DNA of 64,000 nucleotides. Source: Hymenobacter oligotrophus (GTDB lineage Bacteria; Bacteroidota; Bacteroidia; Cytophagales; Hymenobacteraceae). The DNA lies in the NCBI RefSeq assembly GCF_003574965.1, contig NZ_CP032317.1:3968001-4032000 (forward strand), read 5' to 3'. The notes below the pieces were generated by a model, which made no database searches, had not been told where the DNA came from, and worked only from the letters and a program-made list of their open reading frames with translations. Both the position numbers and the translations under genes were made by a program. Positions 1-64,000 of the stretch are shown here, piece after piece; position 1 is the stretch's first letter; each line of letters begins with the position of its first letter.

Positions 1-1
1 G

Positions 2-1240
2 CAGGATGCCCGCACCGCCGACATGCTGCGCCGCGCCGTGGCTTACCTCGACCGCGAACTAGCCGACGACTACGCCCAGCTGCGGCGGCAAAAAGGCGTA
101 AAACTCACCGACGACCACCTAGCCGACGCCACGTTGCAGGCGCTCTACGCCCGCTCGTTTTGGGCGGCCGAGCTGCCCGTACCCGCCGAGGCCAAACCGG
201 CCTACGACTACTACCGCGAGCAAACCGCCAAGTACTGGCCCAAGCGCAACCGCTACCTGCAAGGCTTTGCCGCCATAGTGCTGCACCGCAACGGCCAGGC
301 CAAGTCCGCCCGCGAGGTGGTAGAGGCGCTGCGCCAAAACGCCCTCCGCTCCGACGAGCTCGGCATGTACTGGAAAGACGTGCAGCCGGGCTTCTACTGG
401 CAACAGGCACCCACCGAAACCCAGGCGCAGCTAATCGAGGTGTTCAGCGAAGTAGCCCAAGATCAGCCGTCGGTGGAGGAAATGCAGCTGTGGCTGCTGG
501 CGCACAAGCGCACCCACAACTGGGAAAGCACCCGCGCCACCGCCGATGCCTGCTACGCGCTGCTGCTGCAAGGCGGGCGCAACTGGCTCGAGCCCGCGCA
601 GCCGCTGCAGGTTTCCCTAGGTGCGCAGGGCATCAACACCAGCCAAGGAGCCGAGGCTGGCACCGGTTACCTCAAGCGCAGCTACCCAGCCGCCGAGGTA
701 AAGCCGGCCCTGGGCAAAGTGCGCGTGCAGAAAACCGACGCCGGTGTGGCGTGGGGCGCGCTGTACTGGCAGTACTTCGAGCGACCCGATAAGATTACGC
801 AGGCCGATAAAGCGCCCATTACGCTCACGCGCCAGCTCTTCCGCGAAACACCGAGCAACAACGGCCCGGTACTGGCGCCCATGCAAGCCAATGCCCCACT
901 GCGGGTAGGCGAAGTGCTGGTGGTGCGCCTGGTGCTGAAAACCGACCGCGAGCTAGAGTTTGTGCACCTGAAAGATACCCGCGCCGCGGGCCTCGAGCTG
1001 ATTGGCCAAACCTCGGGCTACCGCTACCAGCAAGGCCTCGGCTACTACGAGAGCCCGCGCGATGCCGCCACCAACTTCTTCCTGGACGTGCTGCCCCGCG
1101 GCACGCACGTGTTCGAGTACCGCTTGCGCGCGGCCCAGGCCGGCGACTTCTCGTCGGGCATTAGCCAGGTGCAGTGCCTTTACGCGCCGGAATTCACCAG
1201 CCACTCGGCCGGTCAGCGCCTGCGCATCGGGGCGCAATAA
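2..1240 (+). CDS. Alpha-2-macroglobulin family protein, C-terminal part (5' end outside window)
   Basis: The reading frame is open from base 2 and gives 412 residues up to the TAA at 1238-1240; the gene clearly begins upstream, so the first internal ATG at 23 is not a real start. The visible part matches the C-terminal half of large bacterial alpha-2-macroglobulin-like proteins of Bacteroidota: a helical toroid-like section (about residues 1-190) with the run LWLLAHKRTHNWESTRAT, then a beta-rich part resembling the receptor-binding-type C-terminus (GVAWGALYWQYFE, then LEFVHLKDTRAAGLE and FFLDVLPRGTHVFEYRLRA). Such proteins are periplasmic or surface protease traps. The thioester motif, if present, would lie upstream of the window, so whether this is a thioester-bearing member cannot be judged. 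A strong hairpin follows at 1262-1320. Confidence 0.8.
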   Translation, partial: QDARTADMLRRAVAYLDRELADDYAQLRRQKGVKLTDDHLADATLQALYARSFWAAELPVPAEAKPAYDYYREQTAKYWPKRNRYLQGFAAIVLHRNGQAKSAREVVEALRQNALRSDELGMYWKDVQPGFYWQQAPTETQAQLIEVFSEVAQDQPSVEEMQLWLLAHKRTHNWESTRATADACYALLLQGGRNWLEPAQPLQVSLGAQGINTSQGAEAGTGYLKRSYPAAEVKPALGKVRVQKTDAGVAWGALYWQYFERPDKITQADKAPITLTRQLFRETPSNNGPVLAPMQANAPLRVGEVLVVRLVLKTDRELEFVHLKDTRAAGLELIGQTSGYRYQQGLGYYESPRDAATNFFLDVLPRGTHVFEYRLRAAQAGDFSSGISQVQCLYAPEFTSHSAGQRLRIGAQ

Positions 1241-1261
1241 CCAGGGCCGCCTAGGGCACTG

Positions 1262-1320
1262 GGTAGCTACGCAGCAACCAACTGCCGGCTATGTCGGCAG
1301 CTGGTTGCTGCGTAGCTACC
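1262..1320. terminator. Long hairpin after the macroglobulin gene
   Basis: Arms 1262-1287 and 1295-1320 pair over 26 bp with a single difference, around a 7-base loop. There is no T-run after it, so it is either a Rho-independent terminator of weak type or a 3' stabilising stem. Confidence 0.55.
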
Positions 1321-1560
1321 GGCGCGCGCCCGCCTTCGGTGGTACATGTGGTGCCCAAAAAACCTCGGACATGAGTTGTTTCCGCGCTGCTGAGCCAAGC
1401 CCTGTTTGGGCAAGAGCCGCGAAGTACCTATAGGTTAAACAAAGCCGTTTTTCAGCGTTTAGGCGGCATATCTTAGCTCGACTATAATAAGTAGGCGGGC
1501 TGCGGCGTTTTTCACCTTTCCAGGAATAAAATGGCCGCTAAGATGCTATTCAGCAGAGGT
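1321..1560. other. Non-coding gap upstream of the basic secreted protein
   Basis: About 240 bases without a convincing reading frame. I see no repeat here; the promoter for the next gene begins at its right edge. Confidence 0.5.
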
Positions 1561-1592
1561 TTTGCCTCTTTCCAAGATGCGTGGTATTTTTG
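1561..1592 (+). promoter_or_regulatory. Bacteroidota-type promoter (TTTG-N20-TATTTTTG)
   Basis: A -33 TTTG at 1561-1564 and a perfect -7 box TATTTTTG at 1585-1592 are separated by 20 bases, the usual spacing for the primary sigma factor of this phylum. The ATG at 1629 lies 36 bases further on. Confidence 0.7.
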
Positions 1593-1628
1593 CGCCCCGG
1601 TTGATTTTTTGGACTGAGAGGATTGCTG

Positions 1629-2171
1629 ATGATACGAACCGCTTTACTTACGGCTGCCCTGGCCGCTCTTGCGCTGACTACCCAGGCCCAACAAGGGCGC
1701 CGTTCGGCCGTTTCGCACGCCAAGCAGCCCGATACGGCCGGCAAAGTAGCCGTACCCGTGGGCCCCGTGTTACCCGGCGAGGAAACCCTTTCGGCCCAGG
1801 AGCGCGCCGAGCGTACTTTCCTGATGCCGGTGCGCAAAAAGATGCCCTCGGCCGTGCGCCCCGGCGCCGCCCCGCGCCCCCAACTCGACCCCGCCAGCGC
1901 CGATGCCGTAGCCATTGGCCCGCCCACGGCCGAAGAGGCAGCCGAAGAAGCCGCCAGCAAGGCCGAGGCTGCTAAAACCACCGCTGCGCGTTCGTCTCGC
2001 TCACGGAGCAGCAGCGCCCGGCGCAGCAGCAGCTCGCGCAGCCGGAGCAGCAGCAAAAAGAGCTCTTCGGCGCGGCGCGGCACGGCCAGCAAAAAGAAGA
2101 GCACAGCCAAGAAAAGCACCAGCAAATCCTCGGCCGCCAAAAAGAAAACTTCCTCGCGCCGCCGGCGCTAG
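1629..2171 (+). CDS. Small secreted protein with a very basic Ser/Arg/Lys tail
   Basis: I do not recognise the family. The ATG at 1629 is preferred over the in-frame TTG two codons earlier because MIRTALLTAALAALALTTQA is a clean signal peptide and a GAGAGG stretch precedes it. The product has 180 residues. After cleavage comes a Pro/Ala-rich section (about 30-115) and then a 65-residue tail made almost only of Ser, Arg, Lys and Ala, with SRSRSSS and AKKS repeats resembling histone H1-like or SR-type tails. Such a tail would bind polyanions such as LPS, nucleic acid or acidic polysaccharide; that is inference. It has its own promoter at 1561-1592 and a 27-bp terminator stem directly behind the stop, so it is monocistronic. 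Because it carries a signal peptide, a nucleoid role is less likely than an envelope one. Confidence 0.6.
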   Translation: MIRTALLTAALAALALTTQAQQGRRSAVSHAKQPDTAGKVAVPVGPVLPGEETLSAQERAERTFLMPVRKKMPSAVRPGAAPRPQLDPASADAVAIGPPTAEEAAEEAASKAEAAKTTAARSSRSRSSSARRSSSSRSRSSSKKSSSARRGTASKKKSTAKKSTSKSSAAKKKTSSRRRR

Positions 2172-2175
2172 CACC

Positions 2176-2233
2176 CCAGGCCATCAACAAAAAAGCACCG
2201 CCCGTTGGCGGTGCTTTTTTGTTGATGGCCTGG
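2176..2233. terminator. Bidirectional intrinsic terminator, 27-bp perfect stem
   Basis: Arms 2176-2202 and 2207-2233 are perfect complements with loop CGTT. A-run and T-run are inside the stem, so it can stop both the rightward gene and the leftward ferredoxin gene. Confidence 0.85.
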
Positions 2234-2258
2234 GACCAACGGGCAACGGCACCTAGGG

Positions 2259-2597
2259 CTAGGCGTTTTGCGGCATTAGGCGCACCACCAACCCATCGAG
2301 GCGGGACGTAATGCGGATTTGGCACGACAAGCGGCTGCCGCTCGACATAATGGGCAACGATTCGAGCATGGCCATTTCGTCGTCGCCGGGCTCGGGCAGC
2401 TCGGGGCCGGCCAGCACCTCCACGTGGCAGGTACCGCACAGGGCCATGCCGCCGCAAGTAGCCTGAATATCATAGCCCGAGGCTTTCATTACCTCCATCA
2501 GGCTCAGGCTCATGTCGGTAGGGGCTACCAGCTCGGTACGCTGGCCTGGGGCGTCCTCAACGTATACGCGTACTTCGGTAATATCTTCCAGGCTCAT
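2259..2597 (-). CDS. 2Fe-2S ferredoxin, adrenodoxin type
   Basis: The protein is 112 residues long. It has the cluster motif CGGMALCGTC (Cys-x5-Cys-x2-Cys) near the middle and a fourth Cys in RLSCQI about 37 residues later, the spacing of adrenodoxin/Isc-type ferredoxins. It should carry one [2Fe-2S] cluster and pass single electrons in the cytoplasm. The next gene upstream on the same strand encodes a ferredoxin-NADP reductase, so the two are a plausible donor-acceptor pair even though a terminator hairpin (2674-2705) lies between them. Nothing tells which final acceptor is used; iron-sulfur assembly or hydroxylase support are both possible. Confidence 0.88.
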   Translation of the reverse strand: MSLEDITEVRVYVEDAPGQRTELVAPTDMSLSLMEVMKASGYDIQATCGGMALCGTCHVEVLAGPELPEPGDDEMAMLESLPIMSSGSRLSCQIRITSRLDGLVVRLMPQNA

Positions 2598-2610
2598 AGC
2601 AAGAGTTCTT

Positions 2611-2756
2611 GGTTGTCAGTTGCGAGTTGTTGGGCTTGGCAATTGGCCCAACGGCGGTGCGAAAAAACGCAAAAACCGGGAGCCAATCTGCATTGGCTCC
2701 CGGTTCTTGCGCATCAGCCCGGTAAGCTGACAACTAACAACTGATAACTGACAACC
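2611..2756. repeat. Flanking GTTGTCAGTT-type repeats around a terminator
   Basis: The stretch 2611-2632 and the reverse complement of 2727-2756 both begin with GGTTGTCAGTT and continue as runs of a heptamer-like AACTGAC/AACTAAC unit. Together they enclose the hairpin 2674-2705. The same architecture with a different heptamer occurs at 17401-17542. Confidence 0.55.
2674..2705 (-). terminator. Intrinsic terminator of the ferredoxin-NADP reductase gene
   Basis: A 14-bp perfect stem (2674-2687 with 2692-2705) and loop CTGC. Read leftward it is followed by TTTTTGCGTTTTTT. Confidence 0.8.
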
Positions 2757-2759
2757 GAT

Positions 2760-3776
2760 TTACAACGTGGGTACGCCGTTTACGGTGGTGTACTTCAGCA
2801 CGTACTTTTTGTCGGGGTACATGTATTTGTAGGCTCCTTGCGCCATCAGGGCCGCTTCGTGGAAGCCGCACAAAATCAGCTTCAGCTTGCCGGGGTAGGT
2901 GTTGATGTCGCCGATGGCGTACACGCCGGGTACCGAGGTAGAATAGTCGAGGGTGTTCACCTTCACGGCGTCGTCTTCGAGCTCCAGGCCCCACTCGCCA
3001 ATCGGGCCGAGCTTGGGCGTGAGGCCAAACAGCGGAATAAAGCTATCGACGGTGATGGTGTTGGTGCTGCCGTCGTTGGCCGTGATGGTAACGGCCTCCA
3101 ACTGCTCCTGGCCGTGCACGTGCGTCACGTTGCTGCTGAGCACCAGGTTTACCTTGCCGGCTTCGTGCAGGGCTTTTACTTTCTCGGCCGAGTCGGCGGC
3201 ACCGCGGAAAGTGGTGCCGCGGTGCACCAGCGTAACCTCCTTAGCCACGTTGGCCAGGAAGATCGTCCAGTCGAGGGCCGAGTCGCCGCCGCCGGCAATC
3301 ACGATGCGCTGGTCGCGGAAGGTTTCGGGGTCGCGCACCATGTAGTACACGCCCTTGCCGCCTTCGTACTTCTCTAGTTCCTCGATGGCGGGCTTGCGGG
3401 GCTCAAACGAACCTAGGCCGCCGGCAATGGCAATGGCTTTGCAGCGAATCTCGGTGCCGTCGGTGGTGGTCAGCACAAAGGAGCCGTCCTCCAGCTTCTC
3501 GAACGACTCAACCCGTTCGCCCAGCGTGAAGGTGGGGTGGAAGGGCTCGATCTGGCGCATGAGGTTTTGCACCAAGTCGCCGGCCAGTACCTCGGGGTAG
3601 CCCGGAATGTCGTAAATGGGTTTCTTCGGGTAGATTTCCGACAGCTGCCCGCCTACTTGCGGCAGGGCGTCGACTACGTGGCAGCGGAGCTTAAGCAAAC
3701 CGGCTTCGAAGACGGCAAACAGCCCCACGGGGCCGGCGCCGATGATGCAGATGTCAGTGGAAATGGTAGCGTGCAT
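2760..3776 (-). CDS. Ferredoxin/flavodoxin-NADP+ reductase, thioredoxin-reductase-like (type 2)
   Basis: The protein has 338 residues from the ATG at 3776 (MHATISTDICIIGAGPVG); a longer frame upstream reaches 3878 but its extra 34 residues look unlike the family. There are two dinucleotide folds: IIGAGPVGLFAVFEAG for FAD at the N-terminus and VIAGGGDSALDW for NAD(P)H at about residue 160. The C-terminal ATP-GD type FAD motif reads GVYAIGDINTYPGK. The CxxC redox pair of thioredoxin reductases is absent, which fits the YumC-like FNR family. It would reduce ferredoxin with NADPH, and a ferredoxin gene follows at 2259-2597. A perfect -7 box TACCTTTG lies at 3889-3896. Confidence 0.9.
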   Translation of the reverse strand: MHATISTDICIIGAGPVGLFAVFEAGLLKLRCHVVDALPQVGGQLSEIYPKKPIYDIPGYPEVLAGDLVQNLMRQIEPFHPTFTLGERVESFEKLEDGSFVLTTTDGTEIRCKAIAIAGGLGSFEPRKPAIEELEKYEGGKGVYYMVRDPETFRDQRIVIAGGGDSALDWTIFLANVAKEVTLVHRGTTFRGAADSAEKVKALHEAGKVNLVLSSNVTHVHGQEQLEAVTITANDGSTNTITVDSFIPLFGLTPKLGPIGEWGLELEDDAVKVNTLDYSTSVPGVYAIGDINTYPGKLKLILCGFHEAALMAQGAYKYMYPDKKYVLKYTTVNGVPTL

Positions 3777-3888
3777 TACGGAGGTAAAACAATCAGCAAA
3801 GGCCACCGCGGCCGGCGGTTGCCCGTTTGTATCTGGTAGATAACCAATGCCAAGGGCAAGAGGTTGCCGCTCGTGCAAAAACGGTGCG

Positions 3889-3896
3889 CAAAGGTA
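3889..3896 (-). promoter_or_regulatory. -7 box TACCTTTG upstream of the FNR gene
   Basis: Perfect match to TAnnTTTG on the minus strand, 112 bases before the start codon. No clear -33 TTTG was found at the right distance. Confidence 0.5.
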
Positions 3897-3963
3897 CGGC
3901 GCTTCGGTTAAAACATAGTGCCCTAGGTATAAACATGCTGGCGGCCGGCGGGGTCCAAACGCA

Positions 3964-3999
3964 CCACGGGCGGGCGCACCTAGGTGCGCCCGCCCGTGG
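3964..3999. terminator. 36-base perfect palindrome centred on CCTAGG
   Basis: Positions 3964-3981 are the exact reverse complement of 3982-3999, so the dyad axis lies inside CCTAGG at 3979-3984. In RNA it would fold into a 16-bp stem with a CUAG tetraloop. It directly follows the stop codon of the M36 peptidase gene on the minus strand. There is no T-run. Confidence 0.65.
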
Positions 4000-4028
4000 G
4001 CTGGGATGAGAGCTGAAGGGCTAGCGCG

Positions 4029-7000
4029 CTAATCCTGCAACTCCACGCGTACAAACGTGCTTTGCTTGCCCGTAACGAGGCGCGCAATGTAGAGGCCGCC
4101 GCGCAGTTTTTGCTTGGCAAACTCGTAGCGGTACTGCTGGCCCACGCGGCCTTCGCCTTCGGCCAGCACGCGCACCACGCGGCCTTGCATGTCAATCACC
4201 TCGAGGCGGAACGGCCCGTTTTGCGGCACCTCGAACGAGAAGGTGGTGCGGCTGCCGGCGGGGTTGGGGGCAGCCGTGAGCACGGCGGCGGCCGGTGCGG
4301 CAGGCGCGGCCTGCGCTACCTCGGCGCCGCACACGCCCAGCTTGTCGCCGTGGGCCAGGTGGTCGGTGGCACCTAGGGCATCCACGCACAGGGTGCGGCC
4401 GTTGTGGCACACCTGCACCTTGTCGTTTTTGTTGCCGCAGCGCATATCCAGCACCGTAATGGTTACCTGCGCGGTTTCCACGCACTGGTTTTTATCGGTG
4501 GCGGTTACGGTAAAGGTGTAAGTGCCAGCCTGGGTGGGCGTAAAGACGGTTTTGGCTTCGGTAGGCATGCTTAGGCCCGTAGCCGGCGCCCAGCGGTACT
4601 GCTCGAAGTCGGCGCTGCGAGCGAGCAGCGTTACGCTTTGCGGGCCGTAGCCCAGCACAATGGTGGTAGCGGGCTGACCAGTGCGTTCGGCCGAGTAAGT
4701 CGGAATCACATCAATGGTGGGGGCCACGCAGGCGTACATCGGCGGCAAGTCAAACGCTTCTACTTGGTCGAGGCGGCTGGTGTTCAGGCCTTGCTTGGCG
4801 CTGAAACCCAGGCCGCGGCGAGCAAACACCTGCCAGATCAGCTTCTGGTTTTTGCCGCCGTAGCGCAGCTGATCGGCTTTCAGGATGGCGTCGCGGGCAT
4901 CCACAAAGCCGGGGCTACACGGTTGCAGCTTCAGCCCGTCGATTACCAAGAACATGGCCATGTTGTTGCCGCCGGTGCCGGTGTGCAGGTTCGCATCAAA
5001 GCCGTAGCGCTCCACAAACGCCCAGGTCATGTCCCAGAGCATAGTGGCCCACACAAAGCCCACGCCGTGCGGCTGCGATATGGCCGGGTTGTTGGTGGCG
5101 GCGTATGTAAAGTTGTTGATGGCAAAATCGGTGCTGTAGGGTGCCGGCCGAATGCCGCGGGCCGTGGTGGGCTGGCCCTGGGCATAGGTGCCAATGCCGC
5201 GCACTTTGCCGCCCTTGTCGCCGGGCTTCATGGTCAGCATCAGGCCAAACCAGTCGCTCCAGCCTTCGCCGGCTTGCTCGGCGTTGTTGAGGCAGCTCGA
5301 GGTAAGGCGGCCGCCCGTCAGGCGCGTCGAAATGCCGTGGCCGTACTCGTGGGCGATGATGCCGTTGTCGAAGTCGCCGTCGATTTCGGGGCCCGCGCCG
5401 GCGTTTTTCAGCGCCACTTCCACGGACGTGCCGGTATCAAGCAGCGCGCGCAGGGTAGCGCCGTCTTGTTGGCTGATCATCAGGGCCGGAATGGTTACCG
5501 GAGCTGCGGGCGTGCCGCCCATCACGATGGGGGCTCCCGGTGCGTTGTTAATTACCACCACGGCGCGCGCGCCGGCTTGCTGCGCGTTCAGGGCTTTAAG
5601 CCAGAAGTCGCAGCCGCCGCGGTACACCACCGCAATGTTGTTGGCTACGGCTTCGGGGTTGCTTAGGGCCGAGCAGCCTTGCTCGCTGATGCCGGTGGCG
5701 GTGGCCACAAGCACCAAGCGGCCTACGAGCGGTGTGGCGGTAAGCGGCTTGCTGAAAGCGGCCTCCACGGCCGGGTAAGTGGCCGCAACGCGGGCCGGGG
5801 CGGTTACCCGAAACATTTCGCGGTCGGGGATGCCACTCCACAGGTACATCTGCATGCGGGGCCGGAACCCGTCGATGGGCGTGAAGAAGTTGGCGTTGTT
5901 GCGCGTGGTGGCAATGGTGCGGCTGTCTTGGGCTTCGGCGCGCACATCGTCGTTGGCGCCGGGTGCGCCGCTGTAGTTCGTCACCTGAAAGTTACCGCTG
6001 GCTTCGTCGAACCCGTAGCGCTGCCACACGTCGTGCATCATGTTGTTCAGGTAGAACAAGTTGGTGATGGCCGCGTCGCGGTATTCGGCGGGCTGCTTGC
6101 TGAAGTCGACGGGGTAATCGAACAGCAAAGCGGGGCCGGCGTTGGGGCTGTAGTTGAGCGCGCCGTTGTTGTTGTTGGTGGGGTCTTCGTAGGCGTGCAC
6201 GTTGTTGCCGCGCGTGGTGGTGTGCTCAGGCCCGGCTTGTCCGTTGGTATCGTGCCAGCCATAGGGCGAGGCTACGGCATCGGCCGTGGTGCCGCTCACG
6301 TACGCGCGCGGGCCGTGGCTGGGGCTTTCGGCGGGCAGCGCAAACACGTGGTAGGCGTTGCTGGTGGGGGCGGCATAGGGCGCTTGCGCGGCGGCCGGTT
6401 GCGGGGTAAAGGGCGCCAGCAGCGGGTGCCGCTCGTTTAGGGCCACGCCGCCGGGGCCGTCGTTGTCGAACTCGCAGTGGGTTACCAGGTTGTTTTTATC
6501 GAGCACTTCGCCCGAGCTGGCATCGAGCCGAATGTTCCAGCAGTTCAGGGCGCTTAGCTCGTAAATGGTTACCTCCCAAGCCAGGCGGAGCGTGCCGTCG
6601 GGCAGGGGTTGGTACACCAGTTTGGCCGTAATGGGCTCGAGCGAAATGCCGGCAGTGCCAAACACGGTGCTGCGGTCGGCCTCGGTGCTGCGGCTGCGCG
6701 CAGCCAAAGCGCCCTTCGGGCTCAGCCCTAGGTGCCGGGCGGCCGCGGCCACGGCGGCATCGGCCGTGAGCGTGGTGCTGCCGGCCTTGGCGCGCCGGCC
6801 CAGGTTGTTGTAAAAGCGGTTGGCCACGTGCAGTACCTCGTCGGTACGGCTGGTGTTCACGGTGCTGATGGCGTTGTGAATTTCGATGCCGCGGTAGCGC
6901 TGCTGCACGTACAGGTGCCGCATGCCGTTGTGCTTGCTTTCGGCCTCGCTGCTGATTACCAGGTTGCTGAGGTCGTCGTCGGCCATTTGCAGGGCCTTTT

Positions 7001-7145
7001 GCTGCTGCCGCAGCTGCTGGGCCACGCGGGTGGGCACGGCTTGGTTGCGGCCTTCGGGCCGGGTTTGCGCGAAACCGGCAGCGCCAGCCAGCAGCGCCGC
7101 CGATAACAGCAAGGGCCGCCCTAGGGTAAGTAGATGGTTTGGCAT
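4029..7145 (-). CDS. Secreted M36 (fungalysin) metallopeptidase with PA, PKD-like and T9SS sorting domains
   Basis: The protein has 1038 residues. In order: signal peptide (1-26, ending GAAGFAQ); an FTP propeptide domain (about 35-115); the M36 catalytic region with the zinc motif HEYGH at 599-603 and the third ligand Glu in GEGWSDWF about 30 residues later; a PA insert near residues 470-575 (YRGGCDFWLKALNAQQAGA); a PKD-like Ig domain around 815-905; a short Cys-bearing segment (VQVCHNGRTLCVDALG); and a C-terminal type IX secretion sorting domain (about 950-1038) that starts APNPAGSRTTF. It is therefore exported to the cell surface or medium as a zymogen. The PA domain sits inside the peptidase region before HEYGH, as in other bacterial M36 enzymes. 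It is monocistronic, with an AT-rich upstream region (7155-7240). Confidence 0.93.
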   Translation of the reverse strand: MPNHLLTLGRPLLLSAALLAGAAGFAQTRPEGRNQAVPTRVAQQLRQQQKALQMADDDLSNLVISSEAESKHNGMRHLYVQQRYRGIEIHNAISTVNTSRTDEVLHVANRFYNNLGRRAKAGSTTLTADAAVAAAARHLGLSPKGALAARSRSTEADRSTVFGTAGISLEPITAKLVYQPLPDGTLRLAWEVTIYELSALNCWNIRLDASSGEVLDKNNLVTHCEFDNDGPGGVALNERHPLLAPFTPQPAAAQAPYAAPTSNAYHVFALPAESPSHGPRAYVSGTTADAVASPYGWHDTNGQAGPEHTTTRGNNVHAYEDPTNNNNGALNYSPNAGPALLFDYPVDFSKQPAEYRDAAITNLFYLNNMMHDVWQRYGFDEASGNFQVTNYSGAPGANDDVRAEAQDSRTIATTRNNANFFTPIDGFRPRMQMYLWSGIPDREMFRVTAPARVAATYPAVEAAFSKPLTATPLVGRLVLVATATGISEQGCSALSNPEAVANNIAVVYRGGCDFWLKALNAQQAGARAVVVINNAPGAPIVMGGTPAAPVTIPALMISQQDGATLRALLDTGTSVEVALKNAGAGPEIDGDFDNGIIAHEYGHGISTRLTGGRLTSSCLNNAEQAGEGWSDWFGLMLTMKPGDKGGKVRGIGTYAQGQPTTARGIRPAPYSTDFAINNFTYAATNNPAISQPHGVGFVWATMLWDMTWAFVERYGFDANLHTGTGGNNMAMFLVIDGLKLQPCSPGFVDARDAILKADQLRYGGKNQKLIWQVFARRGLGFSAKQGLNTSRLDQVEAFDLPPMYACVAPTIDVIPTYSAERTGQPATTIVLGYGPQSVTLLARSADFEQYRWAPATGLSMPTEAKTVFTPTQAGTYTFTVTATDKNQCVETAQVTITVLDMRCGNKNDKVQVCHNGRTLCVDALGATDHLAHGDKLGVCGAEVAQAAPAAPAAAVLTAAPNPAGSRTTFSFEVPQNGPFRLEVIDMQGRVVRVLAEGEGRVGQQYRYEFAKQKLRGGLYIARLVTGKQSTFVRVELQD

Positions 7146-7154
7146 AGAATAGTG

Positions 7155-7245
7155 GGTAAAGCGGTTATTGATGAGGTAATATATTTATATTATAGTTACA
7201 TTGTATATAATTTAAATTATATTCATACGTCCCGTTAATAGTGCT
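7155..7245. other. AT-rich island upstream of the M36 peptidase gene
   Basis: About 90 bases rich in ATATTTATATTATAG-like sequence, in sharp contrast to the GC-rich surroundings. It is the promoter region of the peptidase; no exact TAnnTTTG box was found on the minus strand, so control may use another sigma factor or an AT-binding protein. Confidence 0.4.
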
Positions 7246-7365
7246 ATTGTCGGGCTCACGCTCAAAAAAGCCTCACAACCACCTAGGGCGCCGGCTTACC
7301 AAATTGGGTTGCCAGTGGTGTATAATGCTTGTCCGGCCACACCGGGTTTGGGGCTGGGCACAAAA

Positions 7366-7404
7366 GCAACGGCCGGTGCAAGCCAAGCCCGCACCGGCCG
7401 TTGC
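7366..7404 (-). terminator. Intrinsic terminator of the low-complexity protein gene
   Basis: A 14-bp perfect stem (7366-7379 with 7391-7404), followed leftward by a TTTTG stretch. Confidence 0.75.
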
Positions 7405-7421
7405 CAGTATGCCGTGGTAGC

Positions 7422-8303
7422 CTAACGGCCGCGGCCGTAGCGCTCAAAATCATCGTCTTCGCCGTATGAGTCGCGGCCGCGGCGGCTACCGTAGCTGCTG
7501 CCGCTGCGGCCGTAGTCGTCGTCGAGGCTACCCGAAAACTCGTTGCCAAACGACGAGCCGTACATCGAGGCATCGTACGAACCGTAGTTGGAGCCGTAGT
7601 TCAAGTTGTTGCGGCCCATGTCGCCCGTGCTGCCCGCGCCGCTCATGCCGGCCCCGCGGTGGCTGCCGCCGCGGTAGTTGTCGGTGTTGTCGTAGCTATT
7701 GCGGTTGCCCATGCTGCCGAGGTGGCGGTCCATGTCGCGGCTAAACGACTGGTCGCGGCCGCCCATGCCCATGCTGCCGCGGCCCGACGCTGAGCCGTAG
7801 TTGCTGCTGCCGTAGCCATCGTAGTCGGAATTATCGCCGCCGCGGCCCATGCTGCCGCGGTTCATGGCGTTGCCACCGCCGTAGCCGCCCGGGTGGCGGT
7901 TGTTGCCGAAATCATTGTCGTCGTACCTCGACGAAAAAGTACCACCCGAGTAGCTACCGCGGTCCTGCATGCCGTAGCCGCGCGAGTCGTCGTCCATGCG
8001 GCCCGTCGCGTCGCCCATTCCAAAGTCCGAGCGGCCGCCGTAGCCTTGCGCACCGCCTATGCCGCCGCTCATGTCGCGGCCGCCGCGGTAGTCGTCGTAG
8101 CCGGAACCCATACTCATTCCGTAGCCTCGCTGCTCGCGCATCGAGTTGCCTTGCCTCGAGTGCATGTCGCCGCGCGAGTCGCTGTAGTCTGCGCCGCGCC
8201 CGTAGCTGCTCCGGCCTTGCAAATCGCGGTTGCTGCCCGAGTACGGGTTGCGGTTCCGGCTATCGTATCGGTCGTCGTCGCGGTACTGATTTTGATTTGC
8301 CAT
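7422..8303 (-). CDS. Low-complexity Gly/Tyr/Arg/Asp/Ser-rich disordered protein
   Basis: The protein has 293 residues with no recognisable fold, signal peptide or membrane segment. The whole chain is built from Gly, Ser, Tyr, Arg, Asp, Asn and Met in short motifs such as RGG, GYGG, GSSYG, SRGYGM and DDY. Hydrophobic Leu, Ile and Val are nearly missing. It starts MANQNQYRDDDRYDSRNRN and ends EDDDFERYGRGR. The composition is like that of eukaryotic FUS/hnRNP-type prion-like and RGG domains, and tyrosine and arginine 'stickers' alternate with Gly/Ser spacers. Charges are mixed, so the chain is polyampholytic. It is a single gene with its own terminator. I cannot name a function; a condensate-forming, desiccation-stress or RNA-binding role is inference. 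The frame is credible because composition bias is much stronger here than in the other five frames. Confidence 0.75.
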   Translation of the reverse strand: MANQNQYRDDDRYDSRNRNPYSGSNRDLQGRSSYGRGADYSDSRGDMHSRQGNSMREQRGYGMSMGSGYDDYRGGRDMSGGIGGAQGYGGRSDFGMGDATGRMDDDSRGYGMQDRGSYSGGTFSSRYDDNDFGNNRHPGGYGGGNAMNRGSMGRGGDNSDYDGYGSSNYGSASGRGSMGMGGRDQSFSRDMDRHLGSMGNRNSYDNTDNYRGGSHRGAGMSGAGSTGDMGRNNLNYGSNYGSYDASMYGSSFGNEFSGSLDDDYGRSGSSYGSRRGRDSYGEDDDFERYGRGR

Positions 8304-8556
8304 GGTACAAAAGGGTTTTGGTTTGGCCTTGTTGTACCGCTGCCCAAATCGAAAGGTTACCCACTGGAGTCAAGCGTAAGGGTACTATTGTTTAGCTTGT
8401 TACCTGTAATTTGCTGGCTCGCAAAAGCTTTGGTGCGCGCAGTGGTTGGCGCAGATGAGTCAGCCTAGGTTTAGGTGATAACAGCACGCGTTGGTACGTA
8501 GTACCAGCCAATATTGAAAGCTTCTGCGAGGGGCTTGCGGCGGGGTGTAGGCCGCA

Positions 8557-8589
8557 TTGGTAATGTTACGATAATGTTACCTACTTTTG
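8557..8589 (+). promoter_or_regulatory. Promoter TTG-N22-TACTTTTG ending five bases before an ATG
   Basis: TTG at 8557-8559 and the perfect -7 box TACTTTTG at 8582-8589. The ATG of the next gene is at 8595, so transcription probably starts at or next to the start codon. A direct repeat TAATGTTAC fills the spacer (8561-8580). Confidence 0.65.
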
Positions 8590-8594
8590 CCGGC

Positions 8595-8792
8595 ATGAGA
8601 CCCAAGCGAACATCCGAGTTGCCGCCGCGCATTCAGGGTATGCTTGATAAGCTGCTGCTTGCCGCGCTTATAGTATTGGTACTCATAAGCATGCGTTCGT
8701 GCGTGCGCAACGTAGCCGATGCCATCGGCCTAAGTACCCTTACGGCCTCCGAAAACCAGGCACGCGAACGGTCGCACCTGTCGTCGGACTAA
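8595..8792 (+). CDS. Small single-pass membrane protein, unknown function
   Basis: A 65-residue protein starting MRPKRTSELPPRIQGML, with one membrane helix KLLLAALIVLVLISM at about residues 18-32 and a short polar C-terminus. The frame stays open upstream to 8514, but the promoter box at 8582-8589 lies inside that extension and decides the start at 8595. The N-terminus before the helix is basic, so it should face the cytoplasm. I do not recognise the family. Transcription is likely leaderless. Confidence 0.55.
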   Translation: MRPKRTSELPPRIQGMLDKLLLAALIVLVLISMRSCVRNVADAIGLSTLTASENQARERSHLSSD

Positions 8793-8938
8793 GCCTCAGG
8801 CCGCTACCCTACGAAACGAGGCGGCGTTTGCTTACGCCGATGCGGTACCGATTACAGTTGGATTCGCACAACCCAAGTGCGAAATGCAATTTCATCTTGC
8901 TTCCATCACTATATTGCTTGCCTTCTATATAATTAGGC

Positions 8939-11035
8939 ATGAAGCAAGCTGTACCCTGTTGGTTGCTGTTGATGACGCTTATGGTGTTTGGCGCACCGGC
9001 GTGGGCCCAAAGCCCGCAAACGCCGGCCCTGCGACGCGCACTGGCGCAAGCCACCTCCGACACCGCCCGGGTGCTGTTGCTGGCCGATTTAAGTGCTTCG
9101 TACCGGTATTCTGATTTCGACTCGGTGCAGCACTTTGCCAAGCAAGGATTGCAATTGGCTCGGCGCATCGGCTACACCAAAGGCGAGGGGCGCTGCTTGT
9201 CGCGCATTGGCATTCTGATGGGCGAACGGGGCAACCTTCCGCAGGCCTTGCGCACCGATTTGCAGGCACTGCAACTCAACGAAGAAAGCCACGACCTGGA
9301 AGGAACCGCGCGCACGCTCAACCAAACCGGCCTGCTGTATTTTGCCCTCGACGATTTTCGCCCTTCGATTGCGTACTACTTGCGGGCCAAGCGCATCTAC
9401 GAGCAAGCCGGCGTAACCGACGACTCCCAGCTGGCCAGCGTGTTCACGAACCTAGGCGCCAGCTACGAGGGCCTGGGAATGCTCGACTCGGCCGTGTACT
9501 ACCTCAACATGGCCTACACCCGCACGCGCAATTCGCGCAACGTGCGCACCAGTTGCTGGGGCAACCCTGCGCCCTACGTGCTGCGCGAGCTGGGCTTGCT
9601 GCAGGTAGCACTGGGCCACGATGCCGCCGCCATGGCTTATTACCACCGCAGTGCCCGCGCCGCCCGCCCCGAAAACGACCGACGCAGCCTGTGTCGCACT
9701 TTTCAGTACCTGGCCGAGCTGTACAAGCAACGCCAGCAAACCGATTCCAGCATTTACTACGCCCGCCAAGCCCTGGTTGTGGGGCAGTCGTTGCCGTTTG
9801 TGGTGGGCGTGGCGCGCACCAGTTCGTTGCTGGCCGATGCCTTTGAGGCCCGTGGCCAGCGCGACAGCACCCTGAAGTACCTGTGCATCAAGCAGCAGGC
9901 CGAAGATAGCCTTTACAACCCCCAGCGTATTAAACAGCTTGATGCCATTGGTTTTGCCGAGCAACAACGCTTGCGCACCCTGGAGCATGAGCGCCAGCAT
10001 TACCGCCAGCAAGGGCGCACCTATGCCATGCTTACGGGTCTGGGCGCCCTTGGGCTGCTGGCCTTGCTGCAGTGGCGCAACATCCGGCGGCAGCGCAGCA
10101 CCAACGCGCGCCTCAGCGTGCTCAACCGCCAGGTAACTCAGCAGAAGGAGGAGCTCACCAACCAACGCGACCAGCTGGGCACCATGCTGCACGAGCTGAA
10201 AACCACGCAAAGCCAATTGGTAATGCGCGAAAAAATGGCCTCGCTGGGCGAGCTAATGGCCGGCGTGGCCTTTGAAGTGCAGGTGCCCATGAAGCAAATC
10301 CGGAACCTGGCGGGCGTAAATCAGCAGCTGCTGGCCGAGTTGAAAGCCGAGCTAACGCAGCTGCCCGTGGCGCACCACGAGCTGGCGCACCTCTACGACC
10401 CGCTCAACGCCCTAGGTCTCAACCACGCCAAAACGGAGCAGGCCAGCCAACGGGCCGATTCTATTGTGCGCGGCATGCTGGAGTACGCGAGCAGCAGCCC
10501 GGCGCCGCGCCAACTCACCGAGCTTAATACCTTCGTGGAAGACTACCTCCGCCTGACGTACCACGACGTCCGCGTCAAAAACAAAAACTTTCATGCCGCG
10601 CTGCTGCCCCGGCTCGATGCGGCCGCTGGCAGCCTAAGCGTGGTGCGCCACGACCTAGGGCGCGTGCTGATTTCGTTGTTTACGCACGCTTTCAACGCTG
10701 TGCAGCAGCGCTTGCTGCTGGCCGAAGAGGAGTTCGTGCCGCAGGTGATGGTAAGTACGCTCCGCACCGAGGAACACGTGGAAATCCGCATCCGCGACAA
10801 CGGTATGGGCTTGCCCGAAGCGGCGCAAGCGGCCGTGTTCGAGCGGTTTCTGGCGCCCGCAGCCGCCACCGAGCACGCCAACTTAAGCCTTTCGCTGAGC
10901 CACGATTTGATCGTGCACGGCCACCAGGGCACCCTCACCATCAGCAGCGAAGAGGGCCACGGCACCGATTACTTGGTTACGCTGCCCTTGCACGTGCACA
11001 AGCAGCCCACCGACCTAGGGGTAGCGTACGCCTAA
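8939..11035 (+). CDS. TPR histidine-kinase-like protein without its catalytic residues (pseudokinase)
   Basis: The protein has 698 residues: signal peptide (1-23, GAPAWAQ), TPR-type helical repeats (about 30-335), one membrane helix (about 361-381), a coiled coil (385-435) and a C-terminal region that aligns with the DHp and ATPase domains of Bacteroidota TPR histidine kinases. The H-box reads ASLGELMAGVAFEVQVP, where the family has ...AGIAHEIQNP: the phosphoacceptor His is Phe445. The N-box reads SLFTHAFNAV instead of NLFNNAFYAV, so the Mg-binding Asn is lost. The G1 box keeps RDNGMGLP, but the G2 glycines are replaced (HANLSLSLS for GTGLGLSLS). The reading frame is intact over its whole length and the fold core is conserved. 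It is most likely a sensor that works without autophosphorylation. No response regulator lies next to it. Confidence 0.85.
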   Translation: MKQAVPCWLLLMTLMVFGAPAWAQSPQTPALRRALAQATSDTARVLLLADLSASYRYSDFDSVQHFAKQGLQLARRIGYTKGEGRCLSRIGILMGERGNLPQALRTDLQALQLNEESHDLEGTARTLNQTGLLYFALDDFRPSIAYYLRAKRIYEQAGVTDDSQLASVFTNLGASYEGLGMLDSAVYYLNMAYTRTRNSRNVRTSCWGNPAPYVLRELGLLQVALGHDAAAMAYYHRSARAARPENDRRSLCRTFQYLAELYKQRQQTDSSIYYARQALVVGQSLPFVVGVARTSSLLADAFEARGQRDSTLKYLCIKQQAEDSLYNPQRIKQLDAIGFAEQQRLRTLEHERQHYRQQGRTYAMLTGLGALGLLALLQWRNIRRQRSTNARLSVLNRQVTQQKEELTNQRDQLGTMLHELKTTQSQLVMREKMASLGELMAGVAFEVQVPMKQIRNLAGVNQQLLAELKAELTQLPVAHHELAHLYDPLNALGLNHAKTEQASQRADSIVRGMLEYASSSPAPRQLTELNTFVEDYLRLTYHDVRVKNKNFHAALLPRLDAAAGSLSVVRHDLGRVLISLFTHAFNAVQQRLLLAEEEFVPQVMVSTLRTEEHVEIRIRDNGMGLPEAAQAAVFERFLAPAAATEHANLSLSLSHDLIVHGHQGTLTISSEEGHGTDYLVTLPLHVHKQPTDLGVAYA

Positions 11036-11111
11036 GCGCTGCCGATGCACCCGCGCAGCCAGCCGCGCAGAACCGATTACCCCAGAAACGCAGAAGGATA
11101 GGCACAAAACA

Positions 11112-11144
11112 AAAACGCCCTCGGCGCGGTGCCAAGGGCGTTTT
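11112..11144. terminator. Bidirectional terminator between the kinase-like gene and tRNA-Arg
   Basis: A 14-bp stem (11112-11125 with 11131-11144) with one G-U type difference. Runs of A on the left and T on the right serve both the rightward gene and the leftward tRNA. Confidence 0.75.
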
Positions 11145-11147
11145 CTG

Positions 11148-11221
11148 TGGTCGCGTAGGGAGTCGAACCCCAAACCTCCTGATTCGTAGTCAGGTGCTCT
11201 ATCCAGTTGAGCTACGCGACC
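11148..11221 (-). tRNA. tRNA-Arg (anticodon ACG)
   Basis: The 74-base cloverleaf reads 5' GGTCGCGTAGCTCAACTGGA on the minus strand. The acceptor stem GGTCGCG pairs with CGCGACC. The anticodon arm has stem CCTGA/TCAGG and loop CTACGAA, with anticodon ACG for CGU-type Arg codons (A34 normally becomes inosine). The T arm contains GGTTCGA. The discriminator is A and the CCA end is not encoded. A promoter lies 20 bases upstream and a terminator directly behind. Confidence 0.97.
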
Positions 11222-11240
11222 GTTTTTTGTTTTGGTGCTG

Positions 11241-11272
11241 CAAAGATAGGTCGTCTTTTTCGGCATCTGCAA
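11241..11272 (-). promoter_or_regulatory. tRNA promoter (TTG-N21-TATCTTTG)
   Basis: On the minus strand TTG (11270-11272) and a perfect -7 box TATCTTTG (11241-11248) stand 21 bases apart, about 20 bases before the mature tRNA 5' end. Confidence 0.7.
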
Positions 11273-11329
11273 GTGTTACGCGAATATTTCCGGGCGGAGG
11301 GCTTTGCGGCAACGGCAAGCAGCTGAAAG

Positions 11330-12043
11330 TCAGGCCGAATTTTTTTGCGTTTTTTTCAGGGCGCGTTTCAAGGCGCGGTCGAAAAGCCAGTACAGGCCAA
11401 ACACCGATACGGCAATGAGGCCGGCCACAAGCAGCTTGCCGGCCGTGCCGCTGTCGGGGTCGCGTACCAGGGCCACCACATCCTGGGCTTTGGTGCCGAG
11501 CCAGTAGAAAAACATGCTGCGCGGGAGCATGCCCAGCACCGAGGCCGACAAAAATCGTTTCTTCTCGACGCGCATTACCGTGAGCACAAACGTCATGAGG
11601 GCAAACGGCAGCACTGGCGAGATGCGCGTAAGCAAAATCAGTTGCCAGCTTTCGTGCTTCAGCTCCTGCATCACGGCGTCGGCTTTCGGAAAGTGGTGCA
11701 GAAAGCGCATCATCTTGCCGTGGTCGAGGCGAGAGGCCACGGTGTAGCCCACCATGGCCGCCAGCATGTAGCTCAGCACCATGCCCGGAAAGCCCCACCA
11801 ACCTAGGTAAAACCCCGTGACCAAAGCCACAAAGGTGGTTGGCGTAAGGGCAAACGCCATGGTAAAGGCAATTACGGCGAAGTACAGCAGGATTTGCCAG
11901 GCCGTGAGGTGCTGCAGCAGTTGCTGGTTTTGGTAAAGCACCCACGAAAGCGACGAGCTGCCCACTACCGGCAAGGCCACCAGCAGCCCCATCGAAAATA
12001 AAGTGGAAAAGTTGGTGCGGAGCAGTTCGCGGAAGATGCGCAT
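11330..12043 (-). CDS. TVP38/TMEM64 family (VTT domain) membrane protein
   Basis: A 237-residue protein with about five membrane helices. The family signature is visible as the re-entrant-like segment FALTPTTFVALVTGFYLGWW and the later RISPVLPFALMTFVLTVMRV with its conserved Arg and Pro. The VTT fold is related to DedA proteins and is thought to move or scramble lipids across the inner membrane; the substrate here is unknown. The C-terminus is strongly basic (LKRALKKTQKN). The longer overlapping frame on the same strand up to 12320 is only a shadow. Upstream lies a small open frame followed by a hairpin (12058-12142), which may control this gene. Confidence 0.85.
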   Translation of the reverse strand: MRIFRELLRTNFSTLFSMGLLVALPVVGSSSLSWVLYQNQQLLQHLTAWQILLYFAVIAFTMAFALTPTTFVALVTGFYLGWWGFPGMVLSYMLAAMVGYTVASRLDHGKMMRFLHHFPKADAVMQELKHESWQLILLTRISPVLPFALMTFVLTVMRVEKKRFLSASVLGMLPRSMFFYWLGTKAQDVVALVRDPDSGTAGKLLVAGLIAVSVFGLYWLFDRALKRALKKTQKNSA

Positions 12044-12057
12044 AGGCCACTAATAAA

Positions 12058-12089
12058 AGCACGGACCGGGGTGCTGGCCGGTCCGTGCT
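12058..12089 (-). terminator. Hairpin with T-run in the leader of the TVP38 gene
   Basis: A 12-bp perfect stem (12058-12069 with 12078-12089), followed on the minus strand by TTTTATTA. It lies only 14 bases before the start codon at 12043 and after no complete annotated gene, so it resembles an attenuator. Confidence 0.55.
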
Positions 12090-12142
12090 CAACAAAACGT
12101 AATCAACTGAAAAAAGTCGAGGCGCACGGGTTTGCCTGGCAT
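12089..12142 (-). CDS. Possible 17-residue leader peptide
   Basis: ATG at 12140-12142 opens a 17-codon frame, MPGKPVRLDFFQLITFC, whose TGA overlaps the base of the hairpin at 12058-12089. Position between a regulatory-looking hairpin and the upstream region suggests a leader peptide that could couple translation to transcription of the membrane protein gene. No amino acid is repeated in a run that would point to a specific attenuation signal. It may be chance. Confidence 0.3.
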   Translation of the reverse strand: MPGKPVRLDFFQLITFC

Positions 12143-12265
12143 GCTGCCGGTGCTGGCTTCGGCACGGGCCGGTTGCGCGCCGCGAAAGTAGCCAAATTGC
12201 ACAGCGGCGTTGGCGGGCGAGGGTAGTGGAGCTGGATGCGCCCACGGGGCGTTTTGCGGGTCTGT

Positions 12266-12273
12266 TATCTTTG
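12266..12273 (+). promoter_or_regulatory. -7 box TATCTTTG for the GT-C-like gene
   Basis: Perfect TAnnTTTG, 46 bases before the ATG at 12319. No properly spaced -33 element was seen. Confidence 0.5.
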
Positions 12274-12318
12274 CCGGTGGGTGCGCCGCGTTGCATCCAC
12301 TTATTCGTACTGGGTATC

Positions 12319-13626
12319 ATGTTTTCAACGCAACAGAAGGCGCTATTCCTGCTTTTCTACATACTGCTGATGTTGGCGGTGCCGCACGCCGGGTTCAAGG
12401 GCGATGTGGATTGCTGGGCGCGCTGGTCGGATAACATCCTGAAGGAAGGACTGCCCAACCTCTACCAGTACCCCGATGTCAACTACAACCCCCTGTACCC
12501 CTACGTGCTGTGGGCGTATTCCAAGCTGATGGGCACGCATGAGAAAATCATGCACTACCCCAACGCGCTGAAATACTTTACGCTGCTGTTCGATTTTGCC
12601 GGCGCGTTTGCGGCCGTGTCGTTGGTGAAGGGGCAAGAGCGGCGGTTCATGCTGGCGCTGTTGCTGCTGTTCAACGCGGGGTACATGTACAACACCTTGG
12701 TGTGGGAGCAGATCGATGCCATTTACACCTTTTTCGGTTTTGTGGCCGTGCTGCTAGCCCTGCGAGGCAATACCATTTTCAGCGTGGTGTGCTTCCTGCT
12801 GGCCCTGAATACCAAAGCCCAGGCTATTATTTTTCTGCCGCCGTTGCTGCTGCTTTGGCTGCCGCAGTGGCTGCGCGCCGCGCGCCGGCAAGTGGTGCCG
12901 GCATTGGGCATTGCGGTGGCGCTGCAGGTGCTTATCCTGACGCCGTTCATTTGGTTCGGGAGCATAAACTACGGCCCGCGCATCGCCTACATCAACCTGC
13001 ACGCCGCCGATATGTACCCGCATTTGTACATGGGCGCCTGTAACTTATGGACGATCATCGCGCCCGACAGCCCGCTGAAGGTAGTGGAAAACTGGACCGA
13101 CCTGGCCGTGGCGCACGGCCTTACGTACCGCCAGTGGGGCATGCTGATGTTCATGGGGGCCTCGGCGGTGGCGCTGTTGCCGTTGCTGGTACTGGCTTGG
13201 CGCAGTTGGCGCGCCAACCGGCGACCCGAGCGCGCGGAGCTGGCGTTGGTGCTGCTTAGCTTCGGCATCATACCGCTGCTGGCTACCTACTTCAACACCC
13301 AAATGCACGAGCGGTACTGGCACCCGGCCGTGCTGTTTTTGGCGGCGTACGGTTTTCTCACGCGCCGGTACTGGCTGTACGTGCTGCTTTCGGCGGCGTA
13401 CTTTCTGCAGCTCGAAACCATTATGCAGTACCTGAAACTCAAAAAGTACACGGTGCTGCTGTTCGATAAGTACTTTATTGCCGGCCTGTTTACGCTGCTG
13501 GTACTGGGGGCTATGGTTGAGCTGTATTGGCAAGCCCTGCGCACGTTGCGCGCCGCCGCGCCGCCCGCCGCTACCGATGCCACCACCCCGGGTGCACCGG
13601 TGCTGGCCACGCCTTCGTTTACTTAA
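12319..13626 (+). CDS. Polytopic membrane protein, GT-C glycosyltransferase-like
   Basis: The protein has 435 residues from the ATG at 12319 (MFSTQQKALFLLFYILLML); the frame is open upstream but the promoter box at 12266-12273 lies inside that part. About ten membrane helices are visible. The first periplasmic loop carries KGDVDCWARWSDNILKEG, with the acidic pair D-x-D typical of the first loop of GT-C glycosyltransferases, followed by YNPLYPYVLW. Such enzymes use polyprenyl-phosphate sugars on the periplasmic face. Another clear signature is NTQMHERYWHPAVLF in a later loop, resembling the HERY motif of mannosyltransferase-like proteins. Sugar and acceptor cannot be told from the sequence. 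It is followed by a terminator at 13678-13709. Confidence 0.72.
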   Translation: MFSTQQKALFLLFYILLMLAVPHAGFKGDVDCWARWSDNILKEGLPNLYQYPDVNYNPLYPYVLWAYSKLMGTHEKIMHYPNALKYFTLLFDFAGAFAAVSLVKGQERRFMLALLLLFNAGYMYNTLVWEQIDAIYTFFGFVAVLLALRGNTIFSVVCFLLALNTKAQAIIFLPPLLLLWLPQWLRAARRQVVPALGIAVALQVLILTPFIWFGSINYGPRIAYINLHAADMYPHLYMGACNLWTIIAPDSPLKVVENWTDLAVAHGLTYRQWGMLMFMGASAVALLPLLVLAWRSWRANRRPERAELALVLLSFGIIPLLATYFNTQMHERYWHPAVLFLAAYGFLTRRYWLYVLLSAAYFLQLETIMQYLKLKKYTVLLFDKYFIAGLFTLLVLGAMVELYWQALRTLRAAAPPAATDATTPGAPVLATPSFT

Positions 13627-13677
13627 ACCTAGGGCCCTCGGGCCAACGAGCCGTACCGAAACGTACTAGAATAAGCG

Positions 13678-13709
13678 CAGCAGGCCCGCAACGCGTTGCG
13701 GACCTGCTG
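13678..13709 (+). terminator. Intrinsic terminator
   Basis: A 14-bp stem with one G-U type difference (13678-13691 with 13696-13709), followed by TTTGG. Confidence 0.65.
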
Positions 13710-13780
13710 TTTGGCAAACGGGGTCCGGGCACCTAGGCGTTGTCGGCAACGGCGGCTCCTGCGTTTAAGGTTGTCTGGTT

Positions 13781-13788
13781 TAACTTTG
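13781..13788 (+). promoter_or_regulatory. -7 box TAACTTTG for the transsulfuration gene
   Basis: Perfect TAnnTTTG, 42 bases before the ATG at 13831. Confidence 0.55.
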
Positions 13789-13830
13789 ACGGGCCGCAGC
13801 CCCGCGGCCCTGTATCTGCAGCACTAGCGC

Positions 13831-14970
13831 ATGAAATTCGGAACGAAAGCCATCCACGCCGGCGTGCACCCCGACCCAACCACGGGGGCCATCATGACGC
13901 CGATTTACCAAACCTCGACCTACGTGCAACGCTCGCCCGGCGACCACAAAGGGTTTGAGTACTCCCGCACGCACAACCCCACCCGCACGCAACTGCAGGA
14001 TGCTCTGGCTGCGCTCGAGAACGGCCAGCACGGCTTGTGCTTTGCCACCGGCATGGCCGCCATCGATGCGATAGTGAAGCTGCTGGAGCCCGGCGACGAA
14101 GTAGTAGCCACCAACGACCTGTACGGCGGCTCGTACCGCATCTTCACCAAAATTTTCGCCAAGTACGGCTTGGTGTTCAAGTTCGTGCCGATGCACGACG
14201 TACAGGCCGTGCGCGCCGCCATGACGGAGCGCACCAAGCTGGTATGGGCCGAAACCCCCACCAACCCGCTGCTGCACATCATCGACATCAAGGCCATGGC
14301 CGAGGTGGCGCACGAGTTCGGCGCGTTGCTGGTGGTGGATAACACCTTTGCCACCCCGTACCTGCAAACTCCCCTCGACCTAGGCGCCGACGTGGTGATG
14401 CACTCGCTCACGAAATACATGGGCGGCCACTCCGACGTGGTAATGGGCGCCCTGATCGTGAAAGACGACGAGCTGCACCAGCGCCTGGCCTTTATCCAGA
14501 ACGCCTCGGGTGGCACGCCCGGCCCGCAAGATTGCTTTTTGGTCTTGCGTGGCCTGAAAACCCTGCACGTGCGCATGCAGCGCCACTGCGAAAACGGCCG
14601 CGCCGTGGCCGAGTTTCTGCGGCAGCACCCGCGCGTGGGGCAGGTGTACTGGCCTGGCCTGGAGTCGCACCCCAACCACCAGGTGGCCCGCCAGCAAATG
14701 CGCGATTTCGGCGGCATGATTTCCTTCGTGCTGAAGGATGATAAAGTGGAGGATGCCGTACGGGTGCTCGAAAAATTCCAGCTGTTTTCGCTGGCCGAGA
14801 GCCTAGGTGGCGTAGAGAGCCTGAGCGGCCACCCCGCCACCATGACGCACGCCAGCATCCCGGCCGAAGAGCGTCGCAAAGCCGGCCTGTCCGATTCGCT
14901 GATTCGCCTGTCGGTAGGCATCGAAGACGCCGAAGACTTGATTGAAGACCTAGCCCAAGCCTTGGACTAG
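13831..14970 (+). CDS. Cystathionine gamma-synthase / gamma-lyase (PLP-dependent)
   Basis: The protein has 379 residues, full length for the Cys/Met metabolism PLP family. It shows the early YSRTHNPTRTQLQ motif, the cofactor-stacking region SGMAA-like ATGMAAIDAI, the conserved D in VVDNTFATPYLQ, and the Schiff-base lysine K195 in HSLTKYMGGHSDVVMG. The C-terminal SLGGVESLSGHPATMTHAS is the substrate-binding stretch of the family. It either joins an activated homoserine to cysteine or splits cystathionine; sequence alone does not separate synthase from lyase. It has its own promoter and a strong terminator, so it is monocistronic. Confidence 0.92.
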   Translation: MKFGTKAIHAGVHPDPTTGAIMTPIYQTSTYVQRSPGDHKGFEYSRTHNPTRTQLQDALAALENGQHGLCFATGMAAIDAIVKLLEPGDEVVATNDLYGGSYRIFTKIFAKYGLVFKFVPMHDVQAVRAAMTERTKLVWAETPTNPLLHIIDIKAMAEVAHEFGALLVVDNTFATPYLQTPLDLGADVVMHSLTKYMGGHSDVVMGALIVKDDELHQRLAFIQNASGGTPGPQDCFLVLRGLKTLHVRMQRHCENGRAVAEFLRQHPRVGQVYWPGLESHPNHQVARQQMRDFGGMISFVLKDDKVEDAVRVLEKFQLFSLAESLGGVESLSGHPATMTHASIPAEERRKAGLSDSLIRLSVGIEDAEDLIEDLAQALD

Positions 14971-15009
14971 CCCCAGGTGCTGCGAGCTGATAAGCTCGCA
15001 GACAGCAAC

Positions 15010-15044
15010 AAAAAGCCGATGCTCGCTCCGAGCATCGGCTTTTT
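15010..15044. terminator. Bidirectional terminator, 16-bp perfect stem
   Basis: Arms 15010-15025 and 15029-15044 with loop CTC and an A5/T5 pair at the base. It separates the convergent PLP-enzyme and OmpA lipoprotein genes. Confidence 0.9.
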
Positions 15045-15060
15045 GCTTTTCGGCGGACCG

Positions 15061-16071
15061 CTACTTGGCCGGCGTCGAGTTCGACTCGAGCATTTGAAAC
15101 AGCTCGTCGAGCTTGGGCGTGAGGATAATTTCGGTGCGGCGGTTCAGGGCCTTGTTTTGGGGCGAGTCGTTTTTGGCTACGGGCACGTACTGCGAACGAC
15201 CCGAGGCGGTTACGCGCTCCGGCTGCACGCCGCCTACGGTTAGCAGGCGAGCAATTTCGGTAGCGCGGAGGGCCGAAAGGTCCCAGTTATCGGCCATGCC
15301 GGCGGTGCCTTTCAGGATAGGTACGTTGTCGGTGTGGCCTTCCACTACCACGTTCACGTCGCGCTGCTCTTTCAGCACGCCGGCCAGCTTGGTAAGCGCC
15401 TCTTGGCCCTTCGGATCGACTTTGGTAGAACCCGACTTAAATAGGAGTTGCTCCGATAGCGACACGTACACCTTGCCGTCTTTTACTTGCACCTGCAAGT
15501 CGCTTGCCTTGAACGAGAGCAAAGCGTTGCTCACTTTGGCTTTAAGCGCGTTTACGGCCGCATCCTTCTCCGCCAAGGCTTTTTCCAATTCGGCCAGCTT
15601 CGCCTCGCGCGACTTCACATCGGCGGCCAGTTTGTCGATTTCGTTGCGGCTCTTGTTGAGGTTGTTGGCTAGGTCGCCCAGCTCGGCTTCGCGGCGGGCC
15701 AGGTCTTGCGCTACTTTTTGGTAATCGGCGTTTTTGTTGGCCAGTACCTTCTCGTTGTTTTTTAGCAGCTTGTCGTAGGTGTCGCTCAGCTCGCGGTACA
15801 AGCCCTGGGTGCGGCGCAAAATGGTGCCGGTTTGGGCCGAGTCGTTTACGAGGCGCTTGTTTTCGAGGCGCAACGCGCTCAGTTCTTCGTTGGCTTTTTT
15901 CAGCTCGGCTACGGCTTCGCGGGCCTGGCGCTCGGCCGATTCGCGGGCTTGTTCGGTGGCCTCGTGGCGGGCCTTCAGGTCGTCAAACTTTTTGGAGGCC
16001 ACGCAGCCGGGCAGCGCCGTGCTGGCTACCACAAAGGCCGCCAGCAGCAGGGGGGAGGTTGACTTCTTCAC
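15061..16071 (-). CDS. OmpA-family peptidoglycan-binding lipoprotein with coiled-coil stalk
   Basis: Start chosen at the GTG at 16071, giving MKKSTSPLLLAAFVVASTAL and the lipobox LPGC directly after; the longer frame to 16113 would spoil the lipoprotein signal. The mature chain has a long alpha-helical coiled coil (about residues 30-190), with many Ala/Glu/Lys heptads such as ESAERQAREAVAELKKAN. The C-terminal OmpA domain (about 200-325) contains NVVVEGHTDNVPI and NRRTEIILTP, which hold the diaminopimelate-binding Asp and Arg. It should be anchored in the outer membrane (or inner membrane) by lipid and span to the peptidoglycan. GTG as start codon is unusual here. Confidence 0.88.
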   Translation of the reverse strand: MKKSTSPLLLAAFVVASTALPGCVASKKFDDLKARHEATEQARESAERQAREAVAELKKANEELSALRLENKRLVNDSAQTGTILRRTQGLYRELSDTYDKLLKNNEKVLANKNADYQKVAQDLARREAELGDLANNLNKSRNEIDKLAADVKSREAKLAELEKALAEKDAAVNALKAKVSNALLSFKASDLQVQVKDGKVYVSLSEQLLFKSGSTKVDPKGQEALTKLAGVLKEQRDVNVVVEGHTDNVPILKGTAGMADNWDLSALRATEIARLLTVGGVQPERVTASGRSQYVPVAKNDSPQNKALNRRTEIILTPKLDELFQMLESNSTPAK

Positions 16072-16288
16072 AGACAAAATTGGGCAAAACACGTGGGCTA
16101 GCAAGCCGCACATACGGCCGTGGCAAGGTAACCTTTTAGCGGCAGCCGGCTTTCATGCAAGGCACTAATTAATGCGCTCAGCAGGTGCCCGAGGCCACGC
16201 CGCCGCCGCCCACCTAGGGTTTGGCGGGGCGCCGGCCAGCGGCCGAACGTACGTTAGCTTTTGGGACTTTCAGAACGGATTTACCCTA

Positions 16289-16296
16289 TATATTTG
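16289..16296 (+). promoter_or_regulatory. -7 box TATATTTG for fbaB
   Basis: Perfect TAnnTTTG, 44 bases before the ATG. A TTTG at 16260-16263 is 25 bases upstream, slightly long for a -33 element. Confidence 0.55.
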
Positions 16297-16340
16297 CCGC
16301 ATCGTTCTATTTCCCTTCCCACCCTTTTTAGTCAGTTTAA

Positions 16341-17393
<1,053 letters not shown>

Positions 17394-17400
17394 GTTTTTT

Positions 17401-17542
17401 AAGCCAATAGCTGCTGGCTGTTAGCTGTTAGCTTTCTTTGCAGAAAGAAAGCGACGCTGGCAGCCAGCAGTTTGCTTTGTTTGCGCAACTTAAAAGAGCA
17501 GTTTCAATAAGCTAGCAGCCAGCAGCTGATAGCTAATAGCTT
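17401..17542. repeat. Inverted heptamer-type repeat between fbaB and accD
   Basis: The 32-base stretches 17401-17432 and 17511-17542 are near inverted copies, each made of variants of a seven-base unit (TTAGCTG/TAGCAGC). Between them lies a hairpin (17431-17452). A related single tract sits at 55961-56005. These look like short tandemly repeated repetitive sequences. Confidence 0.65.
17431..17452 (+). terminator. Small hairpin inside the repeat, possible fbaB terminator
   Basis: A 9-bp perfect stem (17431-17439 with 17444-17452) with loop GCAG and no T-run. Confidence 0.4.
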
Positions 17543-17550
17543 ACGACACA

Positions 17551-18426
17551 ATGGCTTGGTTTAAGCGTCAGGAGAAAGGCATTATTACCCCCACGGAGCA
17601 GAAAAAGGAAACGCCCGACGGCCTCTGGTACAAGTGCCCAGAGTGCGGAACCGTGAGCGACATGGGCGAGCATCGCCGCCTGCTGTACACGTGCGCCAAG
17701 TGCAACTACCACGACCGCATCGACTCGGCTGAGTACTTCGAGGTGTTGTTCGACAACAACCAATTTGAGGAGCTCGACGCCGAGCTGTCGTCGGGCGACC
17801 CGCTGCACTTCGTCGACACCAAGCCTTACCCGCAGCGCATTAACTCCACGCAGCGCGCCACCGGCCTGAAGGACGCCGTGCGCACCGCCCACGGCCAGAT
17901 TAACGGCCTCGACCTAGTGGTGGCCTGCATGGATTTCAAATTCATCGGCGGCTCGATGGGTTCGGTAGTAGGCGAGAAGATTGCCCGCGCCATCGACTAC
18001 GCCCGCAAAAACCGCATTCCGTTCCTAATGATCAGCAAATCGGGCGGGGCGCGCATGATGGAGGCCGGCTACTCGTTGATGCAAATGGCCAAAACCTCGG
18101 CCAAGCTGGCCTTGCTGGCCGAAGCCGGCGTGCCGTACATTTCTTTGCTCACCGACCCCACCACCGGCGGCGTTACGGCCTCGTACGCCATGCTCGGCGA
18201 CTTTAATATTTCGGAGCCCGGCGCACTCATTGGCTTTGCCGGACCTAGGGTTATCAAAGAAACCATTGGCAAGGATTTGCCCAAGGGTTTCCAGAGCGCC
18301 GAGTTCGTGCTTGAGCACGGCTTCCTCGATTTTATAGTAGATCGTAAGCAACTGAAGCAACAGCTCTCCGACTTGCTTACCATGCTCCGTCCTGCCGAGG
18401 TGCCCGCAGCCCCGGCCCGCGCCTAG
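17551..18426 (+). CDS. accD: Acetyl-CoA carboxylase carboxyltransferase subunit beta
   Basis: The protein has 291 residues. The N-terminal zinc ribbon uses Cys29, Cys32, Cys48 and Cys51 (KCPEC and TCAKC). The crotonase-fold core contains [16 protein letters not shown] and [21 protein letters not shown], the acyl-CoA site, and [20 protein letters not shown] near the C-terminus. With the alpha subunit (not in the window) it transfers CO2 from carboxybiotin to acetyl-CoA, the first step of fatty acid synthesis. The stop codon TAG at 18424-18426 lies inside a CCTAGG site. A 17-bp-stem terminator follows. Confidence 0.96.
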
Positions 18427-18450
18427 GTCGAGTTCGGCACACTTGTTGGT

Positions 18451-18489
18451 AAACCCCGTTTGGCTTTGCACGAAAGCCAAACGGGGTTT
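18451..18489 (+). terminator. Intrinsic terminator of accD
   Basis: A 17-bp perfect stem (18451-18467 with 18473-18489) with A3/T3 ends. Confidence 0.8.
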
Positions 18490-18650
18490 GCTGTTTTGCG
18501 CCCGTTGTTGGGCCAGGCGGGCACTTGGCAAAACAGCGCCCCGCAAGGGTCCGGCTCCCGCGTCCGGCCGAACATTTTCGGACCGAATACAGTAAGTACC
18601 GGCAAAAGACAATCTGGCTACGCCTCTCAACTCTTTCCAAACATATGCAC

Positions 18651-19424
18651 ATGAAGTCGTTTAAATCCCTACTGGCGCTGCTGATGGTATTTACCATGTT
18701 GTTCAGCGCGTGTCAATCGTCGCGTCCGGCTGCAGGTGGTAGCACCGGCAGCACCAGCACTAGCACCAACTCCGACCTGCCCTCTGGCAACGGCTCGGGC
18801 GAGCGTAAAACCGGCATGAGCAAAACGGCCAAAGGCGGCCTTATTGGTGCCGGTGCCGGCGCTGCTGCCGGCGCCGTACTGGGCCGCGTAATTGGCGGCA
18901 AAAACGGTACGGCCGCGGGCGCCATCATTGGCGCTACCGTGGGCGGTGCTTCGGGTGCCGTTATCGGCCGCAAAATGGACAAGCAAGCCGAGGAGCTGCA
19001 GCGCGACATGAAGAACGCCCGCGTGGAGCGCGTAGGCGAAGGCATCAAGATTACGTTTGATGCCGGCATCCTTTTCGACACGAACAAATCGGACCTGCGG
19101 GCTGCCTCGGTGCAGGAAATCGACAAGATGGCTGAGGTGCTGAAAAAGTACCCCGACACGAACGTTATCGTGGAAGGCCACACCGACAACACCGGTTCTG
19201 ACGCCATCAACCAGCCGCTGTCGGAGCGTCGCGCGCAGGCCGTAGCCAACGAAACCGTTTCCAAAGGCGTAGAGTCGGGCCGCATTACCACCAAAGGGTA
19301 CGGCTCGTCGCAGCCGGTGGCCGACAACACCACGGCCGAAGGCCGCCAGGCCAACCGCCGCGTGGAAATTGCCATTTTCGCCAACGAAAAGATGAAGAAA
19401 GCTGCCGAGCGCGGCGAGCTGTAA
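18651..19424 (+). CDS. OmpA-family lipoprotein with glycine-zipper segment
   Basis: The protein has 257 residues from the ATG at 18651 (MKSFKSLLALLMVFTMLFSAC), which puts a lipobox right behind the hydrophobic core; an ATG two codons earlier is also possible. A Ser/Thr/Gly linker leads to a glycine-zipper region (about 55-105) with GLIGAGAGAAAGAVLGRVIGG and GAIIGATVGGASGAVIG, which can pack as close membrane helices. The C-terminal OmpA domain (about 130-245) has VIVEGHTDNTGSDAIN and NRRVEIAI for peptidoglycan binding. The gene at 20307-21017 is a close paralogue, but that one has no lipobox. Confidence 0.88.
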   Translation: MKSFKSLLALLMVFTMLFSACQSSRPAAGGSTGSTSTSTNSDLPSGNGSGERKTGMSKTAKGGLIGAGAGAAAGAVLGRVIGGKNGTAAGAIIGATVGGASGAVIGRKMDKQAEELQRDMKNARVERVGEGIKITFDAGILFDTNKSDLRAASVQEIDKMAEVLKKYPDTNVIVEGHTDNTGSDAINQPLSERRAQAVANETVSKGVESGRITTKGYGSSQPVADNTTAEGRQANRRVEIAIFANEKMKKAAERGEL

Positions 19425-19450
19425 GCCAGCTGCCCAACGGCTAATTACCT

Positions 19451-19480
19451 AAGAAGGCTGCACCTTGGTGCGGCCTTCTT
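19451..19480 (+). terminator. Intrinsic terminator
   Basis: A 14-bp stem with one difference (19451-19464 with 19467-19480), followed by further T residues. Confidence 0.8.
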
Positions 19481-19620
19481 TTTTTGTACGGAGCTGAGGC
19501 TGGGCAATATATCTGCGGCGCAGTGCAACCTAGGGAGTACAGTTTGTCGTAAAAAGTGCTATAAAAACCAGATATGTCAATGCTCTTCATCGAGCTTCAT
19601 GTCTCCTAACTCGTACTACC

Positions 19621-19923
19621 ATGAAACTTCATAAAGTTATTGTTGCCGCCGTGCTTTCGGTTACGCTGCTCGGCGGTGCTGCCGAAACGGCCCAAGCCCA
19701 GGATAACCAACCCCGCCGGGGCTGGAGCAAAAAAGGCAAAGGCGCTGCCGTAGGCGCAGGTGCCGGCGCCGTTACGGGTGCCGTAGTTGCCGGCAAAGGC
19801 GACCGGGCCACGGGTGCCCTTATTGGGGGCGCAGCCGGCGCTGTAGGCGGCGCGCTGATTGGGCGCAAAAAAGACAAGAAGCGCGACCCGCAGCGCTACG
19901 AACAGTACACGCGCAAAGACTAA
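19621..19923 (+). CDS. Small secreted glycine-zipper protein
   Basis: A 100-residue protein: signal peptide (1-26, ending AETAQAQ), a basic stretch RRGWSKKGKG, and one glycine-zipper block AAVGAGAGAVTGAVVAGKGD then GALIGGAAGAVGGALIGR, ending in a highly charged tail. It is like the zipper segment of its two neighbours without their OmpA domain. Glycine-zipper segments can insert in or oligomerise at membranes. It lies between the two OmpA/zipper genes, each with its own terminator, so the three are a cluster of paralogous modules and not one operon. Confidence 0.75.
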   Translation: MKLHKVIVAAVLSVTLLGGAAETAQAQDNQPRRGWSKKGKGAAVGAGAGAVTGAVVAGKGDRATGALIGGAAGAVGGALIGRKKDKKRDPQRYEQYTRKD

Positions 19924-19945
19924 CCTGGGCACTTGCCCTAGGTGC

Positions 19946-19995
19946 TTTCCAGCAAAAAGGCCGCCCTGCAAGCAGGGCGGCCTTTTTGCTGGAAA
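19946..19995. terminator. Terminator with 24-bp perfect stem
   Basis: Arms 19946-19969 and 19972-19995 with a two-base centre. The stem includes A5 and T5 runs, so it can work in both directions. CCTAGG stands just before it at 19937-19942. Confidence 0.85.
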
Positions 19996-20253
19996 ATTGG
20001 GTGGCAACTTTTAGCTTAAGGGCGCGTTCAAGGGCACAGCTCAACAATGACGGCCGGGGTGCCTAGGTAGCTGCGCTGCGGTCCTTGGCCAGGAGCACCA
20101 CTGAATAACTTACATCCGGTTTGCAGAGCTTAAAAATAAACCGCTGAAATTCAGGTCGTGCAGCGAAATATTCGTTGACTTGGCTGTTTTTGGCAAGGAG
20201 GTTGCCTTATGCCATTGCAACCGGCCAGTAACTGACAGAAGCTATGTTCGCGT
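19996..20253. other. Non-coding gap upstream of the second OmpA/zipper gene
   Basis: About 260 bases with one CCTAGG (20062-20067) and no convincing frame or repeat. It could hold upstream control sites for the following gene. Confidence 0.4.
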
Positions 20254-20261
20254 TAAGTTTG
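20254..20261 (+). promoter_or_regulatory. -7 box TAAGTTTG
   Basis: Perfect TAnnTTTG, 45 bases before the ATG at 20307. Confidence 0.55.
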
Positions 20262-20306
20262 CCAACCGGCGTACATTCCGAAACTCAACAACCCAATTCC
20301 ATACCC

Positions 20307-21017
20307 ATGAACAAGCTCCGTTCGACGTTTGCCTTTTTGCTGGCATTCGTGCTGCTGATGACTTCGACCCTCTCGCAGGCTCAAACTACTACCACTCCCA
20401 AGAAGCCGATGAGCAAAACCGCTAAGGGCGCCATCATTGGTGGCCTAGGTGGTGCTGCCGGCGGTGCCGTACTGGGCCGCGTAATTGGTGGCAAAAAAGG
20501 TACGGCTGCCGGTGCCGTAATCGGTGCTGCCGTGGGCGGTGGTGCCGGTGCCCTGATTGGCCGCCGCATGGACAAGCAAGCCGAAGAGCTGCGCCGCGAC
20601 ATGGCTGGTGCCAAGGTTGAGCGCGTGGGCGAAGGCATCAAGATTACCTTCGACTCGGGCATCCTGTTCGCTAAGAACTCTTCGACCCTGACCTCGACCG
20701 CCCAGAACAACATCCAGACGCTGGCCGAAACCCTGAAGAAGTACGGCGACACCAACGTGCTGATCGAAGGCCACACCGACAACACGGGTTCCAACGCCAT
20801 CAACGATCCGCTGTCGGTACGCCGTGCACAGGCCGTAGCTAACTACGCTATGAACCAAGGCGTGGAGTCGTCGCGCTTCGAGGTGAAAGGCTACGGCTCG
20901 AAGCAGCCGATTGCTGACAACACCACCGAAGAAGGTCGCCGCCAGAACCGCCGCGTAGAAGTTGCCATCTACGCCAACGAAAAACTGAAGAAAGCTGCCG
21001 AAAAAGGCCAGATCTAA
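20307..21017 (+). CDS. OmpA-family protein with glycine zipper, secreted paralogue
   Basis: The protein has 236 residues from the ATG at 20307 (MNKLRSTFAFLLAFVLLMTS); the frame continues to 20244 but overlaps the promoter box. It has a type I signal peptide ending SQAQ, so unlike the paralogue at 18651 it is not a lipoprotein. The zipper block (about 40-95) reads AIIGGLGGAAGGAVLGRVIG and AVIGAAVGGGAGALIGRRMD. The OmpA domain contains VLIEGHTDNTGSNAIN and NRRVEVAIY. The stretch from zipper to C-terminus is highly similar to the paralogue, pointing to recent duplication with divergence of the export signal. Confidence 0.88.
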   Translation: MNKLRSTFAFLLAFVLLMTSTLSQAQTTTTPKKPMSKTAKGAIIGGLGGAAGGAVLGRVIGGKKGTAAGAVIGAAVGGGAGALIGRRMDKQAEELRRDMAGAKVERVGEGIKITFDSGILFAKNSSTLTSTAQNNIQTLAETLKKYGDTNVLIEGHTDNTGSNAINDPLSVRRAQAVANYAMNQGVESSRFEVKGYGSKQPIADNTTEEGRRQNRRVEVAIYANEKLKKAAEKGQI

Positions 21018-21051
21018 GCCGGGCCGGCCATAGCCGCAGTCCCGTTGCTCG

Positions 21052-21093
21052 TCCGGCGGTTTCCCCTAAGTGGGAAGCCGCCGGATTTTTTTT
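21052..21093 (+). terminator. Intrinsic terminator with T8 tail
   Basis: A 14-bp stem with one G-U pair (21052-21065 with 21072-21085) followed by eight T residues at 21086-21093. Confidence 0.9.
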
Positions 21094-21132
21094 GGCTTGA
21101 TTCAGCGGCGACTTCACAAAAAGATAATACTG

Positions 21133-21161
21133 TTGAGGCAACGGAGGCGCTTTTATCTTTA
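21133..21161 (+). promoter_or_regulatory. Promoter TTG-N18-TATCTTTA ending four bases before an ATG
   Basis: TTG at 21133-21135 and TATCTTTA at 21154-21161 (one mismatch to TAnnTTTG). The ATG at 21166 follows after four bases, which suggests a leaderless mRNA. Confidence 0.55.
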
Positions 21162-21165
21162 CCCC

Positions 21166-22617
21166 ATGTCGCATACGATTACTTTTTGCCGCCGGGCCGC
21201 GCAGGCTGTCGCCAGCCTGTTTCTGGCAGCCTTGGGCGGTACAGCCTTGGCCCAATCTGCCCAGCCTGGCGGCTCGCCAGCAGCGGTAGCGCCCACCCAA
21301 GCTGCTGCCCGAGCCACCGCCAAAACAGCCAAACCCAAACCGGTGCGCGGGGCTACCGCCCTGTTGCGCTCAGGGCCTATGGTGGGCTACTCCGAAATGC
21401 GCGAGGTAATGCTATGGGTGCAAACCACCGCCCCGGCCACCACCTACATTGAATATTGGGAAAAGGGTAAGCCCGACGAGCGTTTCCAAACCGACGAGGT
21501 AGAAACCGACGAAACCACGGGCTTGGTGGCCCACCTGCTGGCCAACAAGGTGCAGCCCGGGCGGCGTTACGAATATGCGCTGTACCTCAACCGGCGGCCC
21601 GTGGCGCGGCCCTACCCGTTGGAGTTCCAAAGCCAGGAGCTGTGGCAGTGGCGCAAAGACCCCGCGAATTTCCGGATGGCCATGGGCAGCTGCACCTACG
21701 TGAACGAGCCCGCTTACGACCGGCCCGGCGCGCCTTACGCTGGCGACTACGGCATTTTCACGGCCATCGATCAGCAAAAGCCCGACCTGATGCTGTGGCT
21801 GGGCGACAACGTGTACCTGCGCGAGGCCGACTGGAACACCCGCACGGGCATTTGGCACCGCAACGCGCACACCCGCGCCCTGCCCGAAATGCAGCCGCTG
21901 CTGGCTCACACCCATAACTACGCCCTCTGGGACGACCACGATTACGGCCCCAACGACTCGGGCTACTCTTTCGCGCACAAACAGCTCACGCTTGAGGCTT
22001 TCAAGCAATTTTGGGCCAACCCCAACTACGAGCAAGGCGGCGGCGGCATTACGGGCACGTTTCAGTGGAACGACGTGCAGTTTTTTCTGATGGACGACCG
22101 GTGGCTGCGTGCCGCCAACAAACTGCCCACTGCCAACGCCAGCTACCTCGGCGAGAGCCAGGTGCGGTGGCTGCTCGACGCGCTGGCCAGCAGCACGGCC
22201 ACGTTTAAGTTTGTGGCTGTGGGTGGGCAGGTGCTCAACCCGGCCAAAGTGTTCGAGAACTACAGCAATTACGAGCAAGAGCGCAGCCGCCTGCTCGAGG
22301 CCATTGCCGCGGCCCGCATTCCGGGCGTAATTTTTTTGAGCGGCGACCGGCACCACACCGAGCTTACGCGGCTGGAGCGCTCCAACGGCTACCCGCTCTA
22401 CGACCTCACGGTATCGCCGCTGACCAGCGCGCCCGCCCTAGGTGCCCGCGACGAGGCCAACACCAGCCGGGTAAACGGCACCCTCGTGACGCAGCGCAAC
22501 TTTGCCATTCTGGATGTGTCGGGCCCGCACTTCGATCGGCGCCTGCAAATCCGCATTCACGATGCCAAGGGCAAGCTGATCTGGGAGCAAAGCCTGGCCG
22601 CCAAAGAGCTGCGGTAG
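21166..22617 (+). CDS. PhoD-type alkaline phosphatase / metallophosphatase
   Basis: The protein has 483 residues from the ATG at 21166 (MSHTITFCRRAAQAVASLFL). It has a signal peptide ending TALAQ, an N-terminal Ig-like PhoD domain (about 50-165; GYSEMREVMLWVQT), and the metallophosphatase domain with MAMGSCTYVNEP, the metal motif LMLWLGDNVYLRE, ALWDDHDYGPNDSG and the late SGDRHHTELTRLE. Asp, Asn and His in these motifs bind the iron/calcium centre of PhoD enzymes. It should release phosphate from phosphodiesters or monoesters in the periplasm. The frame is open further upstream but the promoter and terminator before 21166 rule this out. Confidence 0.9.
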   Translation: MSHTITFCRRAAQAVASLFLAALGGTALAQSAQPGGSPAAVAPTQAAARATAKTAKPKPVRGATALLRSGPMVGYSEMREVMLWVQTTAPATTYIEYWEKGKPDERFQTDEVETDETTGLVAHLLANKVQPGRRYEYALYLNRRPVARPYPLEFQSQELWQWRKDPANFRMAMGSCTYVNEPAYDRPGAPYAGDYGIFTAIDQQKPDLMLWLGDNVYLREADWNTRTGIWHRNAHTRALPEMQPLLAHTHNYALWDDHDYGPNDSGYSFAHKQLTLEAFKQFWANPNYEQGGGGITGTFQWNDVQFFLMDDRWLRAANKLPTANASYLGESQVRWLLDALASSTATFKFVAVGGQVLNPAKVFENYSNYEQERSRLLEAIAAARIPGVIFLSGDRHHTELTRLERSNGYPLYDLTVSPLTSAPALGARDEANTSRVNGTLVTQRNFAILDVSGPHFDRRLQIRIHDAKGKLIWEQSLAAKELR

Positions 22618-22786
22618 CCCGCGAGTTGTAGCTGCTGCGCCAGCGCTTATGCTGCAAATTGGCCTGCCCAAGCAAAGATCAGTTAACGCTTTGGCAAGCT
22701 GGTTGGCGCCGGCTTGGGTGCGTGGCACCTAGGGCGGCGCCCGCCGCGCGTGTAACCCAGCAGCGGGCGCCGCGGTACAACCCAGC

Positions 22787-23551
22787 ATGCCCATTGCCGC
22801 GCTACCCGTTGCCTACCACCTGCCCGCAGCCGACAAAACGCTGCTGGTACACCATGTACTGAACGACTTTTATGGGCCGCTGCCCACGGCCCCGCGCCGT
22901 TCGCCCATGCGCGAACTCATCAGCACGGTGCTCTCGCACCGCACTACGCACCGCGACGAAGAGCTGGCCTACGACCGCATGCTCGAAACGTTCGGGGATT
23001 GGGCTGCGGTGGAGCAGGCACCCACGGCTGAGCTGGCCCACGCCATCCGGACCACGCGCTGGCCCGACACGCAGGCGCCGCGCATTCAGGAAATTTTGCG
23101 CCGCATTCGGGCCGAATTTGGCGCCTACTCGCTCGATGCTTTGGCCGATTGGCCCACTGAAAAAGCCCTGACCTGGCTTACCGACATGCCCGGCATCGGC
23201 CTAAAAACGGCCTCGCTCGTGCTGCTGTTCAACTTTCAGAAACCCGTGCTGCCCGTGGATACGCACGTGCACCGCGTGGCCCAGCGCGTTGGGCTGATCG
23301 GGCCGAAAACATCCGTGGAAAAAGCGCACCAAGTGCTGCTGGCGCAATTGCCCGCCGATGCCGTGGCGCTGCTCAACTTTCACAAACACAATTACTGGCT
23401 GGGGCAGCACATTTGCTTTTTTGCCAAGCCCGATTGCCCTAGGTGCCCGCTCAAAGGCGTGTGCAACCATTACCTCGAGCACTACGGCCCCGCCGACGAG
23501 GCGGCCCTGGCCGAAGTGCCCCGCAGCTGGGAAGGGGAGAAGCTGCACTAG
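22787..23551 (+). CDS. Endonuclease III-like DNA glycosylase with 4Fe-4S cluster
   Basis: The protein has 254 residues of the HhH-GPD superfamily. The helix-hairpin-helix reads DMPGIGLKTASLVLLFNF with the catalytic-type Lys, and the conserved Asp is in LPVDTHVHRVAQRVG. Four Cys at 210, 217, 220 and 226 (C-x6-C-x2-C-x5-C) form the iron-sulfur loop. It should excise oxidised pyrimidines and cut the abasic site. It is more diverged than typical Nth, and a housekeeping nth may exist elsewhere. The radical SAM gene starts 54 bases after its stop, but with its own promoter box. Confidence 0.88.
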   Translation: MPIAALPVAYHLPAADKTLLVHHVLNDFYGPLPTAPRRSPMRELISTVLSHRTTHRDEELAYDRMLETFGDWAAVEQAPTAELAHAIRTTRWPDTQAPRIQEILRRIRAEFGAYSLDALADWPTEKALTWLTDMPGIGLKTASLVLLFNFQKPVLPVDTHVHRVAQRVGLIGPKTSVEKAHQVLLAQLPADAVALLNFHKHNYWLGQHICFFAKPDCPRCPLKGVCNHYLEHYGPADEAALAEVPRSWEGEKLH

Positions 23552-23593
23552 GCACCTAGGGCCCGCAGTCCGCTCCGTGTACGCCGGCTCCTC

Positions 23594-23601
23594 TATCTTT
23601 A
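23594..23601 (+). promoter_or_regulatory. -7 box TATCTTTA ending four bases before an ATG
   Basis: TATCTTTA followed by CGCC and the ATG at 23606, the same arrangement as at 21154-21166. No -33 TTG is evident. Confidence 0.45.
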
Positions 23602-23605
23602 CGCC

Positions 23606-24589
23606 ATGCGCCTCGTTCGTCATCCGGTTTTGTGCAACTACTACGTTACCTACCGGTGCAACGCCAAGTGCTCGTTTTGCGACATCTGGGAGAAGCCTTC
23701 GCCCTACATTCAGCTAGCTGATGTGGAACAGAACCTGCGCGACCTGAAGCGGTTGGGCGTGCGGGTAGTTGACTTTACCGGCGGCGAGCCGCTGCTGCAC
23801 CGCCAGCTGCCCGAGTTTCTGCAGCTGGCCCACGACCTAGGTTTCGTAACCACTGTTACCACCAACGGGCTGCTCTACCCCAAATACGCCGAGCGCCTGC
23901 GCGGCAAAGTGGATATGCTGCATTTCTCACTCGATAGCAGCGAGAAAGAGCAGCACGACCGCGGTCGGGGTGTAGCTTGTTTCGATTTTGTGCTCGAAAG
24001 CATTCGGGTGGCCAAAAGCCTGGGCGAGCGGCCCGATGTGCTGTTCACGGTTTTCCGCGAAAACTTAGGGCAACTCGAAGATGTGTACCGCAACATCACT
24101 CGGCCCAACGGCTTGGTGCTCATCATCAACCCGGCTTTCGAGTACAACGCCGTGGAAACCGGCGAGCGGCTGACGGAAGAAGAGCTGCAGTACCTTTCGG
24201 CGTTTGGCAAGCGCCCCGGCGTGTACCTCAACGAGGCGTTTATCGAGCTGCGGCGCGACGGCGGCAACCACGTGGCCGCGCCCGTGTGCCGCGCCGCCAG
24301 CACCACGCTGGTTATTTCGCCTTCCAACGAGCTGGTGCTGCCCTGTTACCACCTGGGGGCGCGTAGTTTCCCGATTGAAGGGCGCTTGCACGAGCTGTAC
24401 CGTTCGGAAGAAGTGCAAACCCTGGCTGCGCTGGAGGGGCGCTTGCCGCAGTGCGAGGGCTGCACCATCAACTGCTACATGCAGCCGAGTTTTGCCGTCG
24501 AAACCAGCAAATACTTTTGGCAAGCCTTGCCCAGTACGCTCAAATACAACTGGTACAAGGGCACCTGGAAGCGCATGCTCGCCCGCTAG
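23606..24589 (+). CDS. Radical SAM enzyme with C-terminal Cys cluster (SPASM-like)
   Basis: The protein has 327 residues. The N-terminal motif CNAKCSFC (Cys18, Cys22, Cys25) binds the SAM-coordinating 4Fe-4S cluster, followed by the GGE motif in VDFTGGEPLLHRQLPEFL and the SAM-binding strand LHFSLDSSEKE. The C-terminal part has further Cys in APVCRAASTT, VLPCYHLG and CEGCTINCYM, as in auxiliary-cluster (SPASM/twitch) enzymes. The substrate is unknown. No small peptide precursor lies beside it. Its TAG stop (24587-24589) overlaps the TAG of the opposing gene inside one CTAG. Confidence 0.88.
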   Translation: MRLVRHPVLCNYYVTYRCNAKCSFCDIWEKPSPYIQLADVEQNLRDLKRLGVRVVDFTGGEPLLHRQLPEFLQLAHDLGFVTTVTTNGLLYPKYAERLRGKVDMLHFSLDSSEKEQHDRGRGVACFDFVLESIRVAKSLGERPDVLFTVFRENLGQLEDVYRNITRPNGLVLIINPAFEYNAVETGERLTEEELQYLSAFGKRPGVYLNEAFIELRRDGGNHVAAPVCRAASTTLVISPSNELVLPCYHLGARSFPIEGRLHELYRSEEVQTLAALEGRLPQCEGCTINCYMQPSFAVETSKYFWQALPSTLKYNWYKGTWKRMLAR

Positions 24590-25083
24590 GTGGTGGGGGC
24601 CGCCGCAGGGGCGTTGAGTGCGGCCAGGGCTTGCCGCAACTCGGCAGGCCGCTGAGTGCCCAGCAGCAGCCGGGCGCCGCTGAGTAGCTCCAACTGAAAC
24701 CGTCGGAGCCGGCGATGTTCAGGGCGCGGTTGCTGCCAAAGCCTTTCAGGCCCCAACCGCCATATTCGCCCAACGGGTCGTAGCTCCGCACGTAAGCGCG
24801 GCTGATCTGGCTCCAGGTCTGGTGCCGCCAGCTGCGGTGCAACGGAGCCATGCGGTAGTGCACGCCAGTTGCATCGAGGCGAGTTTCCAGGCGCAGCGTG
24901 AGCAGCAGCGCAGCTATCAGCAGGGCCGTGGCTCCGCCAACCCACGCGAGGTACGCCGTGTTGGGCCGCAGGTCGGTTACTTGCAGCACCAGGGGCAGTA
25001 GCGCCACTACGGCCGGCACCAGCAGCAAGGCCCACCAATGCCGCAGGAAACGCTGATTCGAGGTATACCACCGGAGAATTCAT
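24586..25083 (-). pseudogene. Frameshifted small membrane protein gene
   Basis: Two overlapping minus-strand frames each hold part of one coherent protein. The frame from about 25028 gives two membrane helices (ALLLVPAVVALLPLVLQV and AWVGGATALLIAALLLTL) and a soluble domain with SRAYVRSYDPLGEYGGWGLK and NIAGSDG. The natural continuation LQLELLSGARLLLGTQRP, ending at the TAG 24586-24588, is in the other frame. The switch falls near 24697-24699, an AAA run, and needs one missing base. At the 5' end the only ATG (25083) is also in the second frame, so a further shift near the start is required. Either the gene is decayed or the read has errors at homopolymers. The intact protein would have about 160 residues and a PH-like domain of unknown role. 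Confidence 0.6.
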
Positions 25084-25165
25084 GCCGAATAATGAAAACG
25101 CTGCGCCGGGTTTCTACTTTCGGGCCGCGTGGCAAGCTACTCACCCGCGCCCAAACCCTTTCGTT

Positions 25166-25702
25166 ATGCCCGCTACCATTCTGCCCGTACAAGGCAAACA
25201 CCCCGAGCTTGGCCCCAATTGCTTTGTGGCCGACAACGCCACCATCGTGGGCGACGTGCACCTAGGTGCCAACTGCACGGTGTGGTTCAACGCCGTAGTA
25301 CGCGGCGACGTGAACAGCATCCGCATCGGCGACCAAACCAATATTCAGGACGGAGCCGTGATTCACTGCACCTATCAGCGCGCCGCCACCATCATCGGCT
25401 CGCGCGTGAGCATTGGCCACAACGCCATTGTGCACGGCTGCACCGTGGAAGACGACGTGCTCATTGGCATGGGCGCTATCGTGATGGACAACGCCGTGGT
25501 GAGCAGAGGCTGCATAATTGCGGCCGGGGCTATTGTGCTTGAAAACACCATTTGCGAGCCGGGCTACCTGTACGCCGGCGTGCCGGCCAAAAAAATAAAG
25601 CCCGTAACGCCCGAGCAAACCCATAACATGAGCCGCACCGCCGACAACTATGTGATGTATGCCGGTTGGTTTGAACAGAACACAGGCGCGGAGAAGAAAT
25701 AA
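25166..25702 (+). CDS. Gamma-type carbonic anhydrase-like hexapeptide protein
   Basis: The protein has 178 residues from the ATG at 25166 (MPATILPVQGKHPELG), the usual length; the frame is open to 25082 but the extension lacks similarity. It has a left-handed beta-helix of hexapeptide repeats (NCFVADNATIVGDVHLGANC, WFNAVVRGDVNSIRIGDQTN). The three metal-ligand His are in AVIHCTYQR and SIGHNAIVHGCTV. The family includes YrdA/PaaY and archaeal Cam; activity as carbonic anhydrase is known for some and untested for many. It is divergent from the frameshifted gene. Confidence 0.88.
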   Translation: MPATILPVQGKHPELGPNCFVADNATIVGDVHLGANCTVWFNAVVRGDVNSIRIGDQTNIQDGAVIHCTYQRAATIIGSRVSIGHNAIVHGCTVEDDVLIGMGAIVMDNAVVSRGCIIAAGAIVLENTICEPGYLYAGVPAKKIKPVTPEQTHNMSRTADNYVMYAGWFEQNTGAEKK

Positions 25703-25733
25703 TACAACCGGCTTAGGAGAATACCAAAAGCGC

Positions 25734-25741
25734 TAAGTTTG
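25734..25741 (+). promoter_or_regulatory. -7 box TAAGTTTG
   Basis: Perfect TAnnTTTG, 70 bases before the ATG at 25812. Confidence 0.55.
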
Positions 25742-25811
25742 CCGCGAACTGCCCGGTGGATATTTGGCTACCGGCAGCGCATTCAACTTCTCTATCCCTA
25801 AAGCCTGTTTA

Positions 25812-26249
25812 ATGAAGAAAATTTATTCTTACGTGGCCGTGTTGCTGCTGGCCACCACCTCTTTGTCGTCGTGCGGCCGGGCTTCTTTTGCGTTTCGCAC
25901 CGAAAGCCCGGTAGTTGCCACAACCGTTGCGCCAGCGGCCCAGCCAGTTGCCAGCGAAGCAGCCGCTGCCGAAGCCGTTGCCTTGAGCACCGACCTAGGC
26001 AACCCCGCCCCGGCGCCCCTGCGGGCTCCGGCCCAGCAAGCAGCCGCTGCGCTGGCCGCCCCAGCCGCCGCCGCACCCGCAGCAGCGCACGAGCAAAGCC
26101 GCGTGGCCGCAGCCTACCCAGAAGAAGCAACCAAAAAGAAACGCCCGCGCCGCAAAAAAGGCGGCTCCAAAACCTGGCTGATTGTGGCGGGCGTGGCCCT
26201 GGGAATACTCATTGCCGTGCGGGCCGCCACGGCCGCTTCGGCCAATTAG
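25812..26249 (+). CDS. Ala/Pro-rich lipoprotein with basic stretch and C-terminal membrane helix
   Basis: The protein has 145 residues from the ATG at 25812 (MKKIYSYVAVLLLATTSL). A lipobox SLSSC predicts lipidation. The middle is low-complexity Ala/Pro, then comes a basic block TKKKRPRRKKGGSK and a hydrophobic helix TWLIVAGVALGILIAVRAAT at the C-terminus. A lipid anchor at one end and a membrane helix at the other is unusual, and could bridge two membranes or hold a loop against one. I do not recognise the family. An exceptionally long terminator palindrome follows directly. Confidence 0.65.
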   Translation: MKKIYSYVAVLLLATTSLSSCGRASFAFRTESPVVATTVAPAAQPVASEAAAAEAVALSTDLGNPAPAPLRAPAQQAAAALAAPAAAAPAAAHEQSRVAAAYPEEATKKKRPRRKKGGSKTWLIVAGVALGILIAVRAATAASAN

Positions 26250-26250
26250 C

Positions 26251-26328
26251 GCCCTAGGTACTTGGTAACGCAAAAAGGCCCGGCAGCTACAGCTGCCGGG
26301 CCTTTTTGCGTTACCAAGTACCTAGGGC
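26251..26328. terminator. 78-base bidirectional terminator palindrome with CCTAGG at both ends
   Basis: Arms 26251-26288 and 26291-26328 are perfect complements over 38 bp with a two-base centre. Inside the arms lies a regular A5/T5 terminator; the outer parts extend it and end in CCTAGG at 26254-26259 and 26321-26326. It separates two convergent genes. Confidence 0.9.
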
Positions 26329-26329
26329 C

Positions 26330-27691
26330 TTACTCTTCCATATCGGGCATTTCGCCGGCGGCTTCGCGTTCGGCGGGCTCCAGCACGCGCAGCTGCACCA
26401 GCTCCACGGCACGGCGCGAGCGGTTAAGAATGCGGAATTCGTAATTCTCGAACACGGCCACGTCGCCCACTTCCGGAATGGTGCCGTAAATCACGTTCAC
26501 CAAGCCGCCCACGGTTTCGTAATCGTCGCCCTCGGGCAGCGCAAACGGCAAAAACTCGTTGGCGTCGCTGATGGCCGTGGCAGCGTTTACGCGGTACTCC
26601 AGCTCCGATACCTTCTCTACCACGGGTACTTCGTTGTCATACTCGTCCTGGATTTCGCCCACCAGCTCCTCCATAATGTCCTCGATGGTGACAATGCCCG
26701 ACACGCCGCCGAACTCATCCGACACGATGGCCATGTGCAGGTGCTTGCGCTGAAATTGGCGCAGCAAGCGGTTGATTTTCTTGGTTTCGGGCACGAAGAA
26801 CGCCGGCCGCATAATCTTGGCTAGGTTGATGTCTTCGTTGCGCCGAATCAGGGCAAACAAGTCCTTCACGTACAGGATGCCCACGATGTTGTCGATGTTG
26901 TCCTCGTACACCGGAATGCGAGAGTAGCCTTCGTTGAAAGCCGTTTCCACGATTTCCTCCTGCGAGCAGCTCACGTCGATGGCCGAAATCCGGGTGCGCG
27001 GCACCATGATTTGCTTTACCATGCGGTCGTTGAACTGAAACACGTTCTCGATCAGCTCGTGCTGCGACTCCTGGATTTCGCCGCTTTGCTTGCTTTGGTC
27101 GATGAGCAGGCGCAGCTCCTCGGCGGTGTGCACCTCGTGCTCGCCGGCGGGCTGTACGCCAAACAAACGCAGAATGGCGTTGCTCAGCGCGTTCATGAGC
27201 CGGATAACCGGGCTCAGCAGCTTGTAAAAAATGTACAGCGGCCACGATACCGCCAGGCTCACTTGCTCGGAGCGCTGAATGGCCAACGACTTCGGAACCA
27301 ATTCCCCGAGCACAATGTGCATCACGGTAATCAGGCTGAAGGCAATCGGAATGGCAATGCTGTGGGCCAGCGCGGGGGTAAGGGCTAGGTTAAACTGCTT
27401 CAGCAGTTGCTCCACCCCTAGGTAGGGCAACACGGCCAGCACAAGCTCGGCCATTACGGCCTCGCCTACCCAACCCAGCGCCAGCGAAGCCAGCGTAATG
27501 CCCAGCTGCGTGGCCGATAAGTACGCGTCAAGGTTCTGAACAAGCCGCAGCGTAAGTTTGGCAAACCGGTTGCCGTCCTGCGCGCGTAACTCTACCTGCG
27601 ATAAGCGGACTTTGACGATGGCAAACTCAGCGGCTACAAAAAAGCCGTTTGCGAGAACCAACAGAAGCGTCCAAAGGATGTTTAAGCCCAT
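26330..27691 (-). CDS. CNNM/CorC-type membrane protein with CBS domains
   Basis: The protein has 453 residues from the ATG at 27691 (MGLNILWTLLLVLANGFFVA); an in-frame ATG seven codons earlier is less likely. The N-terminal DUF21/CNNM domain has several membrane helices (LANGFFVAAEFAIVKVRLSQ, then YLSATQLGITLASLALGWVG, then HIVLGELVPKSLAIQ). Two CBS domains follow (about 205-330; QIMVPRTRISAID, GYSRIPVYED, GGVSGIVTIEDIMEELVGEI), and a CorC/HlyC domain ends the chain (about 345-435). The family exports or senses divalent cations, mainly magnesium or cobalt; 'hemolysin' is a historical label. Confidence 0.92.
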   Translation of the reverse strand: MGLNILWTLLLVLANGFFVAAEFAIVKVRLSQVELRAQDGNRFAKLTLRLVQNLDAYLSATQLGITLASLALGWVGEAVMAELVLAVLPYLGVEQLLKQFNLALTPALAHSIAIPIAFSLITVMHIVLGELVPKSLAIQRSEQVSLAVSWPLYIFYKLLSPVIRLMNALSNAILRLFGVQPAGEHEVHTAEELRLLIDQSKQSGEIQESQHELIENVFQFNDRMVKQIMVPRTRISAIDVSCSQEEIVETAFNEGYSRIPVYEDNIDNIVGILYVKDLFALIRRNEDINLAKIMRPAFFVPETKKINRLLRQFQRKHLHMAIVSDEFGGVSGIVTIEDIMEELVGEIQDEYDNEVPVVEKVSELEYRVNAATAISDANEFLPFALPEGDDYETVGGLVNVIYGTIPEVGDVAVFENYEFRILNRSRRAVELVQLRVLEPAEREAAGEMPDMEE

Positions 27692-27735
27692 AAAGCCAGA
27701 GCCGACCGGCACCCGCGGCGGGTCTCTGTATGCAA

Positions 27736-27743
27736 CAAAAGTA
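27736..27743 (-). promoter_or_regulatory. -7 box TACTTTTG for the CNNM/CBS gene
   Basis: Perfect TAnnTTTG on the minus strand, 44 bases before the start codon at 27691. Confidence 0.55.
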
Positions 27744-27803
27744 CGAGAATCCGCCTAAGCGGTTCGGGCCACGTGCCCGCGCATCGGGATGCAACGCTTA
27801 GCG

Positions 27804-27811
27804 TAACTTTG
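27804..27811 (+). promoter_or_regulatory. -7 box TAACTTTG for dsbD
   Basis: Perfect TAnnTTTG, 28 bases before the ATG at 27840. Confidence 0.6.
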
Positions 27812-27839
27812 TTTCTTCTTCGGAAATTCCGACTTCCCT

Positions 27840-30056
27840 ATGCTTTTGCGAATAACAACCTGGCTGCGTTTGGTTTTGCTGCTCCTTGTGGGCACCGCCA
27901 CCACGGCCCAGGTGCTCGAGCCAACCAAGCTCAGCACCGCCGTGAGCAAGCCCACGGCCAAAGTAGGCGACGAGATTGAGCTCATCGTCAACGCCCGCAT
28001 CGACCCCACGTGGCACCTCTACGCCACCGACTTCGACCCCGACCTAGGGCCCACGGTGTTCACCTTCACGTGGGCCAAGTCGGTGGCCTACGAGGTAGTG
28101 GGGGTACCCAAATCGGTGTCGCCCAAAAAGAAATTCGACACCGTTTTTAAAGGCGACGTAACGTACTTCGAAACCACCGGCCAAATCCGGCAGCGCATCC
28201 GGTTGCTGCAGCCCGGCAGCATTAGCATCAAAGCCGACGCCGAGTACCAAAGCTGCACCGAAACCGACGGCCGCTGCATTCCCGGAAACAACGCCCTCAC
28301 CTTCGGGCCGATTGAAGTAACCGGTATCGCCGCCGCACCGGCCAGCGTACCTGCCGCGCCGGCTACCAAAAGCCCGACCGCAACTGCCGTACCTAGCACC
28401 GCCGCTCCTGCAAGCGTAGCCACTACGCCCCCAACTGCAACCCCCGACACTGCTTCGGCGGCCCTAGCTACGGCGCCGGCTACTGCCACTGCCCCCGATG
28501 CTCCGGCGGCTGTTTCTGCGGAAGCCAAGGCATCGGCGCCTGCAGCAGCAGTGGCGGCCGTTGGTGCGCCTGCGGCCAGCCCCCAGGCTACCCTAGGGCT
28601 GCTCGAGTACATGCTGCTGGCGTTTGGTGCCGGCTTGCTGGCCGTGCTGATGCCCTGCGTGTACCCCATGCTGCCCATGACGGTGTCGTACTTCACCAAC
28701 AGCAGCGGCTCGCGGGCGCAGGGCATTGCCAAAGCGTTGGTGTACGGCCTTTCAATTATTGCCATTTACACCACCGCGGGCGTGCTGCTGAGCGTGCTGC
28801 TCGGCGCCGATGCGGCCAACGTTATCAGCTCGCACTGGCTGCCCAACGTTATTTCGTTTGCCATTTTTGTGCTGTTTGGGCTTTCCTTCCTAGGGCTGTT
28901 CGAAATTCAGGCGCCCTCGGGGCTGGTGAATTCCGTTGATCGGCAGGCCGACAAAGGCGGTTGGTCGGGCTTGTTTTTTATGGCCGCCACGCTGGTGCTG
29001 GTGTCGTTCTCGTGCACGGTGCCGTTCGTGGGTTCGGTGGCCATAGCCTCGGCCGGCGGCGAGCTACTGCGGCCCACGTTGGGCATGATGAGCTTTGCCC
29101 TGGCGTTTGCCCTGCCGTTCGTGCTGTTTGCCTTGTTCCCGTCGTGGCTCAAGAGCATGCCTAGGTCGGGAGGCTGGCTGAACACCCTAAAGGTGACGAT
29201 GGGCTTCGTGGAGCTGGCTTTGGCCTTTAAATTCCTGAGCTCAGCCGACCTCTCGTACCACTGGGGCTTGCTGCCGCGCGGCGTATTTATTGCCATTTGG
29301 GCGGTGCTGGCGTTGCTGCTCGGCTTGTACCTGCTGGGATTCATCCGCCTGCCGCACGACGACGAAAGCACCCGCGTGAGCGTACCGCGCCTGCTGCTGG
29401 CCGGCGTGTCGCTCACGTTCATGCTGTACCTGCTGCCCGGCTTATTTGGCGCGCCGTTGCCGGCGTTGTCGGCGCTGGTGCCGCCGCCCAGCCGCCACGA
29501 TTTTTCGCTGGCAACACCTTCCGCCGCTGCCGCAATGCCGGTTAGCACCGCCGCCAATACGCTTTGCGAAACCCCGCGCCACGCCGATTTCCTGGAGCTG
29601 CCGCACAACCTGCAAGGCTACTTCGATCTGAAACAAGCCCTGGCTTGCGCCAAAGCGCAAAACAAGCCGGTGTTTGTCGACTTTACGGGCCACAACTGCG
29701 GCAATTGTCGCCTGATGGAAGCCTCGGTGTGGGCCGACCCGCGCGTGCTGCAGCGCCTGCGCAACGACTTTGTGGTGGTGGCGCTGTACGTCGACGACAA
29801 AACCGAATTGCCCCAGGCCGAGTGGTTTACCTCGCCGCGCGACGGCCGCCAGAAAAAGTCAATCGGCGAGCAAAACCTCGATTTCGAAATCAGCCGCTTC
29901 GGGGCCAATGCCCAGCCGTACTACGTGCTGCTTTCGCCCGATGGCCAGCAATTAGTCGAGCCCAAAGCCTATGAATCGGACGCGACACGCTTCGTGGAGT
30001 TTCTGGACGCCGGCTTGGCACGCCACCGCGCAGCCTCGCCGGTGGCCGCTCGTTAG
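27840..30056 (+). CDS. dsbD: Thiol:disulfide interchange protein DsbD
   Basis: The protein has 738 residues. It has a signal peptide, an N-terminal immunoglobulin-like alpha domain with the redox pair Cys139/Cys146 (SCTETDGRCIPG), a long Ala/Pro/Thr linker (about 165-250), eight or so membrane helices with the core cysteines in LMPCVYPMLPMTV and FSCTVPFVGSV, and a C-terminal thioredoxin domain with Cys620-Gly-Asn-Cys623 (GHNCGNCRLMEASVW). Electrons pass from cytoplasmic thioredoxin through the membrane to periplasmic disulfides. The linker is far longer than in proteobacterial DsbD. A trxA gene is present at 34199-34528. Confidence 0.95.
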   Translation: MLLRITTWLRLVLLLLVGTATTAQVLEPTKLSTAVSKPTAKVGDEIELIVNARIDPTWHLYATDFDPDLGPTVFTFTWAKSVAYEVVGVPKSVSPKKKFDTVFKGDVTYFETTGQIRQRIRLLQPGSISIKADAEYQSCTETDGRCIPGNNALTFGPIEVTGIAAAPASVPAAPATKSPTATAVPSTAAPASVATTPPTATPDTASAALATAPATATAPDAPAAVSAEAKASAPAAAVAAVGAPAASPQATLGLLEYMLLAFGAGLLAVLMPCVYPMLPMTVSYFTNSSGSRAQGIAKALVYGLSIIAIYTTAGVLLSVLLGADAANVISSHWLPNVISFAIFVLFGLSFLGLFEIQAPSGLVNSVDRQADKGGWSGLFFMAATLVLVSFSCTVPFVGSVAIASAGGELLRPTLGMMSFALAFALPFVLFALFPSWLKSMPRSGGWLNTLKVTMGFVELALAFKFLSSADLSYHWGLLPRGVFIAIWAVLALLLGLYLLGFIRLPHDDESTRVSVPRLLLAGVSLTFMLYLLPGLFGAPLPALSALVPPPSRHDFSLATPSAAAAMPVSTAANTLCETPRHADFLELPHNLQGYFDLKQALACAKAQNKPVFVDFTGHNCGNCRLMEASVWADPRVLQRLRNDFVVVALYVDDKTELPQAEWFTSPRDGRQKKSIGEQNLDFEISRFGANAQPYYVLLSPDGQQLVEPKAYESDATRFVEFLDAGLARHRAASPVAAR

Positions 30057-30089
30057 TAAAGTATCGGCAGCCTTCGTTAATTGTCCTCC

Positions 30090-31244
30090 ATGAAAAAGCT
30101 CCTCTACCTGCTGCCTTTGGCGCTGCTGCACCTAGGCGGGGGCGCGCAGGCCCAAACCACGACGGCCGCTAAGCCCGCCGCGGCCAACTCTGCCGCCGAT
30201 CCTGGCCGCATCACCCTGGTAATTCATGGCGGGGCCGGCACCATCACCCGCGCCAACATGACGCCCGAGCAGGAAAAAGCCTACCGCGAGGTGCTCAACC
30301 AAGCGTTGCAGGTAGGCTACGGAGTGCTGCAAAAGGGCGGCACCTCGCTCGATGCCGTGGAGGCTACCGTGCGCGTGATGGAAGACTCGCCGCTGTTTAA
30401 CGCAGGTAAGGGCGCCGTTTTCACGCACGAGGGCCGCAACGAGCTTGATGCTTCCATCATGGATGGCAAAACCCTGAGGGCGGGTTCGGTAGCGGGCATC
30501 ACCACCGTGCGCAACCCTATAACGGCCGCCCGCACCGTGATGGAAAAATCGGAGCACGTGATGATGGTGGGCCCCGGCGCCGAGCAGTTTGCCAAGGAAA
30601 AAGGCCTGCAGATCGTGGAGCCGAGCTATTTCTATACCGAAGCTCGCTACAACCAGCTGCAAAAAGCCATTGCTAAGGAGCAAGGCGCCGTGCCCGATCA
30701 GCTGAACACGCCTACTAAGGCGGCCGCGCCAGCCACTGCACCCGCTACCGAGTCGAAAAAGATAAAGGTGAAGCAGAAGGCTGGCGGTAAGCCGCAAGGC
30801 TACCTCGAGCCGCCCATCTTCACCGAAGGCCGCAAATACGGCACCGTGGGCGCCGTGGCGCTCGACCAATACGGCAACCTGGCCGCCGCCACCAGCACCG
30901 GCGGCATGACCAACAAACGCTACGGCCGCGTGGGCGATGCGCCCATCATCGGGGCCGGTACCTACGCCGACAACCAATCGTGCGCCATTTCATGCACGGG
31001 CTGGGGCGAGTACTTTATCCGGGCCACCGTAGCCCGCGACATTGCCGCCCGCATGGAATACGGCAAGCAGCCGCTGCAGCAAGCTGCCCAGGCCACCATC
31101 GATAAAGTAGCCCAGCTTGGCGGCGACGGCGGCCTGATCGGGCTCGATAGGCAGGGTAACATCACCATGCCTTTCAACTCCGAAGGCATGTACCGCGGCT
31201 ACATCAAGGCCAACGGACAGAGCGAGGTGCTCATTTACAAATAA
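30090..31244 (+). CDS. Secreted isoaspartyl peptidase / plant-type L-asparaginase
   Basis: The protein has 384 residues from the ATG at 30090. A signal peptide (ending GGAQAQ) sends it to the periplasm. The Ntn-hydrolase fold shows VIHGGAGTITR, SPLFNAGKGAVFTHEGRNEL, and the autocleavage site at Thr252 in GRKYGTVGAVALD, followed by ATSTGGMTNKRYGRVGDAPI. Self-cleavage before Thr252 makes alpha and beta subunits. A 30-residue Ala/Pro/Lys-rich insert (PTKAAAPATAPATE, KKIKVKQKAGG) lies just before the beta subunit and is probably a flexible tail of alpha. It removes isoaspartyl residues from peptides. Confidence 0.92.
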   Translation: MKKLLYLLPLALLHLGGGAQAQTTTAAKPAAANSAADPGRITLVIHGGAGTITRANMTPEQEKAYREVLNQALQVGYGVLQKGGTSLDAVEATVRVMEDSPLFNAGKGAVFTHEGRNELDASIMDGKTLRAGSVAGITTVRNPITAARTVMEKSEHVMMVGPGAEQFAKEKGLQIVEPSYFYTEARYNQLQKAIAKEQGAVPDQLNTPTKAAAPATAPATESKKIKVKQKAGGKPQGYLEPPIFTEGRKYGTVGAVALDQYGNLAAATSTGGMTNKRYGRVGDAPIIGAGTYADNQSCAISCTGWGEYFIRATVARDIAARMEYGKQPLQQAAQATIDKVAQLGGDGGLIGLDRQGNITMPFNSEGMYRGYIKANGQSEVLIYK

Positions 31245-31269
31245 GCCGCCTGCCTTATGCCACCTCAAC

Positions 31270-31309
31270 AAGCCGCCGTTCCTGCGCAAGTTTGCCGGAG
31301 CGGCGGCTT
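31270..31309 (+). terminator. Probable terminator of the isoaspartyl peptidase gene
   Basis: A 9-bp stem AAGCCGCCG/CGGCGGCTT (31270-31278 with 31301-31309) with a 22-base loop, followed by TTG. It is a weak one. Confidence 0.45.
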
Positions 31310-31524
31310 TTGTATGGCCCTAGGTACCACCGGCGAACCGCTTAATTGTGGGGCCTCGGCCGGGCGAATGTTTGGCAAAGCCGGAAACATGTGGACTTTT
31401 GCAGCGCGAAAGCTCGCTTTACCTGCCTCCAGCGCGTTTGCCCGCGCGTCGTTCATGCTGCCCCGATTAACCCATTCCCGAATCTGCCGCCAAGCCTCAG
31501 TTGGCTGGCATATGGGCATAAAAA

Positions 31525-31550
31525 AGGCGGCACCCACCCAGATGCCGCCT
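31525..31550 (-). terminator. Intrinsic terminator on the minus strand
   Basis: An 8-bp perfect stem (31525-31532 with 31543-31550), followed leftward by T6. No annotated large gene ends here, which first pointed to the small gene at 31551-31715. Its loop TCTGGGTGGG is repeated in a second hairpin inside that gene (31562-31583). Confidence 0.7.
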
Positions 31551-31715
31551 CTAAAACAGGACGTACCCACCCAGATACGCCCCGCAAGTTTCCTCTTCAC
31601 AAATCCTCACTTGGTTGTAGCCGAAGGAGTTGCGCCTTCGCAAGCCATCGTTGCGGCTGGGCCGCGCAGTTTGGTTGGCCACCTGCTTGGCCGTGGCCAC
31701 AGGGGTGCGCTGCAC
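31551..31715 (-). CDS. Probable small protein, 54 residues, unknown
   Basis: This small frame is supported by its surroundings: a perfect -7 box TACATTTG at 31752-31759 before it and an intrinsic terminator starting one base after its TAG stop (31551-31553). The start is taken as the GTG at 31713-31715; the frame is open for 11 more codons upstream, without an ATG. The product is basic in the middle (RPSRNDGLRRRNS) and ends with RICEEETCGAYLGGYVLF, holding two Cys. There is no signal peptide or membrane helix. It could be a small regulatory protein or the transcript could be a non-coding RNA of about 220 bases. Confidence 0.4.
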   Translation of the reverse strand: MQRTPVATAKQVANQTARPSRNDGLRRRNSFGYNQVRICEEETCGAYLGGYVLF

Positions 31716-31751
31716 TACAAAGTTCTCAACGCCGGCTGCGTTTTGTTATCA

Positions 31752-31759
31752 CAAATGTA
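31752..31759 (-). promoter_or_regulatory. -7 box TACATTTG on the minus strand
   Basis: Perfect TAnnTTTG, about 37 bases before the GTG of the small frame at 31551-31715. No TTTG -33 element was seen; a TTTTAC lies near the right distance. Confidence 0.5.
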
Positions 31760-31868
31760 AAGCCGGCGCGTAATAGGTAAAATATTAACAGCATATATGA
31801 CGAACATTTACATACTTCTTCACATTTAGTTCGTTCTCTTGAAAATCTCGCAAGTTAAACCCGATAAG

Positions 31869-32333
31869 ATGTCTCGTAATTACGAACTTGACGACACCGA
31901 CCGTAAGATACTGGCGCTGCTGCTCGAAGACGCCAAAATGCCCTATACAGAAATAGCGCGTCGGGTACATGTTTCGGGCGGCACAGTGCACGTGCGAATG
32001 GGCCGCCTCGAGGAACTAGGTATTGTGCGCGGCGCTACCCTCAAAATCGATTATGCCAAGCTGGGCTACGGCGTAAACGCCTTCTTGGGCATTTACTTGC
32101 TTAAAAGCTCGGTGTACAACAGCGTAGCCGAGCAACTGCGCGATATTCCGGAGGTGGTCAGCATTCACTTTACCACGGGCGCCTACGGCGTGTTTGCCCG
32201 GCTGGTATGCCGCGATACGCAACACCTGCGCGATGTACTGCACGACAAAATTCAGCTGATCGAAGGCATTGAGCGGACCGAAACCCTGATTTCGTTGGAG
32301 GAAACGCTCAACCGCCCCATTCAGCTAATGTAG
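31869..32333 (+). CDS. Lrp/AsnC family transcriptional regulator
   Basis: The protein has 154 residues from the ATG at 31869 (MSRNYELDDTDRKILALLLE); a TTG ten codons earlier is in frame but not needed. The N-terminal winged helix-turn-helix contains MPYTEIARRVHVSGGTVHVRMGRLE, and the C-terminal RAM domain (about 70-150) contains AFLGIYLLKSS and VSIHFTTGAYGVFARLVC with the effector-site Gly residues. Such proteins assemble as octamers and respond to amino acids. A CCTAGG-containing terminator follows. Confidence 0.92.
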   Translation: MSRNYELDDTDRKILALLLEDAKMPYTEIARRVHVSGGTVHVRMGRLEELGIVRGATLKIDYAKLGYGVNAFLGIYLLKSSVYNSVAEQLRDIPEVVSIHFTTGAYGVFARLVCRDTQHLRDVLHDKIQLIEGIERTETLISLEETLNRPIQLM

Positions 32334-32349
32334 GCAACTCAAGCATACG

Positions 32350-32383
32350 GGCCGGCCCTAGGCGTAGCAACCTAGGGCCGGCC
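32350..32383 (+). terminator. Terminator whose two arms each contain CCTAGG
   Basis: A 13-bp perfect stem (32350-32362 with 32371-32383) and an eight-base loop. CCTAGG closes the loop on both sides (32357-32362 and 32371-32376). It is followed by TTGCATTTTATTG. Confidence 0.75.
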
Positions 32384-33093
32384 TTGCATTTTATTGCACT
32401 CAGCGGGGGAGTTTTGTACATCTAAAAAAATTAGCTGTAAAAAATACAATGAGAGTTACCGGGGTATGATATATAGCATTATTATTACAAAAAATTGAAC
32501 AGTAGCTCATCGGCACCGTCCCTCCAAAGGGCTGGCAACGGATGGCCTCGCCCTACTTAGCAACCCCCATGGTTTCCGAACACTACCATTTTGCTCACAG
32601 AAATAGCTTGGCGCCTTTACAGCGCCTGAGCTTCTTCGAGCATTCTGGTCTGAAACCACAGGCTATGCAAAAACATGAAATGCCGTTGGGTAATAGAAAT
32701 CCGTTGTTGGATTATTGCAATAACACTGGGCTGCACAGCTTAGTAGCTTGGTTTAGCAGACCTGGGGCTCTGGGCGCCCTCAACAGCTTCGATGGCCTCG
32801 GTACTGAGGCGGTGCAACGGCCCTCAGCACTTGGGCACCGGCCTAGGTGCTGGCCGAAGCAACTGGGTGCTGGCAACAGGCAACTACCAGGCGTTCGGCC
32901 CAAAAAGTACTTGATTGCCAGCCGCAACCAACGCGCTTGCTCGGCTGTTGCTACGCCCGGCTAATGATTTGACTACTGGGGCGGCACAAGTTGGTGCCTT
33001 TCCTGATAATACTGCACTACAGCCTCAACTTCGTGCAGGTGGAGACGAAGTTGAGCAGTGTGCGAGGGCGTTTACCTCCGTGGTAGCGTCCGG
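32384..33093. other. 710-base gap with no convincing gene
   Basis: The first 130 bases are AT-rich (AAAAAAATTAGC, TATGATATATAGCATT). A plus-strand frame of 140 codons (32542-32964, MASPYLATPMVSEHYHFAHR) exists, but its composition has no hydrophobic core pattern or known motif and the third-base GC bias of true genes here is missing. It may be a decayed gene or an RNA region. One CCTAGG lies at 32842-32847. Confidence 0.45.
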
Positions 33094-33123
33094 CGTCGGC
33101 CGTGGGTGGCGCCACGGCCGACG
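33094..33123. terminator. 12-bp hairpin before the MORN/TonB gene
   Basis: A perfect stem (33094-33105 with 33112-33123) with loop GTGGCG, followed on the plus strand by TTATATTTTG. It may end whatever is transcribed from the gap upstream. Confidence 0.55.
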
Positions 33124-33202
33124 TTATATTTTGTAAATAACCGAGGTGGCTGCGTTTTTCTTTGTTGCCGCTGGCGTATATTTCGGAACTGTTGCCCTGC
33201 CC

Positions 33203-34141
33203 ATGAAAGCGTTGCTCGCTGCCTTGCTGCTTGTTGGTGGTGCCTCGGTTGCCGAGGCTCAAAGCCTGCCGGCCGTGTACCTGAACGAGCAAAACCAGGA
33301 AGCCGTGCCCGACAGTGCCACGCACTACCGCGTGGTGGAGCAACAACCCGAAAACGGCTTGTACCCCATGCGCGAGTATGCCCTGAACGGCACCTTGCTG
33401 CTACGGGGTTATCTGGAAAGCCTCGAGCCGCCCAAGCGCAGCGGCCTGTTCACGACATATTACCCGAGCGGTGCCAAAGCCAGCCAGGTTAATTTCCAGA
33501 ACGACCAGCCCAACGGCGTGTACGTGGCCTGGTACGAAGACGGCAAAGTGCAGGAGCGCGGCGAGTACTACAATGGCGAGCGAACCGGCCGCTGGCTTAG
33601 CGTGCACCGCAACGGGCAACGGCGCTCTACGGGCATGTACCATCAAAACCAGCCCACCGGTGAGTGGCGCTACTACTACAGCTCGGGCCAACCAGCCGCG
33701 GTAGAGCAAATAGGGCAGGAGGCCAGCGCGAAGCTATTCAACGAAGACGGAACCCGCCACGACGGATTGGTGCAGCGCCGGCAGGCACCCGAGTTTCCGG
33801 GCGGCGAGCAGGCCCTGGTCGAATACCTCATTCAGCACACCGTGTACCCTAAAGACGCCCGCCGCAAAGGAATTACCGGCAAGGTGTACGTAACCTACAC
33901 CGTGGGCGAAGACGGCCGCGTGGGCCAAGTGCGCGTGCTGCGTGGCCTCTCGCCCGAAGCCGACCTAGAAGCCAAGCGCGTGGTGGAAAGCCTGCCTAGG
34001 TTCCGGCCCGGCCGCGAGTACAACGTGCCCACCAGCTTTACCTACACCGTACCCATTTACTTCGCGCCGCAGTTCAACTTGTTTGGTGGGCCCAAGCCCC
34101 CGCCCACGCCGCCCGTGGAGGCGCGCGCCAACTGGGAGTAA
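33203..34141 (+). CDS. MORN-repeat protein with C-terminal TonB domain
   Basis: The protein has 312 residues from the ATG at 33203 (MKALLAALLLVGGASVAEAQ), with a signal peptide. Residues about 60-195 are MORN/YwqK-type repeats (GLFTTYYPSGAKASQVNFQN, GVYVAWYEDGKVQERGEYYN, GRWLSVHRNGQRRSTGMYHQ). The C-terminal TonB domain (about 210-295) has EFPGGEQALVEYLIQHTVYP and GKVYVTYTVGEDGRVGQVRV. There is no N-terminal membrane anchor, so it is not a classical energy transducer; this fusion is common among secreted Bacteroidota proteins of unknown role. A Pro-rich C-terminus follows. Confidence 0.82.
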   Translation: MKALLAALLLVGGASVAEAQSLPAVYLNEQNQEAVPDSATHYRVVEQQPENGLYPMREYALNGTLLLRGYLESLEPPKRSGLFTTYYPSGAKASQVNFQNDQPNGVYVAWYEDGKVQERGEYYNGERTGRWLSVHRNGQRRSTGMYHQNQPTGEWRYYYSSGQPAAVEQIGQEASAKLFNEDGTRHDGLVQRRQAPEFPGGEQALVEYLIQHTVYPKDARRKGITGKVYVTYTVGEDGRVGQVRVLRGLSPEADLEAKRVVESLPRFRPGREYNVPTSFTYTVPIYFAPQFNLFGGPKPPPTPPVEARANWE

Positions 34142-34143
34142 AC

Positions 34144-34183
34144 GCAAAGCGGCCCCGCCACCTAGGTGGCGGGGCCGCTTTGC
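34144..34183. terminator. 40-base perfect palindrome centred on CCTAGG
   Basis: Positions 34144-34163 are the exact complement of 34164-34183. The dyad axis falls in CCTAGG at 34161-34166, so in RNA a CUAG loop tops an 18-bp stem. It separates the convergent MORN/TonB and trxA genes. Confidence 0.75.
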
Positions 34184-34198
34184 TTGGGCAGGGGCGCC

Positions 34199-34528
34199 TT
34201 AGGCGGTTACTTGCGCATCCAGCTTTTGGGCCAGCACGTGCTTCGGCACGGCGCCTACTTGCTTGTCAACTACCTGGCCGTTCTTGAACACCAGCAGCGT
34301 AGGGATGCTGCGAATGCCGAACTTCATCGAGGTTTGCGGGTTGGCGTCTACGTCAACTTTGCCAATTACGGCGCGGCCTTCGTACTCACCGGCCAATTCC
34401 TCAACTACCGGGCCTACCATGCGGCACGGGCCGCACCATTCAGCCCAAAAGTCTACCAATACAGGCTTATCGGAGTTGATGATTTCGTCGAAGTTGGCGT
34501 CGGTGATTTCAATGGCTTTGTGTCCCAT
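34199..34528 (-). CDS. trxA: Thioredoxin
   Basis: The protein has 109 residues from the ATG at 34528 ([20 protein letters not shown]); a longer frame to 34702 has an unlikely extension. The active site is [14 protein letters not shown], the cis-Pro is in [13 protein letters not shown], and the buried Asp is in VLVDFWA. It reduces protein disulfides in the cytoplasm and can feed DsbD (27840-30056). The gene follows dnaE on the same strand, an order seen in other Bacteroidota, but with its own -7 box. Confidence 0.96.
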
Positions 34529-34613
34529 TGTCTTATGCGGGTTAAGAAAGTGAGTGCCTAGGTTAACTAACCTGCTTACGCGAGTTGGGCGCGCAAGGTA
34601 GCAGATTGGATGG

Positions 34614-34621
34614 CAAACATA
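34614..34621 (-). promoter_or_regulatory. -7 box TATGTTTG for trxA
   Basis: Perfect TAnnTTTG on the minus strand, 85 bases before the start codon. Confidence 0.5.
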
Positions 34622-34816
34622 GAAGCTCCGGGAAAGTTCGAGTATTCGATTGGACTCAGAAGGTTGACCGGAGCAAACCAAAAGAACGTTATTCCTGGCC
34701 AAGCCTAGGCTACCTGTATACTGCCGTTAAACAGCAATTGCTTTCTGCGCCAATACACAGCTTGTTCCGGGCCACTTGTAGCGATGTTAGCTAGTGATTG
34801 AGTTTGAGGTTCCGGT

Positions 34817-37800
34817 TTAAATCAGCTGGCAAGTCTCAATTTCCATTTCGCGCATCTTGAAGATAAACGACTTCGGGTCAATGCGGTAGCGGCGCGAGTA
34901 CGTATCCACCGTGAGGTGCTCGTGCGGTTCAGCAAACTTGATTTCGAGCTTCTTCGAGCCGGCGCATTCCTCCACGGCGGCCATAAAGCGGTCCATGAAC
35001 GGCTCCGTAATGGTGCGCAGATCGAGTTGCACGCGCACGCCGTTGGCCAGCTTTTCGGCCACGTTGAACAGGGGCTCCATGGTCAGAATCTTGAACTCGA
35101 ACTGATCGGAGTCGCGGAAACGTTGCGCGTACTTGCCCCGGATGTACATGGGCGGCACCTGCTCCTTGTCGTAGTTGCGCGGGTTGATGATGGCCGAAAA
35201 GCGGGTGTAATCGTCGCGGAACAAAGCCAGGTTGATGCTGGAGTCGTAGTCTTCCACGTTGAACGACACAAACGGTTGGCCCGTCTTGGTCGTCTTAAAC
35301 ATCACGTTCGAAATCAGCCCGGCCACCGTGATGTCGCGGTTCTTGTAGTTCTCGATTTTATCGAGCCCGCAGGTGCAGTACGAATCAATTTCCAGCTTGA
35401 AGTCGTCGAGCGGGTGGCCCGATAGGTAGAAACCCACCACTTCCTTTTCGCGGCGCAACTGCTCGGTAGCGGGCCAGGGCTCCATGTCGGGCACCTTGGG
35501 CAGCGGCATGGCCACTGCCCCGAACGCGCCGCCCCCAAACAAGCTCTGCTGGGCCGAGTCCTGGTCGGCCTGGTGCTGCTGACCTAGGCGCACGGCCTTG
35601 TCGATGAGGTGCTGGTCGCCGGACGGCGCCTCCACAAACTGGCGGCGGTGGTAGCGCTCAAACGAATCGAAGGCACCGGCCAAGGCCAGGCTTTCGAACG
35701 TTTTCTTGTTCACGGCGCGCAGGTTCACGCGCTTCGCAAAGTCGAAGATATCGGAGTACGGGCCTTTTTTCTCCCGTTCGGCCACAATGTTCTCGATGGC
35801 GGCTTCGCCGGCGCCCTTTACGGCCGCCATGCCAAAACGAATCTGGCCCTTTTCGTTTACGTTAAACTTCAGTACCGATTCGTTCACGTCGGGGCCGAGT
35901 ACCTGCACGCCCTGCCGGCGCGCCTCCTCGATAAAGAAGGTCACCTTCTTGATGTCCGACATGTTGTTCGTCAGCACGGCGGCCATGTACTCGGCCGGGT
36001 AGTTGGCCTTGAGATAACCCGTTTGGTAAGCCACCACCGAGTAGGCGGCCGAGTGGGAGCGGTTGAAGCCGTAGGCCGCAAACTTCTCCATCACGTCGAA
36101 CACCTCGTTGGCCTTCTTTTCTTTGATGCCGTGCAGCTCGAGGGCGCCTTTGCAGAATTTCTCCCGCTCCTGCGCCATCTTTTTCATGTCCTTCTTACCC
36201 ATGGCCCGGCGCAGCAAGTCGGCGCCACCTAGGGAGTAGCCGGCCAAAATCTGGGCCGTTTGCATGATCTGCTCCTGGTACACCATAATGCCCTGGGAGT
36301 AGTTCAGGATGGGCTCCAGCAGCTCGTGCGGGTATTCAATGGGTTCGCGGCCGTGCTTGCGGTTGATGAAGTTCGGGATGAACTGCATCGGGCCGGGGCG
36401 GTACAGCGCGTTCATGGCAATCAGGTCCTCAATGTTGGTGGGCTTGAGGTCCTTGAGGTACATGCGCATGCCCTCCGATTCGAACTGGAACGTGCCGATG
36501 GTGTCGCCGCGCTGGTACAGCTCGTAGGTTTTCGGGTCGTCGAGCGGAATGTCGTCGATGTTGATGTCGACGCCGTGGTTCTTCTTGATCAGGGTAAGCG
36601 CGTCCACGATAATCGTGAGCGTCTTCAGACCCAGGAAGTCCATCTTCAGCATCCCCGCCGACTCAATCACCTTGCCGTCGAACTGCGTCACCAGCAGGTC
36701 CGAGTCCTTGGAGGTCGAAACCGGGATGTACTTCGTGATGTCGTCGGGGGCAATGATGACGCCGGCCGCGTGGATGCCGGTGTTGCGCACCGAGCCCTCC
36801 AGCTTTTCGGCCAGGCGCAAAATTTGCCCGCGCAGGTTGTCCGGCGCGTCGTCGCGGCGGATCATGTCCAGCTCCTGGTTTTCGGCAAACGCCCCGGCCA
36901 ACGTGGTGCCGGGTTTTTCGGGCACCATCTTGGCCAGCTCGTTGGTGGCGGGCAAAGGCAGCTCCATGGCACGGGCCACGTCCTTGATGCTCGACTTGGC
37001 GGCCATGGTACCGAAGGTGATGATTTGGGCCACCTGCGTTTTGCCGTACTTATCCACCACGTAGTCAATCACGCGCTGGCGGTTCACGTCGTCAAAGTCG
37101 ATATCGATATCGGGCATCGACACGCGCTCGGGGTTCAGGAAACGCTCGAACAGCAGCGAGTACTTGATGGGGTCGATGTTGGTGATGCCGACGCAGTAGG
37201 CCACCGCCGAACCAGCGGCCGAGCCACGGCCCGGGCCCACGGCCACGCCCATGTCGCGTCCTTTGTTGATGAAGTCCTGCACGATCAGGAAGTAGCCGGC
37301 AAAGCCCATCGTCTGGATAATGCGCAGCTCGTACTCCAGCCGTTCCTCGATTTCGGGCGTGCGCTCCGAGTAGCGCGGCGGCTTGGTCATCGTCACGATG
37401 CCCTTGCCCGCACTCGGTCCGAAAGCGCCCACGTACGTCAGCTCGCGCAGGAATTCGTCGGCGTTGGCAAAGCCAGCCGGCAGCGGGAAATTGGGCAACA
37501 GAATGTCGCGCGCCAGCTTGGGCGGCGTGATTTTGTCGACGATTTCGTTCGTGTTGTCCAGGCTTTCGGGCACGTCGTGAAACAGCGCCGCCATTTCCTC
37601 CTGCGTCTTGAAGTAGAACTGGTCGTTGGGGAAACCGAAGCGCGAGCGGGGCTTGGGCATCTGCATTTCCTCGTCGATGCGCATCAGCTGGCGGCGCACT
37701 TGGTCGTCGCGGCCGGCCAAGGGGCGCAGGTTGTCGAGGTGGTCGTAGAGTACCTGGTTTTCGCCCGAAATCAGCCGGAAATACCTGGTCTGAAAATCAC

Positions 37801-38533
37801 CGACCGGGATGCTGTGCTCCTCGCCGGTATTCACGCACAACAGCAAATCGTGCGGGGCAAAGTCCTGCTGGTCGACGTAATGCGAGTCGTTGGTGCAAAT
37901 CACCTTCACGTTGTACTTCTTCGCCCACTTCAGCAGCGTCTGGTTCAGGTCTTCTTGGCTTTTGCCCGTGTTGTCGATGTTCTGAATGCCGTGGCGCTGA
38001 ATCTCGATGTAGTAGTCCTCACCGAATACATCGAGCCACCACTGCAGCAGCTTCTCGGCCTCTTCCTCCGATTTCCACAGCAAGGCCTGCGGAATTTCGG
38101 CGCCGATGCAGCAGGAGGTAGCAATCAGCCCTTCGCTGTACTGCAGCAGCAACTCCTTGTCGATGCGCGGGTACTTGCTGTACACACCCTCGATAAAGCT
38201 CATGGAGCAGAGCTTGGCCAGGTTCTGGTAGCCGGCTTGGTCTTTGGCCAGCAGCAGCTGGTGGAAGCGGTTGTCCCGCTCGCCCTTTTCGCGGCTAAAC
38301 TGCTTTTTGTGCCGGTCTTCCACCAAGTAAAACTCGCAGCCCACAATGGGCTTCACGTTGTACTTGTTGGCCTCGGCCACAAAGTTGAACGCCCCAAACA
38401 TGTTGCCGTGGTCGGTGAGGGCCACCGCGGGCATGCCGTCCTTCTGGGCCTTTTTCATCAGCGCCGAAATGCTGGCCTGGCCGTCGAGCAGGGAGTATTG
38501 GGTGTGGCAGTGGAGGTGCGAAAACGTAGGCAT
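34817..38533 (-). CDS. dnaE: DNA polymerase III alpha subunit
   Basis: The protein has 1238 residues from the ATG at 38533 (MPTFSHLHCHTQYSLLDGQA); an ATG four codons earlier is possible. It has an N-terminal PHP domain (HCHTQYSLLDG, ALTDHGNMFG), the polymerase palm with catalytic Asp in VSMPDIDIDFDDVNRQRVID, the fingers and thumb region (GIHAAGVIIAP, YRPGPMQFIPNFINRKHG, AMGKKDMKKMAQEREKF), a beta-clamp/OB-fold C-terminal half (NRDITVAGLISNVMFKTTKT). It is the replicative polymerase. The PHP metal ligands appear intact. Upstream on the minus strand a TAACTTTA box lies at 38576-38583. Confidence 0.98.
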   Translation of the reverse strand: MPTFSHLHCHTQYSLLDGQASISALMKKAQKDGMPAVALTDHGNMFGAFNFVAEANKYNVKPIVGCEFYLVEDRHKKQFSREKGERDNRFHQLLLAKDQAGYQNLAKLCSMSFIEGVYSKYPRIDKELLLQYSEGLIATSCCIGAEIPQALLWKSEEEAEKLLQWWLDVFGEDYYIEIQRHGIQNIDNTGKSQEDLNQTLLKWAKKYNVKVICTNDSHYVDQQDFAPHDLLLCVNTGEEHSIPVGDFQTRYFRLISGENQVLYDHLDNLRPLAGRDDQVRRQLMRIDEEMQMPKPRSRFGFPNDQFYFKTQEEMAALFHDVPESLDNTNEIVDKITPPKLARDILLPNFPLPAGFANADEFLRELTYVGAFGPSAGKGIVTMTKPPRYSERTPEIEERLEYELRIIQTMGFAGYFLIVQDFINKGRDMGVAVGPGRGSAAGSAVAYCVGITNIDPIKYSLLFERFLNPERVSMPDIDIDFDDVNRQRVIDYVVDKYGKTQVAQIITFGTMAAKSSIKDVARAMELPLPATNELAKMVPEKPGTTLAGAFAENQELDMIRRDDAPDNLRGQILRLAEKLEGSVRNTGIHAAGVIIAPDDITKYIPVSTSKDSDLLVTQFDGKVIESAGMLKMDFLGLKTLTIIVDALTLIKKNHGVDINIDDIPLDDPKTYELYQRGDTIGTFQFESEGMRMYLKDLKPTNIEDLIAMNALYRPGPMQFIPNFINRKHGREPIEYPHELLEPILNYSQGIMVYQEQIMQTAQILAGYSLGGADLLRRAMGKKDMKKMAQEREKFCKGALELHGIKEKKANEVFDVMEKFAAYGFNRSHSAAYSVVAYQTGYLKANYPAEYMAAVLTNNMSDIKKVTFFIEEARRQGVQVLGPDVNESVLKFNVNEKGQIRFGMAAVKGAGEAAIENIVAEREKKGPYSDIFDFAKRVNLRAVNKKTFESLALAGAFDSFERYHRRQFVEAPSGDQHLIDKAVRLGQQHQADQDSAQQSLFGGGAFGAVAMPLPKVPDMEPWPATEQLRREKEVVGFYLSGHPLDDFKLEIDSYCTCGLDKIENYKNRDITVAGLISNVMFKTTKTGQPFVSFNVEDYDSSINLALFRDDYTRFSAIINPRNYDKEQVPPMYIRGKYAQRFRDSDQFEFKILTMEPLFNVAEKLANGVRVQLDLRTITEPFMDRFMAAVEECAGSKKLEIKFAEPHEHLTVDTYSRRYRIDPKSFIFKMREMEIETCQLI

Positions 38534-38937
38534 AAGCGGGGGCAATGCGGCACAGGGTTGGGGTGCTGCATCAGGTAAAGTTACCGCTGGGGTAGGGGAA
38601 AGAGAAATTGGGGGAACGGATGTTTTTGTGTATCAACAACAAAAAACTGCCGCGTTTCGAGCCCTTGGCAGCGTGGCTTACCTAGGGCCCCGCTGGTGCC
38701 GCAGGCACCGGCATTCGCCACCACCTAGGAAACCCGTGCAAGTTGGCCAAGGGCCGTGTTCCGGTGCAAAGGCTTACCTTGATGTCGGGCTGTTGCGAGC
38801 GGTGCGCGCCAATGCGGCCAAGAGCGGCACAACACCTATCGGCAACCCGCGTTTGTAATACCGGAAGCGTAACAGGTAGCAGCAAGGCGCTGCAAACCAA
38901 GTAGTATAATCGGTAGCTACTTAAGCCAAGTTCTGTT
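38534..38937. other. 400-base divergent intergenic region
   Basis: It lies between dnaE and the desaturase gene. I see a minus-strand -7-like box TAACTTTA (38576-38583) for dnaE, two CCTAGG sites (38681, 38724) and a TATAAT-like run near 38906 before the desaturase gene. No gene is supported. Confidence 0.5.
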
Positions 38938-40011
38938 ATGAAGTCCTTATCTGCGCTTACCGATCCGGTTTACCAAGAACCCAGCCAGTATTCGGCCATT
39001 GACCGATGGCTGCTGCGCTTTATTCAGGATAAGCGCGACTTGCCCTTTGCGCGGCTGGTGCTCAACATTACCCTTACGCTGGTGCCGTTGGCGGGGCTGC
39101 TGTACTGGCCCGGGCTGCCCGGCCCGGTGTGGTGGGCGGCTGCCATAGCCTATCATTTTCTCAACAATGTTACCTACAAAGGGCCTTTTGGGCTGATGCT
39201 GCACTGCACTTGCCACCGCATCCTGTTCAAGAAAAAGTACGCCTTCCTCAACCACTACCTGCCGTGGGGCATCGGGTTGTTTTTCGGGCAAACTCCCGAA
39301 ACCTATTTTACCCACCACATGGGCATGCACCACGCCGAAAACAACATGCCGGAAGATACCAGCTCGACGATGCGCTACCAACGCGACTCGGTACGAAGCT
39401 TTTTGCTGTACCTAGGTACGTTCGTGTTGGTGGGCTTGTACCAGATGTCGAGCTACTTTGTCAGAACCGGGCGGCGCAAGTTTCTGTTTCGCTCCATTCG
39501 GGGCGAGGTGTTTTTCTTCGCTCTGTGCGTGGGCCTGAGCTTTGTGAACTGGCCGGCTACATTCACAGTGTTCATTCTGCCGTTCCTGATTTCGCGCGTG
39601 GTAATGATGCTTGGCAACTGGACGCAGCATGCCTTTGTCGATCCGGCAGCACCCAACGACGAGTACCGCAACAGCATCACCTGCATCAACACGAAATACA
39701 ACCACAAGTGCTGGAACGATGGCTACCACGCCAGCCACCACTTAAAGCCCGCCTTGCACTGGACGGCTCACCCCGCCGAATTTACCCGCACCGTGCACGA
39801 GTACGCCGCCCACGACGCCATTGTGTTCGACGGCATTCATTACCTGCACCTGTTTGCCTGGCTTATGCTCAAGCGCTACGATCTTATGGCCAAGCACTTC
39901 GTGAACCTAGGCGACCGGTATGCCTCCGATGCCGAAGTAATTGAATTGCTGAAAACCCGAACCCGGCGAATTGCACCCGGACAGGCGGTTGCTGCAGCCG
40001 CGGCTGCCTAG
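38938..40011 (+). CDS. Membrane fatty acid desaturase / hydroxylase family
   Basis: The protein has 357 residues with about four to six membrane helices. Three His clusters typical of the di-iron membrane desaturase family are visible: HCTCHR near residue 89, THHMGMHHAE near 122, and DGYHASHHLKP near 262. These bind the iron pair facing the cytoplasm. The substrate is probably an acyl chain in membrane lipid, but fatty acid hydroxylase or carotenoid-type activity is possible. Ferredoxin such as that at 2259-2597 could supply electrons; this is a guess. The C-terminus ends in an Ala run. Confidence 0.85.
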   Translation: MKSLSALTDPVYQEPSQYSAIDRWLLRFIQDKRDLPFARLVLNITLTLVPLAGLLYWPGLPGPVWWAAAIAYHFLNNVTYKGPFGLMLHCTCHRILFKKKYAFLNHYLPWGIGLFFGQTPETYFTHHMGMHHAENNMPEDTSSTMRYQRDSVRSFLLYLGTFVLVGLYQMSSYFVRTGRRKFLFRSIRGEVFFFALCVGLSFVNWPATFTVFILPFLISRVVMMLGNWTQHAFVDPAAPNDEYRNSITCINTKYNHKCWNDGYHASHHLKPALHWTAHPAEFTRTVHEYAAHDAIVFDGIHYLHLFAWLMLKRYDLMAKHFVNLGDRYASDAEVIELLKTRTRRIAPGQAVAAAAAA

Positions 40012-40056
40012 CGCCAACGCGGTGTAATAAATACTACCGGGTACAACAGTTGAAGG

Positions 40057-40104
40057 CCCAAAAACGAAACGGGCTGCCCTAGGGCAGCCCGCTTCGTTTT
40101 TGGG
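40057..40104. terminator. 48-base terminator palindrome centred on CCTAGG
   Basis: Arms 40057-40080 and 40081-40104 match over 24 bp with one difference. The axis is within CCTAGG at 40078-40083. A5 and T5 runs near the ends make it a bidirectional terminator for the convergent desaturase and transglycosylase genes. Confidence 0.85.
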
Positions 40105-40114
40105 AAGCAAGAGC

Positions 40115-42421
40115 TTATTTAACAGGCTTAATGACCAGTACTTCGCCGGGGCGCACGTTGAAATCGGGTTTGCCGTTCCACTCCATGATGTCCTTGATGG
40201 TAACGCCGTACTTGCGCGAAATGCCATACATCGACTCGCCGGGCGCTACCGTGTGCTTGATTGCGCCCGAGGCAGCGGTTGGGCTTGCAGCAGGGGCCGA
40301 TGCAGCAGGTGTGGCCGGTTTAGTGGCCGGTGCCGGGGTAGCAGCCGGCTTGGCCGGGGCCGCGCTGGGGGCCGGAGCAGCCGAGGCCGTAGCACTCGGC
40401 GCCGGCGGCGCTACCCGGATAACCTGCCCAATCAGCAGCGCGGGGCTGGGGGGCAGGTTGTTCCAGGCAATAATATCAGCTGGCCGAATGCCAAAGCGGC
40501 GAGCAATGGAGTACACGTTCTCCTTGGGCTGAACCGTGTGCAAGCCCGAACTCGGCACCGGCTCTACGGTGGTAGCAACCGGGGCCGGAGCCGCTTGCGC
40601 AGCGGGGGCCGGGGCGGGCTTATCGGCTGAAGCTGCAGGTACCGAGGTAGGTGCTGTTGGCTTGGCTGCAGTGGGTGCTGCTGCCGGTGCGGGAGCTGGT
40701 GCCGGTTTGCTGGCGGGCGGCGTACTTGGCGCGGGGCGGCTGGCTGGCGTTGCGGGGGCCGCCACCACAGCCACGGGTTCTTCCTCAGCTGCGTCGGCGG
40801 CGGGCTCATCGGCCACGGGCGCAGAGGCCGGAAGTCCTTTGTTGCTGCCGGCAGTGGTGCTAGCGTACGCGGGTTGCTGGCTGGGCGCCGGTGCCGCTGC
40901 CGAATCGGGGGCAGCCACATCGTTGATGTTTTCGAGGTTCGAATCAGCAGCAGCTTCGCCGGTACCCACCGTGGCATCGGCTACCGCCGGCTCGTCTTGC
41001 ACCGGTTGCGCGGGAGCGGGTTTGCTGGCCGTAGTAGCCGGGGCAGGGTTGATTGTGGCTGGTTTGCTCGGAGCAGGTTTGGGCGCAGTAGCCGGCGCAG
41101 GAACGGGTTCGGCAGGAGTGGGGCTGCCTACCGGCCGCTCCAAAGCTGCCGCTACGGCCCCGTTGGTATCTTTCACGTACTCCACGGCCACCTCGCGGGG
41201 GCGGGTGTGCTGCATCCAGAGTACGCGACCGGTTTGCAGCTGCTCGTTGGCAGCCATGCGGTTTTTGCTCCGAATGGCCTTGCTGCGCATTCCGTACTTC
41301 TGCGACACCGAGGCCACGCTTTCGCCTTGTTGCGCCACGTGGTACTCCACGGCCGCCTTGTCGCGCTTTTTCTGCACAAAGTAGGGCTGGCCAATTACTA
41401 TCTGATCGAAAGGCTTAAGGTCGTTGTATTGCAGCAGCTTGCGCAGTTTTATGCCGGTGCGTTGGGCCAGGTCTTCTTTGCTCTCGCCGGGCAGCGCCAC
41501 CACGGCGCGCAGGCCGTTCACGGTAACAAAGGCGGCGTTGGTGGGGTCAACTTCGGGCTTGGTTACCAGCTTGGAGGCGGCCTGCCGCTGCTGCACGGCC
41601 ATAGCCAGCAATTGCAGCGAGTCGGTTACGGGCACCAGCGCCGTGTACGACTTATCGGTGGGCACCGCGGCGGCTAGCAGCCAACGGTTGTGCTTGCTCA
41701 ACTCGGCTGCCGGCGTCTGGATGGCCTGCGCCAGCATTTCCAACGAGTGGCCTCCCATAGCGGGATACTCGCGCAGCATCATGGCCGGACGCGGGTTGGT
41801 CCCCACGGCGGGCTCGTAGGCCAGCTTGTGGGCCAGAAAGGTGAGGATGTACGGGTGCGTCTTCTCCGACACTTCCATTTCCGTGGCCGTCGCGTCGGTG
41901 GGCAGGGTGTAAGGTTTCACGCCGCCGGGCCCTAGGTTGTAGCTGAGCAGGGTGTTCAACCAGTTGCGGTACATCTGCTGCGAGCGGAGCAGGTACTTGG
42001 CCGCGCCGTGGGTTGCGGCTACCAGGTGCTTGCGTTCGTCAACCTGGTCGTTCACGAGTAGGCCAAAGTCCGATGCAGCTTCGCGCTTAAACTGCCAGTA
42101 GCCCACCGCATCGTGAATGCTCTGCGCATCGCCCTGCAAGCCGCTTTCCTGCAAGCAGAGGTAGCGAAAATCGAGGGGTACGCCTTCTTCCTGCAGCACT
42201 CGGTCGATGATCGGGAAAGCAGCATCGGCCAGGGCTACCCGCGCCTGAAACGACGAAGGGTGCCGCCGCAGGGCATCTACTTTTTGCTGCACGGCCGCCC
42301 GCCCCCCATCGGTAAGGCGCAGGCGCAAGCCGGCAAACTGAATTTCGGCGGGTACGGGTACGCTCTGGGCCGCCACCAGCAACGGCAGCAAGCAAAGCAA
42401 CAAAAGCAGCAGTCTTTTCAT
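40115..42421 (-). CDS. LysM-containing membrane-bound lytic murein transglycosylase (MltD-like)
   Basis: The protein has 768 residues from the ATG at 42421 (MKRLLLLLLCLLPLLVAAQ). The SLT catalytic domain (about 55-210) contains LDFRYLCLQESGLQGDA with catalytic Glu92, then GYWQFKREAASDFGL and LLSYNLGPGGV. Four LysM-type segments bind peptidoglycan: near 300-350 (ALPGESKEDLAQRTGIKLRK), 360-410 (HVAQQGESVASVSQKYGM), and two at the end (HTVQPKENVYSIARRFGI; HTVAPGESMYGISRKYGV). A Pro/Ala/Thr-rich linker of about 220 residues separates the second and third, and a further one of about 45 the last two. It cleaves glycan strands in the periplasm. Confidence 0.93.
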   Translation of the reverse strand: MKRLLLLLLCLLPLLVAAQSVPVPAEIQFAGLRLRLTDGGRAAVQQKVDALRRHPSSFQARVALADAAFPIIDRVLQEEGVPLDFRYLCLQESGLQGDAQSIHDAVGYWQFKREAASDFGLLVNDQVDERKHLVAATHGAAKYLLRSQQMYRNWLNTLLSYNLGPGGVKPYTLPTDATATEMEVSEKTHPYILTFLAHKLAYEPAVGTNPRPAMMLREYPAMGGHSLEMLAQAIQTPAAELSKHNRWLLAAAVPTDKSYTALVPVTDSLQLLAMAVQQRQAASKLVTKPEVDPTNAAFVTVNGLRAVVALPGESKEDLAQRTGIKLRKLLQYNDLKPFDQIVIGQPYFVQKKRDKAAVEYHVAQQGESVASVSQKYGMRSKAIRSKNRMAANEQLQTGRVLWMQHTRPREVAVEYVKDTNGAVAAALERPVGSPTPAEPVPAPATAPKPAPSKPATINPAPATTASKPAPAQPVQDEPAVADATVGTGEAAADSNLENINDVAAPDSAAAPAPSQQPAYASTTAGSNKGLPASAPVADEPAADAAEEEPVAVVAAPATPASRPAPSTPPASKPAPAPAPAAAPTAAKPTAPTSVPAASADKPAPAPAAQAAPAPVATTVEPVPSSGLHTVQPKENVYSIARRFGIRPADIIAWNNLPPSPALLIGQVIRVAPPAPSATASAAPAPSAAPAKPAATPAPATKPATPAASAPAASPTAASGAIKHTVAPGESMYGISRKYGVTIKDIMEWNGKPDFNVRPGEVLVIKPVK

Positions 42422-42598
42422 AAGCAGGCGGAGCAGACGGAACCAACGCCGCACGGCTTATTCGCCGGTTCCTCAGCTTACAAAGTAGGCGAAAAAATGC
42501 GTCGGCGCGGCCTACTAACGCCTGCCAATGTTGTTTTTATATGCGAGCACCTAAGGCTTTTATTGCAGGAAAGGCGCTGCACTCGTGCTATACCCGAT

Positions 42599-45577
42599 CT
42601 AGAAACCGCCGCCGGGAGGCGGGCCACCCGGGAAACCGCCTGGCCGGCCGCCGGGGCCAAAGCCACCGGGGCCGCCAGGATTATTGGGCTGATCGTTGGC
42701 CGGGGCGCCCGCCCCACCGAAGTTGCGGATGTTGTAGGTAAACATCAGCATCACGTAGCGCTGCAAGATGTTGGTGCGCACGTCCTCCGTGTAGGCCGGC
42801 GTAATGTTGCGCTGAATGCTGTTGTTCTGGCCCAGCAGGTCGAAGGCGTACAAACGAATCTCGCCCTGCTGCTTCGGCAGTATCTTTTTACCCAGGCTGG
42901 CATTCCAGAGCACAAAATTCTGGTTGAAGCCCGCCGCCAGGCCCGAGTAGGCAATGTGGTTTACATCGGACTGCAGCGTAACGCCCTTGGTGATAATCCA
43001 GCTGAAGCGCAGCGTGGTATTCTGGCGGAAAAACTGGCTGTTCGACTGGGTTTGCAGCGTGTTGCGCACGTACGTTTGGGCCGAGTTCGACGACACCGTG
43101 AAGTCGAGCTCGGGGCTGATGTTGCTGCTTAGCACTGCCCCGAAGGTGAAGGCTGGCGCGCGGTTGTAGTTCAGCCGCTCGTTTACGAGGCCCGGCGTTT
43201 GGCTGTAGCTGGCGCCCGCGTTCAGGTTTAGGTTCGATTTGATGAACGCCAGCGGCAGGGTGTAGTTGGCAAACGAGCGCAGCGTGTACTGCTGGTTCAG
43301 GTTTACGGGGCGCGTAATCTGGCCGCCGGCCGGCACAATCACGCCGCCAATGGCCGTGGGCCGCTCCACAATGCGCGTGCTGTTGGTAATAAAGTTATCG
43401 GTGTGCGAGCCGCCAATCAGCGCAAAAAACGACGTCGACTTTTCGGGCTTGGCGGCCGAGTAGCGCACAAACAGGTTGTGCGTAAACTCCTGCTGCAGCA
43501 AAGGGTTGCCGGTGGTAATCTGCAGCGGGTTGGCGTTGTTTACCACCTCCTGCAACTGGCCGATGCTGGGCTCCTGCGTGCGCATGCGGTAGTTGAGGCG
43601 CAGGTTTTGCTGCCGCGAAAAGTTGTAGCGCAGCATGGCATTGGGCAGCACGTTCAGGAAAGTGCGCCGCGTGCGGGCAGCCTGCGGAAACTCCTGCTCG
43701 TTGCGCAGCACGGCTTGCTGCACCGAGGCGCCCACCATCCATTGCAGCTGCTGGTCGTTGTAGCGGTAGCTCAGGCCGGCGGCGTTGGTGGTGTAGCTGC
43801 TCTCAAACACGTTGCTCAGCGGCGTGTTCAGGGCGGTGTAGCGGCCGGTGCTTGGGTCGAAGTTGTACGTCTTGCGGTCCGAGTCGTTGGGCGTGTAGCC
43901 GACGGTGTAGTTCAGCTGCAGTTGGCTTTTGAGGCTGATGGGCTCGGTGTAAATGGCCGAGGCATTCCAGTTCCAGCCTAGCTGGTCGAGGCGGGCGTAC
44001 TGGTCGGTAAGCCGCCGCGACTCCGGCGTGCTCGTGAAGTCGAGGTTTTCTGAGAACAGGTAGTTGCTGCCGCTGCGGTCGTTGTAGGTGGTGTTCAGAC
44101 CTAGGGAGAAGGTGCGGCCGCGCTTCAGAAAGCGGTGGCGGTACAGCAGTTGGTTGCCCAGCGTAATGCCCGTGTTGGCCGAGCGGTAGTCGCTGCTGTT
44201 GGTGCTTTGGGTGCTGTCGGGCACATCGGCAAACGCTTCCCGGTAAATGCGCCCATCGAGCGTGTTGTTGCTGGTGTTGCGCTGCACCGAAAGGCGCGGC
44301 TGCCACAACAGCGAGTTCAGCGAGTCGAACTTGTGCTCGATGCGCAGGCTGGCGCGGTTATTTATGTTGCGGCTGGTGGTAAGCGAGTTCTCGTTGTAGC
44401 GCAGCAAATCCACGTTGAAGGCGCGGGCCGTGGTGCTGTTGAGCGTATTGTCGCTTAGGTTGAAAAAGTAGCTGCCTTGCACGTCGGTCTTCTTGCCCCA
44501 GCTGTCGGAGTAGTTCAGACCTAGGGCATGGGTGCGCGAAATGCCGCCGCTTTGGTTTACCAAGAAGTTGCTGGCGTTGTTGCCGCCGCCTTGCCCGCCT
44601 TGGAAGTTGCCGCCGCCCGGGCCGCCGCCCCCGGGGCGTCCGCCGCCACCCCCGCCGGGGCGCCCGCCACCGCCACCGCCCTGGCGCGAGTTGCCCACCA
44701 CACCAAGCAAGTCCTCGGTGCCGAAGTTCTGCTCGTTTACGTTGTTGCTCTGGGCAATAACCGAAATGCGCTGCTTGCCCTTAAACGAGTTGATGTTGCC
44801 GCTGGCGCGGTAGCGCGTGTCGCCGTCGGTGCCTTGGCCGGCGCCGGCCATTACGCGGCCAAACTGCCCGTTGCGGAATTGCGGACGCGTAACAATGTTG
44901 ATGGTTTTCTGTTGGTTGCCGTCGTCGAAACCGGTGAACTGCGACTGGTCGGAGGCGCGGTCGTACACCTGAATTTTGTCGATAACCTCGGCCGGAATGT
45001 TGCGCAACACCGCGTCGGGGTCGTTGCCGAAAAACTCCTTGCCATCCACCAAAATACGCTGCACTTGCTCGCCCTGGGCCTGCACCTTGCCATCGGTGCC
45101 CACAGTTACGCCGGGCATTTTGGTAATCAGGTCTTGCGCGTTAGCGTCGGGGTTCGTCTTGAAAGCGCGGCTATCGAACTGCGCCGTATCGCCTTTTTGC
45201 ACGGCGACCGGGGCGCGGCCCGTTACCTCCACGCCGCGCAGCGTAACCCCCGAAGCCTGCAACGCAAGCGTGCCAAGGTTCAGCGGCGCGCCGCTTACCG
45301 TAACTGCCCGCTTGAGCGTTTGATAACCCAAGAAGGAAACTGTAAGGCGGTAAGTGCCCGCTTCGGCGCCCGGAATGGTGAAGCTGCCATCGGGGTTTAC
45401 GGCCGCGCCCACCCGCACCGAATCGGCCTGTAGGCGGGTAAGCAGCACGTTGGCGCCTATCAGCGGGGCTTGATCTTTGCTATCGAGCACGCGGCCGCTC
45501 ACCGGGTAGGTTTGGGCCTGGGCTTGCGCGGCAGCAACAACAAATGGCAAGAGTATCCCTAGGGAGGCGTGTTTCAT
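42599..45577 (-). CDS. Outer-membrane beta-barrel receptor with carboxypeptidase-like and plug domains
   Basis: The protein has 992 residues: signal peptide (1-22), carboxypeptidase-regulatory-like domain (about 25-110; VSGRVLDSKDQAPLIGANVL), TonB-type plug (about 120-215; RILVDGKEFFGNDPDAVLRN), then a long beta-barrel of the OMP_b-brl_3 type. It resembles TonB-dependent receptors, but the TonB box is not evident. A Gly/Arg/Pro run (about 298-338) lies in an early extracellular loop. The C-terminus goes beyond the last strand (YVMLMFTYNIRNF) with a Gly/Pro-rich tail that ends GGGF, so the usual terminal aromatic beta-signal is internal. The ligand is unknown. Confidence 0.88.
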   Translation of the reverse strand: MKHASLGILLPFVVAAAQAQAQTYPVSGRVLDSKDQAPLIGANVLLTRLQADSVRVGAAVNPDGSFTIPGAEAGTYRLTVSFLGYQTLKRAVTVSGAPLNLGTLALQASGVTLRGVEVTGRAPVAVQKGDTAQFDSRAFKTNPDANAQDLITKMPGVTVGTDGKVQAQGEQVQRILVDGKEFFGNDPDAVLRNIPAEVIDKIQVYDRASDQSQFTGFDDGNQQKTINIVTRPQFRNGQFGRVMAGAGQGTDGDTRYRASGNINSFKGKQRISVIAQSNNVNEQNFGTEDLLGVVGNSRQGGGGGGRPGGGGGGRPGGGGPGGGNFQGGQGGGNNASNFLVNQSGGISRTHALGLNYSDSWGKKTDVQGSYFFNLSDNTLNSTTARAFNVDLLRYNENSLTTSRNINNRASLRIEHKFDSLNSLLWQPRLSVQRNTSNNTLDGRIYREAFADVPDSTQSTNSSDYRSANTGITLGNQLLYRHRFLKRGRTFSLGLNTTYNDRSGSNYLFSENLDFTSTPESRRLTDQYARLDQLGWNWNASAIYTEPISLKSQLQLNYTVGYTPNDSDRKTYNFDPSTGRYTALNTPLSNVFESSYTTNAAGLSYRYNDQQLQWMVGASVQQAVLRNEQEFPQAARTRRTFLNVLPNAMLRYNFSRQQNLRLNYRMRTQEPSIGQLQEVVNNANPLQITTGNPLLQQEFTHNLFVRYSAAKPEKSTSFFALIGGSHTDNFITNSTRIVERPTAIGGVIVPAGGQITRPVNLNQQYTLRSFANYTLPLAFIKSNLNLNAGASYSQTPGLVNERLNYNRAPAFTFGAVLSSNISPELDFTVSSNSAQTYVRNTLQTQSNSQFFRQNTTLRFSWIITKGVTLQSDVNHIAYSGLAAGFNQNFVLWNASLGKKILPKQQGEIRLYAFDLLGQNNSIQRNITPAYTEDVRTNILQRYVMLMFTYNIRNFGGAGAPANDQPNNPGGPGGFGPGGRPGGFPGGPPPGGGF

Positions 45578-45694
45578 GACAGCGTAGCGTAGCCTGACGA
45601 GCGCCTTAGACAGCCCAAAGCCGCAAGCGTTTAATCGTCGGGGCGTATACGCAAAGCGCCGCCATTAGGTAGTTGCAGCTAATTGGCTGAAGTG

Positions 45695-46339
45695 CTACCG
45701 TTTGCGCACCAAAAATAATCCGTCGCGGATGGGCAAAAACACATTCTCGACGCGCTCATCCTGCTGCACAAAGTCGTTGAAGTCGCGCACGGCGTGGGCG
45801 TCTTTATCGGCTGGCTTGAGCGGGTAAGAGGGCAAGGCCTTGCCGCTCCACAGCACGTTGTCGATGAGAATAAACCCGCCCATACGCACTTGCGGCAGCA
45901 CCAGCTCGTAGTACACGCGGTTGCGAATTTTGTCGGCGTCGATGAACACCATATCCCAGGTTTCGGCCAACGTCGGAATTACCTGCTCGGCGTCGCCGAT
46001 GTACAGGTGCACGCGGCCACCTAGGCCCGCTTGCTCCACGTAGCGCTCCACGCGGCTGCGTAGCTCGGGGTTTTGCTCCACGGTGTGCAGCTCGCCGTCG
46101 GGTGCCAAGCCTTCGGCTAGGCATAGGGCCGAGTAGCCCGTAAACGTGCCCAGTTCCAGCACGCGCCTCGGTTGTACCATTTGGCTTAGCATGCTCAGCA
46201 GCCGACCCTGGTAGTGCCCCGACAACATGCGCGGCATCAGGGTTTGCAAATGCGTTTCGCGCACCAAGCGGCCAAGCAGCGGCGGCTCGGGCGAGGTGTG
46301 GTCGTCGGCGTATTGCTGAAGTTCGTCGGCGTGGTACAT
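45695..46339 (-). CDS. SAM-dependent O-methyltransferase (family 3)
   Basis: The protein has 214 residues. It has the class I methyltransferase fold with motif I VLELGTFTGYSALCLAEGL, the SAM-ribose acidic residue in ELHTVEQNPEL, and the metal-binding Asp pair in MVFIDADKIRNRVYYELVLP and GFILIDNVLWSGKAL. This is the catechol/caffeoyl-CoA O-methyltransferase type that uses Mg2+. The natural acceptor in these bacteria is not known. A TAGCTTCG box with one mismatch lies at 46358-46365 on the minus strand. Confidence 0.9.
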   Translation of the reverse strand: MYHADELQQYADDHTSPEPPLLGRLVRETHLQTLMPRMLSGHYQGRLLSMLSQMVQPRRVLELGTFTGYSALCLAEGLAPDGELHTVEQNPELRSRVERYVEQAGLGGRVHLYIGDAEQVIPTLAETWDMVFIDADKIRNRVYYELVLPQVRMGGFILIDNVLWSGKALPSYPLKPADKDAHAVRDFNDFVQQDERVENVFLPIRDGLFLVRKR

Positions 46340-46412
46340 GGGCAGAGTTTGCGCGAAGCTACGCGGTGGTTTTTGCTAGAGCTAAAGAGCTAACCTTGGG
46401 GTTGAGGGGTTA

Positions 46413-46547
46413 GAGCTAGTTCCCCTCCTCAGATGAGGAGGGGCTAGGGGTGGTTGAAAAACTAGAACCAGAAGCTAGATCTAGTAACCGTTCAACGATC
46501 CGTCAACCACCCCTAACCCCTCCTCATCTGAGGAGGGGAACTAGCTC
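46413..46547. repeat. Inverted intergenic repeat, 45-base arms
   Basis: Arms 46413-46457 and 46503-46547 are inverted copies with one difference. Each arm also holds its own small palindrome (CCCCTCCTC...GAGGAGGGG). The core spans AGCTAGATCTAG. There is no reading frame; it looks like a mobile intergenic element of the MITE or REP-pair kind. Confidence 0.75.
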
Positions 46548-46589
46548 CTAATTCTAGCCCTAGCCTAAGCTTTTTGGCCATAGTAATTA

Positions 46590-47042
46590 TCAAGCTTGAA
46601 ACGGCACCAGCCGAAACTGCCACACGCCTTTGCCCGATTTGCCGGTTTCGAAAGCATGGCCGACGACGCGGTATAATCCCTCGTAGCGAAACACCAGCTC
46701 GTTGCTAAGCTCATCAAGCACTTTCCGAAAAACGCGCACGGGCAGGCCGGTTTCGGTGCTCTTCACCAAGGCTAGGTTACGGTCGTTCAGCACTTGATCT
46801 GACACTTGGTGCCCCGATTTTGGGTCGCGGCCGCCCTGGCCGGTGTAGATGATTTCGTCTTCGGTGAACACGTCGTCCTCGTACACCTGCGACATCACGA
46901 TGCTCTCGGCGCCGGTGTGCTGCGAGCCGGCAATGCCCGCCCGCACCGGCCGGTGCATGCCCGACAAGCGCAGCTCGAGCCGGGAGCGAAACGTGTCGCC
47001 GGGCAAATACGAACCCACATGACCGAACTGCGGCTGCGCCAT
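46590..47042 (-). CDS. Stand-alone SRA-YDG domain protein
   Basis: The protein has 150 residues from the ATG at 47042 (MAQPQFGHVGSYLPGDTFRS); the longer frame to 47078 adds a poor extension. It is one SRA-YDG domain: FGHVGSYLPGDTFRSRLELR, then GMHRPVRAGIAGSQHTGAESIVMS, then YEDDVFTEDEIIYTGQGGRD (the YTGxGGRD signature) and LALVKSTETGLPVRVFR. SRA domains flip out and bind 5-methyl- or 5-hydroxymethylcytosine. In bacteria they are often fused to HNH or PD-(D/E)XK nucleases; no nuclease is attached here and none is next door. It follows the M16 peptidase gene by 57 bases and may share its transcript. Confidence 0.88.
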   Translation of the reverse strand: MAQPQFGHVGSYLPGDTFRSRLELRLSGMHRPVRAGIAGSQHTGAESIVMSQVYEDDVFTEDEIIYTGQGGRDPKSGHQVSDQVLNDRNLALVKSTETGLPVRVFRKVLDELSNELVFRYEGLYRVVGHAFETGKSGKGVWQFRLVPFQA

Positions 47043-47099
47043 AATGCAAGTGTGGCGCGAAGACGTGCCCCGCGCCACCTAGGGTTAGCTGGGTTAAGT

Positions 47100-48359
47100 T
47101 TAGCGGCCTTGGCTGGTGCCGATCTTCGATTCGGGCACGTACTGCAACACGCTGAGCTGGTCTTCGCGCAGCACTTCGTTGGCGAGGTCTTGCAGCTCCG
47201 GCGAGGTTACTTCCCGGATTCGCTCGAATATTTCGTTGAGCGACTCCACGCGGCCTAGGTCGAGGGTGCTCTTGCCCAGCAGCTGCATCATACCGCCGTT
47301 GCTTTCTTCGGCCATGGCCAGCTGGCCCATCAGCTGCTCTTTGGCCATGTGCAGCTGCGCGGTAGTCAGGGGCTTTTCGCGCAGCAGGCGCAGCTCGCGC
47401 AGCACTAGCTGGGTGGTGCGCTCGAGGCGGGCTTTTTCGGTAGCGAAGTAAATACCGAACAACCCCGTGTCGGTGTAGGGCGCGTAGTTGGCGTCGATGC
47501 TGTACACAAAGCCGTACTTCTCGCGCACGGCCAGGTTCAGGCGCGAGTTCATGCCCGGCCCACCTAGGATGTTGGTGAGCATGAAAAAGGGCAGGCGGCG
47601 CGCATCGGGCAAGGCATAAGCCGGGCAGCCGATAAGCGAATGGGCCTGCGTAATGGGCTTTTGCTCGGTTTGGTGCTTGGGCTTGTAGTCGGCGAAGGGC
47701 AGGCGCGGGCGCGCACCCAATTGGGCCGGCAGCGGCGCCAAGTATTTATCGGCCAAGCGCCTTACTTGCTTAAACGGCAGGTTGCTCACCGAGCTAAACA
47801 CCAGCCGATCGGTGCGCAGGTTTTCCTGCAGAAACCGGAAAAAGTCTTGTTGCTGAAAGGCCGATACGCTCTCGCGCGTACCCAGGATGTTGTGACCTAG
47901 GGAGTGCTCGCCGTACACCACCCCGTCGAAATCGTCGATGATAGCGTCCTCGGGCGTGTCGACGTACATCGACATTTCCTCCAGAATCACGCCGCGCTCT
48001 TTCTCAATTTCCTTCACCGGAAACACCGAGTTGAAGGTAAGGTCAGTCAGCAGCTCGAACGCCCGCTCGAAGTGCGTGCTCAGCAGCGAAGCGTAAAAGC
48101 AGATTTTCTCCTTGGTGGTGTAGGCGTTCAGCTCGCCGCCCACGGCTTCCAAGCGGTTGAGAATGTGAATGGAGCGGCGCTTTTCGGTGCCTTTGAAGGC
48201 CATGTGCTCCCAGAAGTGCGCCAAGCCGTACTGCTCGGGGCGTTCGTCGCGCGAGCCAATATCGAGTAGGAAACCGCAGTGGGCTACTTTGGTGTGCGGC
48301 ACTTGCTTGTGCAGCACCCGAATGCCGTTGGGTAACTCGTAAAAATCGTATTCGAGCAT
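47100..48359 (-). CDS. M16 family zinc metallopeptidase
   Basis: The protein has 419 residues, one half of a pitrilysin/MPP-type pair by length. The inverted zinc motif HFWEH sits at 48-52, and the third ligand Glu is in GVILEEMSMY near 128. The second domain (about 200-400) includes GGPGMNSRLNLAVREKYGFVYSID, the substrate-binding Arg/Tyr pair of the family. There is no signal peptide, so it acts in the cytoplasm, probably as a dimer like MPP-type processing peptidases. A -7 box lies at 48461-48468. Confidence 0.92.
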   Translation of the reverse strand: MLEYDFYELPNGIRVLHKQVPHTKVAHCGFLLDIGSRDERPEQYGLAHFWEHMAFKGTEKRRSIHILNRLEAVGGELNAYTTKEKICFYASLLSTHFERAFELLTDLTFNSVFPVKEIEKERGVILEEMSMYVDTPEDAIIDDFDGVVYGEHSLGHNILGTRESVSAFQQQDFFRFLQENLRTDRLVFSSVSNLPFKQVRRLADKYLAPLPAQLGARPRLPFADYKPKHQTEQKPITQAHSLIGCPAYALPDARRLPFFMLTNILGGPGMNSRLNLAVREKYGFVYSIDANYAPYTDTGLFGIYFATEKARLERTTQLVLRELRLLREKPLTTAQLHMAKEQLMGQLAMAEESNGGMMQLLGKSTLDLGRVESLNEIFERIREVTSPELQDLANEVLREDQLSVLQYVPESKIGTSQGR

Positions 48360-48460
48360 GGATATGGAAATGCGGAACGGGGCTAAGCAGCGCCCAAAAC
48401 GCTAAAAACCAGAGAAAGACAGTTGGTTGACCTAGGCTGGTGAGCCAAGGCAAAGGGCAG

Positions 48461-48468
48461 CAAAGGTA
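48461..48468 (-). promoter_or_regulatory. -7 box TACCTTTG for the M16 peptidase gene
   Basis: Perfect TAnnTTTG on the minus strand, 101 bases before the start at 48359. Confidence 0.5.
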
Positions 48469-48521
48469 CAACAGCAAAGTACGCCACTGTTACCTAGGTA
48501 AGTAATACGGCGCGGGGCACC

Positions 48522-49568
48522 TTAGCGTGCCGCTGCCACCGGCGCTGCCCACGCCTCGGCTTCGGCCAGCACACCTAGGAGCTGTTGGGTTTCGATGCCG
48601 TGGGCGCACCGGAAATGGCCTAGTGGGCACTTGCGGTAGCCGTGCAGGCCGCAGGGTTTACACTCCAGCTCCTCGGCAATTTCCACCACGCGGGCAAAGG
48701 AGCTAAGCGGGCCGAAGCCGAAATACGGTACCGTGGAGCAGAATACGGCGCAGGTAGGCGCATCCACGGCCGAGGCCAAGTGCTGCGGGGCCGAATCGTT
48801 GACGTAGTTGAGCACGGCGCCGCGCATCAGGGCCGCCGAAGCCAGCAACGACAGCTTGCCCGCCAGGTTTATTACCCGGGGCCGTCCGGCTTTTTCGAGC
48901 AAGTCCTGGCACTCGGCTGCATCGGGCGGGCCACCTAGCAAGTACACGGTGTAGTGCGCGGGCAAGGCCCGCAGCAGCTTAGCCCATTGCTCCCGCGGAA
49001 ACTGCTTGGTAAACCATACCGAGGTAGGGGCAATGCAGATGTACGGGCCCGCCTCGGAGTAGGTCGCGGCGGCGGCCTCGTCGGCGGCGGTGGGGTAGAG
49101 GCGGGGGCGGGTAAGCGGAGCCGGTATGCCCGGCTCGAGCAGGCTAAGGTTGCGGCTCACCTCGTGCACCCCTGGCGCAAAGCCGTGGGGCAGCCGGTGC
49201 GTAAACAAAAAACTCAGCGGGTTCTTATCAAAACCAATGCGCTGCCGAGCACCCGAAAAAGCCGTGAGGAAGCCCGTGGAGGCAAAGCGTTGCAGGTTGA
49301 TGACGCGCCCATAGTGGGTAGCGCGCACTTGCTGGAGCAGGCGCCACAAGCCCCCGTATTTTTCGTTCTTCTTATCCCACACCAGCACCTGCCGCACGTG
49401 CGGGTGGCCTTTCAGCAAACCTTCGTTGCCGCGGCGCACGAGCACGTCCACGGGCGTATCGGGCTCGGTTTCGTGCAGGCGCTCGAGCAATGCCGTAGCC
49501 AAAATCACATCGCCGATAAAGGCGGTCTGAATCAGCAAAATGGCTTGGTTAGCGGCTGGGCTTTGCAT
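48522..49568 (-). CDS. Glycosyltransferase family 9 (heptosyltransferase-like)
   Basis: The protein has 348 residues from the ATG at 49568 (MQSPAANQAILLIQTAFIGD). The GT9 fold shows the N-terminal AFIGDVILATALLERL, the mid APTSVWFTKQFPREQWAKLL and the C-terminal NDSAPQHLASAVDAPT, which binds the ADP-sugar. The family transfers heptose or another sugar to LPS. Near the C-terminus stands a Cys cluster CKPCGLHGYRKCPLGHFRC (C-x2-C-x7-C-x5-C), matched in the second GT9 of the window. A strong promoter lies at 49586-49615. Confidence 0.9.
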   Translation of the reverse strand: MQSPAANQAILLIQTAFIGDVILATALLERLHETEPDTPVDVLVRRGNEGLLKGHPHVRQVLVWDKKNEKYGGLWRLLQQVRATHYGRVINLQRFASTGFLTAFSGARQRIGFDKNPLSFLFTHRLPHGFAPGVHEVSRNLSLLEPGIPAPLTRPRLYPTAADEAAAATYSEAGPYICIAPTSVWFTKQFPREQWAKLLRALPAHYTVYLLGGPPDAAECQDLLEKAGRPRVINLAGKLSLLASAALMRGAVLNYVNDSAPQHLASAVDAPTCAVFCSTVPYFGFGPLSSFARVVEIAEELECKPCGLHGYRKCPLGHFRCAHGIETQQLLGVLAEAEAWAAPVAAAR

Positions 49569-49585
49569 AGGATAAAGCAAGGATA

Positions 49586-49615
49586 CAAATATACCTGCGG
49601 GCCGCTTTGCTGCAA
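49586..49615 (-). promoter_or_regulatory. Strong promoter TTG-N19-TATATTTG for the GT9 gene
   Basis: On the minus strand TTG (49613-49615) and the perfect -7 box TATATTTG (49586-49593) are exactly 19 bases apart. The ATG at 49568 follows 17 bases after the box. Confidence 0.75.
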
Positions 49616-49831
49616 CTGTTATTGTACAATTTGCGAAAGCGGGCCTTTACCACCGGGCGCATCCTATGTTGCTACAACATATCGGCCCGAATAATTAGCT
49701 CCCGGGCGGGGCAGTTTGCCGTTAGCCCCTGGGTGCAAACTGCCAATTCCGGCCTTGGCACCTAGGGGCTAAAACCTAACTTGCACCCGGCTGCGCTGGC
49801 GGCCGCTATTCCGCACGCTAATACCCACTCC

Positions 49832-51124
49832 ATGCGCTACGGCTCAATCTCCCCCGAACTCTTCGTCCACAACCGCCGCAACTTCGAGCGGCAACTGCTG
49901 CCCGGCTCGTTGGCCATATTCCACTCCAACGACATCATGCCTACCAACGCCGATGGCACCATGGCGTTCCGGCAAAACAACGACCTGTTCTACCTTTCGG
50001 GCGTCGATCAGGAAGAAAGCATCCTGGTCATCTTCCCCGATGCCAAGCTGCCGCAGTACCGCGAAATCCTGTTTCTGAAGGAAACCAGCGAGCATATTCT
50101 GGTGTGGGAAGGCTACAAGCTCACCAAAGAGCAAGCGCGCGAGCAGTCGGGCATCAAAACCATCATGTGGCTCGACTCTTTCAAGCAGGTGCTGCACGCC
50201 CTGATGAACGAGGCCGAGCACGTGTACCTGAACACGAACGAGCACATCCGCTCGGTGGTGGAGGTGCAAACCCGCGACGCCCGCTTTATCCGCGAAATCC
50301 GGGAGCAGTACCCGCTGCACAACTACAAGCGCGCCGCGCCCATTATGCACCAGCTGCGCGCCATCAAGAGCCAGGAGGAAATCCGGCTGATGCGCCGCGC
50401 CTGCGAAATCACGGGCAACGCGTTCCGCCGCTTGCTGGGCTTTGTGCGGCCCGGCGTGATGGAGTACGAAATCGAAGCCGAAATCTTCCACGAGTTCCTG
50501 CGCAGCGGCTCGCGCGGCCCCGCCTACGGCAGCATCATCGCCTCGGGCGCCAACGCCTGCATTCTGCACTACGTGAGCAACGACCGCGAATGCCACGACG
50601 GCGACGTGCTGCTGCTCGACTTCGGCGCGGAGTACGCCAACTACGCCGCCGACCTTTCGCGCTCCATCCCCGTGAACGGCAAGTTTACCGAGCGCCAGCG
50701 CCAAGTGTACGACGCGGTGCTGCGCGTGATGAAGTTTGCCAAATCGCAGCTGGTGGCCGGCAACAACATCGAGGATTACCACGCCGCCGTGGGCCGTACC
50801 ATGGAGCAGGAGCTCATTGGCCTGGGCTTGCTCAGCCAAGGCGACGTGAACAACCAAGACCCCGCCGCGCCGCTGTACAAGAAGTACTTTATGCACGGCA
50901 CCTCGCACTACCTAGGACTTGATGTGCACGATGTGGGCGCCAAGTACCGCACCTTCGAGCCGGGCATGGTGTACACCGTGGAGCCGGGCATCTACATCCG
51001 CGAGGAGGGCCTGGGTATCCGCCTCGAAAACGACGTGGTAATTACCCGCTCGCAGTGCGAAGACCTAATGGCCGACATTCCGCTGGAGGCCGACGACATC
51101 GAGCGCCTGATGGCCCAACGCTAG
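49832..51124 (+). CDS. Xaa-Pro aminopeptidase (M24B)
   Basis: The protein has 430 residues from the ATG at 49832 (MRYGSISPELFVHNRRNFER); the frame opens earlier with a TTG but that part is unlike the family. The N-terminal aminopeptidase P domain (about 1-150) includes NNDLFYLSGVDQEESILV. The pita-bread catalytic domain has the five metal ligands in LLLDFGAEYANYAADLSRS (two Asp), MHGTSHYLGLDVHDVG (His), YTVEPGIYI (Glu) and GIRLENDVVIT (Glu). It binds two Mn2+ and removes N-terminal residues before proline. It acts in the cytoplasm. An intrinsic terminator follows. Confidence 0.94.
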   Translation: MRYGSISPELFVHNRRNFERQLLPGSLAIFHSNDIMPTNADGTMAFRQNNDLFYLSGVDQEESILVIFPDAKLPQYREILFLKETSEHILVWEGYKLTKEQAREQSGIKTIMWLDSFKQVLHALMNEAEHVYLNTNEHIRSVVEVQTRDARFIREIREQYPLHNYKRAAPIMHQLRAIKSQEEIRLMRRACEITGNAFRRLLGFVRPGVMEYEIEAEIFHEFLRSGSRGPAYGSIIASGANACILHYVSNDRECHDGDVLLLDFGAEYANYAADLSRSIPVNGKFTERQRQVYDAVLRVMKFAKSQLVAGNNIEDYHAAVGRTMEQELIGLGLLSQGDVNNQDPAAPLYKKYFMHGTSHYLGLDVHDVGAKYRTFEPGMVYTVEPGIYIREEGLGIRLENDVVITRSQCEDLMADIPLEADDIERLMAQR

Positions 51125-51148
51125 CAACACTTCATCTTGAAGTAATGC

Positions 51149-51179
51149 AAAACGCCGCCCCGGCCCGGGGCGGCGTTTT
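51149..51179 (+). terminator. Intrinsic terminator of the Xaa-Pro aminopeptidase gene
   Basis: A 13-bp perfect stem (51149-51161 with 51167-51179) followed by TCTTTTTTT. Confidence 0.9.
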
Positions 51180-51406
51180 TCTTTTTTTGGCAGCGCCGGC
51201 AGGGCTTTGAGCAGTACGGCCAAACAAGGGCGCCAGCCGCTGGCACTCAGCAGGAACAGCCGCTTGTGCTACCCGCCGAACCGCAATAATATGCCCGAAA
51301 ACACAACTAAGTAAGGCTTTGAAAAGTATAGTGTGGCGTTAATGTATGGGATGCAATAGCGTATTTCGCGCCCCAAACTGCTTTTCCTCACTTAAGCGTT
51401 TCGCTC

Positions 51407-52885
51407 ATGAAACACCTTATAACCACATCTGTCCTGGGTCTGGCGCTGCTGGCGGCGGCCCCGCGCGGACAAGCGCAAAACGCCGACCGTCGTTGGGGCC
51501 TGGGCCTCAACGTAAGCACGTTTCAGTACAAAGGCAACTTCGGTTCGGAGTACTGGAAGCTCGATCAGGCGGAGTTTGGTCCCGGCCTCAGCATCAACCG
51601 CTACATTTCGCCGGGCCTCGACATGGGCCTGCACCTGAGCTACGTGGAGCTAAAGCACACCACCGCGCAGGGCAATCCGTACTTCGGTTCGAGCTTCGAA
51701 ACCAACGTGATAAATGCCAACCTAGGCTTTAAGCTGAAGCTGAACAACGGTTGGGCCCTGAAGGAGGACGCCCGCGTGCAGCCCTACCTGCTGGTGTCGC
51801 CGGGCTTGGCCTTTGCCAGCGCCGGGGGTACCCTCAACCGCGACAACCAGTCGCGCACCTTCGACGAGAGCAAGACTTACTTCGATGTGCACGGTGCAGC
51901 GGGCATCAACTTCCGCCTGGGCGATGCCGTGGGCCTGTTCGTGCAAACGGGCCAGCACTTCCCGCTAGGTGCCAACCTCGATAACCAGCCCAACCGCGAC
52001 GACAACAGCATCGACGACCGGTACCTGCAGCACACCGTGGGCCTGAACATCGGCCTGGGCAAAGCCAAGGATACCGACGGCGACGGCGTACGCGACAAAA
52101 AAGACAAGTGCCCGGACACCCCCGCTGGTGTGCAGGTTGACGAAAACGGCTGCCCGCTCGACGGCGACAAGGACGGTGTGCCGGATTACCAAGATCAGTG
52201 CCCCACCGAAGCCGGCAAAGCCGAGCTGCAGGGCTGCCCTGATAAAGACAACGACGGCGTACGCGACAAGGACGACGACTGCCCCGACCAGGCTGGTACG
52301 GCTGCCCTGCGCGGCTGCCCCGATGCCGACGGCGACGGCGTAGCTGATAAGAACGACAAGTGCCCCGACACCCCGAAAGGCGTGCAGGTAGACGCCAACG
52401 GCTGCCCGATTGATGCCGACGGCGACGGTGTGCCCGACAGCGCCGACCGCTGCCCCAACACCCCCGCCGGTGCCAAGGTAGACGCCAACGGCTGCCCCGA
52501 AATTCCGCAGGAAATCCGCAAGCTGGAGCAGCCCATCCGCTTCCGCACCAACAGCACGCAAATCCTGCCCTCGTCGTACCCCACGCTAGATAAGATGGTA
52601 CGTGCCCTGCAAGAGCACCCCGAGTACAGCATCCGCATCGTAGGCCACGCCGACTCGCGCGGTACCGATGAGTACAACCAAGGCCTGTCGGAGCGCCGTG
52701 CTATTTCGGCCAAGAACTACTTTACCCAGAAAGGTGTGGACCCGAGCCGCATCCCGACGCTGGGCATGGGCGAAAGCGCACCCGCCGCACCCAATACCTC
52801 GGCCAAAAACATGTCGCAGAACCGCCGCGTTGAGTTCCGCTTCGAGTTCTTCATCCCCGGCCAAGAAGCTGCCCCGCAGCCCTAA
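51407..52885 (+). CDS. OmpA-family outer-membrane protein with thrombospondin type 3 repeats
   Basis: The protein has 492 residues. A signal peptide (ending GQAQ) and an eight-strand-type beta-barrel (about 28-220; WGLGLNVSTFQYKGNFGSEY) come first. Then a calcium-binding TSP3 region (about 222-365) has five or so DxDxDGxxD repeats, each with paired Cys-Pro (DTDGDGVRDKKDKCPDTPAG). The C-terminal OmpA domain (about 370-480) contains IRIVGHADSRGTDEYN and NRRVEFRF for peptidoglycan binding. This is the typical abundant OmpA of Bacteroidota. The TSP3 stalk is probably a rigid Ca2+-stabilised spacer. Confidence 0.94.
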   Translation: MKHLITTSVLGLALLAAAPRGQAQNADRRWGLGLNVSTFQYKGNFGSEYWKLDQAEFGPGLSINRYISPGLDMGLHLSYVELKHTTAQGNPYFGSSFETNVINANLGFKLKLNNGWALKEDARVQPYLLVSPGLAFASAGGTLNRDNQSRTFDESKTYFDVHGAAGINFRLGDAVGLFVQTGQHFPLGANLDNQPNRDDNSIDDRYLQHTVGLNIGLGKAKDTDGDGVRDKKDKCPDTPAGVQVDENGCPLDGDKDGVPDYQDQCPTEAGKAELQGCPDKDNDGVRDKDDDCPDQAGTAALRGCPDADGDGVADKNDKCPDTPKGVQVDANGCPIDADGDGVPDSADRCPNTPAGAKVDANGCPEIPQEIRKLEQPIRFRTNSTQILPSSYPTLDKMVRALQEHPEYSIRIVGHADSRGTDEYNQGLSERRAISAKNYFTQKGVDPSRIPTLGMGESAPAAPNTSAKNMSQNRRVEFRFEFFIPGQEAAPQP

Positions 52886-52905
52886 GTCCTAGGTGATGAT
52901 TCGCT

Positions 52906-52941
52906 AAAAAGCGGCGCCCCAGCAATGAGGCGCCGCTTTTT
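52906..52941 (+). terminator. Intrinsic terminator of the OmpA/TSP3 gene
   Basis: A 13-bp perfect stem (52906-52918 with 52929-52941) with A5 and T7 runs. Confidence 0.88.
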
Positions 52942-52963
52942 TTGTCGGCGAGGGGTGGCTCCT

Positions 52964-53185
52964 GTCATCCTGAGCTTAAGCGAAAGGCCTTCTCACGTCG
53001 GGACCCCCCCGACCCCCTCCCCAAAAGGAGAGGGGGAGCCTGATGACCTAGGGCCGTTGTCATGTCGAGCAGAGCGAGACATCAGAGGTGCTGACGCCGG
53101 ATAGCATACACTCCCCTCTGCTTTTGGGTAGGGGCTGGGGGTGAGGTCCCGACGTGAGAAGGTCCTTCGCTAGGCTCAGGATGAC
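52964..53185. repeat. Large inverted repeat element with 75-base arms
   Basis: Arms 52964-53038 and 53111-53185 are imperfect inverted copies, starting GTCATCCTGAGC and containing a shared CTTCTCACGTCGGGAC block. The 72-base centre includes the smaller unit GTCATGTCGAGCAGAGCGAG and one CCTAGG. It has no reading frame. The GTCATCCTGAGC motif is a familiar one of dispersed intergenic repeats in Cytophagales; this is probably a non-autonomous element. Confidence 0.8.
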
Positions 53186-53220
53186 AAACGGCGCAGCGGA
53201 GCCTCGGGCCTGCAGAAACA

Positions 53221-53255
53221 AAAGGGCCGGGGCAGCACTGCTGCCCCGGCCCTTT
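53221..53255 (-). terminator. Intrinsic terminator of the DUF4252 operon
   Basis: A 15-bp perfect stem (53221-53235 with 53241-53255); read leftward the stem ends in TTT and is followed by TGTTTCTG. Confidence 0.8.
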
Positions 53256-53283
53256 GGGTAAAAACCAGGAATGGCTACCTAGG

Positions 53284-53847
53284 CTACTTGGTGATTTCGC
53301 CAGTCATGCCCGGCAAAATCTTGGTTAGCTGATCGAGCTGCGCTTGCGTGAAGTCGCCGCTGATGGCCATCATCAAAAACGAATCGGGTACGTCCTGCAC
53401 GCGGCTGGTAGCTACTACCTCGCGTATCCGGTCGCCGCTGCGGCGTACGGAGTAGCGGTAAGTGTTGCCGGCCGCGCCCTCGGTGGGCGTGGTGTTCAGG
53501 GGTTCGTAGCGTTCGTTGCGCAGCAGGCCGTCTACCTCATTCAGCAGGCCGCGCTCGGTGAGGTTGCGGGCGCGGGCCGAGGTAGGCGTAAAAGTTAGGG
53601 CCCGAATGCTGCGCACAGCCGTAATGGCCTGCACGGCGTCGGCGTCGGACATGCGGCTTACGCGGCCCAGCACAATCCGGGTCAGCAAGTTGGGCTCGTA
53701 CGTAGTGGCCCGAAAGCCGGAGCGGTTTTCGTATTTGTTGAAAAACTCAGCAACGGTGCGAGCCGGAGTTTCGGGGCCGGCGGCGCGGCAGGCACCAAGC
53801 CAAAGCAGCAACAGCAGGGGCCAGAGGCGAAGCAGGGTAGGTTTCAT
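53284..53847 (-). CDS. DUF4252-like lipoprotein
   Basis: The protein has 187 residues from the ATG at 53847 (MKPTLLRLWPLLLLLWLGAC); a tandem ATG precedes it. The lipobox LGAC predicts an outer-membrane or inner-membrane lipoprotein. The soluble part resembles DUF4252 proteins of Bacteroidota, with FNKYENRSGFRATTYEPNLL, SIRALTFTPTSARARN and SFLMMAISGDFTQAQLDQLT. No enzyme activity is known for the family. It lies 66 bases after the unknown secreted protein gene on the same strand and shares its terminator. Confidence 0.8.
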   Translation of the reverse strand: MKPTLLRLWPLLLLLWLGACRAAGPETPARTVAEFFNKYENRSGFRATTYEPNLLTRIVLGRVSRMSDADAVQAITAVRSIRALTFTPTSARARNLTERGLLNEVDGLLRNERYEPLNTTPTEGAAGNTYRYSVRRSGDRIREVVATSRVQDVPDSFLMMAISGDFTQAQLDQLTKILPGMTGEITK

Positions 53848-53913
53848 CATGGCAGCGAAGTAAGGCGTTTGCGCAGATATGCACGCCTCTACGTGCCGCT
53901 GCGGCCGCAAGAT

Positions 53914-55401
53914 TTACTCAAATGCCACCACGTTCAGGAAGAACACCTCGCGCGGGCTGCCTTGCTCGGGGCGCACGCGCTGGTAGCCGTAGGCCAAAAA
54001 GCGGCTGCCGTACCAGGGCAAAATACCCGTGCGCGTGGTGGAAACGGCTTTTTCGCGCAGGCCTTGGGTGTTGGTGGCCAGCGGCACGTGCAAATCGTTG
54101 GGCGAGGGCGCGGTGCGGTCCACAATCTTGTAGCGTATTTTATCCTCGTCGACGTAGGCCAAGGCCAAGCGGCGGCCATCGGGCAAGGGGCGGGCACGCA
54201 CGGTTTCGGTAAGCGTGGGTCGCTCGGCGTTTTTCAGCACGAAGGTGTTGTCCCAGAGCAAGGTGCCGTTGCGGTCGAAGCCGCACACAATGGCGTGCGA
54301 CGACCGGTAGCCGTCGAAGGTGCGGTTGGGCGCAAACAGCACCAGGCCGTACGAATCGTAGCGGTAGCGCGGGTAATAGATTTCGGCCATCAGCACGTAG
54401 CCATCGTCGAAGGGCAACATGCGGTGCGTGAGGATGCGGTAGCGCAGGCGCAAATCGCGGCCGGCGGCGCGGCGCTGCGCGCTGCGGGCCCGCAGGCGCT
54501 CGGCCCGGCGCGGCTTCATGAAATCGAAAAAGTGCTTGAGCACCGTGAAATCGTAGAAGCGCAACGGTGGCCGCGCGGTGGGCCCGCCCGATAGGTCGGT
54601 GGCAAACAGGCCCTGCGAGTACCTAGGGTCGCGCAGGGTGTAGGTGCCCGTGAGCAAGCGCCGCACGCTGTCGCCGGGGCTGAGCTCGGCCGTAACCAGC
54701 CCGCGGCCGCTTTCGGCCTGGATAAACTGCGAAGCCAGCAACTGCCCGCGCGCCGAAAGCTGCTTTACCTGCAAGCGCGACAGCCGCCCGTTGGTTTGGC
54801 TGAGCACGTAGCCCACGCGCTCGGTAGCCGAGTCGGCCAAAAAAGTAAGCTGCGTGGGCAGCGGCTCGTACACCGAGGGCAGCAGCCGGAACTCTTCGCC
54901 GTCCATGTCGATGTGCATTACGGTGAGGTGCTGCGCCACCTGCACCGTGGCAAACAGCTTGCCGTTAAGCACCTCCAGATCGTAGAGGTCGTTTACAAGT
55001 TTGGTATCGAAAGAGAAACCTTGGGTTTGGCCGTTGCGCAAATCGAGCCGGAACACCTGAAACCGCGACTGAATGTAGCCCGACTGAAACAGGGCGTAGG
55101 CGTAAGGCGTTTCGGCGCAGGCAAAACGCAGATCGAACTCGGTGGGCACCTCCACCACGGCTTCGCGCGCCAGCTGCAGCTCGCGGTTGAAATGCTGGAA
55201 GCGGTATTCGATCTTGAAGGAATTGCTGGGCTCGTTTTCCACGAACAACACCACCGTGCTATCGGGCAATGGCACCACCTGCACGTCGCTGTAGCTGGGC
55301 TCAAGCTTTAGCTCCAGGCGCTTGGGCTGCGTGGGAGCGAGCTGCGCACGCAAGCCCAGCGGCAGCCACAGCAGCAACAGCATCAGGTAATGGCGAGGCA
55401 T
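53914..55401 (-). CDS. Secreted protein of unknown function, probably beta-propeller-like
   Basis: The protein has 495 residues with a signal peptide (MPRHYLMLLLLWLPLGLRAQ). I do not recognise the family. The chain is a series of short beta-strand-like repeats with strand-turn patterns (LPDSTVVLFVENEPSNSF, LYDLEVLNGKLFATVQVA, GYVLSQTNGRLSRLQVKQ, GRRLALAYVDEDKIRYKI), as in propellers. A basic helical insert (MKPRRAERLRARSAQRRAAG) interrupts the middle. The DUF4252 lipoprotein follows in the same direction, so the two may act together in the envelope. Confidence 0.6.
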   Translation of the reverse strand: MPRHYLMLLLLWLPLGLRAQLAPTQPKRLELKLEPSYSDVQVVPLPDSTVVLFVENEPSNSFKIEYRFQHFNRELQLAREAVVEVPTEFDLRFACAETPYAYALFQSGYIQSRFQVFRLDLRNGQTQGFSFDTKLVNDLYDLEVLNGKLFATVQVAQHLTVMHIDMDGEEFRLLPSVYEPLPTQLTFLADSATERVGYVLSQTNGRLSRLQVKQLSARGQLLASQFIQAESGRGLVTAELSPGDSVRRLLTGTYTLRDPRYSQGLFATDLSGGPTARPPLRFYDFTVLKHFFDFMKPRRAERLRARSAQRRAAGRDLRLRYRILTHRMLPFDDGYVLMAEIYYPRYRYDSYGLVLFAPNRTFDGYRSSHAIVCGFDRNGTLLWDNTFVLKNAERPTLTETVRARPLPDGRRLALAYVDEDKIRYKIVDRTAPSPNDLHVPLATNTQGLREKAVSTTRTGILPWYGSRFLAYGYQRVRPEQGSPREVFFLNVVAFE

Positions 55402-55482
55402 AAGCAGGGGGTAGGGGTAGGGCGAAAGCAGCTTCCTTAAAAATACAACAAAGCCTGGCCAAAAGACATACCCCTAGGTGGC

Positions 55483-55890
55483 TTAGTGCGCCAGCTCGAG
55501 CAGCACGTCGAACTCGGCCGGTTGTAATGGCATTACGGATAAGCGCGATTGGCGGAGCAAGCTAATTTGCCGCAGCCGCTCATCGGCCTTAATGGCAGCC
55601 AACGATACGGTGCGCGGCAGGCGTTGGTGCGGGCGCAAATCCACGGCTACCCACGGTGTGTTGGGCTCGGCGGTGCGGTCGGGGTAGGCGGCGCGGGCTA
55701 CCTCGGCAATGCCCACTACTTCTTTATCGGTAACGCTGTGGTACACGAGCACTAGGTCGCCGGGTTGCATTTGGGACAAGAAGTTGCGGGCCTGGTGGTT
55801 GCGTACGCCGGTCCAGTCGGTTTGGCCGTCGCGCTCGAGGTCGGAAAAGCTGTACGCGGCAGGTTCGGATTTAACGAGCCAGTAATTCAA
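55483..55890 (-). CDS. EVE domain protein (PUA-like fold)
   Basis: The protein has 135 residues from the TTG at 55890, chosen because EVE proteins start MNYWLVKSEP and here the frame reads TTG-Asn-Tyr-Trp-Leu-Val-Lys-Ser-Glu-Pro. The upstream part to 55947 would add an unrelated hydrophobic piece and overlaps the promoter region. Other landmarks are DWTGVRNHQARNFLSQMQPG, the Tyr in LVLVYHSVTDKEVVGIAEV, and the C-terminal SVMPLQPAEFDVLL. The fold is related to YTH, ASCH and SRA domains, and family members bind modified bases in DNA or RNA. A -7 box lies 60 bases upstream. Confidence 0.9.
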   Translation of the reverse strand: MNYWLVKSEPAAYSFSDLERDGQTDWTGVRNHQARNFLSQMQPGDLVLVYHSVTDKEVVGIAEVARAAYPDRTAEPNTPWVAVDLRPHQRLPRTVSLAAIKADERLRQISLLRQSRLSVMPLQPAEFDVLLELAH

Positions 55891-55949
55891 TGGAAGTAAC
55901 AAGTAACAGGTGACAAGGAACACGATGCCGCAAACCAGCAGGTGCAAGT

Positions 55950-55957
55950 CAAAAGTA
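55950..55957 (-). promoter_or_regulatory. -7 box TACTTTTG for the EVE gene
   Basis: Perfect TAnnTTTG on the minus strand, 59 bases before the TTG start. The upstream flank is the heptamer repeat at 55961-56005, whose GTTGGC units could serve as the -33 TTG. Confidence 0.55.
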
Positions 55958-55960
55958 GCT

Positions 55961-56005
55961 ACCAGCTTTTAGCCAACAGCCAACAGCTAATAGCTAACAG
56001 CTTAT
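55961..56005. repeat. Tandem heptamer tract (AGCCAAC/AGCTAAT)
   Basis: About six copies of a seven-base unit, variants AGCCAAC, AGCTAAT and AGCTAAC, between the lipocalin-like gene and the EVE gene. It resembles the units in the repeat at 17401-17542. Confidence 0.6.
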
Positions 56006-56397
56006 TTCCGTTTCACCTTCAGCACGTCGTTTTCGAGCGACACGATTTCCAATTGGTAATCGGGGTCTTTTTTGTCTTCGAGGCTGATGCGTAGGGTATT
56101 GTCGTTTGCGGGCGCCCAGGTGCCTTTGCGGCCCTCAATGCCGTCGGTGGGGGCAATGTCGTATTGCGTAAACAAGCCGTTTTGCTCGAAGGCAAAGCCC
56201 GTGCGCCCGCGCGACGGCGGAAAGTTGTAGGTATTGGGGCGGTACACGCGAATGTCGCCTTGGTCTTCTTCGTGGGCGTGCAGCCAGGTGCGGTACAGCA
56301 TTTTCATTTTTAGCTCGGTGGCACTGCCCGAGTCGTTACGGCAGGTGCTCGAGAGCAACAGCACACAAAGGGCAAATAGCAAGGCAGAGAGTCGCAT
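56002..56397 (-). CDS. Small lipoprotein, lipocalin-like
   Basis: The protein has 131 residues from the ATG at 56397 (MRLSALLFALCVLLLSSTCR), with lipobox SSTC; the frame to 56445 adds nothing recognisable. The soluble part is an all-beta pattern with a start TWLHAHEEDQGDIRVYRP, then FAFEQNGLFTQYDIAP, KGTWAPANDNTLRISLEDKK and YQLEIVSLENDVLKVKRK, as in short lipocalin-like (DUF4923/5640-type) proteins. The ligand is unknown. Its last codons reach into the heptamer tract. Confidence 0.65.
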   Translation of the reverse strand: MRLSALLFALCVLLLSSTCRNDSGSATELKMKMLYRTWLHAHEEDQGDIRVYRPNTYNFPPSRGRTGFAFEQNGLFTQYDIAPTDGIEGRKGTWAPANDNTLRISLEDKKDPDYQLEIVSLENDVLKVKRK

Positions 56398-56495
56398 AGC
56401 GGCTAACATACGTAACCTAGGTGGCTTTTGCCGTAACCCTACCACGCCGCCCTGCGGTTTTGCGTATAGCTTTACTGCTTCAAACGATACTTGCC

Positions 56496-58268
56496 TTGGA
56501 AAACCGCGCCCTCATTCGCGCCTTTCGGCTGATGGCCCAGCTGCTGGAGCTGCACGACGAAAATCCTTTTAAGGTGCGCGCCTACGAAAGCGCCGCCGCT
56601 GCCATCGACCGCCTCGAGCAGCCCTTGGCCAACCTCGAGCCCAGCGAGTTTACTACCGTTGGGGGCCTAGGTAAAGGCGCTGCCCTAGCGGCGCAAGAGC
56701 TGCTGCGCACGGGCACCTTCCCCGAGCTGGCGCGTCTGCAAGAAGCCACCCCGCCCGGCGTGGTGAGCATGTTAAGTATCAAAGGCTTTGGGCCGAAAAA
56801 GATACGGGCCCTGTGGCGCGAGCTAGGCGTTGAAACCGTTGACGCGCTGCGCGAAGCTGCCGAGCAAAACCGCGTGGCTGCGCTCAAAGGCTTTGGCGCC
56901 AAAACCCAAGAGGCGCTGCTGCAAGCGTTGGAGTTCACGGCGCAAAGCAAGGGCAAGCTGCTCATCAACCAGGCGCAAAACCTGGCCGCGCAGTTGGTGA
57001 CCTTGCTGCAGGAAGCCCTGCGCACCGAGCAAGTGGCCGCGGCGGGCGAAGTGCGCCGTGCCCTGCCGGTGGTCGAAACCATCCGGGTGGTGGTGGGCAC
57101 CAACCAGCCATGGGCCGTGCACGAGGCCCTAGGTGCCATCGAAGCCTTGGTGGCCGATGATGCCAACTCGGGGCCCTTTGCTTGGCGCGGCACGGCGCAG
57201 GAGTCGGGCGTGAAGGTGGAAGTGCAAATTGCTACCCCCGAGAACTACACCAACTGCCTGTTTCTGCAAACCGGCTCCGATGCCCACCTCTCGGCGCCCC
57301 TAGGTGCCAAAGCACCGGCGGCCACGTTGCGCCAATTGGTGCGCCAAACCAAGTTTTTCAGCGAAGCGGCCATCTACGAAAAAGCCGGCCTGCAGTACAT
57401 CGAGCCCGAAATGCGCGAGGGCGCCGGCGAAATAGAGGAAGCCGCCGCGCACAAGCTGCCTGTGCTGCTTACCGAAGCCGACCTGCGCGGCTCGCTGCAC
57501 AACCACAGCACCTACTCCGATGGGGCGCACTCGTTGCGCCAAATGGCCGAGTTCCTGCGCGACAACGGCTACCAGTACCTAGGCATCTGCGACCATTCGC
57601 GCGCCGCGCACTACGCCAATGGGCTCAGCATCGAGCGGGTGGAGCAACAGCACCAAGAAATTGAACGCCTCAACCGCGAGCTGGCGCCCTTCCGCATATT
57701 CAAAGGCATTGAGTCGGACATCCTCTCGGATGGTTCGCTCGATTACCCCGACGAGGTGCTGGCTTCTTTCGACTTTGTGGTGGCCTCGGTGCACAGTGGG
57801 CTGAAGATGGACAAGGAGCGCGCCACCGAGCGCCTGTTGCGCGCCATTGCCAACCCGTACTGCACCATGCTAGGGCACCCCACCGGGCGCCTGCTGCTGC
57901 GCCGCGAGGGGTACCCGCTCGATTACGAAGCCATTATTGATGCTTGCGCCGAGCACAACGTGGCCATCGAAATCAACTCGAACCCTTGGCGCCTCGACCT
58001 CGATTGGCAATGGGTGCGCTACGCCTTAGGTAAAGGTGTGCGCCTGAGCATCAACCCCGATGCCCACCACACCGATGGCTACGCCGACATGCGTTACGGC
58101 GTGGAGCAAGGCCGCAAAGGCGGCCTCACGGCGGCCATGACGCTGAACGCCCTGACAGGGGAGGAGCTGGCGGCGTATTTTGAGCAGCGCCGCGCCCAAG
58201 CCGTAAAGTTTTCGGGGCCCAAGGCCGCCGCCACGAAACCCGTCGACTTCGGCCCGCTGTTCGGCTAA
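56496..58268 (+). CDS. PolX-type protein with degenerate polymerase site and intact PHP domain
   Basis: The protein has 590 residues. The start is taken as TTG 56496 (ENRALIRAFRLMAQLLELHD), since a -7-like TAGCTTTA box at 56467-56474 sits before it; an ATG at 56532 is possible but would cut into the first helix of the family. HhH/8-kDa region (about 1-180): ENPFKVRAYESAAAAIDRL, GFGPKKIRALWRELG. The palm motif reads AAGEVRRALPVVETIRVVVG (about 183-202), where active family X enzymes have GS..R...T.GD.D. Both catalytic Asp of that motif are absent, and the third is Glu (GVKVEVQIATP). The C-terminal PHP domain is well kept: HNHSTYSDGAHSL, GICDHSRAAHYANG, VASVHSG, NPDAHHTDG. It is probably a PHP phosphoesterase or nuclease on DNA, not a polymerase. 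Confidence 0.82.
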   Translation: MENRALIRAFRLMAQLLELHDENPFKVRAYESAAAAIDRLEQPLANLEPSEFTTVGGLGKGAALAAQELLRTGTFPELARLQEATPPGVVSMLSIKGFGPKKIRALWRELGVETVDALREAAEQNRVAALKGFGAKTQEALLQALEFTAQSKGKLLINQAQNLAAQLVTLLQEALRTEQVAAAGEVRRALPVVETIRVVVGTNQPWAVHEALGAIEALVADDANSGPFAWRGTAQESGVKVEVQIATPENYTNCLFLQTGSDAHLSAPLGAKAPAATLRQLVRQTKFFSEAAIYEKAGLQYIEPEMREGAGEIEEAAAHKLPVLLTEADLRGSLHNHSTYSDGAHSLRQMAEFLRDNGYQYLGICDHSRAAHYANGLSIERVEQQHQEIERLNRELAPFRIFKGIESDILSDGSLDYPDEVLASFDFVVASVHSGLKMDKERATERLLRAIANPYCTMLGHPTGRLLLRREGYPLDYEAIIDACAEHNVAIEINSNPWRLDLDWQWVRYALGKGVRLSINPDAHHTDGYADMRYGVEQGRKGGLTAAMTLNALTGEELAAYFEQRRAQAVKFSGPKAAATKPVDFGPLFG

Positions 58269-58319
58269 GGCGCCTCGGCGGTAGCCTAGGGGCTGGCATC
58301 AGAGAAACAAGCTTAACCA

Positions 58320-59387
58320 GTGAAGATTTTAGTTCTGCGCTTTTCCTCCATTGGCGACATTGTGCTGACCACGCCGGTGGTGCGCTGCCTCAAGCAGCAA
58401 GTGCCCGATGCGCAGGTGCACTACTGCACCAAACCTGCGTACCGGGACATGCTCGAGGCCAACCCCTACGTGGATAAAGTGCATTGCTTAACCGGTTCGC
58501 TCAAGGAACTGGTGCGCGAACTGCAGCAGGAGCGGTTCGATTTCATCGTCGATCTGCACAACAACCTGCGCACCTTCCTGATTAAGCTGCAGTTGGGCCG
58601 GCCGAGCGCCAGCTTCAACAAGCTCAACTTACGCAAGTGGCTGCGCGTGAACCTGAAATGGGATGTGCTGCCGCGCGTGCACATTGTACAGCGCTACCTG
58701 GCCGCTGCCGCGCCCCTCGGCGTGCACGACGACGGCCGCGGCCTCGACTATTTTATTCCGCCCGATCAGCGCGTTGACGTGGAGCAAACCTTGCCCGCCG
58801 ACTTTCACAACGGCTACGTGGCCTTTGCCATCGGTGCGCAACACGCCACCAAGCGCCTGCCTGTGGAGCGCATTATCGAGCTGTGCGGGCAGTTGCGCCG
58901 CCCGGTGGTGCTCCTGGGCGGCCCCGAAGACGAAAGCACCGGCCACGTGATTGAGCTGCACTTCGAGCAGCACCAGCCCCGCGAGCATTCTGGGGTTACG
59001 CCGCATAACATTCCGGCATCGCCTTACTATTTCGACAAAACCGCGCTGCCGCCTTCGCGCACCACTATCTACAATGCTTGCGGCCGTTTTTCGCTGCACC
59101 AATCGGCGTCGCTGGTAAAGCAGGCGCAGTTGGTCATCAGCCACGATACCGGCCTGATGCACATTGCAGCGGCTTTCCGCAAGGAAATCTTTAGTGTGTG
59201 GGGCAATACCGTGCCCGAATTCGGCATGTACCCGTTCCGCACGGAGTTTCGGGTGCTGGAGGTGGAGGGGTTGGCCTGCCGGCCGTGTTCCAAGATTGGC
59301 TACGATAAGTGCCCGCAAGGCCACTTCCGCTGCATGCGCGACATCCGCTTCGACCTTGATTTGCCGCCCGCCCGCGACGCCCGTTAA
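58320..59387 (+). CDS. Glycosyltransferase family 9 (heptosyltransferase-like), second copy
   Basis: The protein has 355 residues from the GTG at 58320 (MKILVLRFSSIGDIVLTTPV). GT9 landmarks are RFSSIGDIVLTTPVVRCLKQ, AIGAQHATKRLPVERIIELC and SHDTGLMHIAAAFRKEIFSV. The C-terminal Cys cluster CRPCSKIGYDKCPQGHFRC matches that of the GT9 at 48522-49568. It starts 51 bases after the PolX-type gene and may be cotranscribed. It should add a sugar to LPS or another envelope glycan. A terminator follows at 59406-59439. Confidence 0.9.
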   Translation: MKILVLRFSSIGDIVLTTPVVRCLKQQVPDAQVHYCTKPAYRDMLEANPYVDKVHCLTGSLKELVRELQQERFDFIVDLHNNLRTFLIKLQLGRPSASFNKLNLRKWLRVNLKWDVLPRVHIVQRYLAAAAPLGVHDDGRGLDYFIPPDQRVDVEQTLPADFHNGYVAFAIGAQHATKRLPVERIIELCGQLRRPVVLLGGPEDESTGHVIELHFEQHQPREHSGVTPHNIPASPYYFDKTALPPSRTTIYNACGRFSLHQSASLVKQAQLVISHDTGLMHIAAAFRKEIFSVWGNTVPEFGMYPFRTEFRVLEVEGLACRPCSKIGYDKCPQGHFRCMRDIRFDLDLPPARDAR

Positions 59388-59405
59388 GCACCAGCTTCCA
59401 CAACC

Positions 59406-59439
59406 AAAAAGCCGACCTAGCATCCTAGGTGGGCTTTTT
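59406..59439 (+). terminator. Intrinsic terminator with CCTAGG in one arm
   Basis: A 15-16 bp stem with one difference (59406-59420 with 59424-59439), loop CAT, and A5/T5 runs. CCTAGG lies at 59424-59429. Confidence 0.8.
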
Positions 59440-59514
59440 CAGGTCAGGCCACGGCAGGTTTGCCGCAAGCAACGTAGTTAGGCAAGCACCCACTTGCCCC
59501 AAGCTTGTTGCCGC

Positions 59515-60000
59515 ATGACTGAAAACACTCCCGCCGCCACCCAACCGCCACCCGCCGACCACACCGTGGTGGTGCGCGTAGGCCCCGATGCGCTGCTTGC
59601 CGATGTGCAGGCCGGCCGACATACCTTCATCATCGACGAGCCCGTGGCCGTTGGTGGGCACGACCGCGGCCCCACGCCCTACGATATGCTGCTCTCGGCC
59701 CTAGGTGCCTGCACGGCCATCACGCTGCGCCTGTATGCCAACCAAAAGCAATGGCCGCTCGAGGGCGTAGAGGTACGCCTTTCGCACGGGCGCGAGCACC
59801 GGCTCGACTGCGAGCAATGCGAGCAGGAAGCCGGTGCCAACCTCGAAGTGGTGCGCAAGCAGCTGCGCCTGCTCGGGCCCCTCACGGCCGAGCAACGCCA
59901 GCGTTTGGAGGTAATCTCGGCCAAGTGCCCGGTGCAGAAAACCCTCAGCAAAAGCCTGCGCATCGAAACCACTTTGGTGCCCGCCGATGCTTGGGTGTGA
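59515..60000 (+). CDS. OsmC family peroxiredoxin-like protein
   Basis: The protein has 161 residues from the ATG at 59515 (MTENTPAATQPPPADHTVVV). The two conserved cysteines of OsmC/Ohr proteins are in LSALGACTAITLRLYANQ (peroxidatic) and VISAKCPVQKTLSKSL (resolving). It also has SHGREHRLDCEQCEQEAGAN with an extra CxxC pair, as in the YhfA-like subgroup. The protein acts as a cytoplasmic dimer and removes organic hydroperoxides with dihydrolipoamide-type reductants. It is monocistronic. Confidence 0.9.
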   Translation: MTENTPAATQPPPADHTVVVRVGPDALLADVQAGRHTFIIDEPVAVGGHDRGPTPYDMLLSALGACTAITLRLYANQKQWPLEGVEVRLSHGREHRLDCEQCEQEAGANLEVVRKQLRLLGPLTAEQRQRLEVISAKCPVQKTLSKSLRIETTLVPADAWV

Positions 60001-60109
60001 GCCCTAGGTACCCACAGCTTGCGTTGCCATAAAGGGCCTACGCACCGAACAAAAAACCTTGCCGACTCCAGATCAAGCAATGCCTGCGGTAGTCGTTCTG
60101 CATAAGCCC

Positions 60110-60150
60110 AACAAAAAGCCCGGTTGCTGTTAGCAACCGGGCTTTTTGTT
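60110..60150. terminator. Bidirectional terminator, 19-bp perfect stem
   Basis: Arms 60110-60128 and 60132-60150 with loop GTT and A5/T5 runs separate the convergent OsmC and serS genes. CCTAGG stands right beside it (60152-60157). Confidence 0.9.
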
Positions 60151-60170
60151 ACCTAGGCGAAGCGCTGGAG

Positions 60171-61448
60171 CTAGCCCAGCTGCGCAAAGCCGCAGTAGCG
60201 GTGCAGCACCTCGGGCAGGCGAATGGTGCCATCGGCTTGCTGGTTGTTTTCGAGCAAGGCTGCCACAATGCGCGGCAAGGCCAGCGCCGAGCCGTTGAGC
60301 GTGTGCAGCAGCTGCGTTTTGTTGTTTTCGTCGCGGTAGCGCAGCTTCAGGCGGTTGGCCTGGTAGGTTTCGAAGTTCGAGCAGGAGGATACCTCCAGCC
60401 AGCGCTGCTGCGCCGCCGACCACACTTCCAAGTCGTAGGTGAGGGCCGAGGTGAAGCCCATATCGCCGCCGCAGAGGCGCAGCACGCGGTAGGGCAGCTC
60501 CAGCTTCTGCAGTAGGCCTTCGATATGGCCCAGCATGCGCTCCAGGGTTTGGTACGAGCGCTCCGGCAGATCGATTTCCACAATCTCTACCTTATCGAAC
60601 TGGTGGAGGCGGTTGAGGCCGCGCACGTGCGCACCCCACGAGCCCGCCTCGCGGCGGAAGCAGGGCGTATAGCCCGCGTTGCGCACGGGCAGGCGCTCGG
60701 TGGCAATAATTTCGTCGCGGTAGAGGTTGGTAATGGGCACCTCCGCCGTCGGAATTAGGTACAGGTCGTCGGCGGTGGCGTGGTACATCTGGCCCTCTTT
60801 GTCGGGCAGCTGACCGGTGCCGTACCCCGAGGCCTCGTTGATGAGAATGGGCGGCTGCATTTCGGTGTAGCCGGCGGCCATGGCTTCATCAAGGAAGAAG
60901 TTGATGAGCGCGCGCTGCAAGCGGGCACCCTGGCCTTTGTACACCGGAAAGCCGGCGCCCGTAATCTTATTGCCGAGCTCAAAATCGATGATATCGAGCT
61001 TCTTAATCAGGTCCCAGTGGGGGAGGGCTTCGCCGGGTAGTTCGGGCTTATTGCCTACTTCGCGCACCACCTCGTTATCGTCGGCCGAGCGGCCGGCCGG
61101 CACGCTCGCGTGCGGCACGTTCGGAATGCGATACAAGGCGTCCTGCAGCTCCTTTTCCACGCCGGTTAGCTCTTCGGCAGCGGTTTTGGTTTGCTGCTTG
61201 AGGGCGGCGGTGCGGCTTTTCAGCTCTTCGGCGCCGGCTTTGTCGCCGCTTTTCATCAGCGCGCCAATTTGCTGGGCCAGCTTGTTGGCCTCGGCCTGGG
61301 CCGAGTCGTGCTCGGTTTGCAGCTGTCGGCGGCGTTGGTCGAGCTCCAGCACACGTTGCACCTCGGCCTCAGCGTTGGGGAAATTCCTTTTGGTTAGGCC
61401 GGCCAATACCCGGTCGGTTTGTTCTTTCAGGACGGAAACTTGCAGCAT
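60171..61448 (-). CDS. serS: Seryl-tRNA synthetase
   Basis: The protein has 425 residues from the ATG at 61448 (MLQVSVLKEQTDRVLAGLTK); the frame continues to 61874 but the promoter at 61479-61486 lies in it. The N-terminal long coiled-coil arm (about 30-100) contacts the tRNA-Ser long arm. The class II core shows motif 1 GARLQRALINFFLDEAM, motif 2 FRREAGSWGAHVRGLNRLHQ and motif 3 NGSALALPRIVAALLENNQQ. The TAEVP loop (LIPTAEVPITNLYRDE) recognises serine. Start and length agree with the family. Confidence 0.97.
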   Translation of the reverse strand: MLQVSVLKEQTDRVLAGLTKRNFPNAEAEVQRVLELDQRRRQLQTEHDSAQAEANKLAQQIGALMKSGDKAGAEELKSRTAALKQQTKTAAEELTGVEKELQDALYRIPNVPHASVPAGRSADDNEVVREVGNKPELPGEALPHWDLIKKLDIIDFELGNKITGAGFPVYKGQGARLQRALINFFLDEAMAAGYTEMQPPILINEASGYGTGQLPDKEGQMYHATADDLYLIPTAEVPITNLYRDEIIATERLPVRNAGYTPCFRREAGSWGAHVRGLNRLHQFDKVEIVEIDLPERSYQTLERMLGHIEGLLQKLELPYRVLRLCGGDMGFTSALTYDLEVWSAAQQRWLEVSSCSNFETYQANRLKLRYRDENNKTQLLHTLNGSALALPRIVAALLENNQQADGTIRLPEVLHRYCGFAQLG

Positions 61449-61876
61449 ACTTCGGCGACGATACGCGATGAAACGTGGCAAAAGTAGCGGTTTTCGGGTG
61501 CCGCCGGCAGTTCTGCCGCCGAGTTGGTGCGCTTCGGCACCTAGGAGCCGAAAAGCAAACAGCCCGCTCGGAACTAAGCCAATCTGCGAAAAGTTAAATT
61601 CTCGAGCACTGTTTATAAAATCGGTGCATCCTATTGGCCCTTTTGGCCGTATTGCGTAACATTGCGCAAGCAAGCCGGCGTCTGATGCCGGGCCCAGCCC
61701 TAGGTGGTTTCCGGCCCGATTGGTTCCAGCGCCCAGAGTCTCTAGCTTTTCTGACATCCTGCCCGCGCGTTTGCGCTGCTTATCTGTTGGGTTTGTGCCG
61801 TGGCAGCTCGCCAAAGGGCCGCGGCGGCATTTGCCGGGCATCTCCACCCCGATTTCTCTCCCTCCCGTACCCATTT
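61449..61876. other. 430-base divergent region between serS and rho
   Basis: It carries the serS promoter on the minus strand and a leader of up to some 300 bases for rho on the plus strand. I see two CCTAGG sites (61540, 61699) and a plus-strand TAGCTTTT (61742-61749) that might be a weak -7 box. A long rho leader fits autoregulation of rho, known from other bacteria, but no clear attenuator is visible. Confidence 0.45.
61479..61486 (-). promoter_or_regulatory. -7 box TACTTTTG for serS
   Basis: Perfect TAnnTTTG on the minus strand, 30 bases before the start codon. Confidence 0.6.
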
Positions 61877-64000
61877 ATGTACACTATTGACGAGCTCAAG
61901 GACCGCTTGTTGTCCGAGCTGAAGGAAATAGCCGAATCCCTTAACGTGGGCAATTTCCGCCGCCTGAGCAAGCAGGACCTTATCTACAAGATTCTGGATC
62001 AGCAAGCTATTACGCCGCCCGATAAAATGCCTACCAAACGGGCTCCGCTGGCCGAAACCATTGATGCCGCCCCTGCGCTGAATGGCAACGCAGCCCCAGC
62101 CGGCCGCCCCGAGCGCCGTGGTGGCCGCACTGCGGCACCGGCACCTGCGCCGTTGGCCGCCGAAGTTCCCGCACTCGAAGCAGCTGTGGCAGTAGCCGAC
62201 GCACCCGCCGTTGCGGTGCCGGAGGTACAAGCCAACGGGCGCCCGCCGCGCGGCGCACAGCGCGGTGGCCGCGGCCGTCGCAACGACGCCCCGGCCGTTT
62301 CCCTTGCCCCCGACGAAGACGCCAACACAACTGCCGCACCGCTGCCGCCCGTGGAGGCCCCGGCCCCCGACGCGCCCGTTATTGCGCAACCCGTACCCGA
62401 AATTCCGCAGCCCGCCGAAGCACCTGCGCCGCGCCCGGCCGAGGAGCAGCCCCGCGAGCAACGCCCCGTGCGTTTTGTGGTGCCGCAACCCGGCCGCGAG
62501 CCGCGCGAAATTCGCCCGGCCGATTACCGCCGCGACGCGCCGCGTCCCAACCGCAACGAGCCCCGCGAGCCGCGCCCCGTGCAGCAGGGTGCCCCCGAGC
62601 AAGCGCCCCAGGCGCCGCGCCCCCTAGGTGAGCAGCCGCGTCCGCTCAACGGGCAGGCACCGCAACAGCAGCAGCTACCCCGCGATGAACGCGAAGTGCG
62701 CGAGCCGCGGGAACCCCGCGAAATGCGCGAAGGCCGCGAACCCCGCGACCGTGACCAGCGCCGCGAAGAACGCTTTAACCGCGAAGGCCGCCAACCGCAG
62801 CAGCAAGGGCCGCGCCAGGCCGGCGAGCCAGGCCAGCAGCCGCAACAGCAGCGGCAGCCGCAATTGCCGCGCGTCGAGTCGTTGGATATCACCATCCCGA
62901 GCGAAGGTGCCCTGGAGATGATGCCCGACGGCGGCTACGGCTTCCTCCGCTCGCCCTACTACAACTACTTAGCCTCGCCCGACGACATTTACGTGTCCCC
63001 GCAGCAGGTAAAGCAGTACTCGCTCAAGGCCGGCGACACCGTGAAGTGCACCGTGCGCCCGCCCAAAGAAGGCGAGAAGTATTACGCTCTGGTAACGGTA
63101 GAGAGCGTAAACGGCCGCTCGGTAGAAGACGTGCGCGACCGGATTTCCTTCTCGCACCTTACGCCGTTGTTTGCCGAAGAGCGCCTGAAGCTGAGCACCT
63201 CGCCCTCGCAGTACAGCACGCGTATTCTGGATTTGTTTGCCCCCATTGGTAAAGGCCAGCGCGGCCTGATTGTGGCGCAGCCGAAAGTAGGCAAGACGGT
63301 GCTGCTGCAAGAAATTGCCAACTCCATCGCCGAAAACCACCCCGAGGTGTACCTGATGATTTTGCTCATCGACGAACGCCCCGAGGAGGTAACCGAAATG
63401 CAGCGCACGGTGAAAGCCGAAGTGCTCAGCTCGACCTTCGACGAAACCGCCGACCGCCACGTGAAAATCGCCGGCATGGCCCTCGACAAAGCCAAGCGCC
63501 TGGTGGAGTGCGGCCACGATGTGGTAATTCTGCTCGACTCGATTACCCGCCTCGCCCGCGCCTACAACACGGTGCAGCCCTCGTCGAGCCGCATCCTGTC
63601 GGGTGGTATCGATGCTGGCGCACTCCAGAAGCCCAAGCGCTTCTTCGGTGCCGCCCGCAACGTTGAGAATGGCGGTTCGCTCACCATCATTGCCACAGCC
63701 CTGACGGACACCGGCTCGAAGATGGATGAAGTAATCTTCGAAGAATTCAAGGGCACCGGCAACATGGAGTTGCAGCTCGACCGCAAGCTGGCCAACAAGC
63801 GCATCTTCCCGGCCATCGACGTGCCGGCATCCGGCACCCGCCGCGAAGACCTGCTGATGGGCAAGGAAGAGCTCAGCCGCGTGTGGGTACTGCGCAAGTT
63901 CATGTCCGACATGACCTCCACCGAGGCCATGGAGTTCCTGAAAGACCGCATGAAAGGCACCCGCGACAACATGGAATTCCTGGTATCGATGAACGGCTAA
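61877..64000 (+). CDS. rho: Transcription termination factor Rho with a long disordered insert
   Basis: The protein has 707 residues from the ATG at 61877 ([20 protein letters not shown]); the open frame upstream lacks similarity. The N-terminal helical domain (1-50; [15 protein letters not shown]) is followed by a disordered insert of about 285 residues, first Ala/Pro-rich, then Arg/Glu/Pro/Gln-rich ([20 protein letters not shown]). The cold-shock RNA-binding domain (about 338-410; [20 protein letters not shown]) and the RecA-type ATPase come next, with the P-loop [16 protein letters not shown] near 468, Walker [17 protein letters not shown] and the Q/R loops. The stop codon is the last codon of the window. 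Long inserts of this sort are typical of Bacteroidota Rho. Confidence 0.97.

Follow-up and report, generated by a model that had tools for sequence, protein, structure and literature searches.

The window analysed here is a 64-kb stretch of the genome of Hymenobacter oligotrophus, in which dnaE, the marker used for placing eight members of the genus and for locating orthologous regions, lies among many copies of the short word CCTAGG (Table 1). The exact word occurs 91 times, the very number that an earlier sequence-only reading had put forward as approximate. The chance expectation of about 21 copies given with it also agrees with Markov models of order 0 (21.0) and order 3 (20.3); orders 1 and 2 give 12.2 and 10.2, and order 4 gives 74.2 in a model that absorbs the word itself. 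In dinucleotide-shuffled versions of the window the count averages 12.35 (sd 3.13, maximum 21), and by the ratio of observed to order-3 expected counts CCTAGG ranks first among all 64 hexamer palindromes there. According to an independent, simple gene caller, by which 16.3% of the window is non-coding, 43 copies are intergenic, 42 are coding and read as CTA-GG, 5 are coding and read as CCT-AGG, and 1 lies at a gene edge. These figures come close to those proposed previously, namely some 42 copies in the roughly 16% of non-coding DNA and about 44 of 49 coding copies as CTA-GG, and the five CCT-AGG positions form an identical set.

Table 1. Positions and forms of the features within the 64-kb window
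Feature	Position	Strand	Remarks
CCTAGG copies with A on one flank	616..62628		41 ACCTAGGG (either orientation), 26 ACCTAGGC, 7 ACCTAGGA
Remaining CCTAGG copies	616..62628		8 ACCTAGGT (A on both sides), 9 without flanking A
Rare CCT-AGG (Pro-Arg) reading	18244..18249	+	Further cases in the window at 23438, 29160, 33995, 54622
Terminator-like hairpin from two CCTAGG copies (32357, 32371)	32350..32383	+	Read from sequence
dnaE (DNA polymerase III alpha)	34817..38545	-	Outside the CCTAGG feature

An A is found on exactly one flank (or a T on the other side) at 74 of the 91 copies, the rest having it on both flanks or on neither, a feature that the earlier reading does not mention. The arms of the hairpin match perfectly over 13 bp and enclose a loop of 8 bases; it lies 17 bases past a gene end at 32333 and is followed by a T-rich stretch, and its left CCTAGG has no flanking A.

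Anatomy of the iterated word

An orientation-free fit over all sites is blurred by codon periodicity; once intergenic sites were isolated and oriented by the flanking A, a symmetric palindrome was ruled out. Because A occupies exactly one flank at 347 of 389 intergenic sites (both flanks at 15, neither at 27), the iterated unit is the asymmetric heptamer ACCTAGG, with ACCTAGGG as its best form, and it is palindromic only in its core. By counts, the core CCTAGG is strictly required in an all-or-none manner: heptamer one-off words at positions 2–7 reach 0.38–1.37 of expectation (0.38–1.67 in relatives), with no near-match excess.

Further upstream, the oriented intergenic flank table has a C at -25, and the word GGTGCC, scored at 5 or 6 of 6 letters with its start 29 bases before the core of ACCTAGG sites, recurs in all three word-rich genomes. 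Its intergenic counts are 60/371 in the first genome, G000 (other offsets: mean 4.4, maximum 11), 27/189 in G005 (mean 2.2, maximum 5) and 14/184 in G007 (mean 1.9, maximum 5); the corresponding coding counts are 46/839 (mean 9.6, maximum 18), 16/342 (mean 3.9, maximum 9) and 12/363 (mean 4.1, maximum 11). The element persists at 38 of 315 intergenic and 40 of 821 coding sites after sites with a second CCTAGG at -45 to -12 are dropped, and control one-off words carry it at no more than 1 intergenic and 7 coding sites. GGTGCC is weaker than the core and is found in a minority of sites, yet at a single fixed upstream distance; therefore, whatever reads the word seems to touch the DNA twice on the same side, at points approximately 25–29 bp from each other. 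For the GCTAGC-type words in locus L005, where sites are few, GGTGCC had no clear fixed offset (at most 5/74).

Oriented sites have no strand preference (566 vs 573), and no trend in orientation of the KOPS or Chi type was seen in 41 pieces along the chromosome. Most sites are single; of the 31 oriented intergenic pairs no more than 45 bp apart, 22 face inward (random expectation 25%), and 14 of these 22 have a stem of at least 10 bp. In each of the three word-rich genomes, gaps shorter than 150 bp and longer than 2 kb are rarer than when one-off words are sampled at random; the coefficient of variation of the gaps is low in G005 only, shows no change in G000 and is high in G007. The variance/mean ratio over 39 blocks is 0.96, or 0.53 without a motif-poor block; the evenness of blocks depends on dropping that one block.

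Distribution and maintenance

The whole 4.19 Mb genome contains 5678 copies of CCTAGG (1355 per Mb), which is far above chance and bears out genome-wide what had been noticed in the window; the word read backwards occurs 67 times. Among eight members of the genus, three that group together (G000, G005 and G007) carry 5325–6212 copies and the five others 123–249, corresponding to 1360 per Mb in the word-rich genomes vs 42 per Mb in these relatives, a 32-fold excess. At alignable CCTAGG sites, 0 copies are present in any of five outgroups, whose words at these places are diverse, CCTCGG/CCGAGG being about as frequent as CCTGGG/CCCAGG. The sites are intragenic in 835 of 1283 cases. On small contigs, 2 copies lie in 40 kb, 0 in 20 kb and 0 in 10 kb, and the CTA codon occupies 2 of 48 motif contexts there, none above background.

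Counts over 204 genomes of the family reveal a different word built on CTAG, namely GCTAGC, which reaches as many as 7271 copies in some of the other members. CCTAGG-only, GCTAGC-only and mixed types occur with CTAG in common, and by counts the members bearing GCTAGC, alone or together with CCTAGG, reach a density similar to that of the CCTAGG-rich group; the flanks of the GCTAGC form come from one 23.7-kb locus, and the need for a CTAG core rests on counts. Hymenobacter sp. BT559 is a named example of another CTAG-core word. A word survey of named loci returned mostly common codon-type words, with L005 as the sole lead. Among the matches listed in the one literature library covered, none described iterated CCTAGG or CTAG words for Hymenobacter. 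In one group of this genus, the lineage-specific asymmetric word ACCTAGG, with a preference for G at the following position, has a density of about 1.3 per kb.

In this word-rich group, ACCTAGG is held by a force on the DNA word and not on the protein. In C-Leu-GG contexts, CTA makes up 61% of the Leu codons, against 4–7% elsewhere, and 762 of 1254 synonymous opportunities to form the word are used. A drive at the amino-acid level was rejected as too weak, the observed/expected ratio of Leu-Gly being 1.04–1.06 in the three rich genomes vs 0.84–1.04 in the five poor ones. The earlier suggestion of a process that keeps or spreads the word as DNA is upheld by this codon context, by retention between species and by absence from the five outgroups: the bias toward CTA-GG beyond codon use is strong, and neither a near-chance genome count nor neutral turnover free of codon-pair bias was found.

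In intergenic comparisons across ordered genome pairs, the flanking A persists in 94% of cases vs 0.70–0.82 for the remaining positions of the flanks, and the retention of sites declines from ACCTAGGG (0.76–0.80) through ACCTAGGC (0.67–0.72) to ACCTAGGA (0.57–0.65), with 0.53–0.61 for sites that have A on both sides or neither. In retention, CCTAGG ranks 122 of 2303 words against G005 and 9 of 2236 against G007. High retention is not unique to it: its loss rate is 0.368, close to TGCGCA (0.373) and CCATGG (0.374), and that of 11 other control words is 0.546–0.743. Dependence of retention on neighbours was not seen (coefficient 0.04 on nearest-site distance, permutation sd 0.098). Singletons number 187 vs 158 losses; these figures do not demonstrate that gains and losses balance, because the other two genomes disagree with each other at 134 of the singletons. 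For the 53 gains with an agreed ancestor, 26 proceeded by one transition from CCTGGG/CCCAGG.

Candidate explanations

The preferred reading, tentatively held at a probability of about 0.43, is that the iterated word works as a self-DNA (uptake-type) sequence. A natural-transformation receptor would bind the word, and self DNA bearing it would be preferentially taken up and recombined; word-bearing fragments would be over-represented among incoming alleles, by which the word would be ratcheted up at neutral positions such as intergenic DNA and third codon positions, and changes in receptor specificity between species could produce dialects. Counted in its favour are the asymmetry, the retention, the GGTGCC element, the lack of strand bias, the inverted pairs (hairpin-type pairs occur for uptake sequences), the gap distribution, the scarcity on small contigs, the other CTAG-core words, the diversity of outgroup words at the sites and the presence of ComEC in 8/8 genus genomes. 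In the same phylum, a self-DNA preference of unknown basis is described for Riemerella columbina (PMC7965970). Counted against it are the all-or-none core (uptake sequences have a near-match excess according to PMC1939737), the mixed evenness, the transition-dominated gains, the minority status of GGTGCC and the neighbour-independent retention, because fragment-based selection would make close sites redundant. The pattern of ComEC is a further objection: it does not track the trait, because it occurs equally in the five word-poor genomes.

A rather doubtful alternative is a repair-type conversion drive, HIP-like without a shared methyltransferase, in which a putative mismatch endonuclease or repair factor would read ACCTAGG(G) on one heteroduplex strand and remove the other, such that word-creating mutations would be fixed, word-breaking ones repaired, and the word left as a functionless by-product. 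The sharp, enzyme-like core with no near-miss reservoir, the retention independent of neighbouring sites and the extensive use of synonymous opportunities are in line with such a drive. So are the level of CCTGGG/CCCAGG, at 0.67 of relatives with the three rich genomes pooled, though not lowered in G005 alone (103 per 100 kb vs 63–139 in relatives), and a density within the HIP range of 500–2500 per Mb reported in PMC4390886. However, a second contact at a fixed 29 bases exceeds the needs of such an enzyme, some evenness of spacing would not be expected if the process acted only locally, and a drive acting in trans should add sites to resident plasmids, whereas the small contigs, which may be of any age in the cell, remain at background. 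No mismatch enzyme of this kind is known to us. As a result of the GGTGCC element, the uptake reading was weighted up, and both this drive and a Chi-like word were weighted down. In the latter case, a RecBCD/AddAB-type exonuclease would halt on reaching ACCTAGGG, so that self DNA is spared and recombination begins; for all its resemblance as a GC-rich asymmetric octamer of sharp specificity that is scarce on small contigs, this is improbable, given the orientation counts described above, a density of about 1.36 per kb that exceeds the Chi densities known to us, a more than 30-fold difference between species of one genus and the misfit of GGTGCC.

A methyltransferase-linked alternate HIP following Elhai's cyanobacterial model, under which CCTAGG would be methylated and enriched by methyl-directed mismatch repair, is likewise improbable. 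Alternate HIPs do exist in cyanobacteria, and restriction enzymes such as AvrII are known to recognise CCTAGG (PMC1939737), but the unit is asymmetric and none of PF00145, PF01555, PF02384, PF02086 and PF07669 is common to G000, G005 and G007. Profile matches in G000 comprised none to PF00145, PF01555 or PF02086, one to PF02384 (type I-like) in a motif-poor stretch, and one to PF07669 below cut-off, of a kind present also in word-poor relatives; G007 gave one PF01555 match only over the five family searches. Hardly credible at all is a compositional effect, by which lost CTAG avoidance or codon usage would raise CCTAGG passively. The five relatives poor in the word do show strong avoidance of CTAG (observed/expected 0.17–0.41), but relief of this avoidance is rejected by the other CTAG hexamers of G000, which are near G006 and G003 levels, and by the rarity of CTA outside the motif context; moreover, the flanking A is conserved.

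Extending the uptake reading, it may be, still more tentatively, that Hymenobacter has independently evolved a self-DNA recognition system of its own, which would make it the first such case in Bacteroidota. The genome would hold thousands of copies of a bipartite element, GGTGCC followed by ACCTAGGG at constant spacing; sister species would have dialects built on CTAG, and a putative receptor would read the element with no shared DNA methyltransferase needed.

Comparison with known systems

An explanation has long been sought for the thousands of copies of a single short word in some bacterial genomes; uptake words are known from two bacterial families, and HIP1 has, to our knowledge, no agreed function. 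Three close species with the word and five sisters without it, plus another CTAG-core word in the family, constitute a natural experiment: comparing carriers with non-carriers can point to the gene responsible, and the simple predictions of the uptake, methylation and repair models differ.

Unlike a restriction-modification target, the word is not avoided in its host and is instead in 32-fold excess over relatives. REP elements form inverted pairs capable of hairpins between genes, as the intergenic pairs here can; in contrast to them, only about 7–11 contiguous bases are alike, most sites are single and the majority are genic. Chi is likewise a GC-rich asymmetric octamer with sharp specificity, from which the present word differs by its lack of strand bias, far greater density and over 30-fold variation within a genus.

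The likeness to HIP1, as drawn in the sequence-only reading, stands in part. HIP1 and alternate HIPs also comprise thousands of short GC-rich words, at about 1 per kb, in genic and intergenic DNA, and one word is replaced by another in some cyanobacterial lineages, according to Elhai 2015 (PMC4390886); the density found here falls in that range. The palindromic unit does not hold, the word being an asymmetric heptamer or octamer with a one-sided second element, nor does any of the five methyltransferase families accompany it in all three rich genomes, contrary to the HIP rule in cyanobacteria; in addition, near-miss words are not in excess, the host belongs to Bacteroidota, and CTAG-core words recur within one family. 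DUS/USS occur equally in both orientations, with some inverted pairs between genes, and close inverted, terminator-like intergenic pairs are found here as well. The DUS/USS of Neisseriaceae and Pasteurellaceae (Frye 2013, PMC3630211) are asymmetric, at about 1 per kb without strand bias, and have a strict short core and graded flanks, all of which are shared by the present word; DUS also have dialects with a common core, to which the CCTAGG-only, GCTAGC-only and mixed genomes may correspond. The present word is shorter (7–8 vs 9–12 bases), has a strict six-base core without near-match excess, belongs to another phylum and is known from sequence alone. Anatomically, the CCTAGG word resembles DNA uptake sequences no less closely than it resembles HIP1.

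Abundance and retention of the CCTAGG word

CCTAGG occurs 91 times in the window, as against 12.35 ± 3.13 copies in shuffles, and 5678 times in the genome of Hymenobacter oligotrophus (G000; 4,188,814 bases, 4 contigs), as against 67 copies of the reversed control word; the iteration that the sequence-only reading had claimed thus extends genome-wide. By recount, 43 window copies are intergenic (the non-coding share being 16.3%), 42 are read as CTA-GG, 5 as CCT-AGG, and 1 lies at a gene edge, in close agreement with the number and coding/intergenic split first proposed and with all five CCT-AGG positions recovered exactly. In 924 kb sampled from G000 (1283 sites), divided by a simple gene caller of our own, the word occurs 2.75 times per kb between genes and 1.07 times per kb within them; convergent spacers are the richest (4.29 per kb), followed by co-directional (2.98) and divergent (2.06) ones. 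Coding sites are read as CTA-GG in 762 of 835 cases and as CCT-AGG in 73, with 59 further sites at gene edges.

The DNA word itself is kept. In G000, leucine between a C-ending codon and GG is encoded by CTA in 762 of 1254 cases (60.8%), versus 6.6% of 1081 where the C is absent, 5.0% of 9250 where GG is absent, and 4.4% of 17,370 where both are absent, which confirms the suspected codon-pair bias; arginine is encoded by AGG in 75.3% of 97 cases after CCT versus 0.9% of 16,663 after non-Pro codons. The CTA preference in this leucine context holds in G000 and two CCTAGG-rich close relatives, G005 and G007 (357/566, 304/583, and 347/514), and was sought and found absent in five CCTAGG-poor members of the genus (6/132, 2/122, 0/105, 1/96, and 1/63). 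Site conservation, a check proposed with the sequence-only reading, gives partial support: G005 retains 69.5% of 511 alignable G000 sites and G007 76.9% of 497, above ten comparison words, mostly one-off (0.28–0.56 and 0.22–0.58), yet some unrelated words are kept equally well, CCTAGG ranking 122nd of 2303 and 9th of 2236, respectively. A stretch of 124 kb surrounding the window contains 177 sites; where these aligned to a poor genome (63 in G006, 65 in G003, 42 in G002, 46 in G004, and 41 in G001), CCTAGG was never present.

Among named proteins, the window's DnaE is closest to those of Hymenobacter (80–89% identity, best segment). Among the eight genomes of the genus, G005 and G007 carry 5325 and 6212 copies and the five poor ones 123–249, with dnaE-region densities of 1360 per Mb in the rich three (364 kb) versus 42 per Mb in the five (500 kb). 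By DnaE, G005 and G007 are 97% identical to the window and the poor five 94–95%, while nucleotide identity over aligned parts is 0.88 within the rich three and 0.79–0.80 to the five; a single gain on one branch would be the simplest reading of these pairwise identities. Beyond these eight, the 58-genome relatives set has 50 further members, with 5–807 copies each. The genome with 807 (G048; same order, different family; 4.0 Mb), which has 62 control-word copies, is a possible weaker, independent case beyond the family.

An asymmetric unit with a second element

The description of CCTAGG as a highly iterated palindrome does not hold, as an A flanks exactly one side in 347 of 389 intergenic sites (ACCTAGGG 225, ACCTAGGC 97, ACCTAGGA 25), the remainder being ACCTAGGT (15) or without A (27); independent flanks would yield far more double-A sites, and the unit is therefore asymmetric. 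Further preferences in oriented intergenic sites are a G at position -3, a C at -2, and GC directly behind the core. In ordered genome pairs, where one site counts more than once, the flank A is kept in 94% of intergenic comparisons versus 0.70–0.82 for the other flanking bases. Whole sites survive best as ACCTAGGG, less well as ACCTAGGC, and less again as ACCTAGGA; ACCTAGGT and sites lacking an A rank low. The asymmetry is visible within genes too, where glycine is GGT in 54.6% of 762 cases after CTA versus 18.5% of 492 after other leucine codons. The core is all-or-none, since one-off words of the heptamer (positions 2–7) show no excess, at 0.38–1.37 of expectation, much like the relatives.

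In all three rich genomes, three upstream positions of oriented intergenic sites are also biased, -29 towards G, -27 towards T, and -25 towards C. GGTGCC, an inverted copy of the GGCACC overlapping the core, was scored with at most one mismatch and its start at -29 from the core of ACCTAGG; it accompanies 60 of 371 intergenic sites in G000 (other offsets: mean 4.4, largest 11), 27/189 in G005, and 14/184 in G007, as well as coding sites in G000 (46/839 versus 9.6 at other offsets), G005 (16/342 versus 3.9), and G007 (12/363 versus a mean of 4.1, largest 11). No such peak surrounds one-off control words. A complete inverted CCTAGG occupies this position at 18 of 346 intergenic sites, and GGTGCC is still found at 38 of 315 after removal of sites with any CCTAGG at -45 to -12. 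About one in six intergenic sites is the 37-base bipartite GGTGCC-N19-GGCACCTAGGGC or near it, its side constant. The fixed distance suggests that the word is read by a protein or complex that grips DNA at two points some 25–29 bp apart, and two contacts would exceed the needs of a simple restriction-type enzyme.

Orientation is balanced (566 versus 573) and shows no trend along the chromosome over 41 pieces, with a mean of 28.3 sites per 20-kb block (39 blocks). Compared with random draws from one-off words matched for coding split, all three rich genomes are short of gaps under 150 bp and of gaps over 2 kb. Counts per 2 and 5 kb vary less than in the draws in G000 and G005, though not in G007. 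The gap coefficient of variation is reduced in G005 alone; G000 does not differ from the draws and G007 exceeds them, with one stretch of 10.8 kb free of sites. Among 31 oriented intergenic pairs at most 45 bp apart, the inward-facing arrangement prevails (22); 14 of these have stems of 10 bp or more, 7 bp being already given by definition.

Related words in the genus and family

CTCGAG occurs at 22–36 per 100 kb in regions of the rich three versus 1–7 in the five relatives, in most of which it belongs to the most strongly avoided palindromes. In the rich three it is absent from the listed extremes, so the difference would fit a lifted avoidance better than iteration. GAC/GTC is lower in the rich three (1608–1640 versus 2278–2555 per 100 kb; observed/expected 0.69–0.71 versus 0.84–0.91), and all eight members show strong avoidance of CGATCG (observed/expected about 0.02–0.20) and nearly equal avoidance of TCGCGA.

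A 23.7 kb locus of Hymenobacter sp. BT559, the only one in which GCTAGC flanks were read, holds 37 GCTAGC, 35 CCTAGC, and 1 CCTAGG, and uses CTA for 26 of 69 leucines in G/C-Leu-GC contexts versus 41/560 elsewhere; three other Hymenobacter loci give 2/60, 4/47, and 0/48 in these contexts. In raw counts, uncorrected for base composition and taken by eye from two tables, 13 of 204 family genomes have at least 1000 CCTAGG (3 in the window's genus, 10 in genus g5) and 19 have at least 2000 GCTAGC, all in g5, which we infer to be linked to BT559. Three of these (G032, G084, and G157) carry just 264–381 CCTAGG, the three rich genomes of the window's genus carry 619–1230 GCTAGC, and G076, G158, G125, and G140 are rich in both; maxima in the other four genera are 465 CCTAGG and 819 GCTAGC. 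Four g5 genomes with intermediate CCTAGG counts (1209–2331; G080, G172, G082, and G164) may represent lineages in which the word is being acquired or shed.

Positions, word counts, and methyltransferase family matches
Feature	Location or genome	Observation
Hairpin directly after a gene	window 32350-32383	13-bp stem, T-rich stretch behind
Small contigs, perhaps plasmids	C2, C3, C4	2, 0, 0 CCTAGG (40/42, 20/32, 10/11 kb examined)
PF02384-gene stretch	2.985-3.000 Mb	2 CCTAGG in 15 kb
CCTAGG-poor L163, perhaps a recent insertion	G000:C1:2800001-2820000	7 CCTAGG in 20 kb where ~28 usual
CCTAGG in g5, high		G125 8806, G140 8591, G109 7530, G070 5949, G076 5749, G158 5585
CCTAGG in g5, intermediate		G080 2331, G172 2190, G082 2027, G164 1209
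GCTAGC, among the 19		G032 7271, G084 6779, G158 6725, G076 6583, G157 6150
METHYLTRANSFERASES	G000	PF00145, PF01555, PF02086 none; PF02384 one; PF07669 one below cut-off
Methyltransferase families	G007	one PF01555 match and nothing else among five families
Methyltransferase families	G005	several matches

Candidate mechanisms

Under Elhai's rule (PMC4390886), a genome with a HIP also encodes a methyltransferase that matches it. None of the five families PF00145, PF01555, PF02086, PF02384, and PF07669 is common to the rich three, so the rule would appear to fail in these genomes as far as these families go. A force preferring the finished word could be selection, or biased transmission of word-bearing alleles. 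Among the words that outgroups carry at these sites, CCTCGG/CCGAGG, one transversion away, is about as frequent as CCTGGG/CCCAGG, which speaks for an end product that would be favoured by any mutational path; against this reading, 26 of 53 recent gains with an agreed ancestor came from CCTGGG/CCCAGG.

The word is tentatively read as a putative uptake sequence, with a probability of roughly 0.43. Uptake would account for the asymmetry, the second contact, the lack of polarity, the inverted pairs, the common-core dialects, and the scarcity on small contigs. Two findings sit awkwardly with it, the all-or-none core and retention independent of neighbours, and uptake itself is putative. A repair-type drive favouring the word would accommodate that sharp core and local retention, but it leaves the second element and the small-contig scarcity unexplained and is considered the less likely of the two. 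ComEC, found in all eight genus genomes, permits the uptake model without supporting it. In the same phylum, Riemerella columbina prefers its own DNA, and the candidate words named by its authors are A/T-rich only (PMC7965970); R. anatipestifer requires ComEC, DprA, ComF, RecA, and four proteins of unknown function (PMC8459023). On these grounds a novel receptor in Bacteroidota is plausible.

Among the matches listed in literature searches, there was no prior report of CCTAGG or CTAG iteration in Hymenobacter. The CCTAGG word works like DUS/USS or HIP, yet on the features tested it belongs to neither.
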